Below, piece after piece: positions 1 through 40,749 of a stretch of DNA of 40,749 bases. This DNA is from Caldifarciminota bacterium (GTDB lineage: Bacteria; Hydrothermota; Hydrothermia; B15-G9; WFZT01). The stretch's first letter is position 1, and the number at the start of each line of letters is the position of its first letter. Made by a program: the position numbers and the translations under genes. The DNA lies in NCBI GenBank assembly GCA_015489415.1, contig WFZT01000246.1, forward strand, positions 1 to 40,749. The letters run 5' to 3'. The notes under the pieces were generated by a model. It was given only the letters and a program-made list of their open reading frames with translations, did not search any database and was not told the DNA's origin.

Positions 1-686
1 CGCAGGTATGAAACAAGAGCCCCGGCAGCCCTCACTGCAAACTCTGAATCCTCAAGCTCAAATGCATCCAGCCTCGAGGTATTGAAAAAGGACTTAATTT
101 CATCACGTGCTTTGAAAAGGTCAAACTCATATGGGTCTCGCGATGTCAGATTCTCAAGTGGCAGTTCCATTTCTTCCTCTACCAGTACCTCAGTTGCACC
201 AATTCTTTCAAGCTCTGTAAGCGCACGCTCAAGGTTATCTTCAAAAACGAAAAAATCGCCTGTCGTGATGTCACAGTAAGCGACTCCAGCCCTCTCTTTA
301 TCCGTGTAAAGTGCAGCAATGTAGTTGTGTGATTTATCCTCAAGAAGTGTAGGTGAGAATACGGTGCCCGGAGTTATTATCTCGACCACTTTACGTTCCA
401 TTAATCCAGAGTTGTTCTCTCCAACCTGCTCGCATATAGCTACTTTATAGCCTTTTTGAAGGAGTTTAGAAATATATCCATCGGCTGCTTTTGCCGGGAT
501 ACCTGCAAGGGGAACCCTTATACCCTTTCCCATGGGCTTGGAGGTGAGAGCAATACCAAGAATCTTTGAGGCTATCTTTGCATCTTCGTAGAAAAATTCG
601 TAGAAATCGCCCATTCTAAAGAGCAAAAGCTCGTCCTTATGCTCTGCCTTTATCTTCTTGTACTGATTTAAAATGGGTGTTGACAT
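1..686 (-). CDS. mutS: DNA mismatch repair protein MutS, N-terminal part (cut by window edge)
   Basis: MutS binds mismatched or looped DNA as a dimer and recruits MutL. The visible part is the first ~228 residues. It contains the mismatch-recognition domain I with FRMGDFYEFFYEDA, in which Phe28-x-Glu30 corresponds to the Phe-x-Glu that stacks on and contacts the mismatch. This is followed by a connector region (ICEQVGENN, ITPGTVFSPTLLEDK, AYCDITTGDFFV). The ATG at 686 is chosen because it directly precedes the conserved N-terminus and lies 5 nt after the stop of the small membrane-protein gene upstream, as expected for the last gene of a minus-strand operon. The clamp, lever and ATPase domains lie outside the window. 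The reading frame is intact to the edge. Confidence 0.95.
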   Translation of the reverse strand, partial: MSTPILNQYKKIKAEHKDELLLFRMGDFYEFFYEDAKIASKILGIALTSKPMGKGIRVPLAGIPAKAADGYISKLLQKGYKVAICEQVGENNSGLMERKVVEIITPGTVFSPTLLEDKSHNYIAALYTDKERAGVAYCDITTGDFFVFEDNLERALTELERIGATEVLVEEEMELPLENLTSRDPYEFDLFKARDEIKSFFNTSRLDAFELEDSEFAVRAAGALVSYL

Positions 687-691
687 GCGGG

Positions 692-1207
692 CTATATTCT
701 CACAACCCTTCGAATTAAGTGTCGGTAGATTAAGTATATACCCAAAATTATCCAAATGTAACCCAAAATCCTGACACCGAGAAGGACTTTAGGATTTAAA
801 TTATCTGTCAGGACAAGAACAAATGTATTTGGTGAGACCTTAAAACGCTCAACCACTTTTTTGTATCGGGGAATTCTTTTAAGGTAGGTGTAATACCCTT
901 CGTAATCATCAGCCCACCCGAGATTGCCGGATGGTATACTGTTATTAATGTCTGCTATTAAAAGGTTGTCAAATTCATCTGTTCTGTAAAATGTCAGTTT
1001 AAAAACAAACAGTATCCTGTAGGAAATCGAGTCCCTGTCACCGGGTGTGAGATTTGCAGAAACCAGCTTCCCGACATACTGTTCATTCGGGAAGAACATT
1101 CGAACCTCACTATCACCGTGACGAAAAACCCTGATTGCTCTGAGTGTGTAAATGCCTATGTAAATGAAAACGATACCGAGGAGGATGTAAAGGATTCTTT
1201 TAAACAA
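692..1207 (-). CDS. Small membrane protein of unknown function
   Basis: I do not recognise a family with confidence. The 171-residue product has a hydrophobic segment near the N-terminus (about residues 5-22, ILYILLGIVFIYIGIY) and another near the C-terminus (about 146-162, ILGYIWIILGIYLIY). The ~120-residue middle portion is polar and probably folds on one side of the membrane. The layout loosely resembles DUF3592-type proteins, but this is a guess. The gene starts 3 nt after the stop of the biotin-carrier gene and ends 5 nt before mutS, so it is co-transcribed with both. Nothing in it indicates a role in either carboxylation or repair. Confidence 0.75.
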   Translation of the reverse strand: MFKRILYILLGIVFIYIGIYTLRAIRVFRHGDSEVRMFFPNEQYVGKLVSANLTPGDRDSISYRILFVFKLTFYRTDEFDNLLIADINNSIPSGNLGWADDYEGYYTYLKRIPRYKKVVERFKVSPNTFVLVLTDNLNPKVLLGVRILGYIWIILGIYLIYRHLIRRVVRI

Positions 1208-1210
1208 TCT

Positions 1211-1726
1211 CTATTTCTCCCTGGAGAGTGCTTCTACAACCACAAGAGGCACGTCAGCGTCAATTTGCTCACCTGGTGAGGCATTGACCTCTTTCACTAC
1301 TCCGTCAAAATCTGCAGTAAACTCATTCTCCATCTTCATGGATTCCACAATAATCAATCCCTGACCCTCTTTTACCTTATCATCGGGCTTCACAAGTACC
1401 TTCACCACCTTTCCGGGCATGGGAGATGTAACAAACTGGACTCCTTCCTCTTTTTTAACAGCTCCACTGGCACTATATTCTTCAGTCTTTTCGCTTAGAA
1501 TGTAGGCCTGGCCGTCCATCCAGACGTAAAATTTCTCCCTGTCTTTTGCAATATAAACAGTCATTTTACGGCCATCTTCGAAGAATAAAACATAAACGTG
1601 CGGCTGAACCCGCCTGTAGGTGAATTTAAGCTCTGTGCCATTCACCGAAATTTTACGAAGTTCTCCCTCTGTATCAAAAGTTACGTTAAACTCCTCCTTA
1701 CCCAAAACGTAAGTGGTCTCTTTCAT
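1211..1726 (-). CDS. Biotin carboxyl carrier protein (acyl-CoA carboxylase type)
   Basis: Carries the biotin that shuttles carboxylate between the biotin carboxylase and a carboxyltransferase. The C-terminal ~75 residues form a biotinyl/lipoyl domain with VESMKMENEF; Lys131 is the predicted biotinylation site. A proline-glycine hinge (TSPMPGKVVKV) precedes it. The N-terminal ~85 residues form a beta-rich region as found in carriers of propionyl/methylcrotonyl-CoA-type carboxylases. The ORF is open further upstream, but the ATG at 1726 is the likely start: it overlaps the carboxylase stop as ATGA and has GGAGG a few bases upstream, giving translational coupling and 171 residues. A biotin ligase gene (birA) lies at 27773 in the same window. 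Confidence 0.9.
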   Translation of the reverse strand: MKETTYVLGKEEFNVTFDTEGELRKISVNGTELKFTYRRVQPHVYVLFFEDGRKMTVYIAKDREKFYVWMDGQAYILSEKTEEYSASGAVKKEEGVQFVTSPMPGKVVKVLVKPDDKVKEGQGLIIVESMKMENEFTADFDGVVKEVNASPGEQIDADVPLVVVEALSREK

Positions 1727-3222
1727 TTCACAATCCTCCAGTTGCCCACAACGAGCCATGGATCAAAGACCTTTTCCCTTCCATCTGAGGTAATCTTAAT
1801 CGAAGGAGCGGCCGTCTCCTCATTGGCCTCAATAGCAGCAAAGATCTCTGGTGGAACATCACTTTTTGGCTTCCATCCCAGCATGTGGTCAGGAATAAAT
1901 GTCGTGAATGTGTTCCCCTTGATAAATTCAGGATGCTCGAGGATATCGATAAGGTAGGGGATATTGGTTTTAATGCCCAAAATTACGTAGTTTTTGAGGG
2001 CCTCTATCATACGCCTTCTTGCCTCTTCACGATCACGCCCCCACACAATAAGCTTGGAGAGTATGGGGTCGTAATAAGGAGGCACTTCTACCCCCGAGTA
2101 TATACCAGAGTCAACCCTTATTCCCGGTCCTGCTGGCTCACTGACAAAAATGATTTTACCCGGTGAAGGCATGAAATCCTTTTCCGGGTCTTCTGCATAA
2201 ATTCGGCACTCAATTGCATGTCCATGCTGTGAAAGCTCTTCCTGTTTGAATGAAAGTGGATTGCCTTCAGCAATATTTATCTGCTCCTTCACAAGGTCTC
2301 TACATGTTACCATCTCAGTAATTGGGTGTTCCACCTGAATTCTTGTATTTACCTCAAGGAAGTAAAAATTCCCGTGCTTATCAAAAAGAAATTCTACCGT
2401 GCCGGCACTCTCGTAGCCCACGGTCTTGGCAACCCTGATGGCAGTCTCCCCCATTTCCATCCTCTTCTCCATTGTAAGGGCACCCGAGGGTGTTTCCTCA
2501 ATGATCTTCTGGTGCCTCCTCTGAATGGAGCATTCTCTTTCAAAAAGGTGCACATAGTTTCCAAACTTGTCTCCAAGTATCTGGATTTCTATGTGCCTCG
2601 GATTCTCGATGTATTTCTCGATATAAACGGATTCGTCTCCAAATGCAGATTTTGCCTCCCTCTGAGCGGCACTGATGGCAGCTTCGAGCTTATCAGGAGA
2701 ATAAACGATTCTCATGCCCTTTCCACCGCCACCGGCAGCAGCTTTTATCATTACTGGATACCCTATCTTTTCGGCCTCTTTTTTGTACTCTTCCATGGAG
2801 AGCCCGGTGGCGAGCATTCCTGGAATGAGAGGGACTCCCGCATCCACAAGTTTCTGTCGGCTTTCAACCTTATTTCCAAGTAACCTGATGGTTTCAGGCT
2901 TGGGTCCGATGAAAATCAGGCCAGCATCCAGCACAGCCTGAGCAAACTCCGGATTTTCTGCAAGAAAACCGTATCCGGGATGAATGGCATCCGCCTTGTG
3001 CTTCTTTGCGGCACTTATAATTTTTTCAATGTCCAGATAGCTTTTTAAAGGTTCTGGAGGACCAATATACTCCACCTCATCAGCGTGAATCACGTGGAGG
3101 GCATCCTTATCTGCATCAGAATATACGGCTATAGAAATAATACCCAGCTCTTTTAATGCCCTGATTATCCTAACTGCAATTTCTCCCCTGTTTGCTACGA
3201 GGACTTTCTTTATTTTTGCCAT
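1723..3222 (-). CDS. Biotin carboxylase subunit of an acyl-CoA (or pyruvate) carboxylase
   Basis: ATP-dependent carboxylation of biotin by bicarbonate. The 499 residues show the standard order: N-terminal fold (KVLVANRGEIAVRIIRALKE), ATP-grasp domain with glycine-rich loop AAAGGGGKGMRI, ERECSIQRRHQKIIEE, and the catalytic stretch FLEVNTRIQVEHPITEM (RIQVEH holds the catalytic Arg). The C-terminal domain ends with a ~45-residue extension beyond the ~450 residues of AccC, as in free-standing subunits of acyl-CoA or pyruvate carboxylases. It overlaps the enoyl-CoA hydratase gene by 13 nt, with GGAG before its ATG, and is coupled to the biotin carrier by ATGA. No carboxyltransferase is visible. 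The neighbouring hydratase makes methylcrotonyl-CoA or a similar acyl-CoA a plausible substrate, but this is inference. Confidence 0.93.
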   Translation of the reverse strand: MAKIKKVLVANRGEIAVRIIRALKELGIISIAVYSDADKDALHVIHADEVEYIGPPEPLKSYLDIEKIISAAKKHKADAIHPGYGFLAENPEFAQAVLDAGLIFIGPKPETIRLLGNKVESRQKLVDAGVPLIPGMLATGLSMEEYKKEAEKIGYPVMIKAAAGGGGKGMRIVYSPDKLEAAISAAQREAKSAFGDESVYIEKYIENPRHIEIQILGDKFGNYVHLFERECSIQRRHQKIIEETPSGALTMEKRMEMGETAIRVAKTVGYESAGTVEFLFDKHGNFYFLEVNTRIQVEHPITEMVTCRDLVKEQINIAEGNPLSFKQEELSQHGHAIECRIYAEDPEKDFMPSPGKIIFVSEPAGPGIRVDSGIYSGVEVPPYYDPILSKLIVWGRDREEARRRMIEALKNYVILGIKTNIPYLIDILEHPEFIKGNTFTTFIPDHMLGWKPKSDVPPEIFAAIEANEETAAPSIKITSDGREKVFDPWLVVGNWRIVK

Positions 3223-3986
3223 CTGGGTCTCCTTTTTTCAAAAAATGCGTTCATTCCTTCCTGCCCCTCCTTCGAAACCCTTATTCGGGCTATAACTTCT
3301 GATGTGTAGGGAATGGCATCTTTCAAAGACAGTTCCTGGATATTTCTGACGAGTTCCTTACAGACTCTCTGTGCATGAGGGGAGGATTTTTTGAGCTCTG
3401 AAATAAGCTCTTCACCCCGCTGAAAAAGCTCGTTGTCTTCAACCACCTCATTTAGAAGACCGTATTTGAGAGCTTCCTCTGCCGTTACCCTTTTACCTGT
3501 GAGACAGAGTTCCTTGAGATTTCGCTCCCCCATTCTTTTTAGCAGATAAGGAGAGATGACAGCAGGAACAAGCCCGAGGGTAACTTCCGTAAGGCCAAAT
3601 TTCGCCCGTTTGACGGAGATTGCAAAATCTGTGGCAGCGATAAGGCCAACTCCACCGCCAAAGGCATGTCCGTTGACAAGAGCAATTGTGGGTGATGGAA
3701 AGGTATAAATCTCGTAAAGGAGATATCCGAGCTCAAGTGAGTCCTGGTAATTTTCCTCAAAAGAAAAGTTCTTCATTCGTTTCATCCAGTTGAGGTCTGC
3801 ACCGGCAGAGAAAGACTTTCCTTCACCTGTGAGAACAAGTACCCGGGGTGATGCTTCCCTGCCGCGGGCAAGGGCCTCGTGGAGTTCCTTTATCATGAGG
3901 TCGTTGAAGGCGTTGTGGATTTCCGGGCGGTTTAAAGTTATCCAGAGGACATCGTCTTTTATCTGGTATTTAATGGTTTCAAACAT
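3210..3986 (-). CDS. Enoyl-CoA hydratase/isomerase family, methylglutaconyl-CoA hydratase-like
   Basis: A crotonase-fold enzyme of 258 residues that hydrates an enoyl-CoA. The motif FSAGADLNWMKRM (residues 59-71) is typical of methylglutaconyl-CoA hydratases (LiuC/AUH). The second oxyanion-hole segment is NGHAFGGGVGLIAATD (about 105-120), and FGLTEVTLGLVP (130-141) contains Glu134 at a catalytic-glutamate position. It is the first gene of the operon leading to biotin carboxylase and carrier protein. In leucine catabolism this hydratase acts directly after methylcrotonyl-CoA carboxylase, so the context fits, but substrate assignment within crotonases from sequence alone is uncertain. A promoter lies immediately upstream and leaves almost no 5' leader. 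Confidence 0.88.
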   Translation of the reverse strand: MFETIKYQIKDDVLWITLNRPEIHNAFNDLMIKELHEALARGREASPRVLVLTGEGKSFSAGADLNWMKRMKNFSFEENYQDSLELGYLLYEIYTFPSPTIALVNGHAFGGGVGLIAATDFAISVKRAKFGLTEVTLGLVPAVISPYLLKRMGERNLKELCLTGKRVTAEEALKYGLLNEVVEDNELFQRGEELISELKKSSPHAQRVCKELVRNIQELSLKDAIPYTSEVIARIRVSKEGQEGMNAFFEKRRPRWQK

Positions 3987-3994
3987 CCTGCCTT

Positions 3995-4023
3995 ATTTTA
4001 AATTCCCACCCTTTATTTTTCAA
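3995..4023 (-). promoter_or_regulatory. Promoter of the hydratase/carboxylase/mutS operon
   Basis: On the minus strand, TTGAAA (4023-4018) is separated by 17 nt from TAAAAT (4000-3995). Only 8 nt lie between the -10 box and the ATG at 3986, so transcription should start at or within about two bases of the start codon. The 17-bp direct repeat at 4024-4040 begins exactly at the upstream edge of the -35 hexamer. Confidence 0.6.
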
Positions 4024-4391
4024 CCAAGGCAGAGCATGCCTGAAAATGTTACCACGCAGAGTAAAAAACTTCCCAAAGTCAAGTGTACATGATTTTTCTA
4101 CTCGGCGAAAGGATCCGCTTGAACAACAATAACACTCCCTCCCTTCCTTTGGAAGGGAGGGTTGGGGTGGAATGGGAAAATAAGGTTCCAAACATTTTCA
4201 GAATTTTCGCTGTTTTAAATATGGGAAGACGTAAATCCCCATTCTCCCCTGGCCCCTCCTTCCTCAGAGGAAGGAGGGGGAAAATTCCGTAATTAGTCCA
4301 CGACAGGGATTGTGAGTAGATACTAAGGGGGACAACGTTGTTACCAAAGTCCAGTTTTTCTCGAAACAGGCTTTCCAAGGCAGAGCATGCC
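4024..4391. repeat. Intergenic repeat unit: 17-bp direct repeats enclosing two hairpins
   Basis: CCAAGGCAGAGCATGCC occurs at 4024-4040 and again at 4375-4391. Between the copies lie two strong palindromes: 11-bp arms with a TTT loop (4137-4161), and 13-bp arms around a single central base (4253-4279). Just inside the right copy is TTTTTCTCGAAACAGGCTT, which resembles the end sequence of the mobile elements found elsewhere in the window (TTTTTCGAACAGGCTC). No coding sequence is supported here; the small ORFs run through the hairpins. I read it as one or two degenerate mobile-element copies inserted beside the -35 box of the hydratase promoter. From 4392 to 4477 I see little except a further end-like remnant (about 4446-4466). 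Confidence 0.5.
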
Positions 4392-4477
4392 ATAAATTGT
4401 GCTTTCCGTCTTATGGTTTGAATAGAGTTATATTTTGGACGGAACATTTTTCGAAAGGTAAAGCTTACGTTTTATTA

Positions 4478-4506
4478 TTGAAGGTTTTGGGCATAAATGC
4501 TACAAT
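4478..4506 (+). promoter_or_regulatory. Promoter of the TonB receptor operon, probably leaderless
   Basis: TTGAAG (4478-4483), 17-nt spacer, TACAAT (4501-4506) preceded by TGC, i.e. an extended -10. The GTG start codon at 4513 lies 6 nt after the -10 box, exactly where transcription should begin, and no Shine-Dalgarno sequence is present. Confidence 0.65.
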
Positions 4507-4512
4507 ATAACC

Positions 4513-7116
4513 GTGCTTATTTTCAAAATTTTAGCGTATATCTTCATCACCCAGCAGCCAGGAGCAATAGAGGGGCACGTTTACGATGCAGTAAGCGGTC
4601 AGGGATTACCATATGCAAACGTCATAATCGAAGGCACAAAATTAGGTGCCGCCACCGATGTTAATGGATTCTACACCATCATTAATGTTCCTCCCGGTAA
4701 ATATCGGGTAAAAGCCTCCATTCTTGGCTACAAAGAAAAGACCGTTGAGGTAACACTGGGTCCTGGTGAAATCAAAAAGGTTGATTTTTATCTCCCCGAA
4801 GCTATTGTTCGGCTAAAAAAAGAGGTCGTGGTGGTTGGCAAAAAGCCTTTGATAGAGAAGGAGGTCTCATCAACCAAGACTATCATTGAAAGGAAAGACC
4901 TCGAGGCCATGACTGTGGAAAATGTGAGAGAAGTTCTACAGAAGCAGGCTGGCGTTAGTGGACTCGGCACAGACATTCACATTCGTGGTTCACGAAGCAA
5001 CGAGATGACAATGTATGTTGATGGAGTGCCCATAAAAGACCCACTATCGGGAAACGCTTTTGGCCTGTACCTTCCCACAAGGTTTCTGAAGAGCTACGAG
5101 GTTATTTTTGGTGGTATAAGTGCCGAGTATGGAAACGTCACAGCAGGTGTCATCCGTGCTGAAATTAGAGAGGGCACGAGCAGATTTCATTTTGGCGTAT
5201 CCCACAAAAGGGACAACTTTGGATTTTTAAACTATTTTGGTTACGATGAGTATGGTTTCTACTTTGAGGGACCAGTAAGGCTTAAAAAAATCCGAAATAT
5301 CAGATATTTTGCCTCTTTTAACTCCTCTTTTTCAAACACATATCTCCCCCACACCCATGATCTTTACAGCAGTGTGTATGGCACAGATAAACTTTCACCA
5401 AAGGAAGAAAATAACCTCGCCGGGGTCATAAAAGTTACCTGGAAACCGCGGGAGAATTTCAAGCTCTTTTACAATTTTACAAAGTCAGTGGAAATAAATC
5501 AGGGATATTTTTATTCTCTCGCTGATTATCCTTTTGCTCATGGATTCCCCACGAAATACATGTATTACCTTGACCACTATCCAGTTTTCACCCGCGATGC
5601 CAATGAGTCAGTCCTCGGTGTTCACTACGTACCCAATCTGAGAAACATCATTGACATGCGTATAGCGAGATTCTTCACCAATTTCCACCTTGACGTGCAG
5701 GGGAAAAAGTGGAACAAATACGTGGCTCTGGGTGATTTTGACCCGCCTTATGGCTATTATGACCACGGTGATGCACCCTATTGGCATGACCACTATGCCG
5801 AATCCTATGTTCTGAGACTCGATTTTACCCGCCAGCAGACACCTGTATGGCGGATGAAAACAGGATTTTTAATGAACTATTCCAATGTTCAGTGGATCGA
5901 TATTCAGTATCCCTGGCTTGCTGGACCCTCTGGTCTGGGTTTGAACTACGATATTTACAAGGCCCACACGACAAGGGGCGGGATTTATATTCAAAACAAT
6001 ATCCATTTTGCGGGTATGATAGCTGCGCTGGGGATGAGGCTCGACTTCTGGGTTCCCGGTAATTACATTGAGAAAGGCGTCAAAAAGGCCCTTTCCAGAA
6101 TTGATATTCATCCCACAGTCAAGGCTCAGTATGAAAGTTATCTCTCATCCATGAAACTTCCGTTCACGCATTATCATTTTAAGGCTCATCTAAACCCGAG
6201 GATCGGAGTTTCCTTCCCTGTCACCGAGAGAACAAAATTCCACTTTTCCTACACCCATTCATCGAAGATTCCGGATTTCAAATACGTCTATTCCAAGCTT
6301 GGAAGGAGAGCTACCTCGACTTACACCCTTGTGGGTAATCCCAATCTCAAGCCGACTGTTACGGTACAGTATGAACTCGGACTCGAGCACCTTTTGACTG
6401 AAAGGGTAAAGTTCAGTTCTGTGGCCTATTACAAAGACATTTTCAACTACCCCACTGCTGTGCGGGTACCCGGTATTCCACCAAATCCAGACTTCTGGAT
6501 GTATCTCAACTCGGATTACGCACGTGCTTTTGGACTTGAGAATGGAGTTCGTGGAGACATCACAGACCACATCTCTGCATCTGTAACTTTGACTCTTTCA
6601 CAGGCCACAGGAAAGGCCTCCACCTCTGAGGATGTCTACTGGCGTAGAGGCGAGGAAAGTCTCAAGGAGTGGCACCTTAAGTGGTCACGACCATTTAAAT
6701 TATTCGCAAATATAACTTACCGGACACATCGAACTCCGGTGACTTTGTGGAGGATAAGGATTCCGAGTAACTTCATGTTTTCTGTCTCCTGGTCTCTCCA
6801 GTCAGGTGTTAGATACACACCGGTGGATAGCCTTGGAAACAGAGGTAGTTTTAATTCTAAACTTGGTCCCATGTGGAATAGAGTTGACATAAAAATTCGT
6901 AAATATTTCAGGACGCGCGCCGGCAGATTTAAAATTGAACTCGAGGGCAAGAATATCTTTAATTCGAAACTGGTTCGTTACGTAAATCCGCTAACAGGAA
7001 GAGCTTATGAGCCAGGTGATCCCATACCACGCGGGTTCAAGGAGATTGACCTCAACACACCCGCAAGGTTTATGGCACCGAGAGAGATTAAATTGGGGGT
7101 ATCTTACGAATGGTGA
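4513..7116 (+). CDS. TonB-dependent outer-membrane receptor with carboxypeptidase-regulatory-like N-terminus
   Basis: An outer-membrane transporter or binding protein powered by TonB; the substrate is unknown. The 867-residue product has a short hydrophobic start that serves as a signal peptide, then a CarboxypepD_reg-like beta-sandwich (about residues 18-97, IEGHVYDAVSGQGLPYANVIIEG, NVPPGKYRVKASILGY). The plug domain follows (about 105-220, EVVVVGKKPLIEK, VENVREVLQKQAGV, DIHIRGSRSNEMTMYVDGVP), then an aromatic-rich beta-barrel to the C-terminus. GTG at 4513 is used because no in-frame ATG lies upstream and the promoter points to it. The PorV-like gene overlaps its end by 7 nt and a propeller lipoprotein follows, so the three probably form one export or uptake unit. 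Confidence 0.9.
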   Translation: MLIFKILAYIFITQQPGAIEGHVYDAVSGQGLPYANVIIEGTKLGAATDVNGFYTIINVPPGKYRVKASILGYKEKTVEVTLGPGEIKKVDFYLPEAIVRLKKEVVVVGKKPLIEKEVSSTKTIIERKDLEAMTVENVREVLQKQAGVSGLGTDIHIRGSRSNEMTMYVDGVPIKDPLSGNAFGLYLPTRFLKSYEVIFGGISAEYGNVTAGVIRAEIREGTSRFHFGVSHKRDNFGFLNYFGYDEYGFYFEGPVRLKKIRNIRYFASFNSSFSNTYLPHTHDLYSSVYGTDKLSPKEENNLAGVIKVTWKPRENFKLFYNFTKSVEINQGYFYSLADYPFAHGFPTKYMYYLDHYPVFTRDANESVLGVHYVPNLRNIIDMRIARFFTNFHLDVQGKKWNKYVALGDFDPPYGYYDHGDAPYWHDHYAESYVLRLDFTRQQTPVWRMKTGFLMNYSNVQWIDIQYPWLAGPSGLGLNYDIYKAHTTRGGIYIQNNIHFAGMIAALGMRLDFWVPGNYIEKGVKKALSRIDIHPTVKAQYESYLSSMKLPFTHYHFKAHLNPRIGVSFPVTERTKFHFSYTHSSKIPDFKYVYSKLGRRATSTYTLVGNPNLKPTVTVQYELGLEHLLTERVKFSSVAYYKDIFNYPTAVRVPGIPPNPDFWMYLNSDYARAFGLENGVRGDITDHISASVTLTLSQATGKASTSEDVYWRRGEESLKEWHLKWSRPFKLFANITYRTHRTPVTLWRIRIPSNFMFSVSWSLQSGVRYTPVDSLGNRGSFNSKLGPMWNRVDIKIRKYFRTRAGRFKIELEGKNIFNSKLVRYVNPLTGRAYEPGDPIPRGFKEIDLNTPARFMAPREIKLGVSYEW

Positions 7117-8054
7117 AAAAATTGTTTTTAATCCTTATACTCGCATCTGGCCTTATGGCTGATGGTATATTTGAAAGTCTTGGGGGACAAAAAGTTGGAA
7201 CGACCTCTATGGTTTTCCTGAAGATAGGAATCGGCACAAGAGCTACTGGTATGGGAGGAACCTTCGTGGGTGTGGCCGATGACCCATCCACGTTTTTCTG
7301 GAATCCAGGTGGTGTACCAAATCTTGGAAATTCCGCCTACGTTTCCTTTACGGCTTTACCCGACAACGTAAACATGACATTTATCTCGGCCTCCAGGAAT
7401 CTTGGCCTCTGGGGATACGCAGGAGTATTTTTAATTGGGCTTGATGCCGGATACATGGAGGAGACCGACGAGTACCATCCCTTTGGGACTGGCCGGTACT
7501 TTCACTTCGGTGACTATCTTCTTGGTGTGAACTACTCTAAAAAAGTCACGGATAGATTTTCTTTTGGGATGAATGTAAAAGGTTTCATGGAGGAGTTTTA
7601 TGGTCTGAAATCCTATGGATTCGCAATGGATATGGGGACTTTTTATCTGGTGGGTTACAGGGATATAAGGATTGGGGTGTCCCTTTCAAATCTCGGGCCG
7701 GATATCAAACCCGGTGGAGACGGAGAAAATTACCTGAGTTTCCCTGTCCCGATCGTGTATAGAATGGGGGTATCTGGATTGATTTTAAACAATTTGAGGG
7801 GCTCTTTTGAGCTCGACAAGCCTTCTGATAATGTTGAAACCCTGAAAATGGGAGCAGAATTTATTGTGAATAAGAACGTCTCTCTTTACAGTGGAATGAA
7901 GCTTAATGCCCGCCAACCTCAGGGAAAGTTACCAATTGCCGGACTTTCGTTTGGCTTTGATGCACATCTTAAAATGTTTAAACTGGGCTATTCTGCCTCA
8001 GATATGGGAGTTCTTGGAGTAGTTCACAGATTTTCACTGGAAGTTCAGAAATGA
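7110..8054 (+). CDS. PorV/PorQ-like outer-membrane beta-barrel protein
   Basis: The 314-residue protein has an N-terminal signal peptide (MVKKLFLILILASGLMA). It then carries the GTRATGMGGTFVGVADDPSTFFWNPGGV stretch characteristic of FadL-like PorV/UPF0164 barrels. Regularly spaced aromatic/glycine strands (FSFGMNVKGF, RIGVSLSNLGP, FKLGYSASDMGVLG) run to the end. In bacteria with type IX secretion PorV shuttles cargo to the surface, but many relatives have no known role, so function here is open. The ATG at 7110 overlaps the TonB-receptor stop, and the next gene starts within the TGA of this one, so translation is coupled across the three-gene unit. Confidence 0.85.
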   Translation: MVKKLFLILILASGLMADGIFESLGGQKVGTTSMVFLKIGIGTRATGMGGTFVGVADDPSTFFWNPGGVPNLGNSAYVSFTALPDNVNMTFISASRNLGLWGYAGVFLIGLDAGYMEETDEYHPFGTGRYFHFGDYLLGVNYSKKVTDRFSFGMNVKGFMEEFYGLKSYGFAMDMGTFYLVGYRDIRIGVSLSNLGPDIKPGGDGENYLSFPVPIVYRMGVSGLILNNLRGSFELDKPSDNVETLKMGAEFIVNKNVSLYSGMKLNARQPQGKLPIAGLSFGFDAHLKMFKLGYSASDMGVLGVVHRFSLEVQK

Positions 8055-8959
8055 AAAAATTCTTGCTTATAGGCATAATCGTATTTCTTGCGGGATGCGG
8101 CAAAAAGTATCCAATACCACCGGAGCCAACGACTGGTGGGCTTCCACCTCTTGGAAGTTATGTGCAGGATGTCAACTGGCCTGGAAGCAGTATAAACTTC
8201 CACGACATAAAGGATGTAATCGTAGGAAAAGATGGATTTATCTATGTCTTAGATGGAGAGACTGCTTACAGACTCTTAATCACGGGAGAGGTGGTTGGTC
8301 AGATAAATATTCCTCCCCGAATGGAGGCAATGGCGCAGGATGACCAGCGTAATTTATATTTCGCGGGGATGGATTCAAGTGTCTACAGATATTCGAGAAG
8401 CGGGGTGTGGGATACAATAAGAGTGCCAGATTCACTTGCGAATATTACCGGCATAACTGTTGGTGAGCAAATAGTTGTTTCGGACACTTTAAAAGACCTC
8501 GTTATCGCATTTTTGCCTGATTCTGCAATTGATACAGTGGCGGTGTTTGGAAGCGGAGCTCTGTTTGTGGATAATCCACTCGATCTATGGCTTGACCCTA
8601 TGGATAGGGTTCTTACTGTCTCTTACAACCACAACTGGGTTGAGGCCTTCCCTCTGGATAGCTTGCAGCCATTTTTACACCTTGGAGGAGACAATCCAGA
8701 AGGGGATACCACAGAGGGGACATTCCGGATGCCTGTTGATGTTGTATCCGATGATTCGTCCTACATTTACGTGGCAGATAGTTTCAGGGTCCAGAAGTTT
8801 GATTTTGCGGGAAATTTTGTAACTGATGTTAGATTTGAAGATTTGAGACCCATCTCTGTGGCTGTTACAGATGATGGTAAATATCTAATTGTGGCATTCA
8901 GGGACCAGCTATACAAATTCGAGCGCTTCGACGGCCTTCAGCAGGGTGGAGGAAGCTAA
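8051..8959 (+). CDS. Beta-propeller (NHL/6-bladed type) lipoprotein
   Basis: An exported lipoprotein of 302 residues. The N-terminus MKKFLLIGIIVFLAGCGKK has a clear lipobox, with Cys16 as the predicted lipidated residue. The mature part contains repeated units of the form KDVIVGKDGFIYVLDGE, YLYFAG-like and PVDVVSDDSSYIYVADSFRVQKFD, typical of NHL or six-bladed propellers, which usually act in binding rather than catalysis. It overlaps the PorV-like gene by 4 nt (ATGA). Together with the TonB receptor it resembles a surface-exposed partner of the transporter, by analogy only. The ligand cannot be guessed. Confidence 0.82.
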   Translation: MKKFLLIGIIVFLAGCGKKYPIPPEPTTGGLPPLGSYVQDVNWPGSSINFHDIKDVIVGKDGFIYVLDGETAYRLLITGEVVGQINIPPRMEAMAQDDQRNLYFAGMDSSVYRYSRSGVWDTIRVPDSLANITGITVGEQIVVSDTLKDLVIAFLPDSAIDTVAVFGSGALFVDNPLDLWLDPMDRVLTVSYNHNWVEAFPLDSLQPFLHLGGDNPEGDTTEGTFRMPVDVVSDDSSYIYVADSFRVQKFDFAGNFVTDVRFEDLRPISVAVTDDGKYLIVAFRDQLYKFERFDGLQQGGGS

Positions 8960-9121
8960 AGACAATAAACCCAAATTGGGCTCCACAAAATCAAAACTAT
9001 CACACAATGTGTCAAGATTAAACAATAGCACTGCCCGGTACTTACAAATCAAGACACCTTCAAGCTTGTTTAAAAAATCTTAAATTTTAGTAAACTCCAA
9101 TGGCCCTTTTTAATCTCACTT
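8960..9121. repeat. Intergenic stretch with a remnant of a mobile-element end
   Basis: No coding sequence or clear terminator is visible between the propeller lipoprotein and the next element. Around 9063-9085 the sequence AGCTTGTTTAAAAAATCTTA resembles the element end GAGCTTGTTCGAAAAAATTA at 10827, so it is probably an old truncated copy. The last nine bases (9113-9121, ATCTCACTT) are the left target-site repeat of the intact copy that follows. Confidence 0.35.
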
Positions 9122-9245
9122 GAGCCTGTTCGAAAAATTACAAAACCTTTGAATTTTAATGAAAAATTTGCCCCCCACCTTATTCCTCCCCCCACGCACT
9201 TTGTGCGTGGGGGGAGGATAGGAGGGGGAATTTTCGAACGAGCTC
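9122..9245. mobile_element. MITE-like palindromic element, copy 1
   Basis: A 124-bp non-coding element. The left end GAGCCTGTTCGAAAAATT and the reverse complement of the right end (GAGCTCGTTCGAAAATT) form a terminal inverted repeat of about 17 bp. The core is a perfect 15-bp-arm hairpin with a TTT loop (9185-9217, arms rich in C or G and ending in ACGCAC/GTGCGT). It is flanked by ATCTCACTT (9113-9121) and ACCTCACTT (9246-9254), a 9-bp near-perfect target-site duplication. The 50 nt at 9122-9171 match the arms of the copies at 11615-11664 (47/50) and 20039-20088. The bases after it (9255-9422) hold no gene or hairpin that I can support. Confidence 0.75.
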
Positions 9246-9422
9246 ACCTCACTTATAACCGAAGGTCAGTTGGTAACTTCCATTCCTTCCTCAGGGGAAG
9301 GTGGGGATCTCAATACCTGTTATATCCTAATTTTTAACGAATCCATCAATTTTCTTCTCACTCTATTAACCTCTGCGAAAGGATAACCAGGGTGTGATAT
9401 TTTCAGATAGGCTTTTACCCCC

Positions 9423-9467
9423 TTGACAATTTTCGAGATATAAACGAATATTTGAATAGACAAATAT
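9423..9467 (+). promoter_or_regulatory. Promoter and inverted-repeat operator before the SPW/ArsR pair
   Basis: TTGACA at 9423-9428 is a consensus -35. With 17-18 nt spacing the -10 falls on GAATAT/AATATT (9446-9452), a weak match. Overlapping it is an inverted repeat ATATTTG-6-CAAATAT (9448-9467), a layout much like operators of ArsR/SmtB regulators. An ArsR-type gene lies in the same transcription unit, so autoregulation is likely. Confidence 0.5.
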
Positions 9468-9496
9468 ATCATGAACCTTAAAAAGGAGGTGTAATT

Positions 9497-9820
9497 ATGT
9501 GGCAAGATTGGGTCAATGTCATACTTGGTATCTGGCTTATTATTGCAGGGTTTATACCCTCAATCACAGCCAGTAAGGGCGCATCTCTCTGGAACGACCT
9601 GATTGTGGGAATCATCGTCCTGATCCTTGCGGCGTGGGTTGCGAAATCCAGATGGCCTGAGTGGATCAATGTAATCCTTGGTATCTGGTTAATTATTGCG
9701 GCCTTCATCCCTTCCATAGTGGCAAGCAAATCCGGGAACATGTGGAATGACATCATTGTCGGTATTCTGATCGTGATCTTCGGAATCTGGGCAGCACTGA
9801 TGAAACCGTCGCAGGCGTAA
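9497..9820 (+). CDS. SPW-repeat integral membrane protein
   Basis: A 107-residue protein made of two tandem copies of the SPW repeat. Copy one is about residues 2-47 (WVNVILGIWLIIAGFIPSI, LWNDLIVGIIVLILAAWV) and copy two about 50-100 (WINVILGIWLIIAAFIPSI, MWNDIIVGILIVIFGIWA). Each repeat provides two hydrophobic helices, so four transmembrane segments are expected. The molecular function of SPW proteins is unknown. AAGGAGG lies 8 nt before the ATG. It is followed by a hairpin and an ArsR-type regulator, and an ArsR-like inverted repeat covers its promoter. This suggests a membrane protein induced when the regulator senses a metal, redox or other stress signal (inference). Confidence 0.88.
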   Translation: MWQDWVNVILGIWLIIAGFIPSITASKGASLWNDLIVGIIVLILAAWVAKSRWPEWINVILGIWLIIAAFIPSIVASKSGNMWNDIIVGILIVIFGIWAALMKPSQA

Positions 9821-9830
9821 TAGAAAACCG

Positions 9831-9857
9831 GTGGGGGCGAGCGAAGCTCGCCCCCAC
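9831..9857 (+). terminator. Strong hairpin between SPW gene and regulator gene
   Basis: Perfect 12-bp arms with a GAA loop (GTGGGGGCGAGC / GCTCGCCCCCAC). No T-run follows (downstream is CTCAAAAATC), so it may act as an mRNA-stabilising or attenuating stem between the two cistrons, lowering regulator expression, rather than as a full terminator. It shares its short loop and G/C-run arms with the hairpins at 10246-10274 and 25736-25766. Confidence 0.5.
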
Positions 9858-9872
9858 TCAAAAATCTCAAAA

Positions 9873-10172
9873 ATGAAAGGAATAACATACACCGAAGATC
9901 AAAAAACAATTGAGCTTTACACCAAAGCCCTCGGGCAAATAACAAGATTAAAGATTCTCAAATTTATAGCAAGGGAGTACAAATCAGTTAATGAAATTTC
10001 AAAGGAACTTGGACTTTCCCATTCCGTTTGTTCTGCCCACCTTGGTGTCCTCTGGAGGGCGGGGTTGGTTAAGAAAAGAAGAGTAAAGAATTTTTCCTAC
10101 TACAAATTCAATCCTGAAAAGCTACAAGAGATTCAGGAGGCTATCCGAGAATTTATAATGGGGGAAGGTTAA
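9873..10172 (+). CDS. ArsR-family winged-helix transcriptional regulator
   Basis: The 99-residue product has a helix-turn-helix with ILKFIAREYKSVNEISKELGLSHSVCSAHLGVLWRAGLVKKRRVKNFSYYKF split over the recognition helix and the beta-wing, the ArsR arrangement. No classic Cys metal-binding pair (CxC) is present in the DNA-binding helix, where a single Cys follows SHSV, so the signal sensed is unknown. The ORF is open back to 9831, but that would put the start inside the hairpin. The ATG at 9873 gives a normal ArsR N-terminus (MKGITYTEDQ). No convincing ribosome site is seen. It probably represses its own operon through the inverted repeat at 9448-9467. Confidence 0.85.
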   Translation: MKGITYTEDQKTIELYTKALGQITRLKILKFIAREYKSVNEISKELGLSHSVCSAHLGVLWRAGLVKKRRVKNFSYYKFNPEKLQEIQEAIREFIMGEG

Positions 10173-10245
10173 CCCTCAGCTAATTCCTAATATATTTTCT
10201 TTGTAACTTGACAAAAATGGGGGATTGTGGTTTTATGATTTTAAA

Positions 10246-10274
10246 TGGGGGCGAGGCCTTCGGCCTCGCCCCCA
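10246..10274. terminator. Bidirectional terminator between arsR-type gene and slyD-type gene
   Basis: Perfect 13-bp arms with a TTC loop (TGGGGGCGAGGCC / GGCCTCGCCCCCA). AAATTTAT follows on the plus strand and a short T/A-rich stretch follows on the minus strand. It sits between two convergent genes, where a shared terminator is expected. Confidence 0.7.
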
Positions 10275-10284
10275 AATTTATTCT

Positions 10285-10755
10285 TTACTGATGAACGTGT
10301 CCGTGCTCGATCTCTTCTGGTGTAGCGTCTCTTACATCCACAACCTTAACATGAAAATGCAGGGTCTCACCTGCAAGCGGATGATTGAAATCAACAACTA
10401 CAGATTCGTCTTTGATCTCTTTGATATAGAATGGGACACTGTGACCCTCTCCAAAATCCGCATAGAATTTCATCCCGACTTCAATGGGATTATCTCCAAA
10501 AGCAGATTTTGGAATCTCCTGAATGGCATTCTCGTCAATTTTACCGTAAGCATCTTCAGGAGGTATTGTTATATCCTTCTCTTCGCCAACTTCCATGCCT
10601 TCCATGCCCTTTTCAAGGCCTGGAATGAGCTGTCCAGCTCCGTGGAGATAAACAATAGGGTCACCCGTATTGTCATCTACCACCTCTCCTGAGTCGAGCT
10701 TGAGCGTGTACTCAAGGCTCACTACCTTATTTTTTTCGACTTTCTTGTCTGACAT
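10285..10755 (-). CDS. slyD: FKBP-type peptidyl-prolyl isomerase, SlyD family
   Basis: Prolyl isomerase and chaperone. The 156 residues show the SlyD order: a short N-terminal FKBP half (VVSLEYTLKLDSGEVVDDN, PIVYLHGAGQLIPGLEKGMEGMEVGEEKDITI), the inserted IF chaperone domain (PEDAYGKIDENAIQEIPKSAF, then GMKFYADFGEGHSVPFYIKEI), and the closing FKBP strand (VDFNHPLAGETLHFHVKVVDVRDAT). The tail HGHVHQ is a reduced version of the His-rich nickel-binding tail of Escherichia coli SlyD. GGAGGAG precedes the ATG. It is a single-gene unit with its own promoter and terminator. Confidence 0.93.
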   Translation of the reverse strand: MSDKKVEKNKVVSLEYTLKLDSGEVVDDNTGDPIVYLHGAGQLIPGLEKGMEGMEVGEEKDITIPPEDAYGKIDENAIQEIPKSAFGDNPIEVGMKFYADFGEGHSVPFYIKEIKDESVVVDFNHPLAGETLHFHVKVVDVRDATPEEIEHGHVHQ

Positions 10756-10789
10756 TACAAACTCCTCCTTAAATAAAAGTTACCCCCTG

Positions 10790-10818
10790 ACTATAATCCC
10801 ACCTCTGTTAAAAGTCAA
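10790..10818 (-). promoter_or_regulatory. Promoter of the slyD-type gene
   Basis: Minus-strand TTGACT (10818-10813), 17-nt spacer, TATAGT (10795-10790). This leaves a leader of about 30 nt that carries the ribosome site. The target-site repeat of the mobile element (10818-10826) starts on the last base of the -35 hexamer. Confidence 0.65.
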
Positions 10819-10826
10819 ATCACAGA

Positions 10827-10948
10827 GAGCTTGTTCGAAAAAATTAAAAAGTTATTAGATTTATAAAATGAATTTCCCCACCTTTCTCCTTTCCCCACGC
10901 ACGAAATGCGTGGGGGAAGTTGGGAAGGGGGAATTTCCAAACACTCTC
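10827..10948. mobile_element. MITE-like palindromic element, copy 2
   Basis: A 122-bp element with left end GAGCTTGTTCGAAAA and right end (reverse complement) GAGAGTGTTTGGAAA, 11 of 15 bases matching. The core hairpin (10891-10918) has arms TTCCCCACGCA/TGCGTGGGGGAA around CGAAA. It is flanked by AATCACAGA (10818-10826) and TATCACAGA (10949-10957), an 8/9 match. From 10958 to about 11125 I see no gene or structure. Confidence 0.7.
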
Positions 10949-11129
10949 TATCACAGAGCATCCTGCACAAAAATTAGGTCTTCATATAATCTTGATTTGT
11001 GGGGCGAGAAATATAAATTTTCCCGGCTACCAAAACACTACCTGGGATACAGAGAAATGACATTTCGATTGAAAAATTTAAAATAAAAGCCTCCGCCGGA
11101 TTTTACCTGCAAATTGGGAGAAAGGGACC

Positions 11130-11239
11130 TATGAATTTTTGATGAAAATTTAAATGAAGCCCCTCTCCTGTATCCTCTCCCCGCAAACAAATTTATGCGG
11201 GGAGAGGATCATTTTGCGTTTGAAAATATTCGAACAGGT
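11130..11239. mobile_element. Degenerate MITE-like element, copy 3
   Basis: The hairpin at 11172-11209 has perfect 14-bp arms (ATCCTCTCCCCGCA / TGCGGGGAGAGGAT) and a 10-nt AT-rich loop. It is followed by TTTGAAAATATTCGAACAGG, which resembles the right end of the family. The left end is unclear and no target-site duplication can be found, so limits are approximate and the copy is probably old. The 70 bases after it show nothing. Confidence 0.5.
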
Positions 11240-11323
11240 TAAGGCCAAACTAACACAGAGAGAAGAACACATCCCTCTTGGAAATCAAAAATCTAAATTT
11301 CCTACCAAGTCCAAGTATCTTTA

Positions 11324-11664
11324 ATTCCCCCCTCCTATCCCTGACGTCACCCACGAATTTCTGGATAATAACACCTTATCCCTTGCCACGTCTTCAAAAA
11401 GGTGTACTACGCTCAATATTTGAACACTCTCTTTATACGGTATAAACGAATATATCCTTTCGGTAAAATTGCTGATTTAGTGCGAAAAATCGAATTTCTC
11501 GCCCAGATTGCATTGTATAAATATACATGGCAAGCAAAAACATGGGTGATGTCAGGTCAGCCTCCTATCCTCCCCCCACGCACTTCGTGCGTGGGGGGAG
11601 GAATAAGGTGGGGGGCAAATTTTTCATTGAAAATCAAAGGTTTTGAAATTTTTCGAACAGGCTC
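11324..11664. mobile_element. MITE-like palindromic element, copy 4, split by another element
   Basis: The element is in two pieces, 11324-11340 and 11561-11664. Joined, they reproduce copy 1 in inverted orientation: ATTCCCC, CCTCCTATCC, the 15-bp-arm hairpin (11569-11601, loop TTC), and the 50-nt right arm ending CGAACAGGCTC. It is flanked by exact 9-bp repeats GTATCTTTA at 11315-11323 and 11665-11673. The left GAGC end seen in copy 1 is missing here; the element begins at ATTCCCC. The 50-nt right arm differs at one position from that of the copy at 20039-20088. Confidence 0.72.
11341..11560. mobile_element. Second, unrelated 220-bp MITE-like element nested in copy 4
   Basis: Inserted into the element above. 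The ends are CTGACGTCACCCA on the left and, reverse-complemented, CTGACCTGACATCACCCA on the right; the right end carries one extra CTGAC. The 10-bp target CCTCCTATCC is duplicated exactly (11331-11340 and 11561-11570). Removing the insert and one repeat restores the sequence of copy 1. No ORF of note is present. It contains a small perfect palindrome TTTATAC-G-GTATAAA (11432-11446) and TGTATA-AA-TATACA near 11515. Confidence 0.72.
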
Positions 11665-11696
11665 GTATCTTTATGGTCTTTTGCGTCGGATGGAAT

Positions 11697-11702
11697 TAAA
11701 AT
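11697..11702 (+). promoter_or_regulatory. -10 box of the NUDIX gene, probably leaderless
   Basis: TAAAAT lies 7 nt before the ATG at 11710 and no Shine-Dalgarno sequence is present. The -35 position (11674-11679, TGGTCT) is a poor match but would directly follow the target-site repeat of the mobile element (11665-11673). Confidence 0.4.
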
Positions 11703-11709
11703 TTTGGGT

Positions 11710-12186
11710 ATGAAAAGAGAATATCCGGAAATGCCCATCGTATCTGTTGGAGGTCTCGTTGTAATGGGTAACATGTTTCTTCTCACAAAAAGAGCGAAAG
11801 AACCGCTGAAAGATGTTTGGACTTTACCGGGTGGTGCCGTAGAGTTGGGTGAGAGACTTCCGGACGCTATAGTTCGTGAAATTAAAGAAGAGTGCCAGAT
11901 TCAGGCACGGCCAATTGGAATTATTGAAGTGTTTGAGCAAATTTTTAGAGACGATAAAGGGAGAGTCAAATTTCACTATGTAATTGTGGATTTCCTCCTC
12001 GAATACGAAAGTGGAATAGCAAAGGCCTCATCGGACACCGCCGAGCTAAAATGGCTCACATTGGAAGAGCTTGGAAAATATAATCCTCCGGCAAGGGCAG
12101 TCAGTGTAATAAAGCGTGGTCTTGAGGTTTATAAAAAGCTCAGGGCTCAACCTGAGGCAATTTTACCGTTAATAAAAACCGACTGA
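11710..12186 (+). CDS. NUDIX hydrolase
   Basis: Hydrolyses a nucleoside diphosphate linked to another group; the substrate is not predictable. The 158-residue product has the NUDIX box at residues 42-64: GAVELGE, seven residues, then REIKEECQI. The Gly usually found in the EExGU part is replaced by Gln63; the catalytic Glu residues (57, 60, 61) are kept. The overall form with VSVGGLVVMGNMFLLTKRAKEPLKDVWTLPGG resembles ADP-ribose-type or MutT-like enzymes. The ATG at 11710 is preferred to a TTG two codons earlier because of the family N-terminus and the -10 box position. The last 40 nt overlap the convergent amidohydrolase gene. Confidence 0.88.
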   Translation: MKREYPEMPIVSVGGLVVMGNMFLLTKRAKEPLKDVWTLPGGAVELGERLPDAIVREIKEECQIQARPIGIIEVFEQIFRDDKGRVKFHYVIVDFLLEYESGIAKASSDTAELKWLTLEELGKYNPPARAVSVIKRGLEVYKKLRAQPEAILPLIKTD

Positions 12187-13583
12187 ATTTTGAATTCTGG
12201 TGAGGCCCTATCAAGGACCACAAAGTCCGCAACATAGCCGTCTTTCAGCGCCCCCTTAAGGTCCTCCTCAAAGGAAAAATAAGCACCGGCAGTTGTATAA
12301 AGACGCAGAGCCTCTTCAAAACTGATAGGATCAATGGGATGATAGAGAGCCCCTCTAATCCCGTACTGAGGTGACGGTGGCATGGCATCAGAGCCGAAGG
12401 CAACTTTTATGCCAAGTGACAACATTTTTTTAAATGGATTATTGAGCTTCCAGAGTCTATCGCCGAGATACTCACGGTACATTCCATCCTCCCCTCCCCA
12501 TCTTTCCACAAAATTAGGCTGGGATGATATCAAAATCCCCATGCTCTTTGCAAGTTTCAGGTCCACCTCTTCTGGAAACTCAAAATGCTCAATCCTGTGC
12601 CTTAAATAGTTCCCGCCTTCGAGGGCATTTTTAAAGGCTTCAAGAGATGTTCTTATTGCCCGGGTACCGATAGCATGAATAAGGAGCTGAATGCCATTTT
12701 CCTGAGCTCTTTTAATAAGATTCTCAAGTTCTTCTCGTGTCTTCAAAAGTTTTCCACTGTGTTTCTCCCCTACGTAATTTTCGAAAAAGGCAGCAGTTTT
12801 CCCGCCAACCGAGCCATCTGTAAAAATTTTAACTCCACCTATTCGCAAGACCGTGTTGCCAAACCCACTTCGTATACCAAGCTTTATCAGGTTTTCAAGG
12901 TCATTTTCATAAAAGTTAAAATAGACACGAATCTTTAGGAGTCCTGCATCGTTGAGCTCTTCATAGGCGCGAAATGCCGTTACATTGCCAAACTCGTGAA
13001 CTGAAGTAATCCCCAGGTCTATCATCTCCTCCTGGGCTGTGAGAATTGCAAGTTTAATTTCCTCAAATTCTGGTGGAAAGTATTCGTTGATTTTCAGAGG
13101 AACTTCCTCAAGGAGCAGACCGGATTTTGAATCAACGCCCGGAGTTTTTCGGGGCAAAAGCTTTAGTGCGGCTGAGTTGGCAATCGCAATGTGGCCACAT
13201 ACTCGCCTCAAAATCACAGGGGTGTCACCGGTAACGTTATCCATATCTTTTTTTGTTATAAATCTTTTCTCATCCCATGTGCTCTGGTCAAATTCTTCGA
13301 AAATAATTGGGGGCCTGTAGTTGCCACTTTTTACAACGGCTTCAATAAATTCAAGAGCGTCTTTAATGCTCTTCGTTTCCTTCAAGTTTGGCCTCGATAT
13401 AAAAAGCCCATACTGCCATAGATGTGTGTGTGCATCAATAAATCCCGGGATCACCACGTCGAATACTTTCGCATCACCAGGCAGGGTTTCACTTCTCTCC
13501 AGCAATCCGTGATTAATTGTGAAACCTACGTCATCAACAAATTTGCCGTCTATGAATGCCTTTTTTGCAATAAAAGCTTTCAT
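12147..13583 (-). CDS. Amidohydrolase family protein (YtcJ-like, Amidohydrolase_3 type)
   Basis: A 478-residue metal-dependent hydrolase with an early beta-sandwich part, then VIPGFIDAHTHLWQYG, in which His52 and His54 are the first metal ligands. Further ligands are suggested by LLIHAIGTRAIR, RHRIEHFEF and AFGSDAMPPSP. The C-terminal strands (DLKGALKDGYVADFVVLDRASPEF) close the sandwich. YtcJ-like enzymes cleave C-N bonds of amides or formamides, but the natural substrate here is unknown. It starts within the stop of the M23 peptidase gene (ATGA overlap) and is the last gene of a seven-gene operon. Its 3' end overlaps the NUDIX gene tail to tail. Confidence 0.87.
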   Translation of the reverse strand: MKAFIAKKAFIDGKFVDDVGFTINHGLLERSETLPGDAKVFDVVIPGFIDAHTHLWQYGLFISRPNLKETKSIKDALEFIEAVVKSGNYRPPIIFEEFDQSTWDEKRFITKKDMDNVTGDTPVILRRVCGHIAIANSAALKLLPRKTPGVDSKSGLLLEEVPLKINEYFPPEFEEIKLAILTAQEEMIDLGITSVHEFGNVTAFRAYEELNDAGLLKIRVYFNFYENDLENLIKLGIRSGFGNTVLRIGGVKIFTDGSVGGKTAAFFENYVGEKHSGKLLKTREELENLIKRAQENGIQLLIHAIGTRAIRTSLEAFKNALEGGNYLRHRIEHFEFPEEVDLKLAKSMGILISSQPNFVERWGGEDGMYREYLGDRLWKLNNPFKKMLSLGIKVAFGSDAMPPSPQYGIRGALYHPIDPISFEEALRLYTTAGAYFSFEEDLKGALKDGYVADFVVLDRASPEFKIQSVFINGKIASG

Positions 13584-14377
13584 CCTGAAAGGTAGTTTAT
13601 GGGGTTAACTGGCTTTCCATTTTTCCAGATTTCATAGTGCAAATGGGGACCCGTGGAGAGGCCAGTATTTCCAACAAGTCCGATAAGATCACCTTTTTTC
13701 ACGATGTCACCGGGTTTGACAAGCACCTTAGAAAGGTGGCCATAAACGGTTTTATAAATGTCTCCATGTGAAATAACGACCATGTTGCCAAATCTTTTGC
13801 TGTAGGTGACTTTTACAACGATTCCATTTGCAGGCGAGATTATGGGAGTTCCGGTCTGGGCAGCTATGTCAACTCCTCTGTGAGAGGCCGTGAAGCCCCT
13901 CGTAATGTAGCCTTTTACAGGCATTCCATAAGGGGTGTAAACATTTGCCTTCTCAGCCTTAATAATTTCCTGCTCGACAGGATTTGTAGCCTTAACATCC
14001 ACTGTATTGGCTTTTTGCGCCTTCTTTGAAGGTTTTGAGTTAATCTTTGCGGCCAGCTTTTCGATGTCAAAGGGCGGTGGCGCGTTTTGCACACCGAGCA
14101 TGTTTTCCACCTTCTTCCGAAATTGTGACAGTTCCTCCAGTTTTTTCTCGAGAACCACTACCTTTTCATTCTCTTCCCTGAGCCTTTTGTTTTCATTAAT
14201 TAAGGCGTGCAATCTCCGTTCGGTTTTGACATATCTGTAGTGAGTGTAAAAAGCGGCACCAACAATGATGAGAATCACTATTCCGGTGACAATAAAAAGT
14301 TTCATCAACCATGAGGGAATAAAACGGTTGATGACCTTATTTTTGGACACAATTATTATTTCGTAACCCTTTTTCAT
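13580..14377 (-). CDS. Membrane-anchored M23 (LytM) peptidase
   Basis: Peptidoglycan endopeptidase or a LytM-type activator. The 265 residues comprise a cytoplasmic N-terminal stub, one transmembrane helix (about 24-43), a coiled coil (about 50-97), a linker, and the C-terminal M23 domain (about 150-265). All zinc and catalytic positions are visible: His166-x3-Asp170 (SHRGVD), His214 in VYGH, and His245/His247 in GPHLHYEI, so it should be active. It lies 32 nt downstream of fmt and overlaps the amidohydrolase. It is a paralogue of the M23 protein that opens the operon (19010-19918). Confidence 0.9.
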   Translation of the reverse strand: MKKGYEIIIVSKNKVINRFIPSWLMKLFIVTGIVILIIVGAAFYTHYRYVKTERRLHALINENKRLREENEKVVVLEKKLEELSQFRKKVENMLGVQNAPPPFDIEKLAAKINSKPSKKAQKANTVDVKATNPVEQEIIKAEKANVYTPYGMPVKGYITRGFTASHRGVDIAAQTGTPIISPANGIVVKVTYSKRFGNMVVISHGDIYKTVYGHLSKVLVKPGDIVKKGDLIGLVGNTGLSTGPHLHYEIWKNGKPVNPINYLSG

Positions 14378-14409
14378 TGCTTAAATGGTAATTTGGGCAG
14401 AGGGAACGT

Positions 14410-15345
14410 TCAAAGAATTTTCTTACGGTAGCCCCTTAGAAATTCCTCCGCCTTCATAATTCTTTTCCCCTGAGGCTGTATCTCGAGTATTTCAACCATA
14501 AAATCGAGGGCCTCTACAAGCAGTCTACCCCCTGAGACGTGCATTTTGCCTGGCTCTCCCCCCTGCTCTTCTGCCACTTTTGCCCTGATGAGCTTCGCCA
14601 TCAGAGGACCAAATTGATCCTTCGCACCGGGCCTGGTGGAGAGTGCATTTATCTTACACTTTACTTTTTCTGCTTTATCATCCCAGCTGATCCAGAGCTC
14701 TTCGCGCATAATCTTTTTCGCATAGCTTGGCTCGCCGGACTGGGGCACCGGTTTCAGCTCTCCACTCAATATCCGCGGTATACTTGAGAGAGTAAGATGA
14801 GCACCAACCCTGGCAAGTCTCTCCATAAGTTCCGTCTTAATCTCCGTATCTCCGATCTCGACTTTTTCCTGGGAGATGATGGGACCGGTATCAAGTCCCT
14901 CGTCCATTACCATCAAGCTTACTCCTGTTTCTTTCTGGCAATCCATCATGGCGCGCTCGATGGGTGCGGCACCGCGGTACCTGGGCAAAAGCGATGGATG
15001 GATGTTTAGCGGATATATATCAGGTAATTCAAGCAGTTTTTTTCTTAAAATTTTTCCATAATCTGCGAGAATTATAAAATGAGGCATATATCTTCTGAGA
15101 GTGTCAATAAAAGCTTCGTCGTTGGGATTCTCTGGCTGGAAAACATCAATACCCGCATCTCTGGCAATGATTTTAACTTCCGGGTCCTTTAATTTTCTTC
15201 CCCTACCCTTGGGTCGTGGTGGGAGCGTGACCACGGCCTTAAAAGGCAAGCCGTGTGACAGAAGCTCCTTGAAAACGAGGGTTGCAAAGTCACCGGAGCC
15301 GAAAAAGATGAAGTTTAGCCCATGGAATGGCGCTGTTGACTCCAT
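14410..15345 (-). CDS. fmt: Methionyl-tRNA formyltransferase
   Basis: Formylates initiator Met-tRNA using 10-formyl-tetrahydrofolate. The 311 residues include the N-terminal transferase fold (FIFFGSGDFATLVFKELL) and the catalytic triad Asn114, His116 (PLNIHPSLLPRYRGAAPIERA) and Asp152 (DEGLDTGPII). The C-terminal tRNA-binding domain begins near residue 207 (ISWDDKAEKVKCKINALSTRPGA). The start at 15345 overlaps def by 31 nt. No closer in-frame start codon was found, although the first eight residues are longer than in E. coli Fmt. The def-fmt pair is a classic arrangement, since deformylase removes what Fmt adds. Confidence 0.95.
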   Translation of the reverse strand: MESTAPFHGLNFIFFGSGDFATLVFKELLSHGLPFKAVVTLPPRPKGRGRKLKDPEVKIIARDAGIDVFQPENPNDEAFIDTLRRYMPHFIILADYGKILRKKLLELPDIYPLNIHPSLLPRYRGAAPIERAMMDCQKETGVSLMVMDEGLDTGPIISQEKVEIGDTEIKTELMERLARVGAHLTLSSIPRILSGELKPVPQSGEPSYAKKIMREELWISWDDKAEKVKCKINALSTRPGAKDQFGPLMAKLIRAKVAEEQGGEPGKMHVSGGRLLVEALDFMVEILEIQPQGKRIMKAEEFLRGYRKKIL

Positions 15346-15845
15346 TCTCTTAGAAGTTCTACCCGTTCCTCTGGCGGGAGATGATCAATGAAGAGTACAC
15401 CATCAAGGTGGTCAAGCTCATGTTGAATAACTCTCGCAAAGAGCTCATCTGCCTCAAATTCCCTTTCTACAAGCTTTTTTCGCCTCAGGATCAGGGTCTT
15501 CACAACAATTTTCCTGGGTCTCGTCACATTGGCATACAATCCAGGAATTGAAAGGCACCCTTCTTCAAATTCACTCTCTCCATAGGTTTCGACAATCTGC
15601 GGGTTTATAAAAACCATGGGCTTTTTGGCAATTTCGAGGTATTCGGCATCCACCACAAATAAACGGATGGATTTTCCGACCTGAGGAGCGGCAAGGCCAA
15701 TACCATTGGCCATCTTCATGGTAACTTCCATCTTCCTGGCCAGATTGATAATTTCATCATTGAGGTCTTCGATGGGCCTGGCCTTTTCCCGAAGGACCTT
15801 ATCTCCCAGGATTCTAATGGGTAAAACGTCTTTCTTCTCACTCAT
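15315..15845 (-). CDS. def: Peptide deformylase
   Basis: Removes the formyl group from nascent proteins. In 176 residues all three motifs are present: GIGLAAPQ (48-55), EGCLS (95-99, metal ligand Cys97) and QHELDHLDG (141-149, ligands His142 and His146, catalytic Glu143). The ATG overlaps the yajC stop by 4 nt, giving translational coupling, and the 3' end overlaps fmt. Confidence 0.96.
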   Translation of the reverse strand: MSEKKDVLPIRILGDKVLREKARPIEDLNDEIINLARKMEVTMKMANGIGLAAPQVGKSIRLFVVDAEYLEIAKKPMVFINPQIVETYGESEFEEGCLSIPGLYANVTRPRKIVVKTLILRRKKLVEREFEADELFARVIQHELDHLDGVLFIDHLPPEERVELLREWSQQRHSMG

Positions 15846-16204
15846 TTCTTCTCATCAGCCTTCTTCTTTTCTTCGGTTTCAGGATTTAAAACACCTCTGA
15901 TGGCTGACTTATCCACCTTTATCACAGTGTTTTGTGCTACTTTAAGGCTAACTACGTTGTTATCAATTTTTTGCACTGTTCCGATTATTCCGCCGCTGGT
16001 AATCACGCGATCGCCCTTTTTAAGGGCATTTAGCATAGCCTTCCTCTTTTTCTCCGCCCTCGACTGTGGATAAATGAGAAGAAGGTAAAAGATCACAAAA
16101 ATGAAGATGAGTGGCAGAAGGGCCTTCATCAGGTCACCGCCACTCTGTTGTTGCTGCGCCATTAATGGAGCTGCCATTATAAAAATTAGACTTAGTTTTT
16201 TCAT
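15842..16204 (-). CDS. yajC: Preprotein translocase subunit YajC
   Basis: Accessory subunit of the SecDF-YajC complex. The 120-residue protein has a hydrophobic N-terminus (MKKLSLIFIMAAPLMAQ) and a main transmembrane helix (about 29-45, LLPLIFIFVIFYLLLIY). The diagnostic cytoplasmic segment follows: PQSRAEKKRKAMLNALKKGDRVITSGGIIGTVQKI. A charged tail ends the protein. The first hydrophobic stretch looks like a cleavable signal, which E. coli YajC lacks. GGAGAGGAG precedes the ATG. It stands 14 nt after the protease/barrel fusion gene and overlaps def. Confidence 0.94.
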   Translation of the reverse strand: MKKLSLIFIMAAPLMAQQQQSGGDLMKALLPLIFIFVIFYLLLIYPQSRAEKKRKAMLNALKKGDRVITSGGIIGTVQKIDNNVVSLKVAQNTVIKVDKSAIRGVLNPETEEKKKADEKK

Positions 16205-16218
16205 ATCTCCTCTCCTTT

Positions 16219-19008
16219 TTAAAATTCCTGTCCTATTGTTAAAGTCTGGAGCCAGCCTCCTGTAAAGCTCCTTAAATCTGTAGGTCTTGCAACATTGTAC
16301 ATCAACGTGCCTATACCGAGATTAAGCCTTATGCTGAAGCCGATATCGGCTTTAAGGTCGTTTAGTTTAAAGCCCCCCTCATCACTTGTGAAGGGCTGGA
16401 ATTGCTTCGAATTCTGCCACGCAGCTCCAAAGTCCATAAACAGGGCTCCCCTGATCATATCGAGCTCAATGGGCAGTGGAAATGACATTTTTAGCACATC
16501 TATAAAAGGCACTCTCAGCTCAAAGTTGGTGAGGAAAACGTGCGTTCCGTAAAAGCTATAGTAATCGTACCCACGCAGTGTCCCGGGACCACCGAGATAA
16601 AAGTAAAGAGGATTCTTTCCAGAAGATGCTCCATAGACGACCCTCGTGGCGAAAGTTGACCTTCGGGTAATTCTCAAGTAATTTCTGAAGTCCAGAAAGG
16701 CAAGCTGGTAACCCTGAGTTTTGTGGTAAACATTATCGTATTCCAGATGATATCTGGTGCCTGAAAGTGGTCCAAGATAAGTGTATAGTGCGTTATCAAA
16801 TGTAAAACCAAGATAAGCATTGAGTGGCCAGATAGTTCCCCAGTCAACAGGGTAATCGTAGGGATAAAGGTAGTGATAATAGTAGATTCTCTCCAATCCC
16901 AGCCCGGCCTCCAATCTTTTAAACTTGTCAAATGGATACTGAATCTCCCCCATCAATCCATTTGTCTTGAAAATATAAAACTCCGAGTTTGAAATCACCG
17001 AATAGCTCCAGTACTGGTAAAAGGAGAGACCAAGGTCAGTTCTTTTTGGAAGATAGAGATAGTCAAGCTCAAAATCTGAGTTGGATATGTCTTTTGTAAG
17101 GTCTGAGTAGAAAATAAACCTGTTGTCCCCGAGCTCATCGGATATGGAAATGGCAAACATACCGTTGAGGCCAAATCCTGTTGAATACTGAACAACACCG
17201 GTGACCCAGTCGGCGGTAAAATATACCTTGTAATTTTCCTCTTCAGCAGAGTTTACCGTGCTCAAATCTATTTTCTTAAACGGTACCTCGCTCAACGTAA
17301 CAGATTCAAGAGAATCAAGAGGGTCTTTTAACACAAATATATCCCACCCGTTGTTCCACAAAAGAGAGAAGGTGAGCTTGTCGTGTTTTTTGGACCAGTC
17401 TGGTGTTTTGATCCCGGTTATGTAATTTGTGACAAGCTGGGTCTGGCCGGTTTTCAAGTTGTACAAAACGAGGTTAAAGGAATTGTTATGATTGGCAACA
17501 AATGTTATTAGCGTATCATCCACAAATTGAGGAAAGGATATATTCCCATAGTAGGGCGTTAATTTAGAGATTTTCCCATCATGGTAAACGAAAACGGCAT
17601 AACTGCCGTAGTAGAAGTTGGCGCTATCAGATATATTGTTTCTGTCAGATACAAAGATTATTTCCTTCCCGTCGGGAGAGAAATCCGGGTCATGGTCGTC
17701 AAACCTATCGTCCATTAATTTCTCCATGCTATCGCTTGTGAGGTCATAAACGTAGATGTCAGACTTGCCATCCATTAGCCCCGTAAAGACGAGTTTTTTA
17801 CCATCCGGTGACCATCTGGGTTTATAAATGGCATCGAGTCCTGTTTTAATGGTTCTCTCTATCTTTTTGTTGTAGACATTCAGGATGTGGATGACATCGC
17901 CTTTTGTAGAACGGGCTGAAAATACAATTCTGGTGCCATCCGGTGAAAAATCGAGGCCCGGCTTCAGAAGATGAATGTTTTCGAGGGAAGGTGTCTTCTC
18001 AGCTGTGAGGAGTTTTCTAATCCTTTTACCGGTTGCGACTGAATAGAGGTAAATGCTCGAATAGCCTCCCCTATCAGACACCGCAGCAACCAGGCTCCCA
18101 TCAGGAGAGATTGTAGAAGCGATGTTAAAATAGCTCCCCTCATCTTCGTGATGGGTGATCTGCTTACCCCTCCAGGGAATTTCGATATTTTTCACGTCAG
18201 GGTAGTAAAGCTTCTTCAAATAGAGCATAAACTGCCGATCAAATTCCTTTAGTGGCATATTAAAGGTCTTTTTAACCGCACTCTCGAGACTTCCATTGAA
18301 TTTTATAGAGTGGAAGAACTGGCCTATCTTTTTCTGGCCAAACATATCATTTATAAATCTGTAAATTGCCTGTCCTTCTTTGTAGTCAATATATCCGTAC
18401 ACATTGCTCAGTTTCTCGATGGTCAGAATTTTATCGTTAATCACAAGGTCTTTTATGTATATATCTGCTTCTTTATCCCATCCCTGAGAGAGGTATTCGG
18501 CCATGCCCTCCATTACCCATAAGGGTATGCGAAAGGATGAGGCTGTAGAAATAGGACTTTTCATACCTTTAAAAAGAATGTTGTACTGAAAAACGTGCAC
18601 AAGCTCGTGGGCGAGCACGTGACGAAAATCATCATAAGAGCCTGTAAATGGAACCACAACTCGATTTTTAAAGACCTCGGTGAATCCTCCAACTCCTTCC
18701 TCAATCAAACTGAGAATTACATTGGTCTGCTCAAAATCGTTCTGACATCTGTAAATGATGACAGGAGTTTTATCCTCTATATTGACTTTAAGGATGCCCT
18801 CGTATTTTTTGAAATATTCTTCGAGAACTGCTCCTGCAAACCGGGCGAGGTGCTCCTCTCCCTCGTAGTTGTAAATTTTAAAGTGCCTGGTTTCCAGCAC
18901 CTTCCAGTGGAAATTCTTGTACTGTACTTTGTTTTTGCCAAAGTTATAGTATTGAGAGGAAAGGAAGCTGAAACTCAGTAAAAGAAGGGGGAAAAGTTTC
19001 TTTGACAT
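16219..19008 (-). CDS. Exported MA-type metallopeptidase / WD40-like propeller / Omp85-type barrel fusion
   Basis: A 929-residue protein with a signal peptide (about 1-18). Residues about 35-200 form a gluzincin-like (peptidase MA) domain: HELVH at 134-138 supplies two zinc ligands and the catalytic Glu135, and WVMEGMAEYL supplies the probable third ligand Glu167. About residues 280-600 hold TolB/PD40-type propeller repeats (ISPDGSLVAAVSDRGG, FSPDGTRIVFSARS, WSPDGKKLVFTG, FSPDGKEIIFVSDRN). From about residue 620 there is a C-terminal barrel ending with the surface-antigen signature YLGGPGTLRGYDYYSFYGTHVFLTNFELRVP and LNLGIG strands. The plan suggests a surface or periplasmic protease tethered by its own barrel. 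Its target is unknown. It starts 1 nt after the M23 stop. Confidence 0.85.
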   Translation of the reverse strand: MSKKLFPLLLLSFSFLSSQYYNFGKNKVQYKNFHWKVLETRHFKIYNYEGEEHLARFAGAVLEEYFKKYEGILKVNIEDKTPVIIYRCQNDFEQTNVILSLIEEGVGGFTEVFKNRVVVPFTGSYDDFRHVLAHELVHVFQYNILFKGMKSPISTASSFRIPLWVMEGMAEYLSQGWDKEADIYIKDLVINDKILTIEKLSNVYGYIDYKEGQAIYRFINDMFGQKKIGQFFHSIKFNGSLESAVKKTFNMPLKEFDRQFMLYLKKLYYPDVKNIEIPWRGKQITHHEDEGSYFNIASTISPDGSLVAAVSDRGGYSSIYLYSVATGKRIRKLLTAEKTPSLENIHLLKPGLDFSPDGTRIVFSARSTKGDVIHILNVYNKKIERTIKTGLDAIYKPRWSPDGKKLVFTGLMDGKSDIYVYDLTSDSMEKLMDDRFDDHDPDFSPDGKEIIFVSDRNNISDSANFYYGSYAVFVYHDGKISKLTPYYGNISFPQFVDDTLITFVANHNNSFNLVLYNLKTGQTQLVTNYITGIKTPDWSKKHDKLTFSLLWNNGWDIFVLKDPLDSLESVTLSEVPFKKIDLSTVNSAEEENYKVYFTADWVTGVVQYSTGFGLNGMFAISISDELGDNRFIFYSDLTKDISNSDFELDYLYLPKRTDLGLSFYQYWSYSVISNSEFYIFKTNGLMGEIQYPFDKFKRLEAGLGLERIYYYHYLYPYDYPVDWGTIWPLNAYLGFTFDNALYTYLGPLSGTRYHLEYDNVYHKTQGYQLAFLDFRNYLRITRRSTFATRVVYGASSGKNPLYFYLGGPGTLRGYDYYSFYGTHVFLTNFELRVPFIDVLKMSFPLPIELDMIRGALFMDFGAAWQNSKQFQPFTSDEGGFKLNDLKADIGFSIRLNLGIGTLMYNVARPTDLRSFTGGWLQTLTIGQEF

Positions 19009-19009
19009 A

Positions 19010-19918
19010 TTAATCGTACAGAGCAGTATCAGGGATTATGTATTTGATGGGGTTAACGGGTCTGCCCATGACGCGAACTTCATAATGGAGGTGAGGGCCA
19101 GTTGAGCGGCCCGTATTCCCTACATAGCCTATGATCTGGCCTCTCCGGACAAACTGGCCCTGTCGCACGGCCGCACGGCTACAATGACCATACCTTGTGG
19201 TAACTCCATAACCGTGGTCAATCTCAATCATCAATCCGTAACCTCGAACCCATCTTACGGTTTTAACAATGCCATCCGCAGGTGCCACAATTGGTGTGCC
19301 AACAGGGGCAGAAATATCTATTCCATCATGATGCTTGATCTTACCTGTGAAGGGGTCGCGTCTAAAACCAAATGGGGATGTCAGGATTCCACTTGTCGGA
19401 TAAATAGAAGGGGTATGCCTTCTCAATCTCTCGTCTCGGGCAAGCTTGGTGTGAATGCGGGATAGGCTCTTCAGCTCAAAATCGGAATATTTGAGCATCC
19501 TGTTTAACTCGGTATCAATATTGAAAAGTTCTTTATCGAGTGTGTCCTTTGGAATATCAAGATTACCACCGATACCCATCTGTTTCTGGGCAGGTGGAAT
19601 AAGAGGGAGTTCCGCCACGGTCCTGATCTTGTTGTCCCATTCGTAAATAGAATCAATCCTGTGCTGGATCATGGCCACCTTTGTCTTCATGGCATTGAGT
19701 GCCTGCTTGAGCTTCGCATTCTCCGCCTCAAGCTTAACCTGTTTATGGTAATCTACCTCAAACTTTACGTATCTGTAAGTAGCATAGCTAACAGCACCAA
19801 ACAACAGGACAAGACCTGCGAGAAATAGCTTGATTTTGGCTGTTGTAAACTTGATTTCACGTGGTAAAGAATGGGAATCCTGTGGTATGATTTTTATGTC
19901 GTATTTCACTCTTTTCAT
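19010..19918 (-). CDS. Membrane-anchored M23 (LytM) peptidase, first gene of the operon
   Basis: The 302-residue protein has a cytoplasmic stub (1-30), a transmembrane helix (31-47), a coiled coil (about 55-95), a linker and a C-terminal M23 domain (about 172-295). Zinc and catalytic residues are complete: His197-x3-Asp201 (HHDGID), His245 (TRYGH) and His276/His278 (GPHLHYEV). The domain order matches cell-wall hydrolases that act during growth and division. It is paralogous to the 265-residue protein at 13580-14377. A strong promoter with an overlapping palindrome lies directly upstream, so this gene probably leads the operon through the protease/barrel gene, yajC, def, fmt and beyond. Confidence 0.9.
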   Translation of the reverse strand: MKRVKYDIKIIPQDSHSLPREIKFTTAKIKLFLAGLVLLFGAVSYATYRYVKFEVDYHKQVKLEAENAKLKQALNAMKTKVAMIQHRIDSIYEWDNKIRTVAELPLIPPAQKQMGIGGNLDIPKDTLDKELFNIDTELNRMLKYSDFELKSLSRIHTKLARDERLRRHTPSIYPTSGILTSPFGFRRDPFTGKIKHHDGIDISAPVGTPIVAPADGIVKTVRWVRGYGLMIEIDHGYGVTTRYGHCSRAAVRQGQFVRRGQIIGYVGNTGRSTGPHLHYEVRVMGRPVNPIKYIIPDTALYD

Positions 19919-19937
19919 GGCGGAAAACTCAACCTTT

Positions 19938-19966
19938 AATATAAATTCGCGAATTTATAATGTCAA
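19938..19966 (-). promoter_or_regulatory. Strong promoter with 20-bp palindrome (candidate operator)
   Basis: Minus-strand TTGACA (19966-19961), 17-nt spacer, TATATT (19943-19938). TATAAATTCGCGAATTTATA at 19940-19959 is a perfect 20-bp palindrome filling the spacer and most of the -10 box, a position suited to a dimeric repressor. The direct repeat of the adjacent mobile element begins at 19966, touching the -35 hexamer. Confidence 0.65.
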
Positions 19967-19976
19967 GCAACGATTG

Positions 19977-20088
19977 AGCTTATTCCCCCACCTTTTCCTC
20001 CCCCACTCACAAAGTGAGTGGGGGAGGAAAAGGTGGGGGCAAATTTTTCATTGAAAATCAAAGGTTTTGAAATTTTTCGGACAGGCTC
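19977..20088. mobile_element. MITE-like palindromic element, copy 5 (best preserved hairpin)
   Basis: A 112-bp element flanked by exact 11-bp direct repeats AGCAACGATTG (19966-19976 and 20089-20099). Its core is a perfect inverted repeat with 26-bp arms and an AAA loop (19985-20010 / 20014-20039). The right 50 nt (20039-20088) match copy 4 at 49/50 positions and end CGGACAGGCTC. The left end, GAGCTT if the last repeat base is included, is joined directly to ATTCCCCC, so the GTTCGAAAA part of that end is missing. The exact flanking repeats suggest a recent insertion. Confidence 0.8.
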
Positions 20089-20099
20089 AGCAACGATTG

Positions 20100-20320
20100 G
20101 GGGTGAATGGAAATTGTTATCCACTTACTGGTCTCCTTCACCCACTTTGTGGGTATAGGACAAAACTTTCGAGAGGAATTTCCTTCAAAAGCCGACAATT
20201 TTTCTCAGCAATGAGTTAGAACCGAATGTGTCGAAAGGAAATACACATACCGTTTCCAAAAAGAGCAGTTCATCCATAATCATGTTGCTCTGACGGGGAA
20301 TTTGGATAAAAATTAAATGC
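20100..20320. other. Intergenic region before the alpha-mannosidase gene
   Basis: No gene is seen. A small hairpin CCCAC-TTT-GTGGG (about 20142-20154) may be a decayed element core. Just before the next gene, TTGCTC (20285-20290), 17 nt, AAAAAT (20308-20313) is a weak promoter candidate whose start point would coincide with the ATG at 20321; no ribosome site is present. Confidence 0.35.
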
Positions 20321-23300
20321 ATGTCGCTTAAAGATTTTTATCCTATAAATCAGGGGCGTATATTTAACATCCATGGCATCATCTTCCATATCCCCGAGGA
20401 TATAGTGAGTGCCTGGGACGTGGGGAAGATGCCCACAGTTGACGATATCGGGATAAGGATTCCCTGGAAAGTTGAGCTTCCCAAAAAAGAGAGATTTGAA
20501 TACTTTGTAGTTATCGGTGCCAATGGGGGCTGGCCCCTTTCCCACCAGGCACGACTCCTTGTAAGATTCGATGATAAATACCGAAGACTCCCCATTTCTC
20601 CCATAAATAGACACTTTGCTCTTTTTGGTGAGATGCAGTATCGAGGACTCTGGATTCAGGCTGTGCCCGTGGGATTTGCATTTAAAGAGTTAGAAATTAT
20701 AGGTCTTCAGGCAGAGCCAAACATGGGGCTACTTGCCGGAGTATTGGTCAGAAAACTACCTGAATTCAAAGAAAAGTTCGTGGAGAATTTTTTCAAAACG
20801 AGGAGTTTCTACTGTGCAGGGGATGTAAAGCCCATAACAATGGAAAAAATAGGTGTAGGTAGATGGGCAGCTGAGATTGAGGTCCCAGATGCTGAACACG
20901 CAGAGCTCGAAATCGGGGTGGTATCAAAGAGTTCGGGTATCCTCTTGATAGATGGAAACTTGACCGGAGCAGTCATTGATGGCACTGCGGGCTATCAGGC
21001 CATTGAGCCCGGAAAGAGGCATTTTGTTGAGGTAGAGGTTGAAGGTGAGGTCATAAAGGCCTCTTTGGTCATTTATCCCGATGGTTACCTCAAAGAGCTT
21101 GAGAGATGGGCAGAGAGAAGGCTTAAATATATGCTGAAGGGTGTGCCTCGTACTCCGATAATCAGGCTTATCTCCCAATCTCACATAGATGTCGCATGGC
21201 TCTGGACCAAGGCAGAGACGAGAAAGAAGATAGCACGAACCGTTTCGCGCGGCATAGAGATCGCCCGGAGATTCCACGAGTTTCCATTCGTTCAAAGCTC
21301 CCCGGGTATGATTAACTGGATCAAGCACGATTACCCCAAAACATTTTCAACGTTAAAGAAAGCTACAGAGGAGAAATTTTTCGAGCCGGTTGGGGCAATG
21401 TGGGTGGAGCCAGATGTGAATATTCCCTCAGGAGAATCGCTGGTCAGGCAGATTGAATATGGTCTCAAATTCTGGAAGGAGGAATTTGGCACGAAGGTTA
21501 GTGTTGACTGGCTTCTGGATTCTTTCGGCTATCCCTGGACACTGCCAATGATATACAAAAAATTTGGCATAAAGGCGATGATGACGGCAAAGCTCACGTG
21601 GTTTGACACCAACCGGTTCCCATTTGACGTTTTCAGGTGGAGGGCACCAGACGGCTCAGAGGTCATCGTCCAGCATGCGAGATTGTGCCAGTACGGGCTT
21701 GGCAAATGCTTTGCCGAATTTGACAGCTTCTGCGAAGATTATATCATCCACAATCCACTTGACCCCGAGCTTGCGGGTAAGATTTTTGACGATTCATTTG
21801 AATTTGAAGAAAGGGAGGAGATTCCTGAGGCTGAGCCCCCTGCTATGATTCTCTTTGGAGAGAGTGATGGTGGCGGAGGCCCAACCCTCGAGCAGGCAAT
21901 GGTGAGTAAAAAGGCCATTGCAACAGGAAGGTTTACGGGTGGTGGTGCAAAGGAATACTTTGATGAGCTATGGGAAAGATTCCGTGATTTACTTCCTGTC
22001 TGGAATGACGAGATTTATCTTGAAACCCACAGAGGAATTTACAGCCGCGGCAGAGAGGTCAAAGACCTTCTCAAAAAGAACGAAATCGAGGCCTACAGGG
22101 CTGAGGTAGCGCTTGCCATGGCTGGAATAACGGACTTTCAGGATGAGCTCGATGCTGCATGGAAAAAGCTTTTAATCAATCATTTTCACGATATTGCCTG
22201 TGCCACTGATTCGCGGGAAGCGTACGATGAATCTGTTGAAGAATTGAAAGAGACTCTTGATACATTTAAGTTTGTTGAAAAACAGGCCATCGGCCATTTG
22301 AGAGGTGGAAGGTTGGGGGTGCTCAACTATCTCCCCTGGGAGCGCACTGAGCCTGTGAAAATTGGTGGGAAATTGAAGTACGTGAAAGTTCCTCCTCTAT
22401 CTGTCGGTAAAGGCGAGCCCGTTGAGCCACCACCGGACTTTGATTTTGAGCTCGGTTTCAAGGAATGGAAGATTCATTCGATTTTATACCGCGGTCGCGA
22501 GCTTCTACGGGCACCTCTTGAGTTTGAGCTTTTCCGGGATGAGCACAAAGGAGCTTGGACATGGAATATTGACCCTGAGTATGAGCTCAATCCCCTGGCC
22601 GTGGAATTTGTTAATCTGAATGTGCACAAGGAGCAGAATAGGATTGTCTATCGCTACTCTTACAAGCTCGGCCAGGATTCGCGCGGTATGATTATTATTA
22701 CAAATGTAAAGGGTAGAAAATGGCTTGACCTCGATATAGTGCTCGATTGGCATGAGGACTTTACCATTCTTAAATTAGGATTTCCCTTTAATATCGAGTC
22801 AGAAGGGGCCAATTGTGGCATTCCTTATGGGATCAAATTCAGACCCTTCAAGCCAACCTCCAGCCTTCAGCGTGCGAAGTGGGAAGTGCCTGTCAAACGT
22901 TTCGCAGATGTTAGTGATGGTAAGTTTGGGGTTTCCATTTTTACATTTTCCAACTATGGATTTGATTTCAAGAAGGGCTATCCACGGGTAACGCTTGTGA
23001 GAACTGCCCCTGTTTGGCCATACCCGGAGCTTGACTATGGTGAGATTCGAATGAAGTTTGCCATCTATCCGCATGAGGGGGATTATGTACAGGGCGACGT
23101 GGAAAGGACTTACCGTGAATTTATCCACCCACTGCGAGAAATATTCTACCGTGAAGACATCTCCCTGCTTGAGGTATCACCCTCACCATTGGTAAGTGAT
23201 TCCATTCGTTTGATGGGGGATGGTCAGGTGGAGGTACGTCTTTTTAATCCATCGAGCAAAAGTATCGAGGCAAGAGTTTCGACGCAGGAAATGGAGAGGG

Positions 23301-23359
23301 AAACGCGTGTAAGGGGATATAGCCTTACTGAAGTTTACATCAAAAACCCGCAGTTATAA
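20321..23359 (+). CDS. Alpha-mannosidase, glycoside hydrolase family 38
   Basis: Hydrolyses alpha-mannosidic bonds, probably in the cytoplasm since no signal peptide is present. The 1012 residues show a beta-rich N-terminal domain (about 1-270), then the GH38 catalytic barrel. SQSHIDVAWLWTKAETRKK holds His288 and Asp290 (zinc ligands). WLLDSFGYPWTLP holds Asp400, the expected catalytic nucleophile. NHFHDIACATDSREAYDES near residue 620 supplies a further zinc ligand. A helical bundle and large C-terminal beta-sandwich domains follow. Length and order match bacterial and archaeal GH38 enzymes. It is alone on this strand, next to the mobile element at 19977-20088. Confidence 0.93.
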   Translation: MSLKDFYPINQGRIFNIHGIIFHIPEDIVSAWDVGKMPTVDDIGIRIPWKVELPKKERFEYFVVIGANGGWPLSHQARLLVRFDDKYRRLPISPINRHFALFGEMQYRGLWIQAVPVGFAFKELEIIGLQAEPNMGLLAGVLVRKLPEFKEKFVENFFKTRSFYCAGDVKPITMEKIGVGRWAAEIEVPDAEHAELEIGVVSKSSGILLIDGNLTGAVIDGTAGYQAIEPGKRHFVEVEVEGEVIKASLVIYPDGYLKELERWAERRLKYMLKGVPRTPIIRLISQSHIDVAWLWTKAETRKKIARTVSRGIEIARRFHEFPFVQSSPGMINWIKHDYPKTFSTLKKATEEKFFEPVGAMWVEPDVNIPSGESLVRQIEYGLKFWKEEFGTKVSVDWLLDSFGYPWTLPMIYKKFGIKAMMTAKLTWFDTNRFPFDVFRWRAPDGSEVIVQHARLCQYGLGKCFAEFDSFCEDYIIHNPLDPELAGKIFDDSFEFEEREEIPEAEPPAMILFGESDGGGGPTLEQAMVSKKAIATGRFTGGGAKEYFDELWERFRDLLPVWNDEIYLETHRGIYSRGREVKDLLKKNEIEAYRAEVALAMAGITDFQDELDAAWKKLLINHFHDIACATDSREAYDESVEELKETLDTFKFVEKQAIGHLRGGRLGVLNYLPWERTEPVKIGGKLKYVKVPPLSVGKGEPVEPPPDFDFELGFKEWKIHSILYRGRELLRAPLEFELFRDEHKGAWTWNIDPEYELNPLAVEFVNLNVHKEQNRIVYRYSYKLGQDSRGMIIITNVKGRKWLDLDIVLDWHEDFTILKLGFPFNIESEGANCGIPYGIKFRPFKPTSSLQRAKWEVPVKRFADVSDGKFGVSIFTFSNYGFDFKKGYPRVTLVRTAPVWPYPELDYGEIRMKFAIYPHEGDYVQGDVERTYREFIHPLREIFYREDISLLEVSPSPLVSDSIRLMGDGQVEVRLFNPSSKSIEARVSTQEMERETRVRGYSLTEVYIKNPQL

Positions 23360-23389
23360 TTTCGACCTGAAGTTGTAAAGCTTGATTCC

Positions 23390-23418
23390 TTGATGGTATT
23401 TAATATGCGTTGTAAAAT
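23390..23418 (+). promoter_or_regulatory. Promoter of the octahaem cytochrome operon
   Basis: TTGATG (23390-23395), 17-nt spacer, TAAAAT (23413-23418). This predicts a leader of about 55 nt ending in AAGGAGG 9 nt before the ATG. A second candidate (TTGTAA at 23410 with TTAATA at 23433) overlaps it. Confidence 0.45.
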
Positions 23419-23479
23419 TTTATCGATGATTTTTAATAAATAGTTCTTTGAATCAAAAATTCTCAAGGAGGCATAATAT

Positions 23480-25126
23480 ATGAAGGGTAAAAAAAGAACG
23501 TGGGTGGTGTTAGCCTTGATTTTTGCTGGGGGCTTGCTCCACTCTGCAAGTGTTAAGGGGGTCAAACTAATTCCACCTTACAACAGTCTTGACCTCCTCA
23601 ATACGAAAAATGTCCCTCCGATTACAGTGGACCACAGCAAGATCAAGGCACTGCAAAAACCTTTTGCCACCGGGCCTGATGTAACTAAGGCATGCCTGCA
23701 GTGTCATTCACAGGCTGCAAAACAGGTGATGCATACATACCACTGGACATGGCTCACAAAGGACAAAGACGGTCACTATCGTGGAAAGGGCTTCTTTATC
23801 AACAACTTTTGTATTTCAATTCTCTCTAACGAACCACGATGCACAAGCTGTCACGCTGGGTACGGATGGAAGGACAAGAACTTTGATTTCAAAAACGAGA
23901 ACAATGTGGACTGTCTCGTTTGTCACGACCAAACTGGGAAATATAAGAAATTCCCTGCTGGTGCTGGACATCCTGTTTATAAACCCAAGGTGTTCCTCGG
24001 CAAAAAGTGGCTTCCACCTGATCTTTCCTACATTGCTCAGCACGTAGGCTTACCGGGAAGAAGGAACTGCGGAGCATGCCATTTCTACGGTGGTGGTGGG
24101 GACAATGTGAAGCATGGCGACCTCTCCTCTGACCTTCTCAATCCGACGAAGGATATAGATGTTCACATGGATGCAAAGGGACTGAATTTCTCCTGTACAA
24201 AGTGCCACACCACCCATCAGCACATGGTTGCCGGCAGATACTATGAGAGATCAGCGGGAATCGAGCACAGATTGGCTCTGCCCAAGCCAACAAAGAACAT
24301 GCTCGGATGCGAGAATTGTCACGGGACAAGACCCCACAAGATCAGGATTCTGAATAACCATACCACCAAGGTTGCATGCCAGACCTGCCACATTCCGTAT
24401 TTTGCTAAAAAGAGAAAGACCAACCTGTGGTGGGATTGGTCCACTGCTGGGAAATTCGATGCTCAGGGGCACAAGATTCATAAGCACGATTCTGAAGGCT
24501 ATCCAACTTATAAGACCGAAAAGGGAACCCTCGTGTGGGCAAGAATGGTTAAGCCCATCTACATGTGGTACAACGGTAACTTTGAGTATGGCTACATAGG
24601 AGAGAAGATCGATTCACTGTGGATCGAGGTTAATATGGGAGATTCTGTAGTTAAAGCTGTATATATAAATAAGCCCCTTGGAAGTCCAAAAGACCCCAAT
24701 TCCAAGATTTATCCCTTCAAGGCACATTTCTCTAAGCAGCCTTACGATCCTGTTCAAAACATACTCGTGGTTCCTCATCTCTTTGGGCCTAAAGGGTCTG
24801 GCGCATTCTGGGCCGATTTCGACTGGAAGAAGGCTATCGAAACCGGAATGAAGTATGCCGGCCTCCCATGGAGCGGAAAGTACGGATTTATCAAAACAGT
24901 ACAGTTCTATACAATCTCACACCAGGTGTCACCCAAGGAAAAGGCTCTCAAATGCGCTGACTGTCACGTAAAGAACGGACGACTTGCTTACGTGCAGGGT
25001 ATTTACATGCCTGGAAGAGACAGATTCAAGCTCATCGAAATTCTCGGATGGCTTGCAGTGTTCGCAACTCTCGTAGGTGTTGTCATACATGGTGGAATTC
25101 GTCTGTTTTCCAAAAGGGGGGAATAA
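23480..25126 (+). CDS. Octahaem c-type cytochrome, tetrathionate reductase (OTR) family
   Basis: A periplasm-facing multihaem oxidoreductase. The 548 residues begin with a signal or anchor (about 8-24) and contain exactly eight CxxCH motifs: C72, C121, C145, C197, C239, C277, C300 and C492. The segment EPRCTSCHAGYGWKDKNFDF around haem 2 is typical of this family, in which Shewanella OTR uses a lysine-ligated active-site haem; Lys131 or Lys133 are candidates. OTR reduces tetrathionate and also nitrite and hydroxylamine in vitro, so the natural substrate is open. Unlike soluble OTR it ends in a transmembrane helix (about 520-540, ILGWLAVFATLVGVVIHGG). It is followed 3 nt later by a cytochrome b gene. 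Confidence 0.92.
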   Translation: MKGKKRTWVVLALIFAGGLLHSASVKGVKLIPPYNSLDLLNTKNVPPITVDHSKIKALQKPFATGPDVTKACLQCHSQAAKQVMHTYHWTWLTKDKDGHYRGKGFFINNFCISILSNEPRCTSCHAGYGWKDKNFDFKNENNVDCLVCHDQTGKYKKFPAGAGHPVYKPKVFLGKKWLPPDLSYIAQHVGLPGRRNCGACHFYGGGGDNVKHGDLSSDLLNPTKDIDVHMDAKGLNFSCTKCHTTHQHMVAGRYYERSAGIEHRLALPKPTKNMLGCENCHGTRPHKIRILNNHTTKVACQTCHIPYFAKKRKTNLWWDWSTAGKFDAQGHKIHKHDSEGYPTYKTEKGTLVWARMVKPIYMWYNGNFEYGYIGEKIDSLWIEVNMGDSVVKAVYINKPLGSPKDPNSKIYPFKAHFSKQPYDPVQNILVVPHLFGPKGSGAFWADFDWKKAIETGMKYAGLPWSGKYGFIKTVQFYTISHQVSPKEKALKCADCHVKNGRLAYVQGIYMPGRDRFKLIEILGWLAVFATLVGVVIHGGIRLFSKRGE

Positions 25127-25129
25127 AAA

Positions 25130-25726
25130 ATGAAAAAGGTCTATCTTTATAGAATTTTTGAAAGGCTCTGGCATTGTATCCAGGCAATTTCCATAATAAT
25201 GCTCATTCTTACCGGATTTGAGGTGCACGGAACCTGGCACATCTTTGGATTCAGAGAGGCCCATTATCTGCACGAGATTTTCGGTTGGACACTTGTTATA
25301 AACACAATCTTTGGACTTTTCTGGTGGATCACCATAGGACAGTGGAAACAGCTATTCCGCAAGGACAGGATAGAGGAATTCAAGGCAGTAATCAGATTTT
25401 ACACATACGGAATCTTTAAGGGTGAGCCTCATCCTGGTGAGAAAACACCCGAGAACAAGTACAACCCGCTCCAGAGAATTACCTATTTAGGAATAGTGTT
25501 CTTCCTTGTTCCGTATCAGGTAGTGATGGGAGTACTCTATTACTTTGCTCCTGATTTACCGAAGATCGGGCTACATTGGGGTGTAAGGACAATTGCTGCG
25601 CTTCATCTGATCGGGGCATTCCTGTTCCTTGCCTTTGTAATAGCACACATTTACCTTGCAACGACCGGCCATACGATTTTCTCTTACATAAAGGGGATAA
25701 TTACTGGCTGGGAAGAAGTGGAATAG
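25130..25726 (+). CDS. Cytochrome b561-type membrane subunit, partner of the octahaem cytochrome
   Basis: The 198-residue protein has four hydrophobic helices (about 15-33, 48-67, 118-138 and 153-178). Histidines suit two b haems: His16 in ERLWHCIQ, the HYLHEIFGW pair, and HLIGAFLFLAFVIAH with a final GH. The fold resembles the cytochrome b of formate dehydrogenases, Ni-Fe hydrogenases and thiosulfate reductases. It probably passes electrons between the quinone pool and the octahaem protein. It lies 3 nt after that gene, with AAAGGGGGG before its ATG, and a strong terminator follows. Confidence 0.9.
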   Translation: MKKVYLYRIFERLWHCIQAISIIMLILTGFEVHGTWHIFGFREAHYLHEIFGWTLVINTIFGLFWWITIGQWKQLFRKDRIEEFKAVIRFYTYGIFKGEPHPGEKTPENKYNPLQRITYLGIVFFLVPYQVVMGVLYYFAPDLPKIGLHWGVRTIAALHLIGAFLFLAFVIAHIYLATTGHTIFSYIKGIITGWEEVE

Positions 25727-25735
25727 ATTTTAGTG

Positions 25736-25766
25736 AGGGGGCGGCGCCCTTCGGGCGCCGCCCCCT
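25736..25766 (+). terminator. Intrinsic terminator of the cytochrome operon
   Basis: Perfect 14-bp arms with a TTC loop (AGGGGGCGGCGCCC / GGGCGCCGCCCCCT), followed by TTAT. It lies 9 nt after the cytochrome b stop codon. Confidence 0.8.
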
Positions 25767-25775
25767 TTATCCTCC

Positions 25776-25805
25776 TTGATTCCAACCATCCTGCTAATTT
25801 AAAAT
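25776..25805 (+). promoter_or_regulatory. Promoter of the P-loop kinase gene, probably leaderless
   Basis: TTGATT (25776-25781), 18-nt spacer, TAAAAT (25800-25805). The ATG at 25812 lies 6 nt after the -10 box and no ribosome site is present. Confidence 0.55.
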
Positions 25806-25811
25806 CCCATT

Positions 25812-26516
25812 ATGCAAACGGTCTATATCCTCATCGGCCTCCCAGGCTCCGGTAAAACCACATACGCTAAGGAGCTCATAGAAAAAGACCCAGAAAACAC
25901 ACTCAGAATCTCCATGGACGACATCCTTCAGATGGTAAGCTTCTACAGATTTATCAGAGACAATGCCCCTTTATACCACGAATTCGAATCCTCGATTTAC
26001 ATAACGGCCCTCGTGCGGGGTTTTAACGTGGTCGTTGATCGTACCAATGTTGATAGGGAAACAAGAAAAAGATTCATCCTACCTGCGGTGAAAGTTCGCG
26101 AATTAGCCAACCTCATTTTCTCAGAGTGGCAGGAGGAGAGGATGAGCCTCTTTCGCGAGCCAGATGAGATAATAATCAAGAAATTATTTGAGAAACTGGA
26201 ATTTGATGAGACATCTTTAGAACATGCCATCAAAGAGGAGTTTAGAAAATTCTATATTCAATCGCAGATGCCATCACTATTTGGGGAACAAAAAGATTTT
26301 TACACGCATCTGAAAAGGGTTAAGAATCTCAAGATTGTCGGCGTCTTTTTTGACCTACCGATAGAAACCTGTATCAAAAGGCGTGTTGAAGACCCGGATG
26401 TGGTAAGAAGAGGTGAGGGAATAAACTGGGAAGAGGTGATATTAAGACTCGCTGGGAAATTAGAGGAGCCAGAGATGTGTGAGGGATTCGACGAGCTCAT
26501 AAGAATTAAGGAATAG
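25812..26516 (+). CDS. P-loop ATPase, predicted kinase (AAA_33/polynucleotide-kinase-like)
   Basis: The 234-residue protein opens with a Walker A motif GLPGSGKTTYAKEL (residues 9-22). This is followed by RISMDDIL, the typical acidic acceptor motif, and VVVDRTNVDRETRKRFI, the DxTN motif of polynucleotide-kinase-like and zeta-toxin-like kinases. The region around ETCIKRRVEDPDVVRRGEGIN resembles the arginine-containing lid. The middle (about 95-150) is a helical insert without recognisable features. RNA, nucleoside or small-molecule substrates are all possible. No partner gene is evident: it has its own promoter and ends 283 nt before the next gene. Confidence 0.82.
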   Translation: MQTVYILIGLPGSGKTTYAKELIEKDPENTLRISMDDILQMVSFYRFIRDNAPLYHEFESSIYITALVRGFNVVVDRTNVDRETRKRFILPAVKVRELANLIFSEWQEERMSLFREPDEIIIKKLFEKLEFDETSLEHAIKEEFRKFYIQSQMPSLFGEQKDFYTHLKRVKNLKIVGVFFDLPIETCIKRRVEDPDVVRRGEGINWEEVILRLAGKLEEPEMCEGFDELIRIKE

Positions 26517-26573
26517 GCCTCTTAAATTATTCAGATTTGGAAAATAAAGGTTGAGCCAATACATTTTATCCCA

Positions 26574-26757
26574 GAGACTGTTCGAGAATTTTTATAGATT
26601 TACGAGAGGAATACCCCCCACCTCATCCTCCCCCCGCATAAATTTGATTGCGGGGGGAGGCAAGGAGATGGGTTACTTCTGCCAAAATCGATCTTCCTTC
26701 CACAAATTTTATCGACAATAAGAGATCATAAAAGCAAATTTTTGGAAAATTCCAGAC
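26574..26757. mobile_element. Degenerate MITE-like element, copy 6
   Basis: It begins with GAGACTGTTCGAGAATTTTT, a variant of the family end. A core hairpin follows (26627-26660) with perfect 12-bp arms CCTCCCCCCGCA/TGCGGGGGGAGG and a 10-nt loop. The right end is not clear; the limit given is where ATTCCAGA (26749-26756), a 7/8 match to ATCCCAGA at the left edge, precedes the next promoter. No gene is present between 26517 and 26799. Confidence 0.45.
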
Positions 26758-26758
26758 C

Positions 26759-26787
26759 TTCAAAATCTCGCATGGGGGCAATATTAT
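26759..26787 (+). promoter_or_regulatory. Candidate promoter of the flippase/birA/coaX/thyX operon
   Basis: TTCAAA (26759-26764), 17-nt spacer, TATTAT (26782-26787). The predicted start is about 6 nt before the ATG at 26800, so the leader is very short and lacks a ribosome site. Confidence 0.4.
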
Positions 26788-26799
26788 TTTCAATCCTCT

Positions 26800-27786
26800 A
26801 TGAACCTCTTGAGGAAGCTTAAAAAAGGTATATTTATCGGGATTGTGCTGTGGGTGGCAGCTGCTTTTGTTATCTTCATTTTTACATACTCAGAAGAGAC
26901 GCTTCGTAGTCTAAAATCCATCCGAGTTGAGTATTTCTTTCTCACGCTCATCCTTTACATCACAAGCCTCCTCGTGGATTCGTACAAATTCAAAATGATT
27001 ATAAAAGGCATGACCGGCAAGGACCTGACCCTCGGATACGTCCTGGAAGTTTTTCTTGTGGGCTTCTTTTTCTCTGCTTCCACTCCTTTTCAGGGAGGCG
27101 GATTTGCCTTCCAGATGTACCTTCTATCGAGGAAAGGGGTAAGTGCAGGAGAATCTTCGGCTGCTATCACTTTGAAGGGTATGACAAACTTTCTCTTTTT
27201 GCTCCTCCTTGCACCATTTCTTGTCTATAGTCTCGGCATCTCCTGGGCATATAAACCTCTGAAAGTTGTTATCCCTGCTGTCGCTGCCATAGTTGCCTTT
27301 ATCTTCATTTTTGCCAGATGGCCGATCTTGATTAGAAAATGGAGGAAATACAGGATTGTGGCCTGGTTTTTAAAGGAACTCGAGATTTTCAACGAATCTT
27401 TCGGTTCCCTCATCAGCCTTAGAAGATGGCGAATGTTGTTGGTCATATCTGTTCTAACCATGATTTCCGTGCCACTCCATCTTTTAATGGTTCCGGCCAT
27501 CTTCTACGGAATCGGTGTTAAGGTTCCCATTCTCAAAGCAATTACCCTGCACATTCTCACACAGGTTCTATTCATTTACAGCCCTACACCGGGGGCTTCA
27601 GGTGTAATGGAACTCGGAGCTGCATTTGTATTCTCAAGCATCTGTCCTAAGCCGCTTCTTGGAATTTACACTGTGATCTGGCGCTTCTTCACATACTATC
27701 TGAGTGCTTTTATCGGTGGCATTCTGGCTGTTAAAAACTTTAAATTCTTAATTGAGGAGTACGAGGAGACCCATGATAAATTTTGA
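26800..27786 (+). CDS. Flippase-like integral membrane protein (LPG synthase TM / UPF0104 family)
   Basis: The 328-residue protein has about eight transmembrane helices starting at residues ~12-30. The conserved segment FFSASTPFQGGGFAFQMYLLSRKGVSAGESSAAITLKG and the late SPTPGASGVMELGAAFVF motif are signatures of the UPF0104/LPG_synthase_TM family. Family members without the soluble synthetase domain are thought to move lipids or lipid-linked sugars across the membrane; the substrate here is unknown. Its last 14 nt overlap the birA start. It heads a run of cofactor genes (birA, coaX, thyX) with no obvious functional link. Confidence 0.88.
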   Translation: MNLLRKLKKGIFIGIVLWVAAAFVIFIFTYSEETLRSLKSIRVEYFFLTLILYITSLLVDSYKFKMIIKGMTGKDLTLGYVLEVFLVGFFFSASTPFQGGGFAFQMYLLSRKGVSAGESSAAITLKGMTNFLFLLLLAPFLVYSLGISWAYKPLKVVIPAVAAIVAFIFIFARWPILIRKWRKYRIVAWFLKELEIFNESFGSLISLRRWRMLLVISVLTMISVPLHLLMVPAIFYGIGVKVPILKAITLHILTQVLFIYSPTPGASGVMELGAAFVFSSICPKPLLGIYTVIWRFFTYYLSAFIGGILAVKNFKFLIEEYEETHDKF

Positions 27787-28471
27787 CCGTTATAAAATAA
27801 TGAAACTCACGAAGGTGGAATCTACTAACGATGAGGTGCTGAATTTGCTACTTTCGGGGGTAAACCCACCGGTTGTGGTTACAGCAGAGGAGCAAACAGG
27901 TGGAAGAGGAAGAGCCGGACATAAATGGCTCTCAAAGCCGGGAGGTCTCTATTTTTCACTCGGCATGCGCTCTAAAGGTCTTGAAACTGATTCAAAACTC
28001 ATCGTTCTTGCATCGCTACCTGTTGTTGAAACCCTCAGATATTTTGGACTGAACCCGCGGATAAAGATTCCCAATGACGTTTACATCGGGGATAAGAAAA
28101 TTTCTGGAATTTTAGGTGAGAGAAAATCGGATTTTCTTATTATAGGGGTCGGAATAAATGTTAACCAGGACAGCTTCCCCGATGAGATAAAACACCTTGC
28201 AACCTCGATGTTCATTGAGACAGGTAAGGTTTTTGATAGAAACAATGTCCTTTACACATTCTTGAAGGAGTTCAACCGATTGATAGATTCACCCGACCTG
28301 GCTTATGATAGATGGGTGAAATATGTAAGTGTGATTGGTAAAAAGGCTCGCTTTACATACAAAGGGAAGTCCTTGATCTGCGAAATAAAAGCTATCGATA
28401 AGGACCTGAATCTCGAGACAGACATGGGAAAGTTTAACATCTATGAAATTTTTGGATTTGAGGAACTATGA
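27773..28471 (+). CDS. birA: Biotin--[acetyl-CoA-carboxylase] ligase, without DNA-binding domain
   Basis: Attaches biotin to carrier proteins such as the one at 1211-1726. The 232 residues contain GGRGRAGHKWLSKPGGLYFS (biotinyl-AMP loop), KIPNDVYIGDKKISGILGE (the KWPNDV-type motif with catalytic Lys) and a small C-terminal SH3-like part. The N-terminal helix-turn-helix of E. coli BirA is absent, so it is a monofunctional ligase. The ORF is open seven codons further upstream, but the ATG at 27773 has GAGGAG before it and gives the family N-terminus MINFDRYKIMKLTKVESTND. It overlaps both the flippase-like gene (14 nt) and coaX (4 nt). Confidence 0.93.
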   Translation: MINFDRYKIMKLTKVESTNDEVLNLLLSGVNPPVVVTAEEQTGGRGRAGHKWLSKPGGLYFSLGMRSKGLETDSKLIVLASLPVVETLRYFGLNPRIKIPNDVYIGDKKISGILGERKSDFLIIGVGINVNQDSFPDEIKHLATSMFIETGKVFDRNNVLYTFLKEFNRLIDSPDLAYDRWVKYVSVIGKKARFTYKGKSLICEIKAIDKDLNLETDMGKFNIYEIFGFEEL

Positions 28472-29214
28472 TTGCAGTTGTTGATGCCGGAAATTCCACC
28501 GTGAATGTCGGGCTTGTTGAAAATGGTAGGGTGATTTTTAAAACCTTTATTGAGACAAAAAAGGTGCACAAGGGACTTGACCTACCCCAAAAATTTCAGC
28601 CAGAAGTTGCAATTTTCTCATCTGTGGTGCCTGAAATAAATGATGTGCTCACGGATTCATTGAAAAAATGGACAGGTAAAGACCCTATACAACTTACATA
28701 TAAAACCGCAACGGGTGTTAAAATTCTTTATCGGAATCCCTCAGAATTAGGTGCGGACAGGATAACCCATGCTTATTTCATTAAAAAGTTCGTAAAAGAG
28801 CCTTCGGTGGTGGTGGATATTGGAACGGCGATAACCATCGATTTCATTGGTGGGGATGGTACCTTCGCTGGGGGTGCCATTCTTGCCTCCCCTGAGACAA
28901 TTTTGCATGGACTTGCTCAAAAGACCTCAAAGTTAAAGGAGATTGACCTCTCAATGTGGCCTCAAACATTCATTGGGAGAAGCACATCTGAGTGTCTTCG
29001 TATAGGACTTCTCCACGGCACCGTGGGCTCAATACTTTATATCACCGAGAGTATTGAGAATGAGGTTGAGATGGACGTTAAAAAATTCCTTACAGGGGGA
29101 GGTGGGGAACGGTTTAAGGAAAAGCTCGTGGATTTTCATTATAATCCTGACCTGAACCTTTTGGGGCTTGCTGCTGCCCTTGAGGAAATCCAGAAAACGG
29201 AGAGGAAATTATGA
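28468..29214 (+). CDS. coaX: Type III pantothenate kinase
   Basis: Phosphorylates pantothenate, the first step of coenzyme A synthesis. The 248 residues belong to the ASKHA fold: VVDAGNSTVNVGLVENG (phosphate 1 loop), ELGADRITHAYF (pantothenate-binding GADR motif) and VVVDIGTAITIDFIGGDGTFAGGAILAS (second phosphate loop). GGGGERF follows near the C-terminus. It starts in the birA stop (ATGA) and overlaps thyX by 4 nt. The pairing of birA and coaX is common in bacteria. Confidence 0.95.
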   Translation: MIAVVDAGNSTVNVGLVENGRVIFKTFIETKKVHKGLDLPQKFQPEVAIFSSVVPEINDVLTDSLKKWTGKDPIQLTYKTATGVKILYRNPSELGADRITHAYFIKKFVKEPSVVVDIGTAITIDFIGGDGTFAGGAILASPETILHGLAQKTSKLKEIDLSMWPQTFIGRSTSECLRIGLLHGTVGSILYITESIENEVEMDVKKFLTGGGGERFKEKLVDFHYNPDLNLLGLAAALEEIQKTERKL

Positions 29215-29927
29215 AAGACCTTGATATGCCACCAAATGCAATAAAAATACTTGATAAAGGCTTTGTCGCTCTTCTTGATCACATGGGGGATGACACAACT
29301 ATTGTCAACGCTGCTCGTGTGAGCTTTGGCAAAAGGGTGGATAAGATGTCGGAAAAGGATGAGAAGCTTATTCGGTACCTTTTGAAAAACCGGCACACCT
29401 CCCCATTCGAGCACGTTCAATTCCAGTTTCACATAAAATGTCCTCTATTTGTCCGCAGCCAGTGGCACCGGCACAGGACTTGGAGTTACAACGAAATTAG
29501 CTCCCGATACACCGAAGTAAAGGAAGAATTCTACGTCCCTGCTATGTTTAGAAAACAATCCCCATCCAACAAGCAGGCCTCTATTGAGGAGCCGGCTGAT
29601 GAGTATTGCTTTAATGTCTATGAAGGTAAGGAAACTCCCACGGTTGAGGCCTATATCGAGTCGTGCAAACTGTCTGTGAAGCAGTACAGGGAGCTCCTCA
29701 AAGCCGGGGTCGCAAGGGAGCTTGCAAGGGCAGTCCTGCCGCAGGCCATGTACACTCAATTTTACGGCACGGTTGACCTCCACAACCTGCTCCATTTTAT
29801 CGAGCTCAGAATACATCCCCACGCACAGTGGGAAATTCAGCAGTATGCAAAGGCCCTTTTAGAGCTCATAACCCCTATTGTTCCGGTTACCGTTAAAATC
29901 TGGAAAGAGCTTAAAGGGATGGATTAA
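29211..29927 (+). CDS. thyX: FAD-dependent thymidylate synthase
   Basis: Makes dTMP from dUMP with methylene-tetrahydrofolate and reduced FAD. The 238 residues include the ThyX signature RHRTWSYNEISSRY (87-100), the upstream SPFEHVQFQFHIKCPLFVRSQW, and the C-terminal LPQAMYTQFYGTVDLHNLLHFIELRIHPHAQWEIQQYA region that binds FAD and dUMP. It overlaps coaX by 4 nt. No thyA is seen in the window. Confidence 0.96.
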   Translation: MKDLDMPPNAIKILDKGFVALLDHMGDDTTIVNAARVSFGKRVDKMSEKDEKLIRYLLKNRHTSPFEHVQFQFHIKCPLFVRSQWHRHRTWSYNEISSRYTEVKEEFYVPAMFRKQSPSNKQASIEEPADEYCFNVYEGKETPTVEAYIESCKLSVKQYRELLKAGVARELARAVLPQAMYTQFYGTVDLHNLLHFIELRIHPHAQWEIQQYAKALLELITPIVPVTVKIWKELKGMD

Positions 29928-29929
29928 AA

Positions 29930-30319
29930 ATGAAGAAATTGTTACTCTACCTTGCATTTACACTGCCATTGCTGGCAGGAAGTAAAATCACGGTCAAGGT
30001 TGATTCACTCACATACGTTGTGGCACTCGACACGATGAAAACAACCCCAAACGGAATGGTCCCTGTTATCTCAATCGTAAAGGCTTTAAACCTTCCAGAC
30101 AGTACCAGATACAGATTTGTGGGAGATGATGGATATCACCCGGAGAAAGATATTCCGTATAGCAAACTCAAATACGGTTTTATCAATCCAGAGACCAGAA
30201 ATTTGAAATGGACTTCAGAAGCTGATCTCACAAAGTGCTACAACGTGAAGAAAGTAAAAATAATTCAGGTGGTAAGATATCCAAATAAAAACAACACACA
30301 GAAATTCCATCGAGAATGA
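29930..30319 (+). CDS. Small exported protein of unknown function
   Basis: Not recognised. The 129 residues start with a signal peptide (MKKLLLYLAFTLPLLAG) predicted to be cleaved around residue 17-18. The mature ~110 residues are polar and beta-prone (SKITVKVDSLTYVVALDT, GMVPVISIVKALNLPD, RYRFVGDDGYHPEKDIPYSKLKYGF), with a single Cys near the C-terminus. It lies 2 nt after thyX and is translated from the same mRNA, so it may be a housekeeping envelope protein rather than part of the following accessory cassette. No lipobox is present. Confidence 0.72.
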   Translation: MKKLLLYLAFTLPLLAGSKITVKVDSLTYVVALDTMKTTPNGMVPVISIVKALNLPDSTRYRFVGDDGYHPEKDIPYSKLKYGFINPETRNLKWTSEADLTKCYNVKKVKIIQVVRYPNKNNTQKFHRE

Positions 30320-30439
30320 CCATTAAAAAAGTAATCAAGCAAGTCAACTTGTTGATTGCAAAAGTACACTTTCCTGACTGAAATCATATAGAAACATTCA
30401 AGATCCTCCACTTTTTGATCCCGTTTTTTGTTTGATATG

Positions 30440-30503
30440 CAAGTGTGTTTGAAAAATTTCAATTTTAAGGGAAATTTAAGGGGGACATTTTCAAACGACG
30501 TTC
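30440..30503. mobile_element. Reduced MITE-like element, copy 7
   Basis: A 64-bp segment between exact 9-bp direct repeats TTTGATATG (30431-30439 and 30504-30512). GTTTGAAAA near the left edge is matched by TTTTCAAAC near the right, the inner part of the family's terminal repeat, but the G/C-rich hairpin is gone. The right repeat ends exactly where the -35 hexamer of the next promoter begins. The bases between 30320 and 30430 show nothing else. Confidence 0.5.
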
Positions 30504-30512
30504 TTTGATATG

Positions 30513-30541
30513 TTGAAAAACTACACTTTTGTTACTATAAT
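30513..30541 (+). promoter_or_regulatory. Promoter of the XRE/ImmA/PIN cassette with inverted repeat
   Basis: TTGAAA (30513-30518), 17-nt spacer, consensus TATAAT (30536-30541). An imperfect inverted repeat flanks the -10 box: CACTTTTGTTAC on the left and GTAAAAATGTG on the right. This is a likely autoregulatory site for the XRE protein. TGAGGTGA precedes the ATG at 30583. Confidence 0.65.
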
Positions 30542-30582
30542 ATGTAAAAATGTGAGAAAAATACACATTGAGGTGATATAAA

Positions 30583-30924
30583 ATGAACAGAAAATTTAAA
30601 GGACTTGCAGACGTAAGGAAAAGGAAAGGTTATACTCAGGAACAGGTGGCAAAATTCCTGGGTATTGATCGCAGCACCCTTTCAAGGATTGAAAAAGGGG
30701 AAGTAAAAAGAATTCCTTTGTCCTACTTGTTTAAACTTTCAGAGCTTTATAACACTTCTATAAAAGAGCTACTTGAAATTCTCTATCCCGAAGCTACCAG
30801 AAGTCCAAAATTTATGTTTAGAAAAAATTTGCCTTTGAGCACTGATGAGAAAGAAAAGCTGAAGGCCGTGGAAGAGATCATCAATAACTTTATTTTTCTC
30901 AAAGAAATTCTTGAAGAAGAGTGA
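30583..30924 (+). CDS. XRE-family helix-turn-helix regulator
   Basis: The 113-residue protein has a textbook HTH_3 domain at about residues 5-60 (LADVRKRKGYTQEQVAKFLGIDRSTLSRIEKGEVKRIPLSYLFKLSELYN, recognition helix DRSTLSRIEKG). A helical C-terminal tail (about 80-113) probably mediates dimerisation or contact with the next protein. Its stop TGA overlaps the ATG of the metallopeptidase gene. By analogy with XRE/ImmA pairs it should repress its own operon until cleaved or displaced by the peptidase. Base composition of this and the next two genes is visibly AT-richer than that of the flanks, suggesting horizontal acquisition. Confidence 0.92.
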   Translation: MNRKFKGLADVRKRKGYTQEQVAKFLGIDRSTLSRIEKGEVKRIPLSYLFKLSELYNTSIKELLEILYPEATRSPKFMFRKNLPLSTDEKEKLKAVEEIINNFIFLKEILEEE

Positions 30925-31682
30925 TGTTAAGAAGATACACAAAACTTGAAATTCGTGAGAAAGTTGACGATATAAAGCAAGTGTTGAAGTTGGATTCCTG
31001 CTATGGAAGCATGAAAAAGCTCAGACAAGCTCTTGAAAGTAATGACTACATTCTCCTTTTCTATCCATTTCATAGAGAATCGTTTTCAGGTGCCTCATTC
31101 CTGGCAAATTCATTGAAAGTGATAGTTATAAACTCTTCCCAATCTCTTGGACGTCAACATTACACTTTAGCTCACGAACTCGGACACATTGTACTTGGAC
31201 ACGGAGATACGAGTGATGAGATTAATATAGATATTTCCAGCTCCAGAGAAAAGGAGGCAGATAGATTCGCTGCTGAATTCTTGCTACCAGAGAGCTGCAT
31301 CCGTCCATATTTGGTTAAGTTTCAACACAACTTTTTCAATGCTGTAATGCTTATCTATAAAATTTCACAGAATTTTGAAGTTAGTTTCGAATTTGCACAT
31401 TACCGAGTAAAAGAATACATCAAGTTTAAAGACACTGAAGAACTTTCCATAAGAAACATAAAAGTGACGAAATTGGCCGAGTTGCTCAATGGCAATCTCG
31501 ATATCTACAGGCCTACCGGGGAAAAGTATCTGAGTAGGGAATTATACCTTAATCTTGCCCTTGAAGCCCTGGAAAAAGAAAAAATCAGCATAGGTAGATT
31601 TTTTGAGCTTTTAAATGCACTAAAAAAATTTGACGAACATTTTGATCCTGATGAATTTTATAACCAGGTTAGAGTTAAGTAA
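30924..31682 (+). CDS. ImmA/IrrE-family metallopeptidase
   Basis: The 252-residue protein carries LAHELGHIVLGH with the zinc-binding HExxH at residues 84-88, followed by SREKEADRFAAEFLLP, whose Glu111 is the usual third zinc ligand. ImmA-type peptidases cut an XRE repressor in response to a signal, which matches the gene directly upstream. The C-terminal ~120 residues are helical and of unknown role. The ATG at 30924 overlaps the regulator's stop; a GTG one codon earlier is also possible. The 3' end overlaps the PIN-like gene by 32 nt. Confidence 0.92.
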   Translation: MLRRYTKLEIREKVDDIKQVLKLDSCYGSMKKLRQALESNDYILLFYPFHRESFSGASFLANSLKVIVINSSQSLGRQHYTLAHELGHIVLGHGDTSDEINIDISSSREKEADRFAAEFLLPESCIRPYLVKFQHNFFNAVMLIYKISQNFEVSFEFAHYRVKEYIKFKDTEELSIRNIKVTKLAELLNGNLDIYRPTGEKYLSRELYLNLALEALEKEKISIGRFFELLNALKKFDEHFDPDEFYNQVRVK

Positions 31683-32193
31683 ATATACGTTTTTCTGTGA
31701 CAATACCGTCCTTTCAAATTTCGCAAGTGTCCAAGAAATTGATCTTTTATGCCACATACTTTCTCATGTGGAAAATGCATATACAACGAATCTTGTAATG
31801 AATGAGTTTAACCGACGATTCTATGAAATAAGCATTCCATGTTTAGAGGTCAAGCGAGTACAATCCAAAATTGTTCAAAATTTGCAGAGAATTGAACCTT
31901 ATAGGAGGCTTGGGCAAGGTGAACTATCTCTATTTGTTTTAGCTAAATCACCAGAAACCACATTTATAATTCTTACAGATGATCGAATGGCAAGAAAATT
32001 ATTTGAAAAAGAGGGCTTTCAGGTTCATGTCACCGTTTTCTTGCTCGTTCTTGCTGTATGTTTCGAAATAATCCCTACAAAAATCGCATTTCAGATACTT
32101 GAGGACATGATTGACAAAGGCTACTATTTCAAATTCAAAGGAGAACAAGACGGTTTGTTAAAGAAAATTGAGGATATTTGTGGTGAAAAGTAA
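31651..32193 (+). CDS. PIN-domain-like protein, putative ribonuclease toxin/effector
   Basis: The 180-residue protein has the PIN pattern of spaced acidic residues. Asp17 lies in FFCDNTVLSNFAS, Glu52 follows a helix (NLVMNEFNRRF), Glu91 is in RLGQGELSLFVLAKS, and Asp110/Asp111 are in FIILTDDRMARKLFEKEGF. PIN proteins are metal-dependent RNases and are common toxins. A hydrophobic helix (about 128-141) follows, which is normal for the fold. The ATG at 31651 is favoured over a TTG at 31630; neither has a clear ribosome site, so translation probably depends on coupling to the metallopeptidase gene. No small antitoxin of VapB type is present. Confidence 0.72.
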   Translation: MNFITRLELSKYTFFCDNTVLSNFASVQEIDLLCHILSHVENAYTTNLVMNEFNRRFYEISIPCLEVKRVQSKIVQNLQRIEPYRRLGQGELSLFVLAKSPETTFIILTDDRMARKLFEKEGFQVHVTVFLLVLAVCFEIIPTKIAFQILEDMIDKGYYFKFKGEQDGLLKKIEDICGEK

Positions 32194-32233
32194 TGTCAAA
32201 TCGAAAAATATGCCTTATCGTATCGTCTTCTTT

Positions 32234-33859
32234 TCACACCTTATATCTGTAGGGGCATTGGAGGCAGCGGGATGCCTCTCTTTTTGCATCCTCCAGTGAA
32301 AATTCTTTATCTACAACGATAAATGAGCTCTTCCTCTTATCTGGATGCTCCTGCTCGATTTTTACAGGAGTATAAATCTCTGGCCTTTTATCGAGCTTCT
32401 TCGGCTTTACATAGTATTCAAAGCTAAAGACCCAGTTGATGAAGCTTTTAACAGGTCCATCGTATTTCCTTATTATTTTCTCGGCGAGCTTTCTTCCCCT
32501 TGCGATTGCTTCAACCACCAGAGGGGCACCTCGAATGACGTAAACATTTTCACCCCTAATATTTTCAAGGAGACGTCTCTCAGCACCCTGGCCAATTGCC
32601 ACAATTACCGAGTCTCCGCGGGAAACCGGTGTTTCAACAGACTCGTCAAATTCAGGATTGAATCTGCCGCTTTCATCAAACACACTCACACACTTCTTGG
32701 TATGAACCTCTATCTTTCCGTCCTTTGAAACCAATCGTTTCACACCAAGCTCTCCGTGGAAAACAACCCCCTCCTCAAGTGCCTCCTCAATCTCCTTATC
32801 ATCTGCAGGAAGTCTCTCCGGTGACTTCAGGTCTGTTTTCTCGAGAGAAACGATTGTGACCTTCTTTGCTCCAAGTCTCAGTGAAACACGCGCAGAGTCT
32901 ATTGCAACATCTCCACCACCAATTACAATTACCTCATCACCGATGTCTGGCTTATCCCCCTTATTAACCCGGAAAAGAAAATCGAGGCTCGTATAAACCC
33001 TCTCGAGGTCTTCCCCCTCAACACCGAGTCTTCTTGCCGCATAATCACCGATAGACACGATAACGACATCGTACTCTTTAGAAAGCTCATCCACAGTGTA
33101 ATCCCGACCTAATTCAACGCCCGTTTTAAACTCGATTCCCTCGTCGATCAACCTCTGTACTTCTTTCTTAGTAATGTGTTTCGGCAGCCTGTAATCAGGG
33201 ACTCCATACCTCATCATCCCACCGGGCTCAGGTTCCCTTTCATAAACTGTGACACGGAACCCTGCCTGTCTCAGATAATGGGCAGCCGAAAGGCCTGCAG
33301 GCCCGCCCCCGACGACCGCAACTCCTACATTTCTTTCATTCTTCGGGGGCTTAAATTCGAGCTTTCCATATGTAGATGCAGCCCGCTTGAGATGCTTGAT
33401 ATGGACAGGCTCGTCATATCGCCTCCTCGAACACGCCTTCTCGCAGGGGGCGGGGCAAAGGTATCCAAGAACTCCGGGGAAAGGTGCCTTCTTAGCGATT
33501 AATTCGAGGGCATCGTCAAACCTGCCCTCCCGGATAAGCTGGATATAGCCAGCCACATCAATATCAGCGGGACATGCCCGCCTGCAGGGAGGCTTTTGAT
33601 AAATGGGCCCCTTATAAGCATCAAGGAGATTGAGAAACCAGATAGTGAGGTACCCGATAACAACAGAAATAAATGCGGGGCTCATGCCCTTGTAAACTTT
33701 GGTGAAAAAGTAAATGCTCGGGTATGTAATGGCTATAAAAAACAATCCGGACCCGATTCTGCCCCGGTATAGCTGGCCAAATCCGGGCAGAAAAAATGAA
33801 ATCCAGAAAGCTATCTTTCTCTTCTTTTCCTCTCTTTTAAGCTCCATTTTAGAAGACAA
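32234..33859 (-). CDS. Membrane-anchored GltD-like FAD/NAD(P)H oxidoreductase with TM2-like N-terminus
   Basis: The 541-residue protein starts with two hydrophobic helices (about 17-37 and 55-75). The first holds LPGFGQLYRGRIGSG, which resembles a TM2 domain. An Fe-S-binding region follows (PPCRRACPADIDVAGYIQLI, LCPAPCEKACSRR), as in glutamate synthase small subunits. Then comes an FAD-binding Rossmann motif (VAVVGGGPAGLSAAHYL), then an NAD(P)-binding motif (VIVIGGGDVAIDSARVSLRLG) with a second FAD contact (VIVAIGQG). A final ASRCLQCP retains one CxxC. Fused membrane helices are not part of ordinary GltD. It is the last gene of the minus operon of exported thioredoxin-like proteins and overlaps the barrel gene by 11 nt. 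Confidence 0.85.
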   Translation of the reverse strand: MSSKMELKREEKKRKIAFWISFFLPGFGQLYRGRIGSGLFFIAITYPSIYFFTKVYKGMSPAFISVVIGYLTIWFLNLLDAYKGPIYQKPPCRRACPADIDVAGYIQLIREGRFDDALELIAKKAPFPGVLGYLCPAPCEKACSRRRYDEPVHIKHLKRAASTYGKLEFKPPKNERNVGVAVVGGGPAGLSAAHYLRQAGFRVTVYEREPEPGGMMRYGVPDYRLPKHITKKEVQRLIDEGIEFKTGVELGRDYTVDELSKEYDVVIVSIGDYAARRLGVEGEDLERVYTSLDFLFRVNKGDKPDIGDEVIVIGGGDVAIDSARVSLRLGAKKVTIVSLEKTDLKSPERLPADDKEIEEALEEGVVFHGELGVKRLVSKDGKIEVHTKKCVSVFDESGRFNPEFDESVETPVSRGDSVIVAIGQGAERRLLENIRGENVYVIRGAPLVVEAIARGRKLAEKIIRKYDGPVKSFINWVFSFEYYVKPKKLDKRPEIYTPVKIEQEHPDKRKSSFIVVDKEFSLEDAKREASRCLQCPYRYKV

Positions 33860-35204
33860 CTGTCGCCTTGAGCATCACTCCGCTAAATTCAGGCTCATAC
33901 CTGCAGATTCCACCTGAACACACAAAATCTCCTCTCATCGAACCCACAATGAGATCGAGGCTTAAATTATTGAATATCTGCCCCTTAAACTCAACGTTTG
34001 ACCACCTGTTACGCAGATCCCCCACTCTATTCTGGACAGTAAAGATGACCCCATAATTCTCTCCCAATCCGATGCTGAAAGCCACATCCCTGTCCGTGTA
34101 ATGCTTCCCATCGTCTATCCTTTTCCTGTTTTTAAAAGAAATCTCGAGGCTATAAGTACCCATCTGCCAGCCATAATCAAATTCTGGCTCGATTTCCTCT
34201 CTCCTTCCAACTCCAATTGCAATCTGACCATTTGTGAGTTTTAGATAGCCTAAATCAACCTCCCCATAGTGAGTTTCATCCTGAAACTGATTCTGCCAGA
34301 AGACTTCATTCATATCACTCTTCTTGCCGTAATAACCCGTCGAGTACAGCCGGGAAAGCGAGAGATTGGCTGTGTAGAAGTCCGAAGGGGCAAAGTTTAA
34401 AGTTAGCGCCGCTGCCCTTTCGTCCATTGCCTCATTCAGGTAAATCCCGGATTTATTCAATGTCGGGGGAATGCCATAATCTTTCCCGAAGAGCCAGTAA
34501 TCACGAAATTCCGCCACAGCTCCAAAATTCTCTCGGGAATAGGAAATAGACAAATAATCCGCGAAGCCCTGCTTTTCCATCTGGAGGATTTTATTAAAAC
34601 CAGACCTCATTCCAAATTCAAAATACATGGCAAGGGAGCCTTTCCCGAGGATGGTTCTCAGTGAATAATAGTCAGTCTTCGTGTTATCTTTCGCTCTTGC
34701 CTCAAGTACGCTTCCTCCTACTTTCACGCCCTTCATGAAGTTAAAAAGTGCATCTGAGCCGAAGAGGAGGCTTGTGGAATCTGGCTGAAGCTGATGGTCA
34801 ATATAAACCTTTGAAATTCCGCCAAATGCTTTGACTATGCCAGCAGGGCCAGCTACCTCCATGTAAAGACCGTTTATGAACCTGTCCATCTTCAGGACTT
34901 CATCCTTTGCCGCATAGAGGATTAATCCGCGTCCGAAGGTAATATAAGAAGAGCCGACTCTAAGCAATACGTGCTGATTGTGGGTTTCGGCATATCCTTT
35001 GAGAACACCAAGTCTTTCCTGAAAAGCCATGGTGGTCTCCGGGTGGAAATAGGAATAGTTGAGTCCAAGTGAAAAATTTCCCTGCCAGGCACCGATATCA
35101 GTTTCCTCGATAATTCTGACGCCATCTGATTTATAAAACCTCGTCTCGATTCCACTGGAAAGCGATAAATTTAAGCTCATCAGCACAATTACGAAAATAT
35201 TCAT
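33849..35204 (-). CDS. Predicted outer-membrane beta-barrel protein
   Basis: The 451 residues begin with a signal peptide (MNIFVIVLMSLNLSLSSG) and continue with amphipathic beta-strands rich in aromatic residues and glycine (FSLGLNYSYFHPET, VLLRVGSSYITFGRGLILYA, GSLAMYFEFGMRSGF, YLSISYSRENFGAVAEFRDYW). They end in MLKATVVF, a terminal-strand pattern with a final Phe. The family is uncertain; it is somewhat like DUF6029 barrels of Bacteroidota. The start overlaps the stop of the lipoprotein gene by 4 nt. Its place between two exported thioredoxin-like proteins and a flavoprotein suggests joint work at the outer membrane. Confidence 0.72.
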   Translation of the reverse strand: MNIFVIVLMSLNLSLSSGIETRFYKSDGVRIIEETDIGAWQGNFSLGLNYSYFHPETTMAFQERLGVLKGYAETHNQHVLLRVGSSYITFGRGLILYAAKDEVLKMDRFINGLYMEVAGPAGIVKAFGGISKVYIDHQLQPDSTSLLFGSDALFNFMKGVKVGGSVLEARAKDNTKTDYYSLRTILGKGSLAMYFEFGMRSGFNKILQMEKQGFADYLSISYSRENFGAVAEFRDYWLFGKDYGIPPTLNKSGIYLNEAMDERAAALTLNFAPSDFYTANLSLSRLYSTGYYGKKSDMNEVFWQNQFQDETHYGEVDLGYLKLTNGQIAIGVGRREEIEPEFDYGWQMGTYSLEISFKNRKRIDDGKHYTDRDVAFSIGLGENYGVIFTVQNRVGDLRNRWSNVEFKGQIFNNLSLDLIVGSMRGDFVCSGGICRYEPEFSGVMLKATVVF

Positions 35205-36307
35205 TTTCCTGCCTCCACTGTTAATCTGAAGGAGTCTCTTACCGTGGAATCCGTAAGGGACCAGACCTTGATCCAGACTAATCCCGATGGGGCTGTAGAG
35301 TCGGAATGGTAAAATTCTACCTGATAAGTGCTATCAATCTCGCCTGCTGCAACTGTGTCTATGGTGTGAAGGAATGGCAGGCAATAATTGCCGCACAGAC
35401 TCACAAGCCAGATTGAATCGAGAGAATCCCGGTCAACACTGAGGTAAAAAGTATCGTCAACAGATTGGTTGTTACGAATGTATATCCTCGTTGCCACCTG
35501 GAGTTCTTGAGGGACAGAGAGGACCGAATCAGCTGTATAAACATCCACAGGTTGCACAGCTGACGAGGCAAGGTCATCGAGGGCTATCTTTGCAACATCA
35601 ACGACTTCCTTTGTATTATTATCCTGGAGAAAAACCACGAAATCGACACTGTCTGGATTTATGGCATGGGGAATTTCGAATGCAAAAGCGGATGAATCTC
35701 CACTCATCCCTTCAGCACCACCTACCATATCACGGAGGAGATAGTTGTAAAGCGTATCACCGTTGGGAGCCTGATAATGAATCCCTGATTCAACCATAGC
35801 CACCCTGATTTTTGCTCCATCAAAGGTGGTATCAACACTAACATAAAGAGTTCCAGACCGAGTAGCAGTGTTATAGACCCCACTCAGGTTAAGAACTTTT
35901 CTGTAATCCCTGTTATGCAATTCCTGAATCTTTGCTCCCCACGAAGGTGCTCCTGAGGTTCCTGTGTAGCTTGCCACTCCGTTGAACACGAGATATGGAG
36001 TACCTGGATTGGTGGAACCGTAATAGTAAACTATTCTCGCATTGATATCCTCAGAATCTGCGAGATAGAAGGGGTCGTTGGGATCAGGAACTCCTATGTG
36101 ATAGTTGATAAGGTAGAGGTTGGAATCAGCCTGCATGAGGGAATCTATAATTTCTTCAGCTTCGGGACAGTGGACGCAGGCATCGTTGGAGAAGAGTTCG
36201 ATGAGAACAGGGGCGGAGCCGCCTGTTTGCGGAGCAAACAGGCGGCTCCGCTTTATACATCCTCCCATTAAAATTACTATCAATAGCACAAACGATAATC
36301 TTCTCAT
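35201..36307 (-). CDS. Exported lipoprotein with thioredoxin-like (Omp28-related) domain
   Basis: The 368-residue protein has a lipoprotein signal (MRRLSFVLLIVILMGGC, lipidated Cys17). A short linker precedes a thioredoxin-like domain starting VLIELFSNDACVHCPEAEEIID, with a CVHC redox pair. It continues with INYHIGVPDPND, DINARIVYYYGSTNPGTPYLVFNG, matching Omp28-related proteins. The C-terminal ~200 residues form beta-rich domains. The linker (residues 19-32) is encoded by a perfect 18-bp-arm inverted repeat. Its stop and start overlap the neighbouring genes by 4 nt each. It is a shorter paralogue of the 597-residue protein before it. It may be an oxidoreductase or a disulphide carrier; no substrate is evident. 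Confidence 0.82.
   Translation of the reverse strand: MRRLSFVLLIVILMGGCIKRSRLFAPQTGGSAPVLIELFSNDACVHCPEAEEIIDSLMQADSNLYLINYHIGVPDPNDPFYLADSEDINARIVYYYGSTNPGTPYLVFNGVASYTGTSGAPSWGAKIQELHNRDYRKVLNLSGVYNTATRSGTLYVSVDTTFDGAKIRVAMVESGIHYQAPNGDTLYNYLLRDMVGGAEGMSGDSSAFAFEIPHAINPDSVDFVVFLQDNNTKEVVDVAKIALDDLASSAVQPVDVYTADSVLSVPQELQVATRIYIRNNQSVDDTFYLSVDRDSLDSIWLVSLCGNYCLPFLHTIDTVAAGEIDSTYQVEFYHSDSTAPSGLVWIKVWSLTDSTVRDSFRLTVEAGK
36213..36251. repeat. Perfect inverted repeat inside the lipoprotein coding sequence
   Basis: 18-bp arms (GCGGAGCCGCCTGTTTGC and its complement) with a 3-nt GGA loop. It lies fully within the reading frame and encodes the linker just after the lipidated Cys. The arms resemble intergenic hairpins of this genome, so it may be an inserted repeat tolerated in a disordered linker. 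Confidence 0.7.
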
Positions 36308-38097
36308 TTCACTATCACAAACCTGTAACTTTTATCTCCTGACCTCAAGAAGTAAACACCAACACCGAGATCACTCAGCCTTATCTCAAGTCTATTGCTA
36401 CCAGCCCTAACAGTTCTCTCAAAGGATTTCCTCAACCTCCCTGACGCATCAAAGATGGCAAAATTCATCCTTCCGTTAATGGGTGAGTAAACGTTCATTT
36501 TTAGAACGTTTGAAACTATTCCATTTAACTCAATTTTACCCTGGATGCGTGGCGAAATTCTCTCCTGAACATCCGTATATGGACCCACAAGTACATCATC
36601 AATGTACCAGCCCTCACGATTGACACTCGAATCTGTTACAAGCCTGAACCTGAATTTGGTAACCATACCAGCTATGTCGTTGAGATTTATATTTTCAGCT
36701 CCCCACAGATGGAACCCAGAAAAACTCTCAAGACTAACCCATTTATTACCCTCGAAAATCTCAACAAATCCGTTGTCTCCACTTCCAAGCTGATAGTAGT
36801 GGAAAAACAGAAAAAATCCGTGTGAAGGGACAACAATCCATGGGGACTCGAGATAAGAATCAGTGTTTCCTGGATACGTATGAGTAGAATCGTCACTCGA
36901 ATACCAGCTGTGACGGGGGCTGTGACTTTTACGAGTTGTTATATGCCAGCAATCATTGGTTCCTCCGTGTGTCCACTCACCCACACCGTTTTCCACATTG
37001 TCAAAGAATCCGGGATGGTTTGTGACCTTAAAAGGTATGGAATCAACAAATGTATCCTGGTTTGCGGTCATAGAGAGATGTAACCATGTCATATAATTGT
37101 CCGGTGTATTGGGTGACACCTGAATGGTGAAGGGTGTTGGGCACTCGCCCTGTGAAAAGACAGGAAGCGTATCAAGAGTGGTGTTTGCTGAAGTGATAGT
37201 CAGGTAGGGATCACTTGTCGAGAGAGTCGCCGAAATTCCGGTTAAAGTCACTTTCCCGGTATTCTGAAGTGTCACATACATGTCAACTGTCTCACCAGGC
37301 TGTGCTACATTATTGTTGTTACCACCCGTCTGATCAGATAGACGATATTTGAGATATTGAAGGCCCACCCCCGGAAATAGCCATTGAGTTTCTGCCTGAT
37401 AAACGCTTTTCGTTGCATAATTCTGGACAAACACCACAACCTGACAGTTGTTTTCATTCCAGCGGGGGTCAATGGTAAATTCAGCAGTATCATAAATTGT
37501 CTGATTTGGGGGCACATCTATCGCTTTACCGGTAGCATTAGGGATCATATCTCTCATTACCTGATTATGAATGTCCTCACCATTAGGAGCCTGGTAATAG
37601 AGATTAGACTCGGTGATAACATAGAATAGACGAAGATTGCTATGAGTGGAGTCTGATTCGTTAGAAATCTGAGTGTAAACAAAGCCGGTATTTTTGGTCG
37701 AATCATACTGAACCTGCATATTGATTCCTATGGACGTGGGTTTATTCAGCTCTGATTGAATATAGGTTGGCCAGGGACCAGACTGATAGCCTCCATCTAC
37801 TGTCCCATCAATCCACAGATGAGGTGTGTAATCAGCCCCATAAAAGTTGATTCGTGCAGAATTCTCATCTGGATTGGCAGCATAAAACGGATCAGACCTA
37901 CTTGGCCACCAAGCATGGTACCTTACGACAACAAGCTGGTCAGGAAACTGGTCTAATAAAGCGTCAAGAGCATAATTGGCACTTGCGCAGCCAGGACATG
38001 CAGTGTTCGTGATAAGCTCCCCCAGCACCTTTCTCTGAACTGCCCAAATACTTGCGGGGAGCAACATGATGAGCATGATTACGACAATCTTTTTCAT
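36304..38097 (-). CDS. Exported Omp28-related thioredoxin-like protein with C-terminal sorting-type domain
   Basis: The 597 residues begin with a signal peptide (MKKIVVIMLIMLLPASIWA). A thioredoxin-like domain follows: LITNTACPGCASANYALDALL with a CPGC pair, then VVRYHAWWPSRSDPFYAANPDENSARINFYGADYTPHLWIDG. The middle (about 230-330) is an Ig-like beta domain, and about 340-510 resembles a concanavalin/MAM-like jelly roll (NVENGVGEWTHGGTNDCWHI, GWYIDDVLVG). The last ~75 residues (MNVYSPINGRMNFAIFDASGRL, GVYFLRSGDKSYRFVIVK) match type IX secretion or FlgD-like C-terminal domains, pointing to the cell surface. It lies 3 nt after the TlpA-like gene and overlaps the lipoprotein gene. Confidence 0.85.
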   Translation of the reverse strand: MKKIVVIMLIMLLPASIWAVQRKVLGELITNTACPGCASANYALDALLDQFPDQLVVVRYHAWWPSRSDPFYAANPDENSARINFYGADYTPHLWIDGTVDGGYQSGPWPTYIQSELNKPTSIGINMQVQYDSTKNTGFVYTQISNESDSTHSNLRLFYVITESNLYYQAPNGEDIHNQVMRDMIPNATGKAIDVPPNQTIYDTAEFTIDPRWNENNCQVVVFVQNYATKSVYQAETQWLFPGVGLQYLKYRLSDQTGGNNNNVAQPGETVDMYVTLQNTGKVTLTGISATLSTSDPYLTITSANTTLDTLPVFSQGECPTPFTIQVSPNTPDNYMTWLHLSMTANQDTFVDSIPFKVTNHPGFFDNVENGVGEWTHGGTNDCWHITTRKSHSPRHSWYSSDDSTHTYPGNTDSYLESPWIVVPSHGFFLFFHYYQLGSGDNGFVEIFEGNKWVSLESFSGFHLWGAENINLNDIAGMVTKFRFRLVTDSSVNREGWYIDDVLVGPYTDVQERISPRIQGKIELNGIVSNVLKMNVYSPINGRMNFAIFDASGRLRKSFERTVRAGSNRLEIRLSDLGVGVYFLRSGDKSYRFVIVK

Positions 38098-38100
38098 AAG

Positions 38101-38589
38101 CTACTTGCCTCCTTTAAATTTAACACCACATTTTTCAAGAACTTCCCTAACATCGTTCTTTTCTTTCGGCTTATAACCAACCCTGAAATATATGACTTTT
38201 CCCGTTGTATCCACAACATAGAGGGTTGGTAAGGCCATAACCTTGTACATTAACTTAACCTTTTTCTGCGAATCGAGGAGTACAGGAAATTTCCAGCCCC
38301 GGGATTTTACCATGCTCTTAACGCGTGATATCTTGGATGGATTGTCCTCGTTGATAGAAATTAGATAGAAAAGTGTATCGGGTGAGGAGAGCCACAATTC
38401 CTGCAGTTCTTTTAGCGCGCGTCCACAAGACCTGCACCAGGTAGCCCAAAAATCTATGACAACTGGCTTAGTTTTATATAGTTTACTCAAGGTATAGGTT
38501 TTGCCCTGAAGACTTTTTAGGGTAAAATCAGGCGCTGCCTGCTCTGCATATAGACCTGTTACAAGCAAAGCAAAAATTAAGTACTTCAT
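38101..38589 (-). CDS. TlpA/ResA-like periplasmic thioredoxin
   Basis: The 162-residue protein has a signal or anchor (MKYLIFALLVTGLYA) followed by a complete AhpC/TSA-type thioredoxin fold: APDFTLKSLQGKTYTLSKL, VIDFWATWCRSCGRALKEL with the WCRSC active site, and the cis-Pro segment VMALPTLYVVDTTGKVIY. It should reduce or oxidise disulphides in the periplasm. Three starts are possible (GTG 38598-38601 region, ATG 38592, ATG 38589). The last is preferred because GGAGG lies 5 nt before it, while the GTG is inside that site. It is the first gene of a five-gene operon of exported redox proteins. Confidence 0.88.
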   Translation of the reverse strand: MKYLIFALLVTGLYAEQAAPDFTLKSLQGKTYTLSKLYKTKPVVIDFWATWCRSCGRALKELQELWLSSPDTLFYLISINEDNPSKISRVKSMVKSRGWKFPVLLDSQKKVKLMYKVMALPTLYVVDTTGKVIYFRVGYKPKEKNDVREVLEKCGVKFKGGK

Positions 38590-38616
38590 CATTGCCTCCA
38601 CTGATAGAATACGCCC

Positions 38617-38645
38617 ATTCTAATAAAAATACAGTGTTTTTTCAA
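38617..38645 (-). promoter_or_regulatory. Promoter of the exported thioredoxin operon
   Basis: Minus-strand TTGAAA (38645-38640), 17-nt spacer, TAGAAT (38622-38617). It predicts a leader of about 20 nt carrying GGAGG. It is divergent from the promoter at 38711-38739. Confidence 0.6.
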
Positions 38646-38710
38646 GAAGCAATCAGGTCCGCCGGTGGAACTTCCCAAAACGAATGGAGATTTTTTCCAT
38701 CTTCTCAGAT

Positions 38711-38739
38711 TTGACAGTAAGAGAAAGTTGCGAGAAAAT
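38711..38739 (+). promoter_or_regulatory. Promoter of the acyl-CoA synthetase/ferredoxin gene
   Basis: Consensus TTGACA (38711-38716), 17-nt spacer, GAAAAT (38734-38739). It leaves a leader of about 20 nt with AAGGAG 8 nt before the GTG at 38766. Confidence 0.5.
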
Positions 38740-38765
38740 ATTTCAAAAACAAAGGAGATGTGAAA

Positions 38766-40322
38766 GTGGCGAGACTGTTCGAATATCAGGGAAAAGAGAT
38801 TTTAAGACAGGTAGGAATCAAAACTCCGAGAGGCAAGGTTGTAAAAACACCGGAAGAAGCTCTTGATGCTTTCGAGGAAATCGGTGGTCCTGTGGTAATT
38901 AAGATTCAGGTATGGACCACAGGTAGAGCGGGAATCGGCGGAGTGAGATTTGCAGATACAGCAGAAGAAGTTAAATCTATTGCCGGAGAGTTGCTGGGTC
39001 TCAAAGTTGGAGAGTTTGAAGTCAATGAGCTGCTTGTTGAGGAAAAACTGGATATCGAGAGGGAATTTTTCGCCGGGATTGTTATTAATGACGCAGATAA
39101 GTCACCGGTGGTGATCTTTAGCTCCGTTGGAGGCACCGGCATTGAAGAAATAGCCCGTGAACATCCAGATAAGGTAGCAAGCCACACAGTTGATGTGGTA
39201 AGAGGGTTTCATTCATATCATGGTAGAGAACTCGCCAAAAGGGCTGGGATCAATGGCAAACTAATCGTCAAAGTTGGAAATGTGCTGGCCAATCTTTATA
39301 GGGCCATGAAGCTTTATGATGCAAGGTCTGTGGAAATCAATCCTCTGGTATTGACAAAAGATGGAGAACTTTATGCAGCTGACTGTCATATAGTCGTGGA
39401 CGATTACGCAGTTTATAGACACCCCGAATTAGGAATAGAGATTGCGAGAGAATTTTCACGCCCGGCAACTGAACTTGAGAAAATTGCGTATAAGGTAGAA
39501 AAGGATGACTACAGGGGCACTTTCTATTTCTTCCAGATGGTTAAGGACGTTCCACCTGATGGAAAGCACATAGGCTTTCACGGTGCCGGAGGTGGTGGCT
39601 CTATGATGTCCATGGATGCTGTCTTAAAGGCAGGTTTCAAACCTGCAAATTTCACCGATACCAGTGGAAATCCACCTGCATCAAAGGTTTACAGGGCAGC
39701 AATGATTATTCTCTCCCAGCCCAATATAGTCGGATATTTTGCCTCAGGTTCAGGAGTTGCTTCACAGGAGCAGGTCAACTCAGCTCGTGGTTTTGTAAAA
39801 GCATTCCTTGAAGATGATCTGGATATCCCGGCTGTCCTGAGACTCGGGGGAAACCTCGAAGAGAAGGCCATAGAGATACTTGAAACGTATTTAGAAGACC
39901 TGCCTGTTAAAGTTGAAGGATATGGTAAAGACGATTCCGCAGATTTTTGTGCAGAACGGCTTAAGGCACTTGTCAAAGAAAATGGGAGGAAGTTACATCA
40001 AGTAAGGCCGTTAAAAGAATTTGTTCCACCTGAGAACTCATACAAGATAGAGACACTGACGGGAAGTATTTACATTGACCACGAAGCATGTAACAAATGT
40101 GAATCCAAGGCATGTATTCCTGCCTGTCCCAAAGATGTACTCAAACTGGAAAATGGTGTTCCCGTACTAAACCTCGATCCTGAGGAGGTAAAGAAGGGTA
40201 AATGCACAGAATGTCTTGCCTGCGAAATAGCCTGTAAATTTGAAGGAAAAGGTGCTCTTTACATCCATTTACCAATTCCGGGGTTAAAAGAATACAGGGA
40301 GAAAATCTCGAGGGAATCTTAA
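38766..40322 (+). CDS. Succinyl-CoA synthetase beta-like ATP-grasp protein fused to a 4Fe-4S ferredoxin domain
   Basis: Residues 1 to about 400 of 518 form an ADP-forming acyl-CoA synthetase beta subunit. The ATP-grasp start is FEYQGKEILRQVGIKTPRG, with KIQVWTTGRAGIGGVRFADTAEE, LVEEKLDIEREFFAGIVIND and VEINPLVL. The ligase domain has HGAGGGGSMMSMDAVLKAGFKPANFTDTSGNP. From about 435 a ferredoxin domain is fused, with CNKCESKACIPACP and CTECLACEIAC, eight Cys suited to two 4Fe-4S clusters. The phosphohistidine alpha subunit is not next to it: the gene upstream is divergent and the one downstream convergent. GTG at 38766 is preferred over GTG at 38760 for ribosome-site spacing. The stop overlaps that of the convergent BY-kinase gene. 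Confidence 0.85.
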   Translation: MARLFEYQGKEILRQVGIKTPRGKVVKTPEEALDAFEEIGGPVVIKIQVWTTGRAGIGGVRFADTAEEVKSIAGELLGLKVGEFEVNELLVEEKLDIEREFFAGIVINDADKSPVVIFSSVGGTGIEEIAREHPDKVASHTVDVVRGFHSYHGRELAKRAGINGKLIVKVGNVLANLYRAMKLYDARSVEINPLVLTKDGELYAADCHIVVDDYAVYRHPELGIEIAREFSRPATELEKIAYKVEKDDYRGTFYFFQMVKDVPPDGKHIGFHGAGGGGSMMSMDAVLKAGFKPANFTDTSGNPPASKVYRAAMIILSQPNIVGYFASGSGVASQEQVNSARGFVKAFLEDDLDIPAVLRLGGNLEEKAIEILETYLEDLPVKVEGYGKDDSADFCAERLKALVKENGRKLHQVRPLKEFVPPENSYKIETLTGSIYIDHEACNKCESKACIPACPKDVLKLENGVPVLNLDPEEVKKGKCTECLACEIACKFEGKGALYIHLPIPGLKEYREKISRES

Positions 40323-40749
40323 CCTTTTCTCTGGAATAATTTACGAAGGCTCCAGCGACTGTGCCCGTTGGTCCGGTGGTAATACGAATAGTAGTATCTT
40401 TTATACTCCCTGTAGCGGTAACCTGAGGCATTAATTGAGAAGAAGTTTAAAACTATTCCAAGGACCTTTGCATCAACTCTTTCAAATAATTCGATAGACC
40501 TTTTAAGCATTTTTGTGCTTGTCCATCTGTGTCTTGCCACAAGGATCACGCCATCCACAAGGGTACTGAGCTCTATTGAATCCGTAACGGGCATAAGTGG
40601 GGCACTGTCTATCACCACATACTCATACCTCCCCCTCATCTCCTCTATCACCCTCCTCATCCTCACACTTCCCAATAACTCCGATGGATTCGGCGGTATA
40701 TGCCCACTCACCAAAACATCCAACCCCTCCACCTCACTCCCCCTTATCA
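40319..40749 (-). CDS. Bacterial tyrosine kinase (CpsD/CapB type), C-terminal part (cut by window edge)
   Basis: The frame is open to the window edge, so the gene continues beyond it. The visible ~142 residues contain LDVLVSGHIPPNPSELLGSVRMRRVIEEM, YEYVVIDSAPLMPVTDSIELSTLVDGVILVARHRWTS (Walker B, DSAP) and AKVLGIVLNFFS. The protein ends in a Tyr-rich tail (YRYREYKRYYYSYYH), the autophosphorylation cluster of BY-kinases. These proteins control exopolysaccharide chain length and export together with a Wzc/CapA-like membrane partner, which may precede it outside the window. The stop codon shares the palindrome TTAA with the stop of the convergent gene. Confidence 0.9.
   Translation of the reverse strand, partial: IRGSEVEGLDVLVSGHIPPNPSELLGSVRMRRVIEEMRGRYEYVVIDSAPLMPVTDSIELSTLVDGVILVARHRWTSTKMLKRSIELFERVDAKVLGIVLNFFSINASGYRYREYKRYYYSYYHRTNGHSRWSLRKLFQRKG

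Follow-up and report, generated by a model that had tools for sequence, protein, structure and literature searches.

Miniature IS5-family elements lie directly upstream of the -35 hexamer of predicted promoters in an uncultured bacterium related to candidate division WOR-3

A family of terminal-inverted-repeat (TIR) elements (GAGCCTGTTCGAAAAATT), with more than 100 ends in the 2.57-Mb genome (G000) of an uncultured relative of candidate division WOR-3, was found to sit at a constant distance from the -35 hexamer of predicted promoters and to require a correctly spaced -10 hexamer. Such repeated insertion at the upstream edge of promoters suggests that a transposase is guided by the promoter or by bound RNA polymerase. 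We consider it probable that these elements are IS5-family MITEs whose transposase selects sigma70-type promoters and cuts upstream of the -35 hexamer while docking on the RNA polymerase holoenzyme. The elements are short, bounded by TIRs, devoid of a transposase gene, present in many copies and flanked by target duplications, as are MITEs in general; their main size classes of about 124 bp (122-127 bp) and about 353 bp carry 9-bp duplications, and 18-mers of the TIR occur 124 times in G000 compared with 6 times in a reversed control.

The position of promoters was analyzed in stretches around family copies (about 0.56 Mb of the 2.57 Mb of G000), with the offset defined as the position of the -35 start read outward from the element end, so that 9/10 marks the edge of the duplication. 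Predicted -35/-10 pairs with at least 9 of 12 hexamer matches were called promoters, and 182,230 intergenic flanks, taken from all intergenic positions, served as the null. Of the 154 ends, 39 had a promoter at offset 9/10, while 0.55 were expected from the null (0.36% of flanks; P about 1.7e-59); every other offset held a mean of about 0.2 ends, and the signal was far stronger genome-wide than in the window, i.e. the whole stretch of 40,749 nucleotides in which the pattern was first noticed. The first-pass annotation had offered two explanations, insertion guided to promoter edges or survival only of those insertions that keep the core promoter, and had proposed to compare the distance to the -35 hexamer with random intergenic insertion. 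This comparison gave a sharp peak at zero distance in G000 and in two congeners and supports guided insertion, with the -35 hexamer alone contributing in a fourth genome (G060). Random insertion followed by loss of copies that break promoters or genes would agree with the observation that every kept promoter is intact and that most ends are intergenic (37/154 lie inside ORFs of at least 90 codons). However, a copy landing 5-60 bp upstream of a -35 hexamer should be equally viable, yet offsets 11-75 remained at background level; since the peak is only one to two bases wide, survival alone is rejected as extremely unlikely.

The outward logo of the ends shows TTGA at positions 9-12, as would also be expected if the transposase recognized a short motif beside the duplication that merely resembles a -35 hexamer. 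Against this, G000 hexamers with at least 5/6 matches to -35 were followed by a spaced -10 in 33 of 46 cases at offset 9/10 but in only 8 of 78 elsewhere (P 2e-12), and the same conditional test in the sister genome G003 gave 16/30 versus 5/49. Moreover, the motif is confined to one flank and absent from the distal flank of the insertions, which also rules out a symmetric target motif. The short-motif explanation is hence mostly contradicted in G000 and G003 and very improbable overall, while for G060 it is possible. The enrichment of a correctly spaced -10 given a -35 indicates instead that the whole promoter is selected, probably in its polymerase-bound state. The offset to the -35 hexamer was independent of spacer length (r = -0.05), placing the anchor on the -35 side, and promoters were faced by both end types (25/90 and 14/61 in G000). 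A relaxed promoter was found on a side of 21 of 31 elements with clean duplications, compared with 2-4 in controls; for about a third of these elements and for most single ends, no promoter could be recognized at the expected place, and such cases may represent distal ends, old copies or genuine off-targets.

Within the window, the FKBP/slyD-type gene (10285-10755), the M23 peptidase gene (19010-19918) and the XRE regulator gene (30583-30924) had been read as having an element at the very edge of their promoters, and all three cases proved exact. The predicted promoter of the FKBP/slyD-type gene (10790-10818, minus strand; TTGACT-17-TATAGT, -35 at 10813-10818) adjoins a 122-bp MITE (10827-10948, plus strand) with the duplication ATCACAGAG at 10819-10827 and 10950-10958. 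That of the M23 gene (19938-19966, minus strand; TTGACA-17-TATATT, -35 at 19961-19966) is met by the duplication AGCAACGATT (19966-19975 and 20089-20098) of a 113-bp MITE with one shortened end (19976-20088, minus strand). The XRE promoter (30513-30541, plus strand; TTGAAA-17-TATAAT, -35 at 30513-30518) directly follows the duplication TTTGATATG (30431-30439 and 30504-30512) of a minimal 64-bp element that is scarcely more than its TIRs (30440-30503). Likewise, the enoyl-CoA hydratase gene fits the pattern, as had been suggested: a diverged element (4033-4374; ends GAGCATGCCTGAAAATG and CGAAACAGGCTTT; duplication CCAAGGCAG at 4024-4032 and 4375-4383) has the predicted promoter TTGAAA-17-TAAAAT (3995-4023, minus strand; -35 at 4018-4023) starting at offset 9, and the orthologous gene in G003 (L177) has a family end in the corresponding position. 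The NUDIX case is weaker than claimed. TAAAAT does occur 17 bp beyond the presumed -35, but the hexamer at 11674 is TGGTCT (3/6 matches), and the MITE (11544-11664, minus strand) retains one intact end, its left end and any matching duplication being lost. By contrast, the 124-bp copy (9122-9245, plus strand; duplication ATCTCACTT/ACCTCACTT), which had been set aside as an exception, is no counter-example because it is nested in a 353-bp family element with diverged ends (9062-9414). This larger element abuts, at offset 9, the predicted promoter TTGACA-18-AATATT (9423-9452, plus strand) of an SPW-repeat gene (9497-9820), and it is also found beside the same promoter in G003 (L172).

The first-pass annotation had further raised the possibility that the hairpins insulate promoters from upstream transcription. 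The hairpins are indeed very stable on both strands (z -4.5 to -10.6), and elements might be retained for this benefit. This would act after insertion, though, and would not require an exact zero distance; moreover, a terminator scan of the window did not flag the element hairpins, and the 64-bp XRE copy occupies the same position without a GC-rich hairpin. Insulation is thus a very improbable account of the position. An Rfam search of the window gave no match.

The pattern recurs in other genomes. In G003 the peak at offset 9/10 comprised 20 of 105 ends and persisted in flanks without G000 homology (11/55; control mean 0.28), and in G001, a third species and, like G003, a congener, 6 of 10 ends had promoters at offsets 10-12. 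In G060, a MAG labelled Deltaproteobacteria, -35 hexamers with at least 5/6 matches occurred at offsets 9-11 in 10 of 16 ends (control 0.45), with a clear -35 part and weak -10 matches. Exact TIR matches in unrelated genomes were mostly chance-like and inside genes. Empty sites contain the promoter, which is therefore older than the insertion. One of them lies in the window (38703-38711, plus strand; TCTCAGATT) at the predicted promoter TTGACA-17-GAAAAT (38711-38739, plus strand) of a sucC-like gene (38760-40322), where G003 has a 124-bp copy flanked by the same 9-mer. A promoter carried as a component of the element is ruled out by these empty sites, the unique flanks and the different downstream genes.

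The putative parent of the family is a 1061-bp IS5-family insertion sequence in G003 with a single gene of 309 aa, the TIRs of the family (GAGCCTGTTCGAAAAATA / GAGCCTGTTCGAAAATTC) and the duplication AGGGGCCGGT, and it adjoins a predicted promoter of its own (TTGACA-16-TATTAT). IS5-family elements are about 0.8-1.3 kb long, with a single gene, short TIRs and, in the IS903 subgroup, duplications of up to 9 bp, and the parent agrees in size, gene content, TIRs and duplication. Its transposase belongs to the IS5 type of DDE_Tnp_1 (PF01609, 43.1 bits, cut-off 23); its best NCBIfam match was NF033579 IS5_2 (104 bits, E 7e-30, below the equivalog cut-off of 140). The IS5 signature Y(2)R(3)E(6)K is matched by YKKRYIVEQVIGKVK at residue 239, with DGTGF at 112 and DGLYG at 188. 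A Mutator-type transposase was not found: PF00872 had no hits in G000, and the parent protein matched only PF01609 and PF13737 in Pfam. The only intact copy is that in G003, G000 showing decayed copies only. Together with the shared TIRs and duplication length, internally deleted copies of the insertion sequence (C124 and C128) lead us to infer that the MITEs are mobilized by this transposase. Other DDE_Tnp_1 genes of G000 (L140-L144) have no family TIRs nearby, element ends were not recovered for transposase relatives of 31% identity in G007 and G008 (L305, L306), and IMG/VR contained no relative of the parent transposase.

Under the mechanism we favor, the transposition complex would dock on promoter-bound RNA polymerase holoenzyme, probably contacting sigma region 4 or the alpha C-terminal domain near the site of a class II activator such as CRP, and would make a staggered 9-bp cut directly upstream of the -35 hexamer. 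With the cut at this place, the duplication would span about -44 to -35, leaving the core promoter intact. The element would gain a target seldom harmful to its host, and the host would keep its promoter and lose native upstream control DNA. RNA polymerase is a plausible guide. That the transposase alone reads promoter DNA, by the shape or sequence of -35 plus -10 or by -10 melting, appears rather unlikely, although it would yield the same position data with a fixed offset to -35 and would suit both the strong -35 and weak -10 of G060 and the nearly palindromic target TGTAAACC...GGTTTACA of the related element ISAae1. However, a single small transposase would then have to recognize a pair of hexamers separated by 17 bp while tolerating 16-18 bp; in G000 and G003 the dependence on -10 exceeds a -35-like motif, and the distal flank has no mirrored motif. 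The wider proposition, on which we are evenly divided, is that an IS5-family transposase independently evolved recognition of the promoter-bound holoenzyme, docking at about -44 to -35 in the manner of a class II activator, and that its MITEs thereby came to lie at the upstream edge of many promoters, possibly replacing native upstream control DNA. Insertion at promoter edges illustrates how MITEs can become widespread at little cost to the host even as the control regions upstream of genes are rewritten, and the element ends mark predicted promoters base by base, without RNA data, for an uncultured phylum.

Promoter targeting itself is already known from the Mutator superfamily, in which TnGBS and ISLre2 (p-MULT 3) and the ISKra4 group (p-MULT 4) insert upstream of sigmaA promoters, keeping a constant distance from them, and contact between transposase and polymerase has been proposed for them (PMC3942029). 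New here are the different transposase family (IS5) and the insertion flush with -35; in the open-access PMC literature we found no bacterial promoter-targeted insertion outside Mutator-type elements, an absence that is no proof of novelty. As in the present family, these are DDE transposons whose insertion sites are enriched in vegetative promoters at a specific position, and the ISKra4 group likewise has near-perfect TIRs and inserts in both orientations (PMC3942029). In Mutator elements, however, the -35 hexamer lies 15-17 bp from the inverted repeat, compared with 8-9 bp (offset 9-10) here, flush with the duplication, and TnGBS inserts in one orientation, whereas in the present family promoters are faced by either type of end. 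That an unrelated transposase family shows this preference in a different and tighter register suggests that the transcription machinery has been exploited convergently, and it provides an independent system in which transposase-polymerase contact can be tested. The nearest named relative is ISAae1 of Aquifex aeolicus (IS5 family; transposase 38% identical to that of the parent), which has similar TIRs (AAGCCCGTTTAAAAAA / GAGCCTGTTGAAAAAA), a 9-bp duplication (AACCAAGGT) and, at the one site examined, TTTACA-16-TATACT from offset 9 on one side; promoter targeting by ISAae1 is not reported in the open-access PMC literature. Prokaryotic MITEs such as Correia, MITEAba12 and BrickBuilt are likewise short TIR elements that are non-autonomous, lie near genes and form strong hairpins, but the promoters described for such MITEs (PMC10969869) are carried within the elements, whereas in the present family it is the target that supplies the promoter, at a constant distance from the point of insertion. 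Finally, yeast Ty3, as cited in PMC3942029, is guided by the initiation machinery (TFIIIB/TFIIIC) to polymerase III start sites; being an unrelated retrotransposon that depends on a eukaryotic polymerase, it offers an analogy in the way of working.

Across the genome from which the window derives (2.57 Mb in 289 contigs; a MAG with an estimated contamination of 8%), 124 matches to GAGCCTGTTCGAAAAATT with at most 3 mismatches were found, compared with 6 for the reversed control. Paired ends define two size classes of these IS5-type MITEs, one of 122-127 bp and the other of about 353 bp, and the duplications are mostly 9 bp long. The 124-bp class contains a long hairpin rich in GC (z -4.5 to -10.6 for the copies folded), and the same family is present in the sister genome, G003. 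When all ends scoring 18 or more for the TIR, a score computed from bases inside the element only, were read outward (154 unique flanks; the stretches read directly, picked around element ends, make up about 22% of the genome), predicted, rather than mapped, promoters with at least 9 of 12 matches and a 16-18 bp spacer started 9 bases from the element end in 26 flanks and 10 bases from it in 13, i.e. at the edge of the duplication, and at every other offset within 1-75 in only 0-2. Given a null rate of 0.36% of random intergenic positions in the fetched stretches, these 39 promoters compare with 0.55 expected (binomial P about 1.7e-59); the check proposed with the first-pass annotation, copy-to--35 distance against random intergenic positions, thus yielded a sharp peak. 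Many of these promoters are near consensus (e.g. TTGACA-17-TATAAT at contig C171), and most have an open reading frame a short distance downstream. When the scoring was relaxed, one side of the element had a promoter at 8-12 in 21 of the 31 cases with a clean duplication, compared with 2-4 in control windows.

Within the window, the three clear cases in which a flanking repeat had been said to touch a -35 box proved base-exact, each with a 17-bp spacer: the promoters of the FKBP/slyD-type gene (TTGACT at 10813-10818, -10 TATAGT), the M23 peptidase gene (TTGACA at 19961-19966, TATATT) and the XRE gene (TTGAAA at 30513-30518, TATAAT). The hydratase operon, put forward as a further example, agrees (TTGAAA at 4018-4023), while the NUDIX gene is a weak one, having a TAAAAT but a -35, TGGTCT, that matches at only 3 of 6 positions. 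Copy 1 (9122-9245), formerly regarded as an exception, is nested within another family member, an element of 353 bp at 9062-9414. The right end of this larger element is 8 bp away from a TTGACA at 9423, which belongs to the promoter of an SPW-repeat gene. The genes downstream of these promoters belong to unrelated families. The interval separating the FKBP gene from the NUDIX gene contains a cluster of three family copies (10827-11664), of which those near 11130-11241 and 11544-11664 have each lost one end. A different hairpin sequence class, CCTCCCTTCC...GGAAGGGAGG, occurs at 4137-4161 and 4250-4280 inside a diverged element (4033-4374). At 26574-26660, a single TIR-like end, accompanied by a GC-rich hairpin similar to the one at 11174-11209, lies upstream of the LPG synthase gene; no right end for it was found.

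Guided insertion and the survival of harmless insertions had both been offered as explanations, and only the former is supported: survival of random insertions alone is rejected since it cannot produce a peak 1-2 bases wide, and the position of the elements therefore results from targeting. Moreover, the target is the promoter and not a bare motif, because -35 hexamers matching at 5 or more of 6 positions at offset 9/10 were followed by a spaced -10 in 33 of 46 cases, versus 8 of 78 elsewhere (P 2e-12; the same comparison in G003 gave P 5e-5). The motif is present on one flank only. At a sucC-like gene, the window reads TTCTCAGATTTGACAG, where G003 has TCTCAGATT, a 124-bp element and TCTCAGATTTGACAG; a second clean empty-site case is provided by G003 locus L232 versus contig C240 of the window's genome, and a third by G003 locus L170. 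Since the uninterrupted sites carry the promoter, it is older than the insertion, and the comparison of empty and filled sites establishes the 9-mer as a true target duplication. One promoter may have received two different insertions, in contig C260 (10628-10752) and G003 locus L282 (about 5141); their duplications differ between the two species and their offset is the same.

The offset peak recurred in G003 (20 of 105 ends), including 11 of 55 flanks without homology to the window's genome (control mean 0.28). In another species of the genus, G001, ends with the variant TIR GAGGCTGTTCG had a promoter in 6 of 10 cases, at offsets of 10-12 (loci L145, L147, L151, L153, L155 and L161) instead of 9-10, which suggests that the register varies with the transposase. 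Likewise, in G060 (Meg22_1012_Bin_341, a MAG labelled Deltaproteobacteria), 10 of 16 ends had, at offset 9-11, a -35 hexamer matching at 5 or more of 6 positions (control 0.45), with weaker -10 matches. Locus L326 of this MAG contains a minimal element of 43 bp (1475-1517), barely more than two TIRs, with outward TTGACA and TTGACC hexamers on its two sides.

Offset and spacer length were uncorrelated (r = -0.05, 40 sites), so the offset is anchored on the -35 side. Insertion is not strictly oriented, as promoters are found next to either type of end (25 of 90 and 14 of 61 in the window's genome; 6 and 14 in G003). Taking the -35 hexamer as -35 to -30, the duplication spans about -44 to -35, a region bound by class II activators contacting sigma region 4 and alpha. 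This coincidence favors a mechanism in which the transposition complex would dock on promoter-bound holoenzyme, which we consider the probable one; direct reading of promoter DNA is a distinctly less probable alternative. In all copies, an A-tract at TIR positions 12-18 (e.g. 9133-9139) corresponds to positions of about -55 to -62 in the adjoining promoter, near the distal UP-element site, and the element might therefore stimulate the promoters it adjoins.

An intact parent insertion sequence is known in one copy, in G003 (contig C168; locus L234, 4933-5993); the copies in the window's genome are decayed and internally deleted. It is 1061 bp long, has the family TIRs and the duplication AGGGGCCGGT, also adjoins a promoter (TTGACA-16-TATTAT), and encodes a 309-aa transposase with Y(2)R(3)E(6)K that matches PF01609 and the IS5_2 model, the latter with a score under the equivalog cut-off. 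Its nearest named relative, ISAae1 (38% transposase identity), has similar TIRs and a 9-bp duplication, and TTTACA-16-TATACT lies at offset 9 on one side. No earlier report of promoter-edge targeting by the IS5 family or MITEs was found in the open-access papers that were searched, which is not proof of absence. For TnGBS, ISLre2 and some ISKra4 elements, Guerillot et al. (2014; PMC3942029) described insertion at sigmaA promoters, 15-17 bp upstream of the -35, and suggested a contact with the polymerase. The transposases of these elements belong to the Mutator superfamily, a group absent from the window's genome, and their register differs by about 7 bp from that of the IS5-type family described here.
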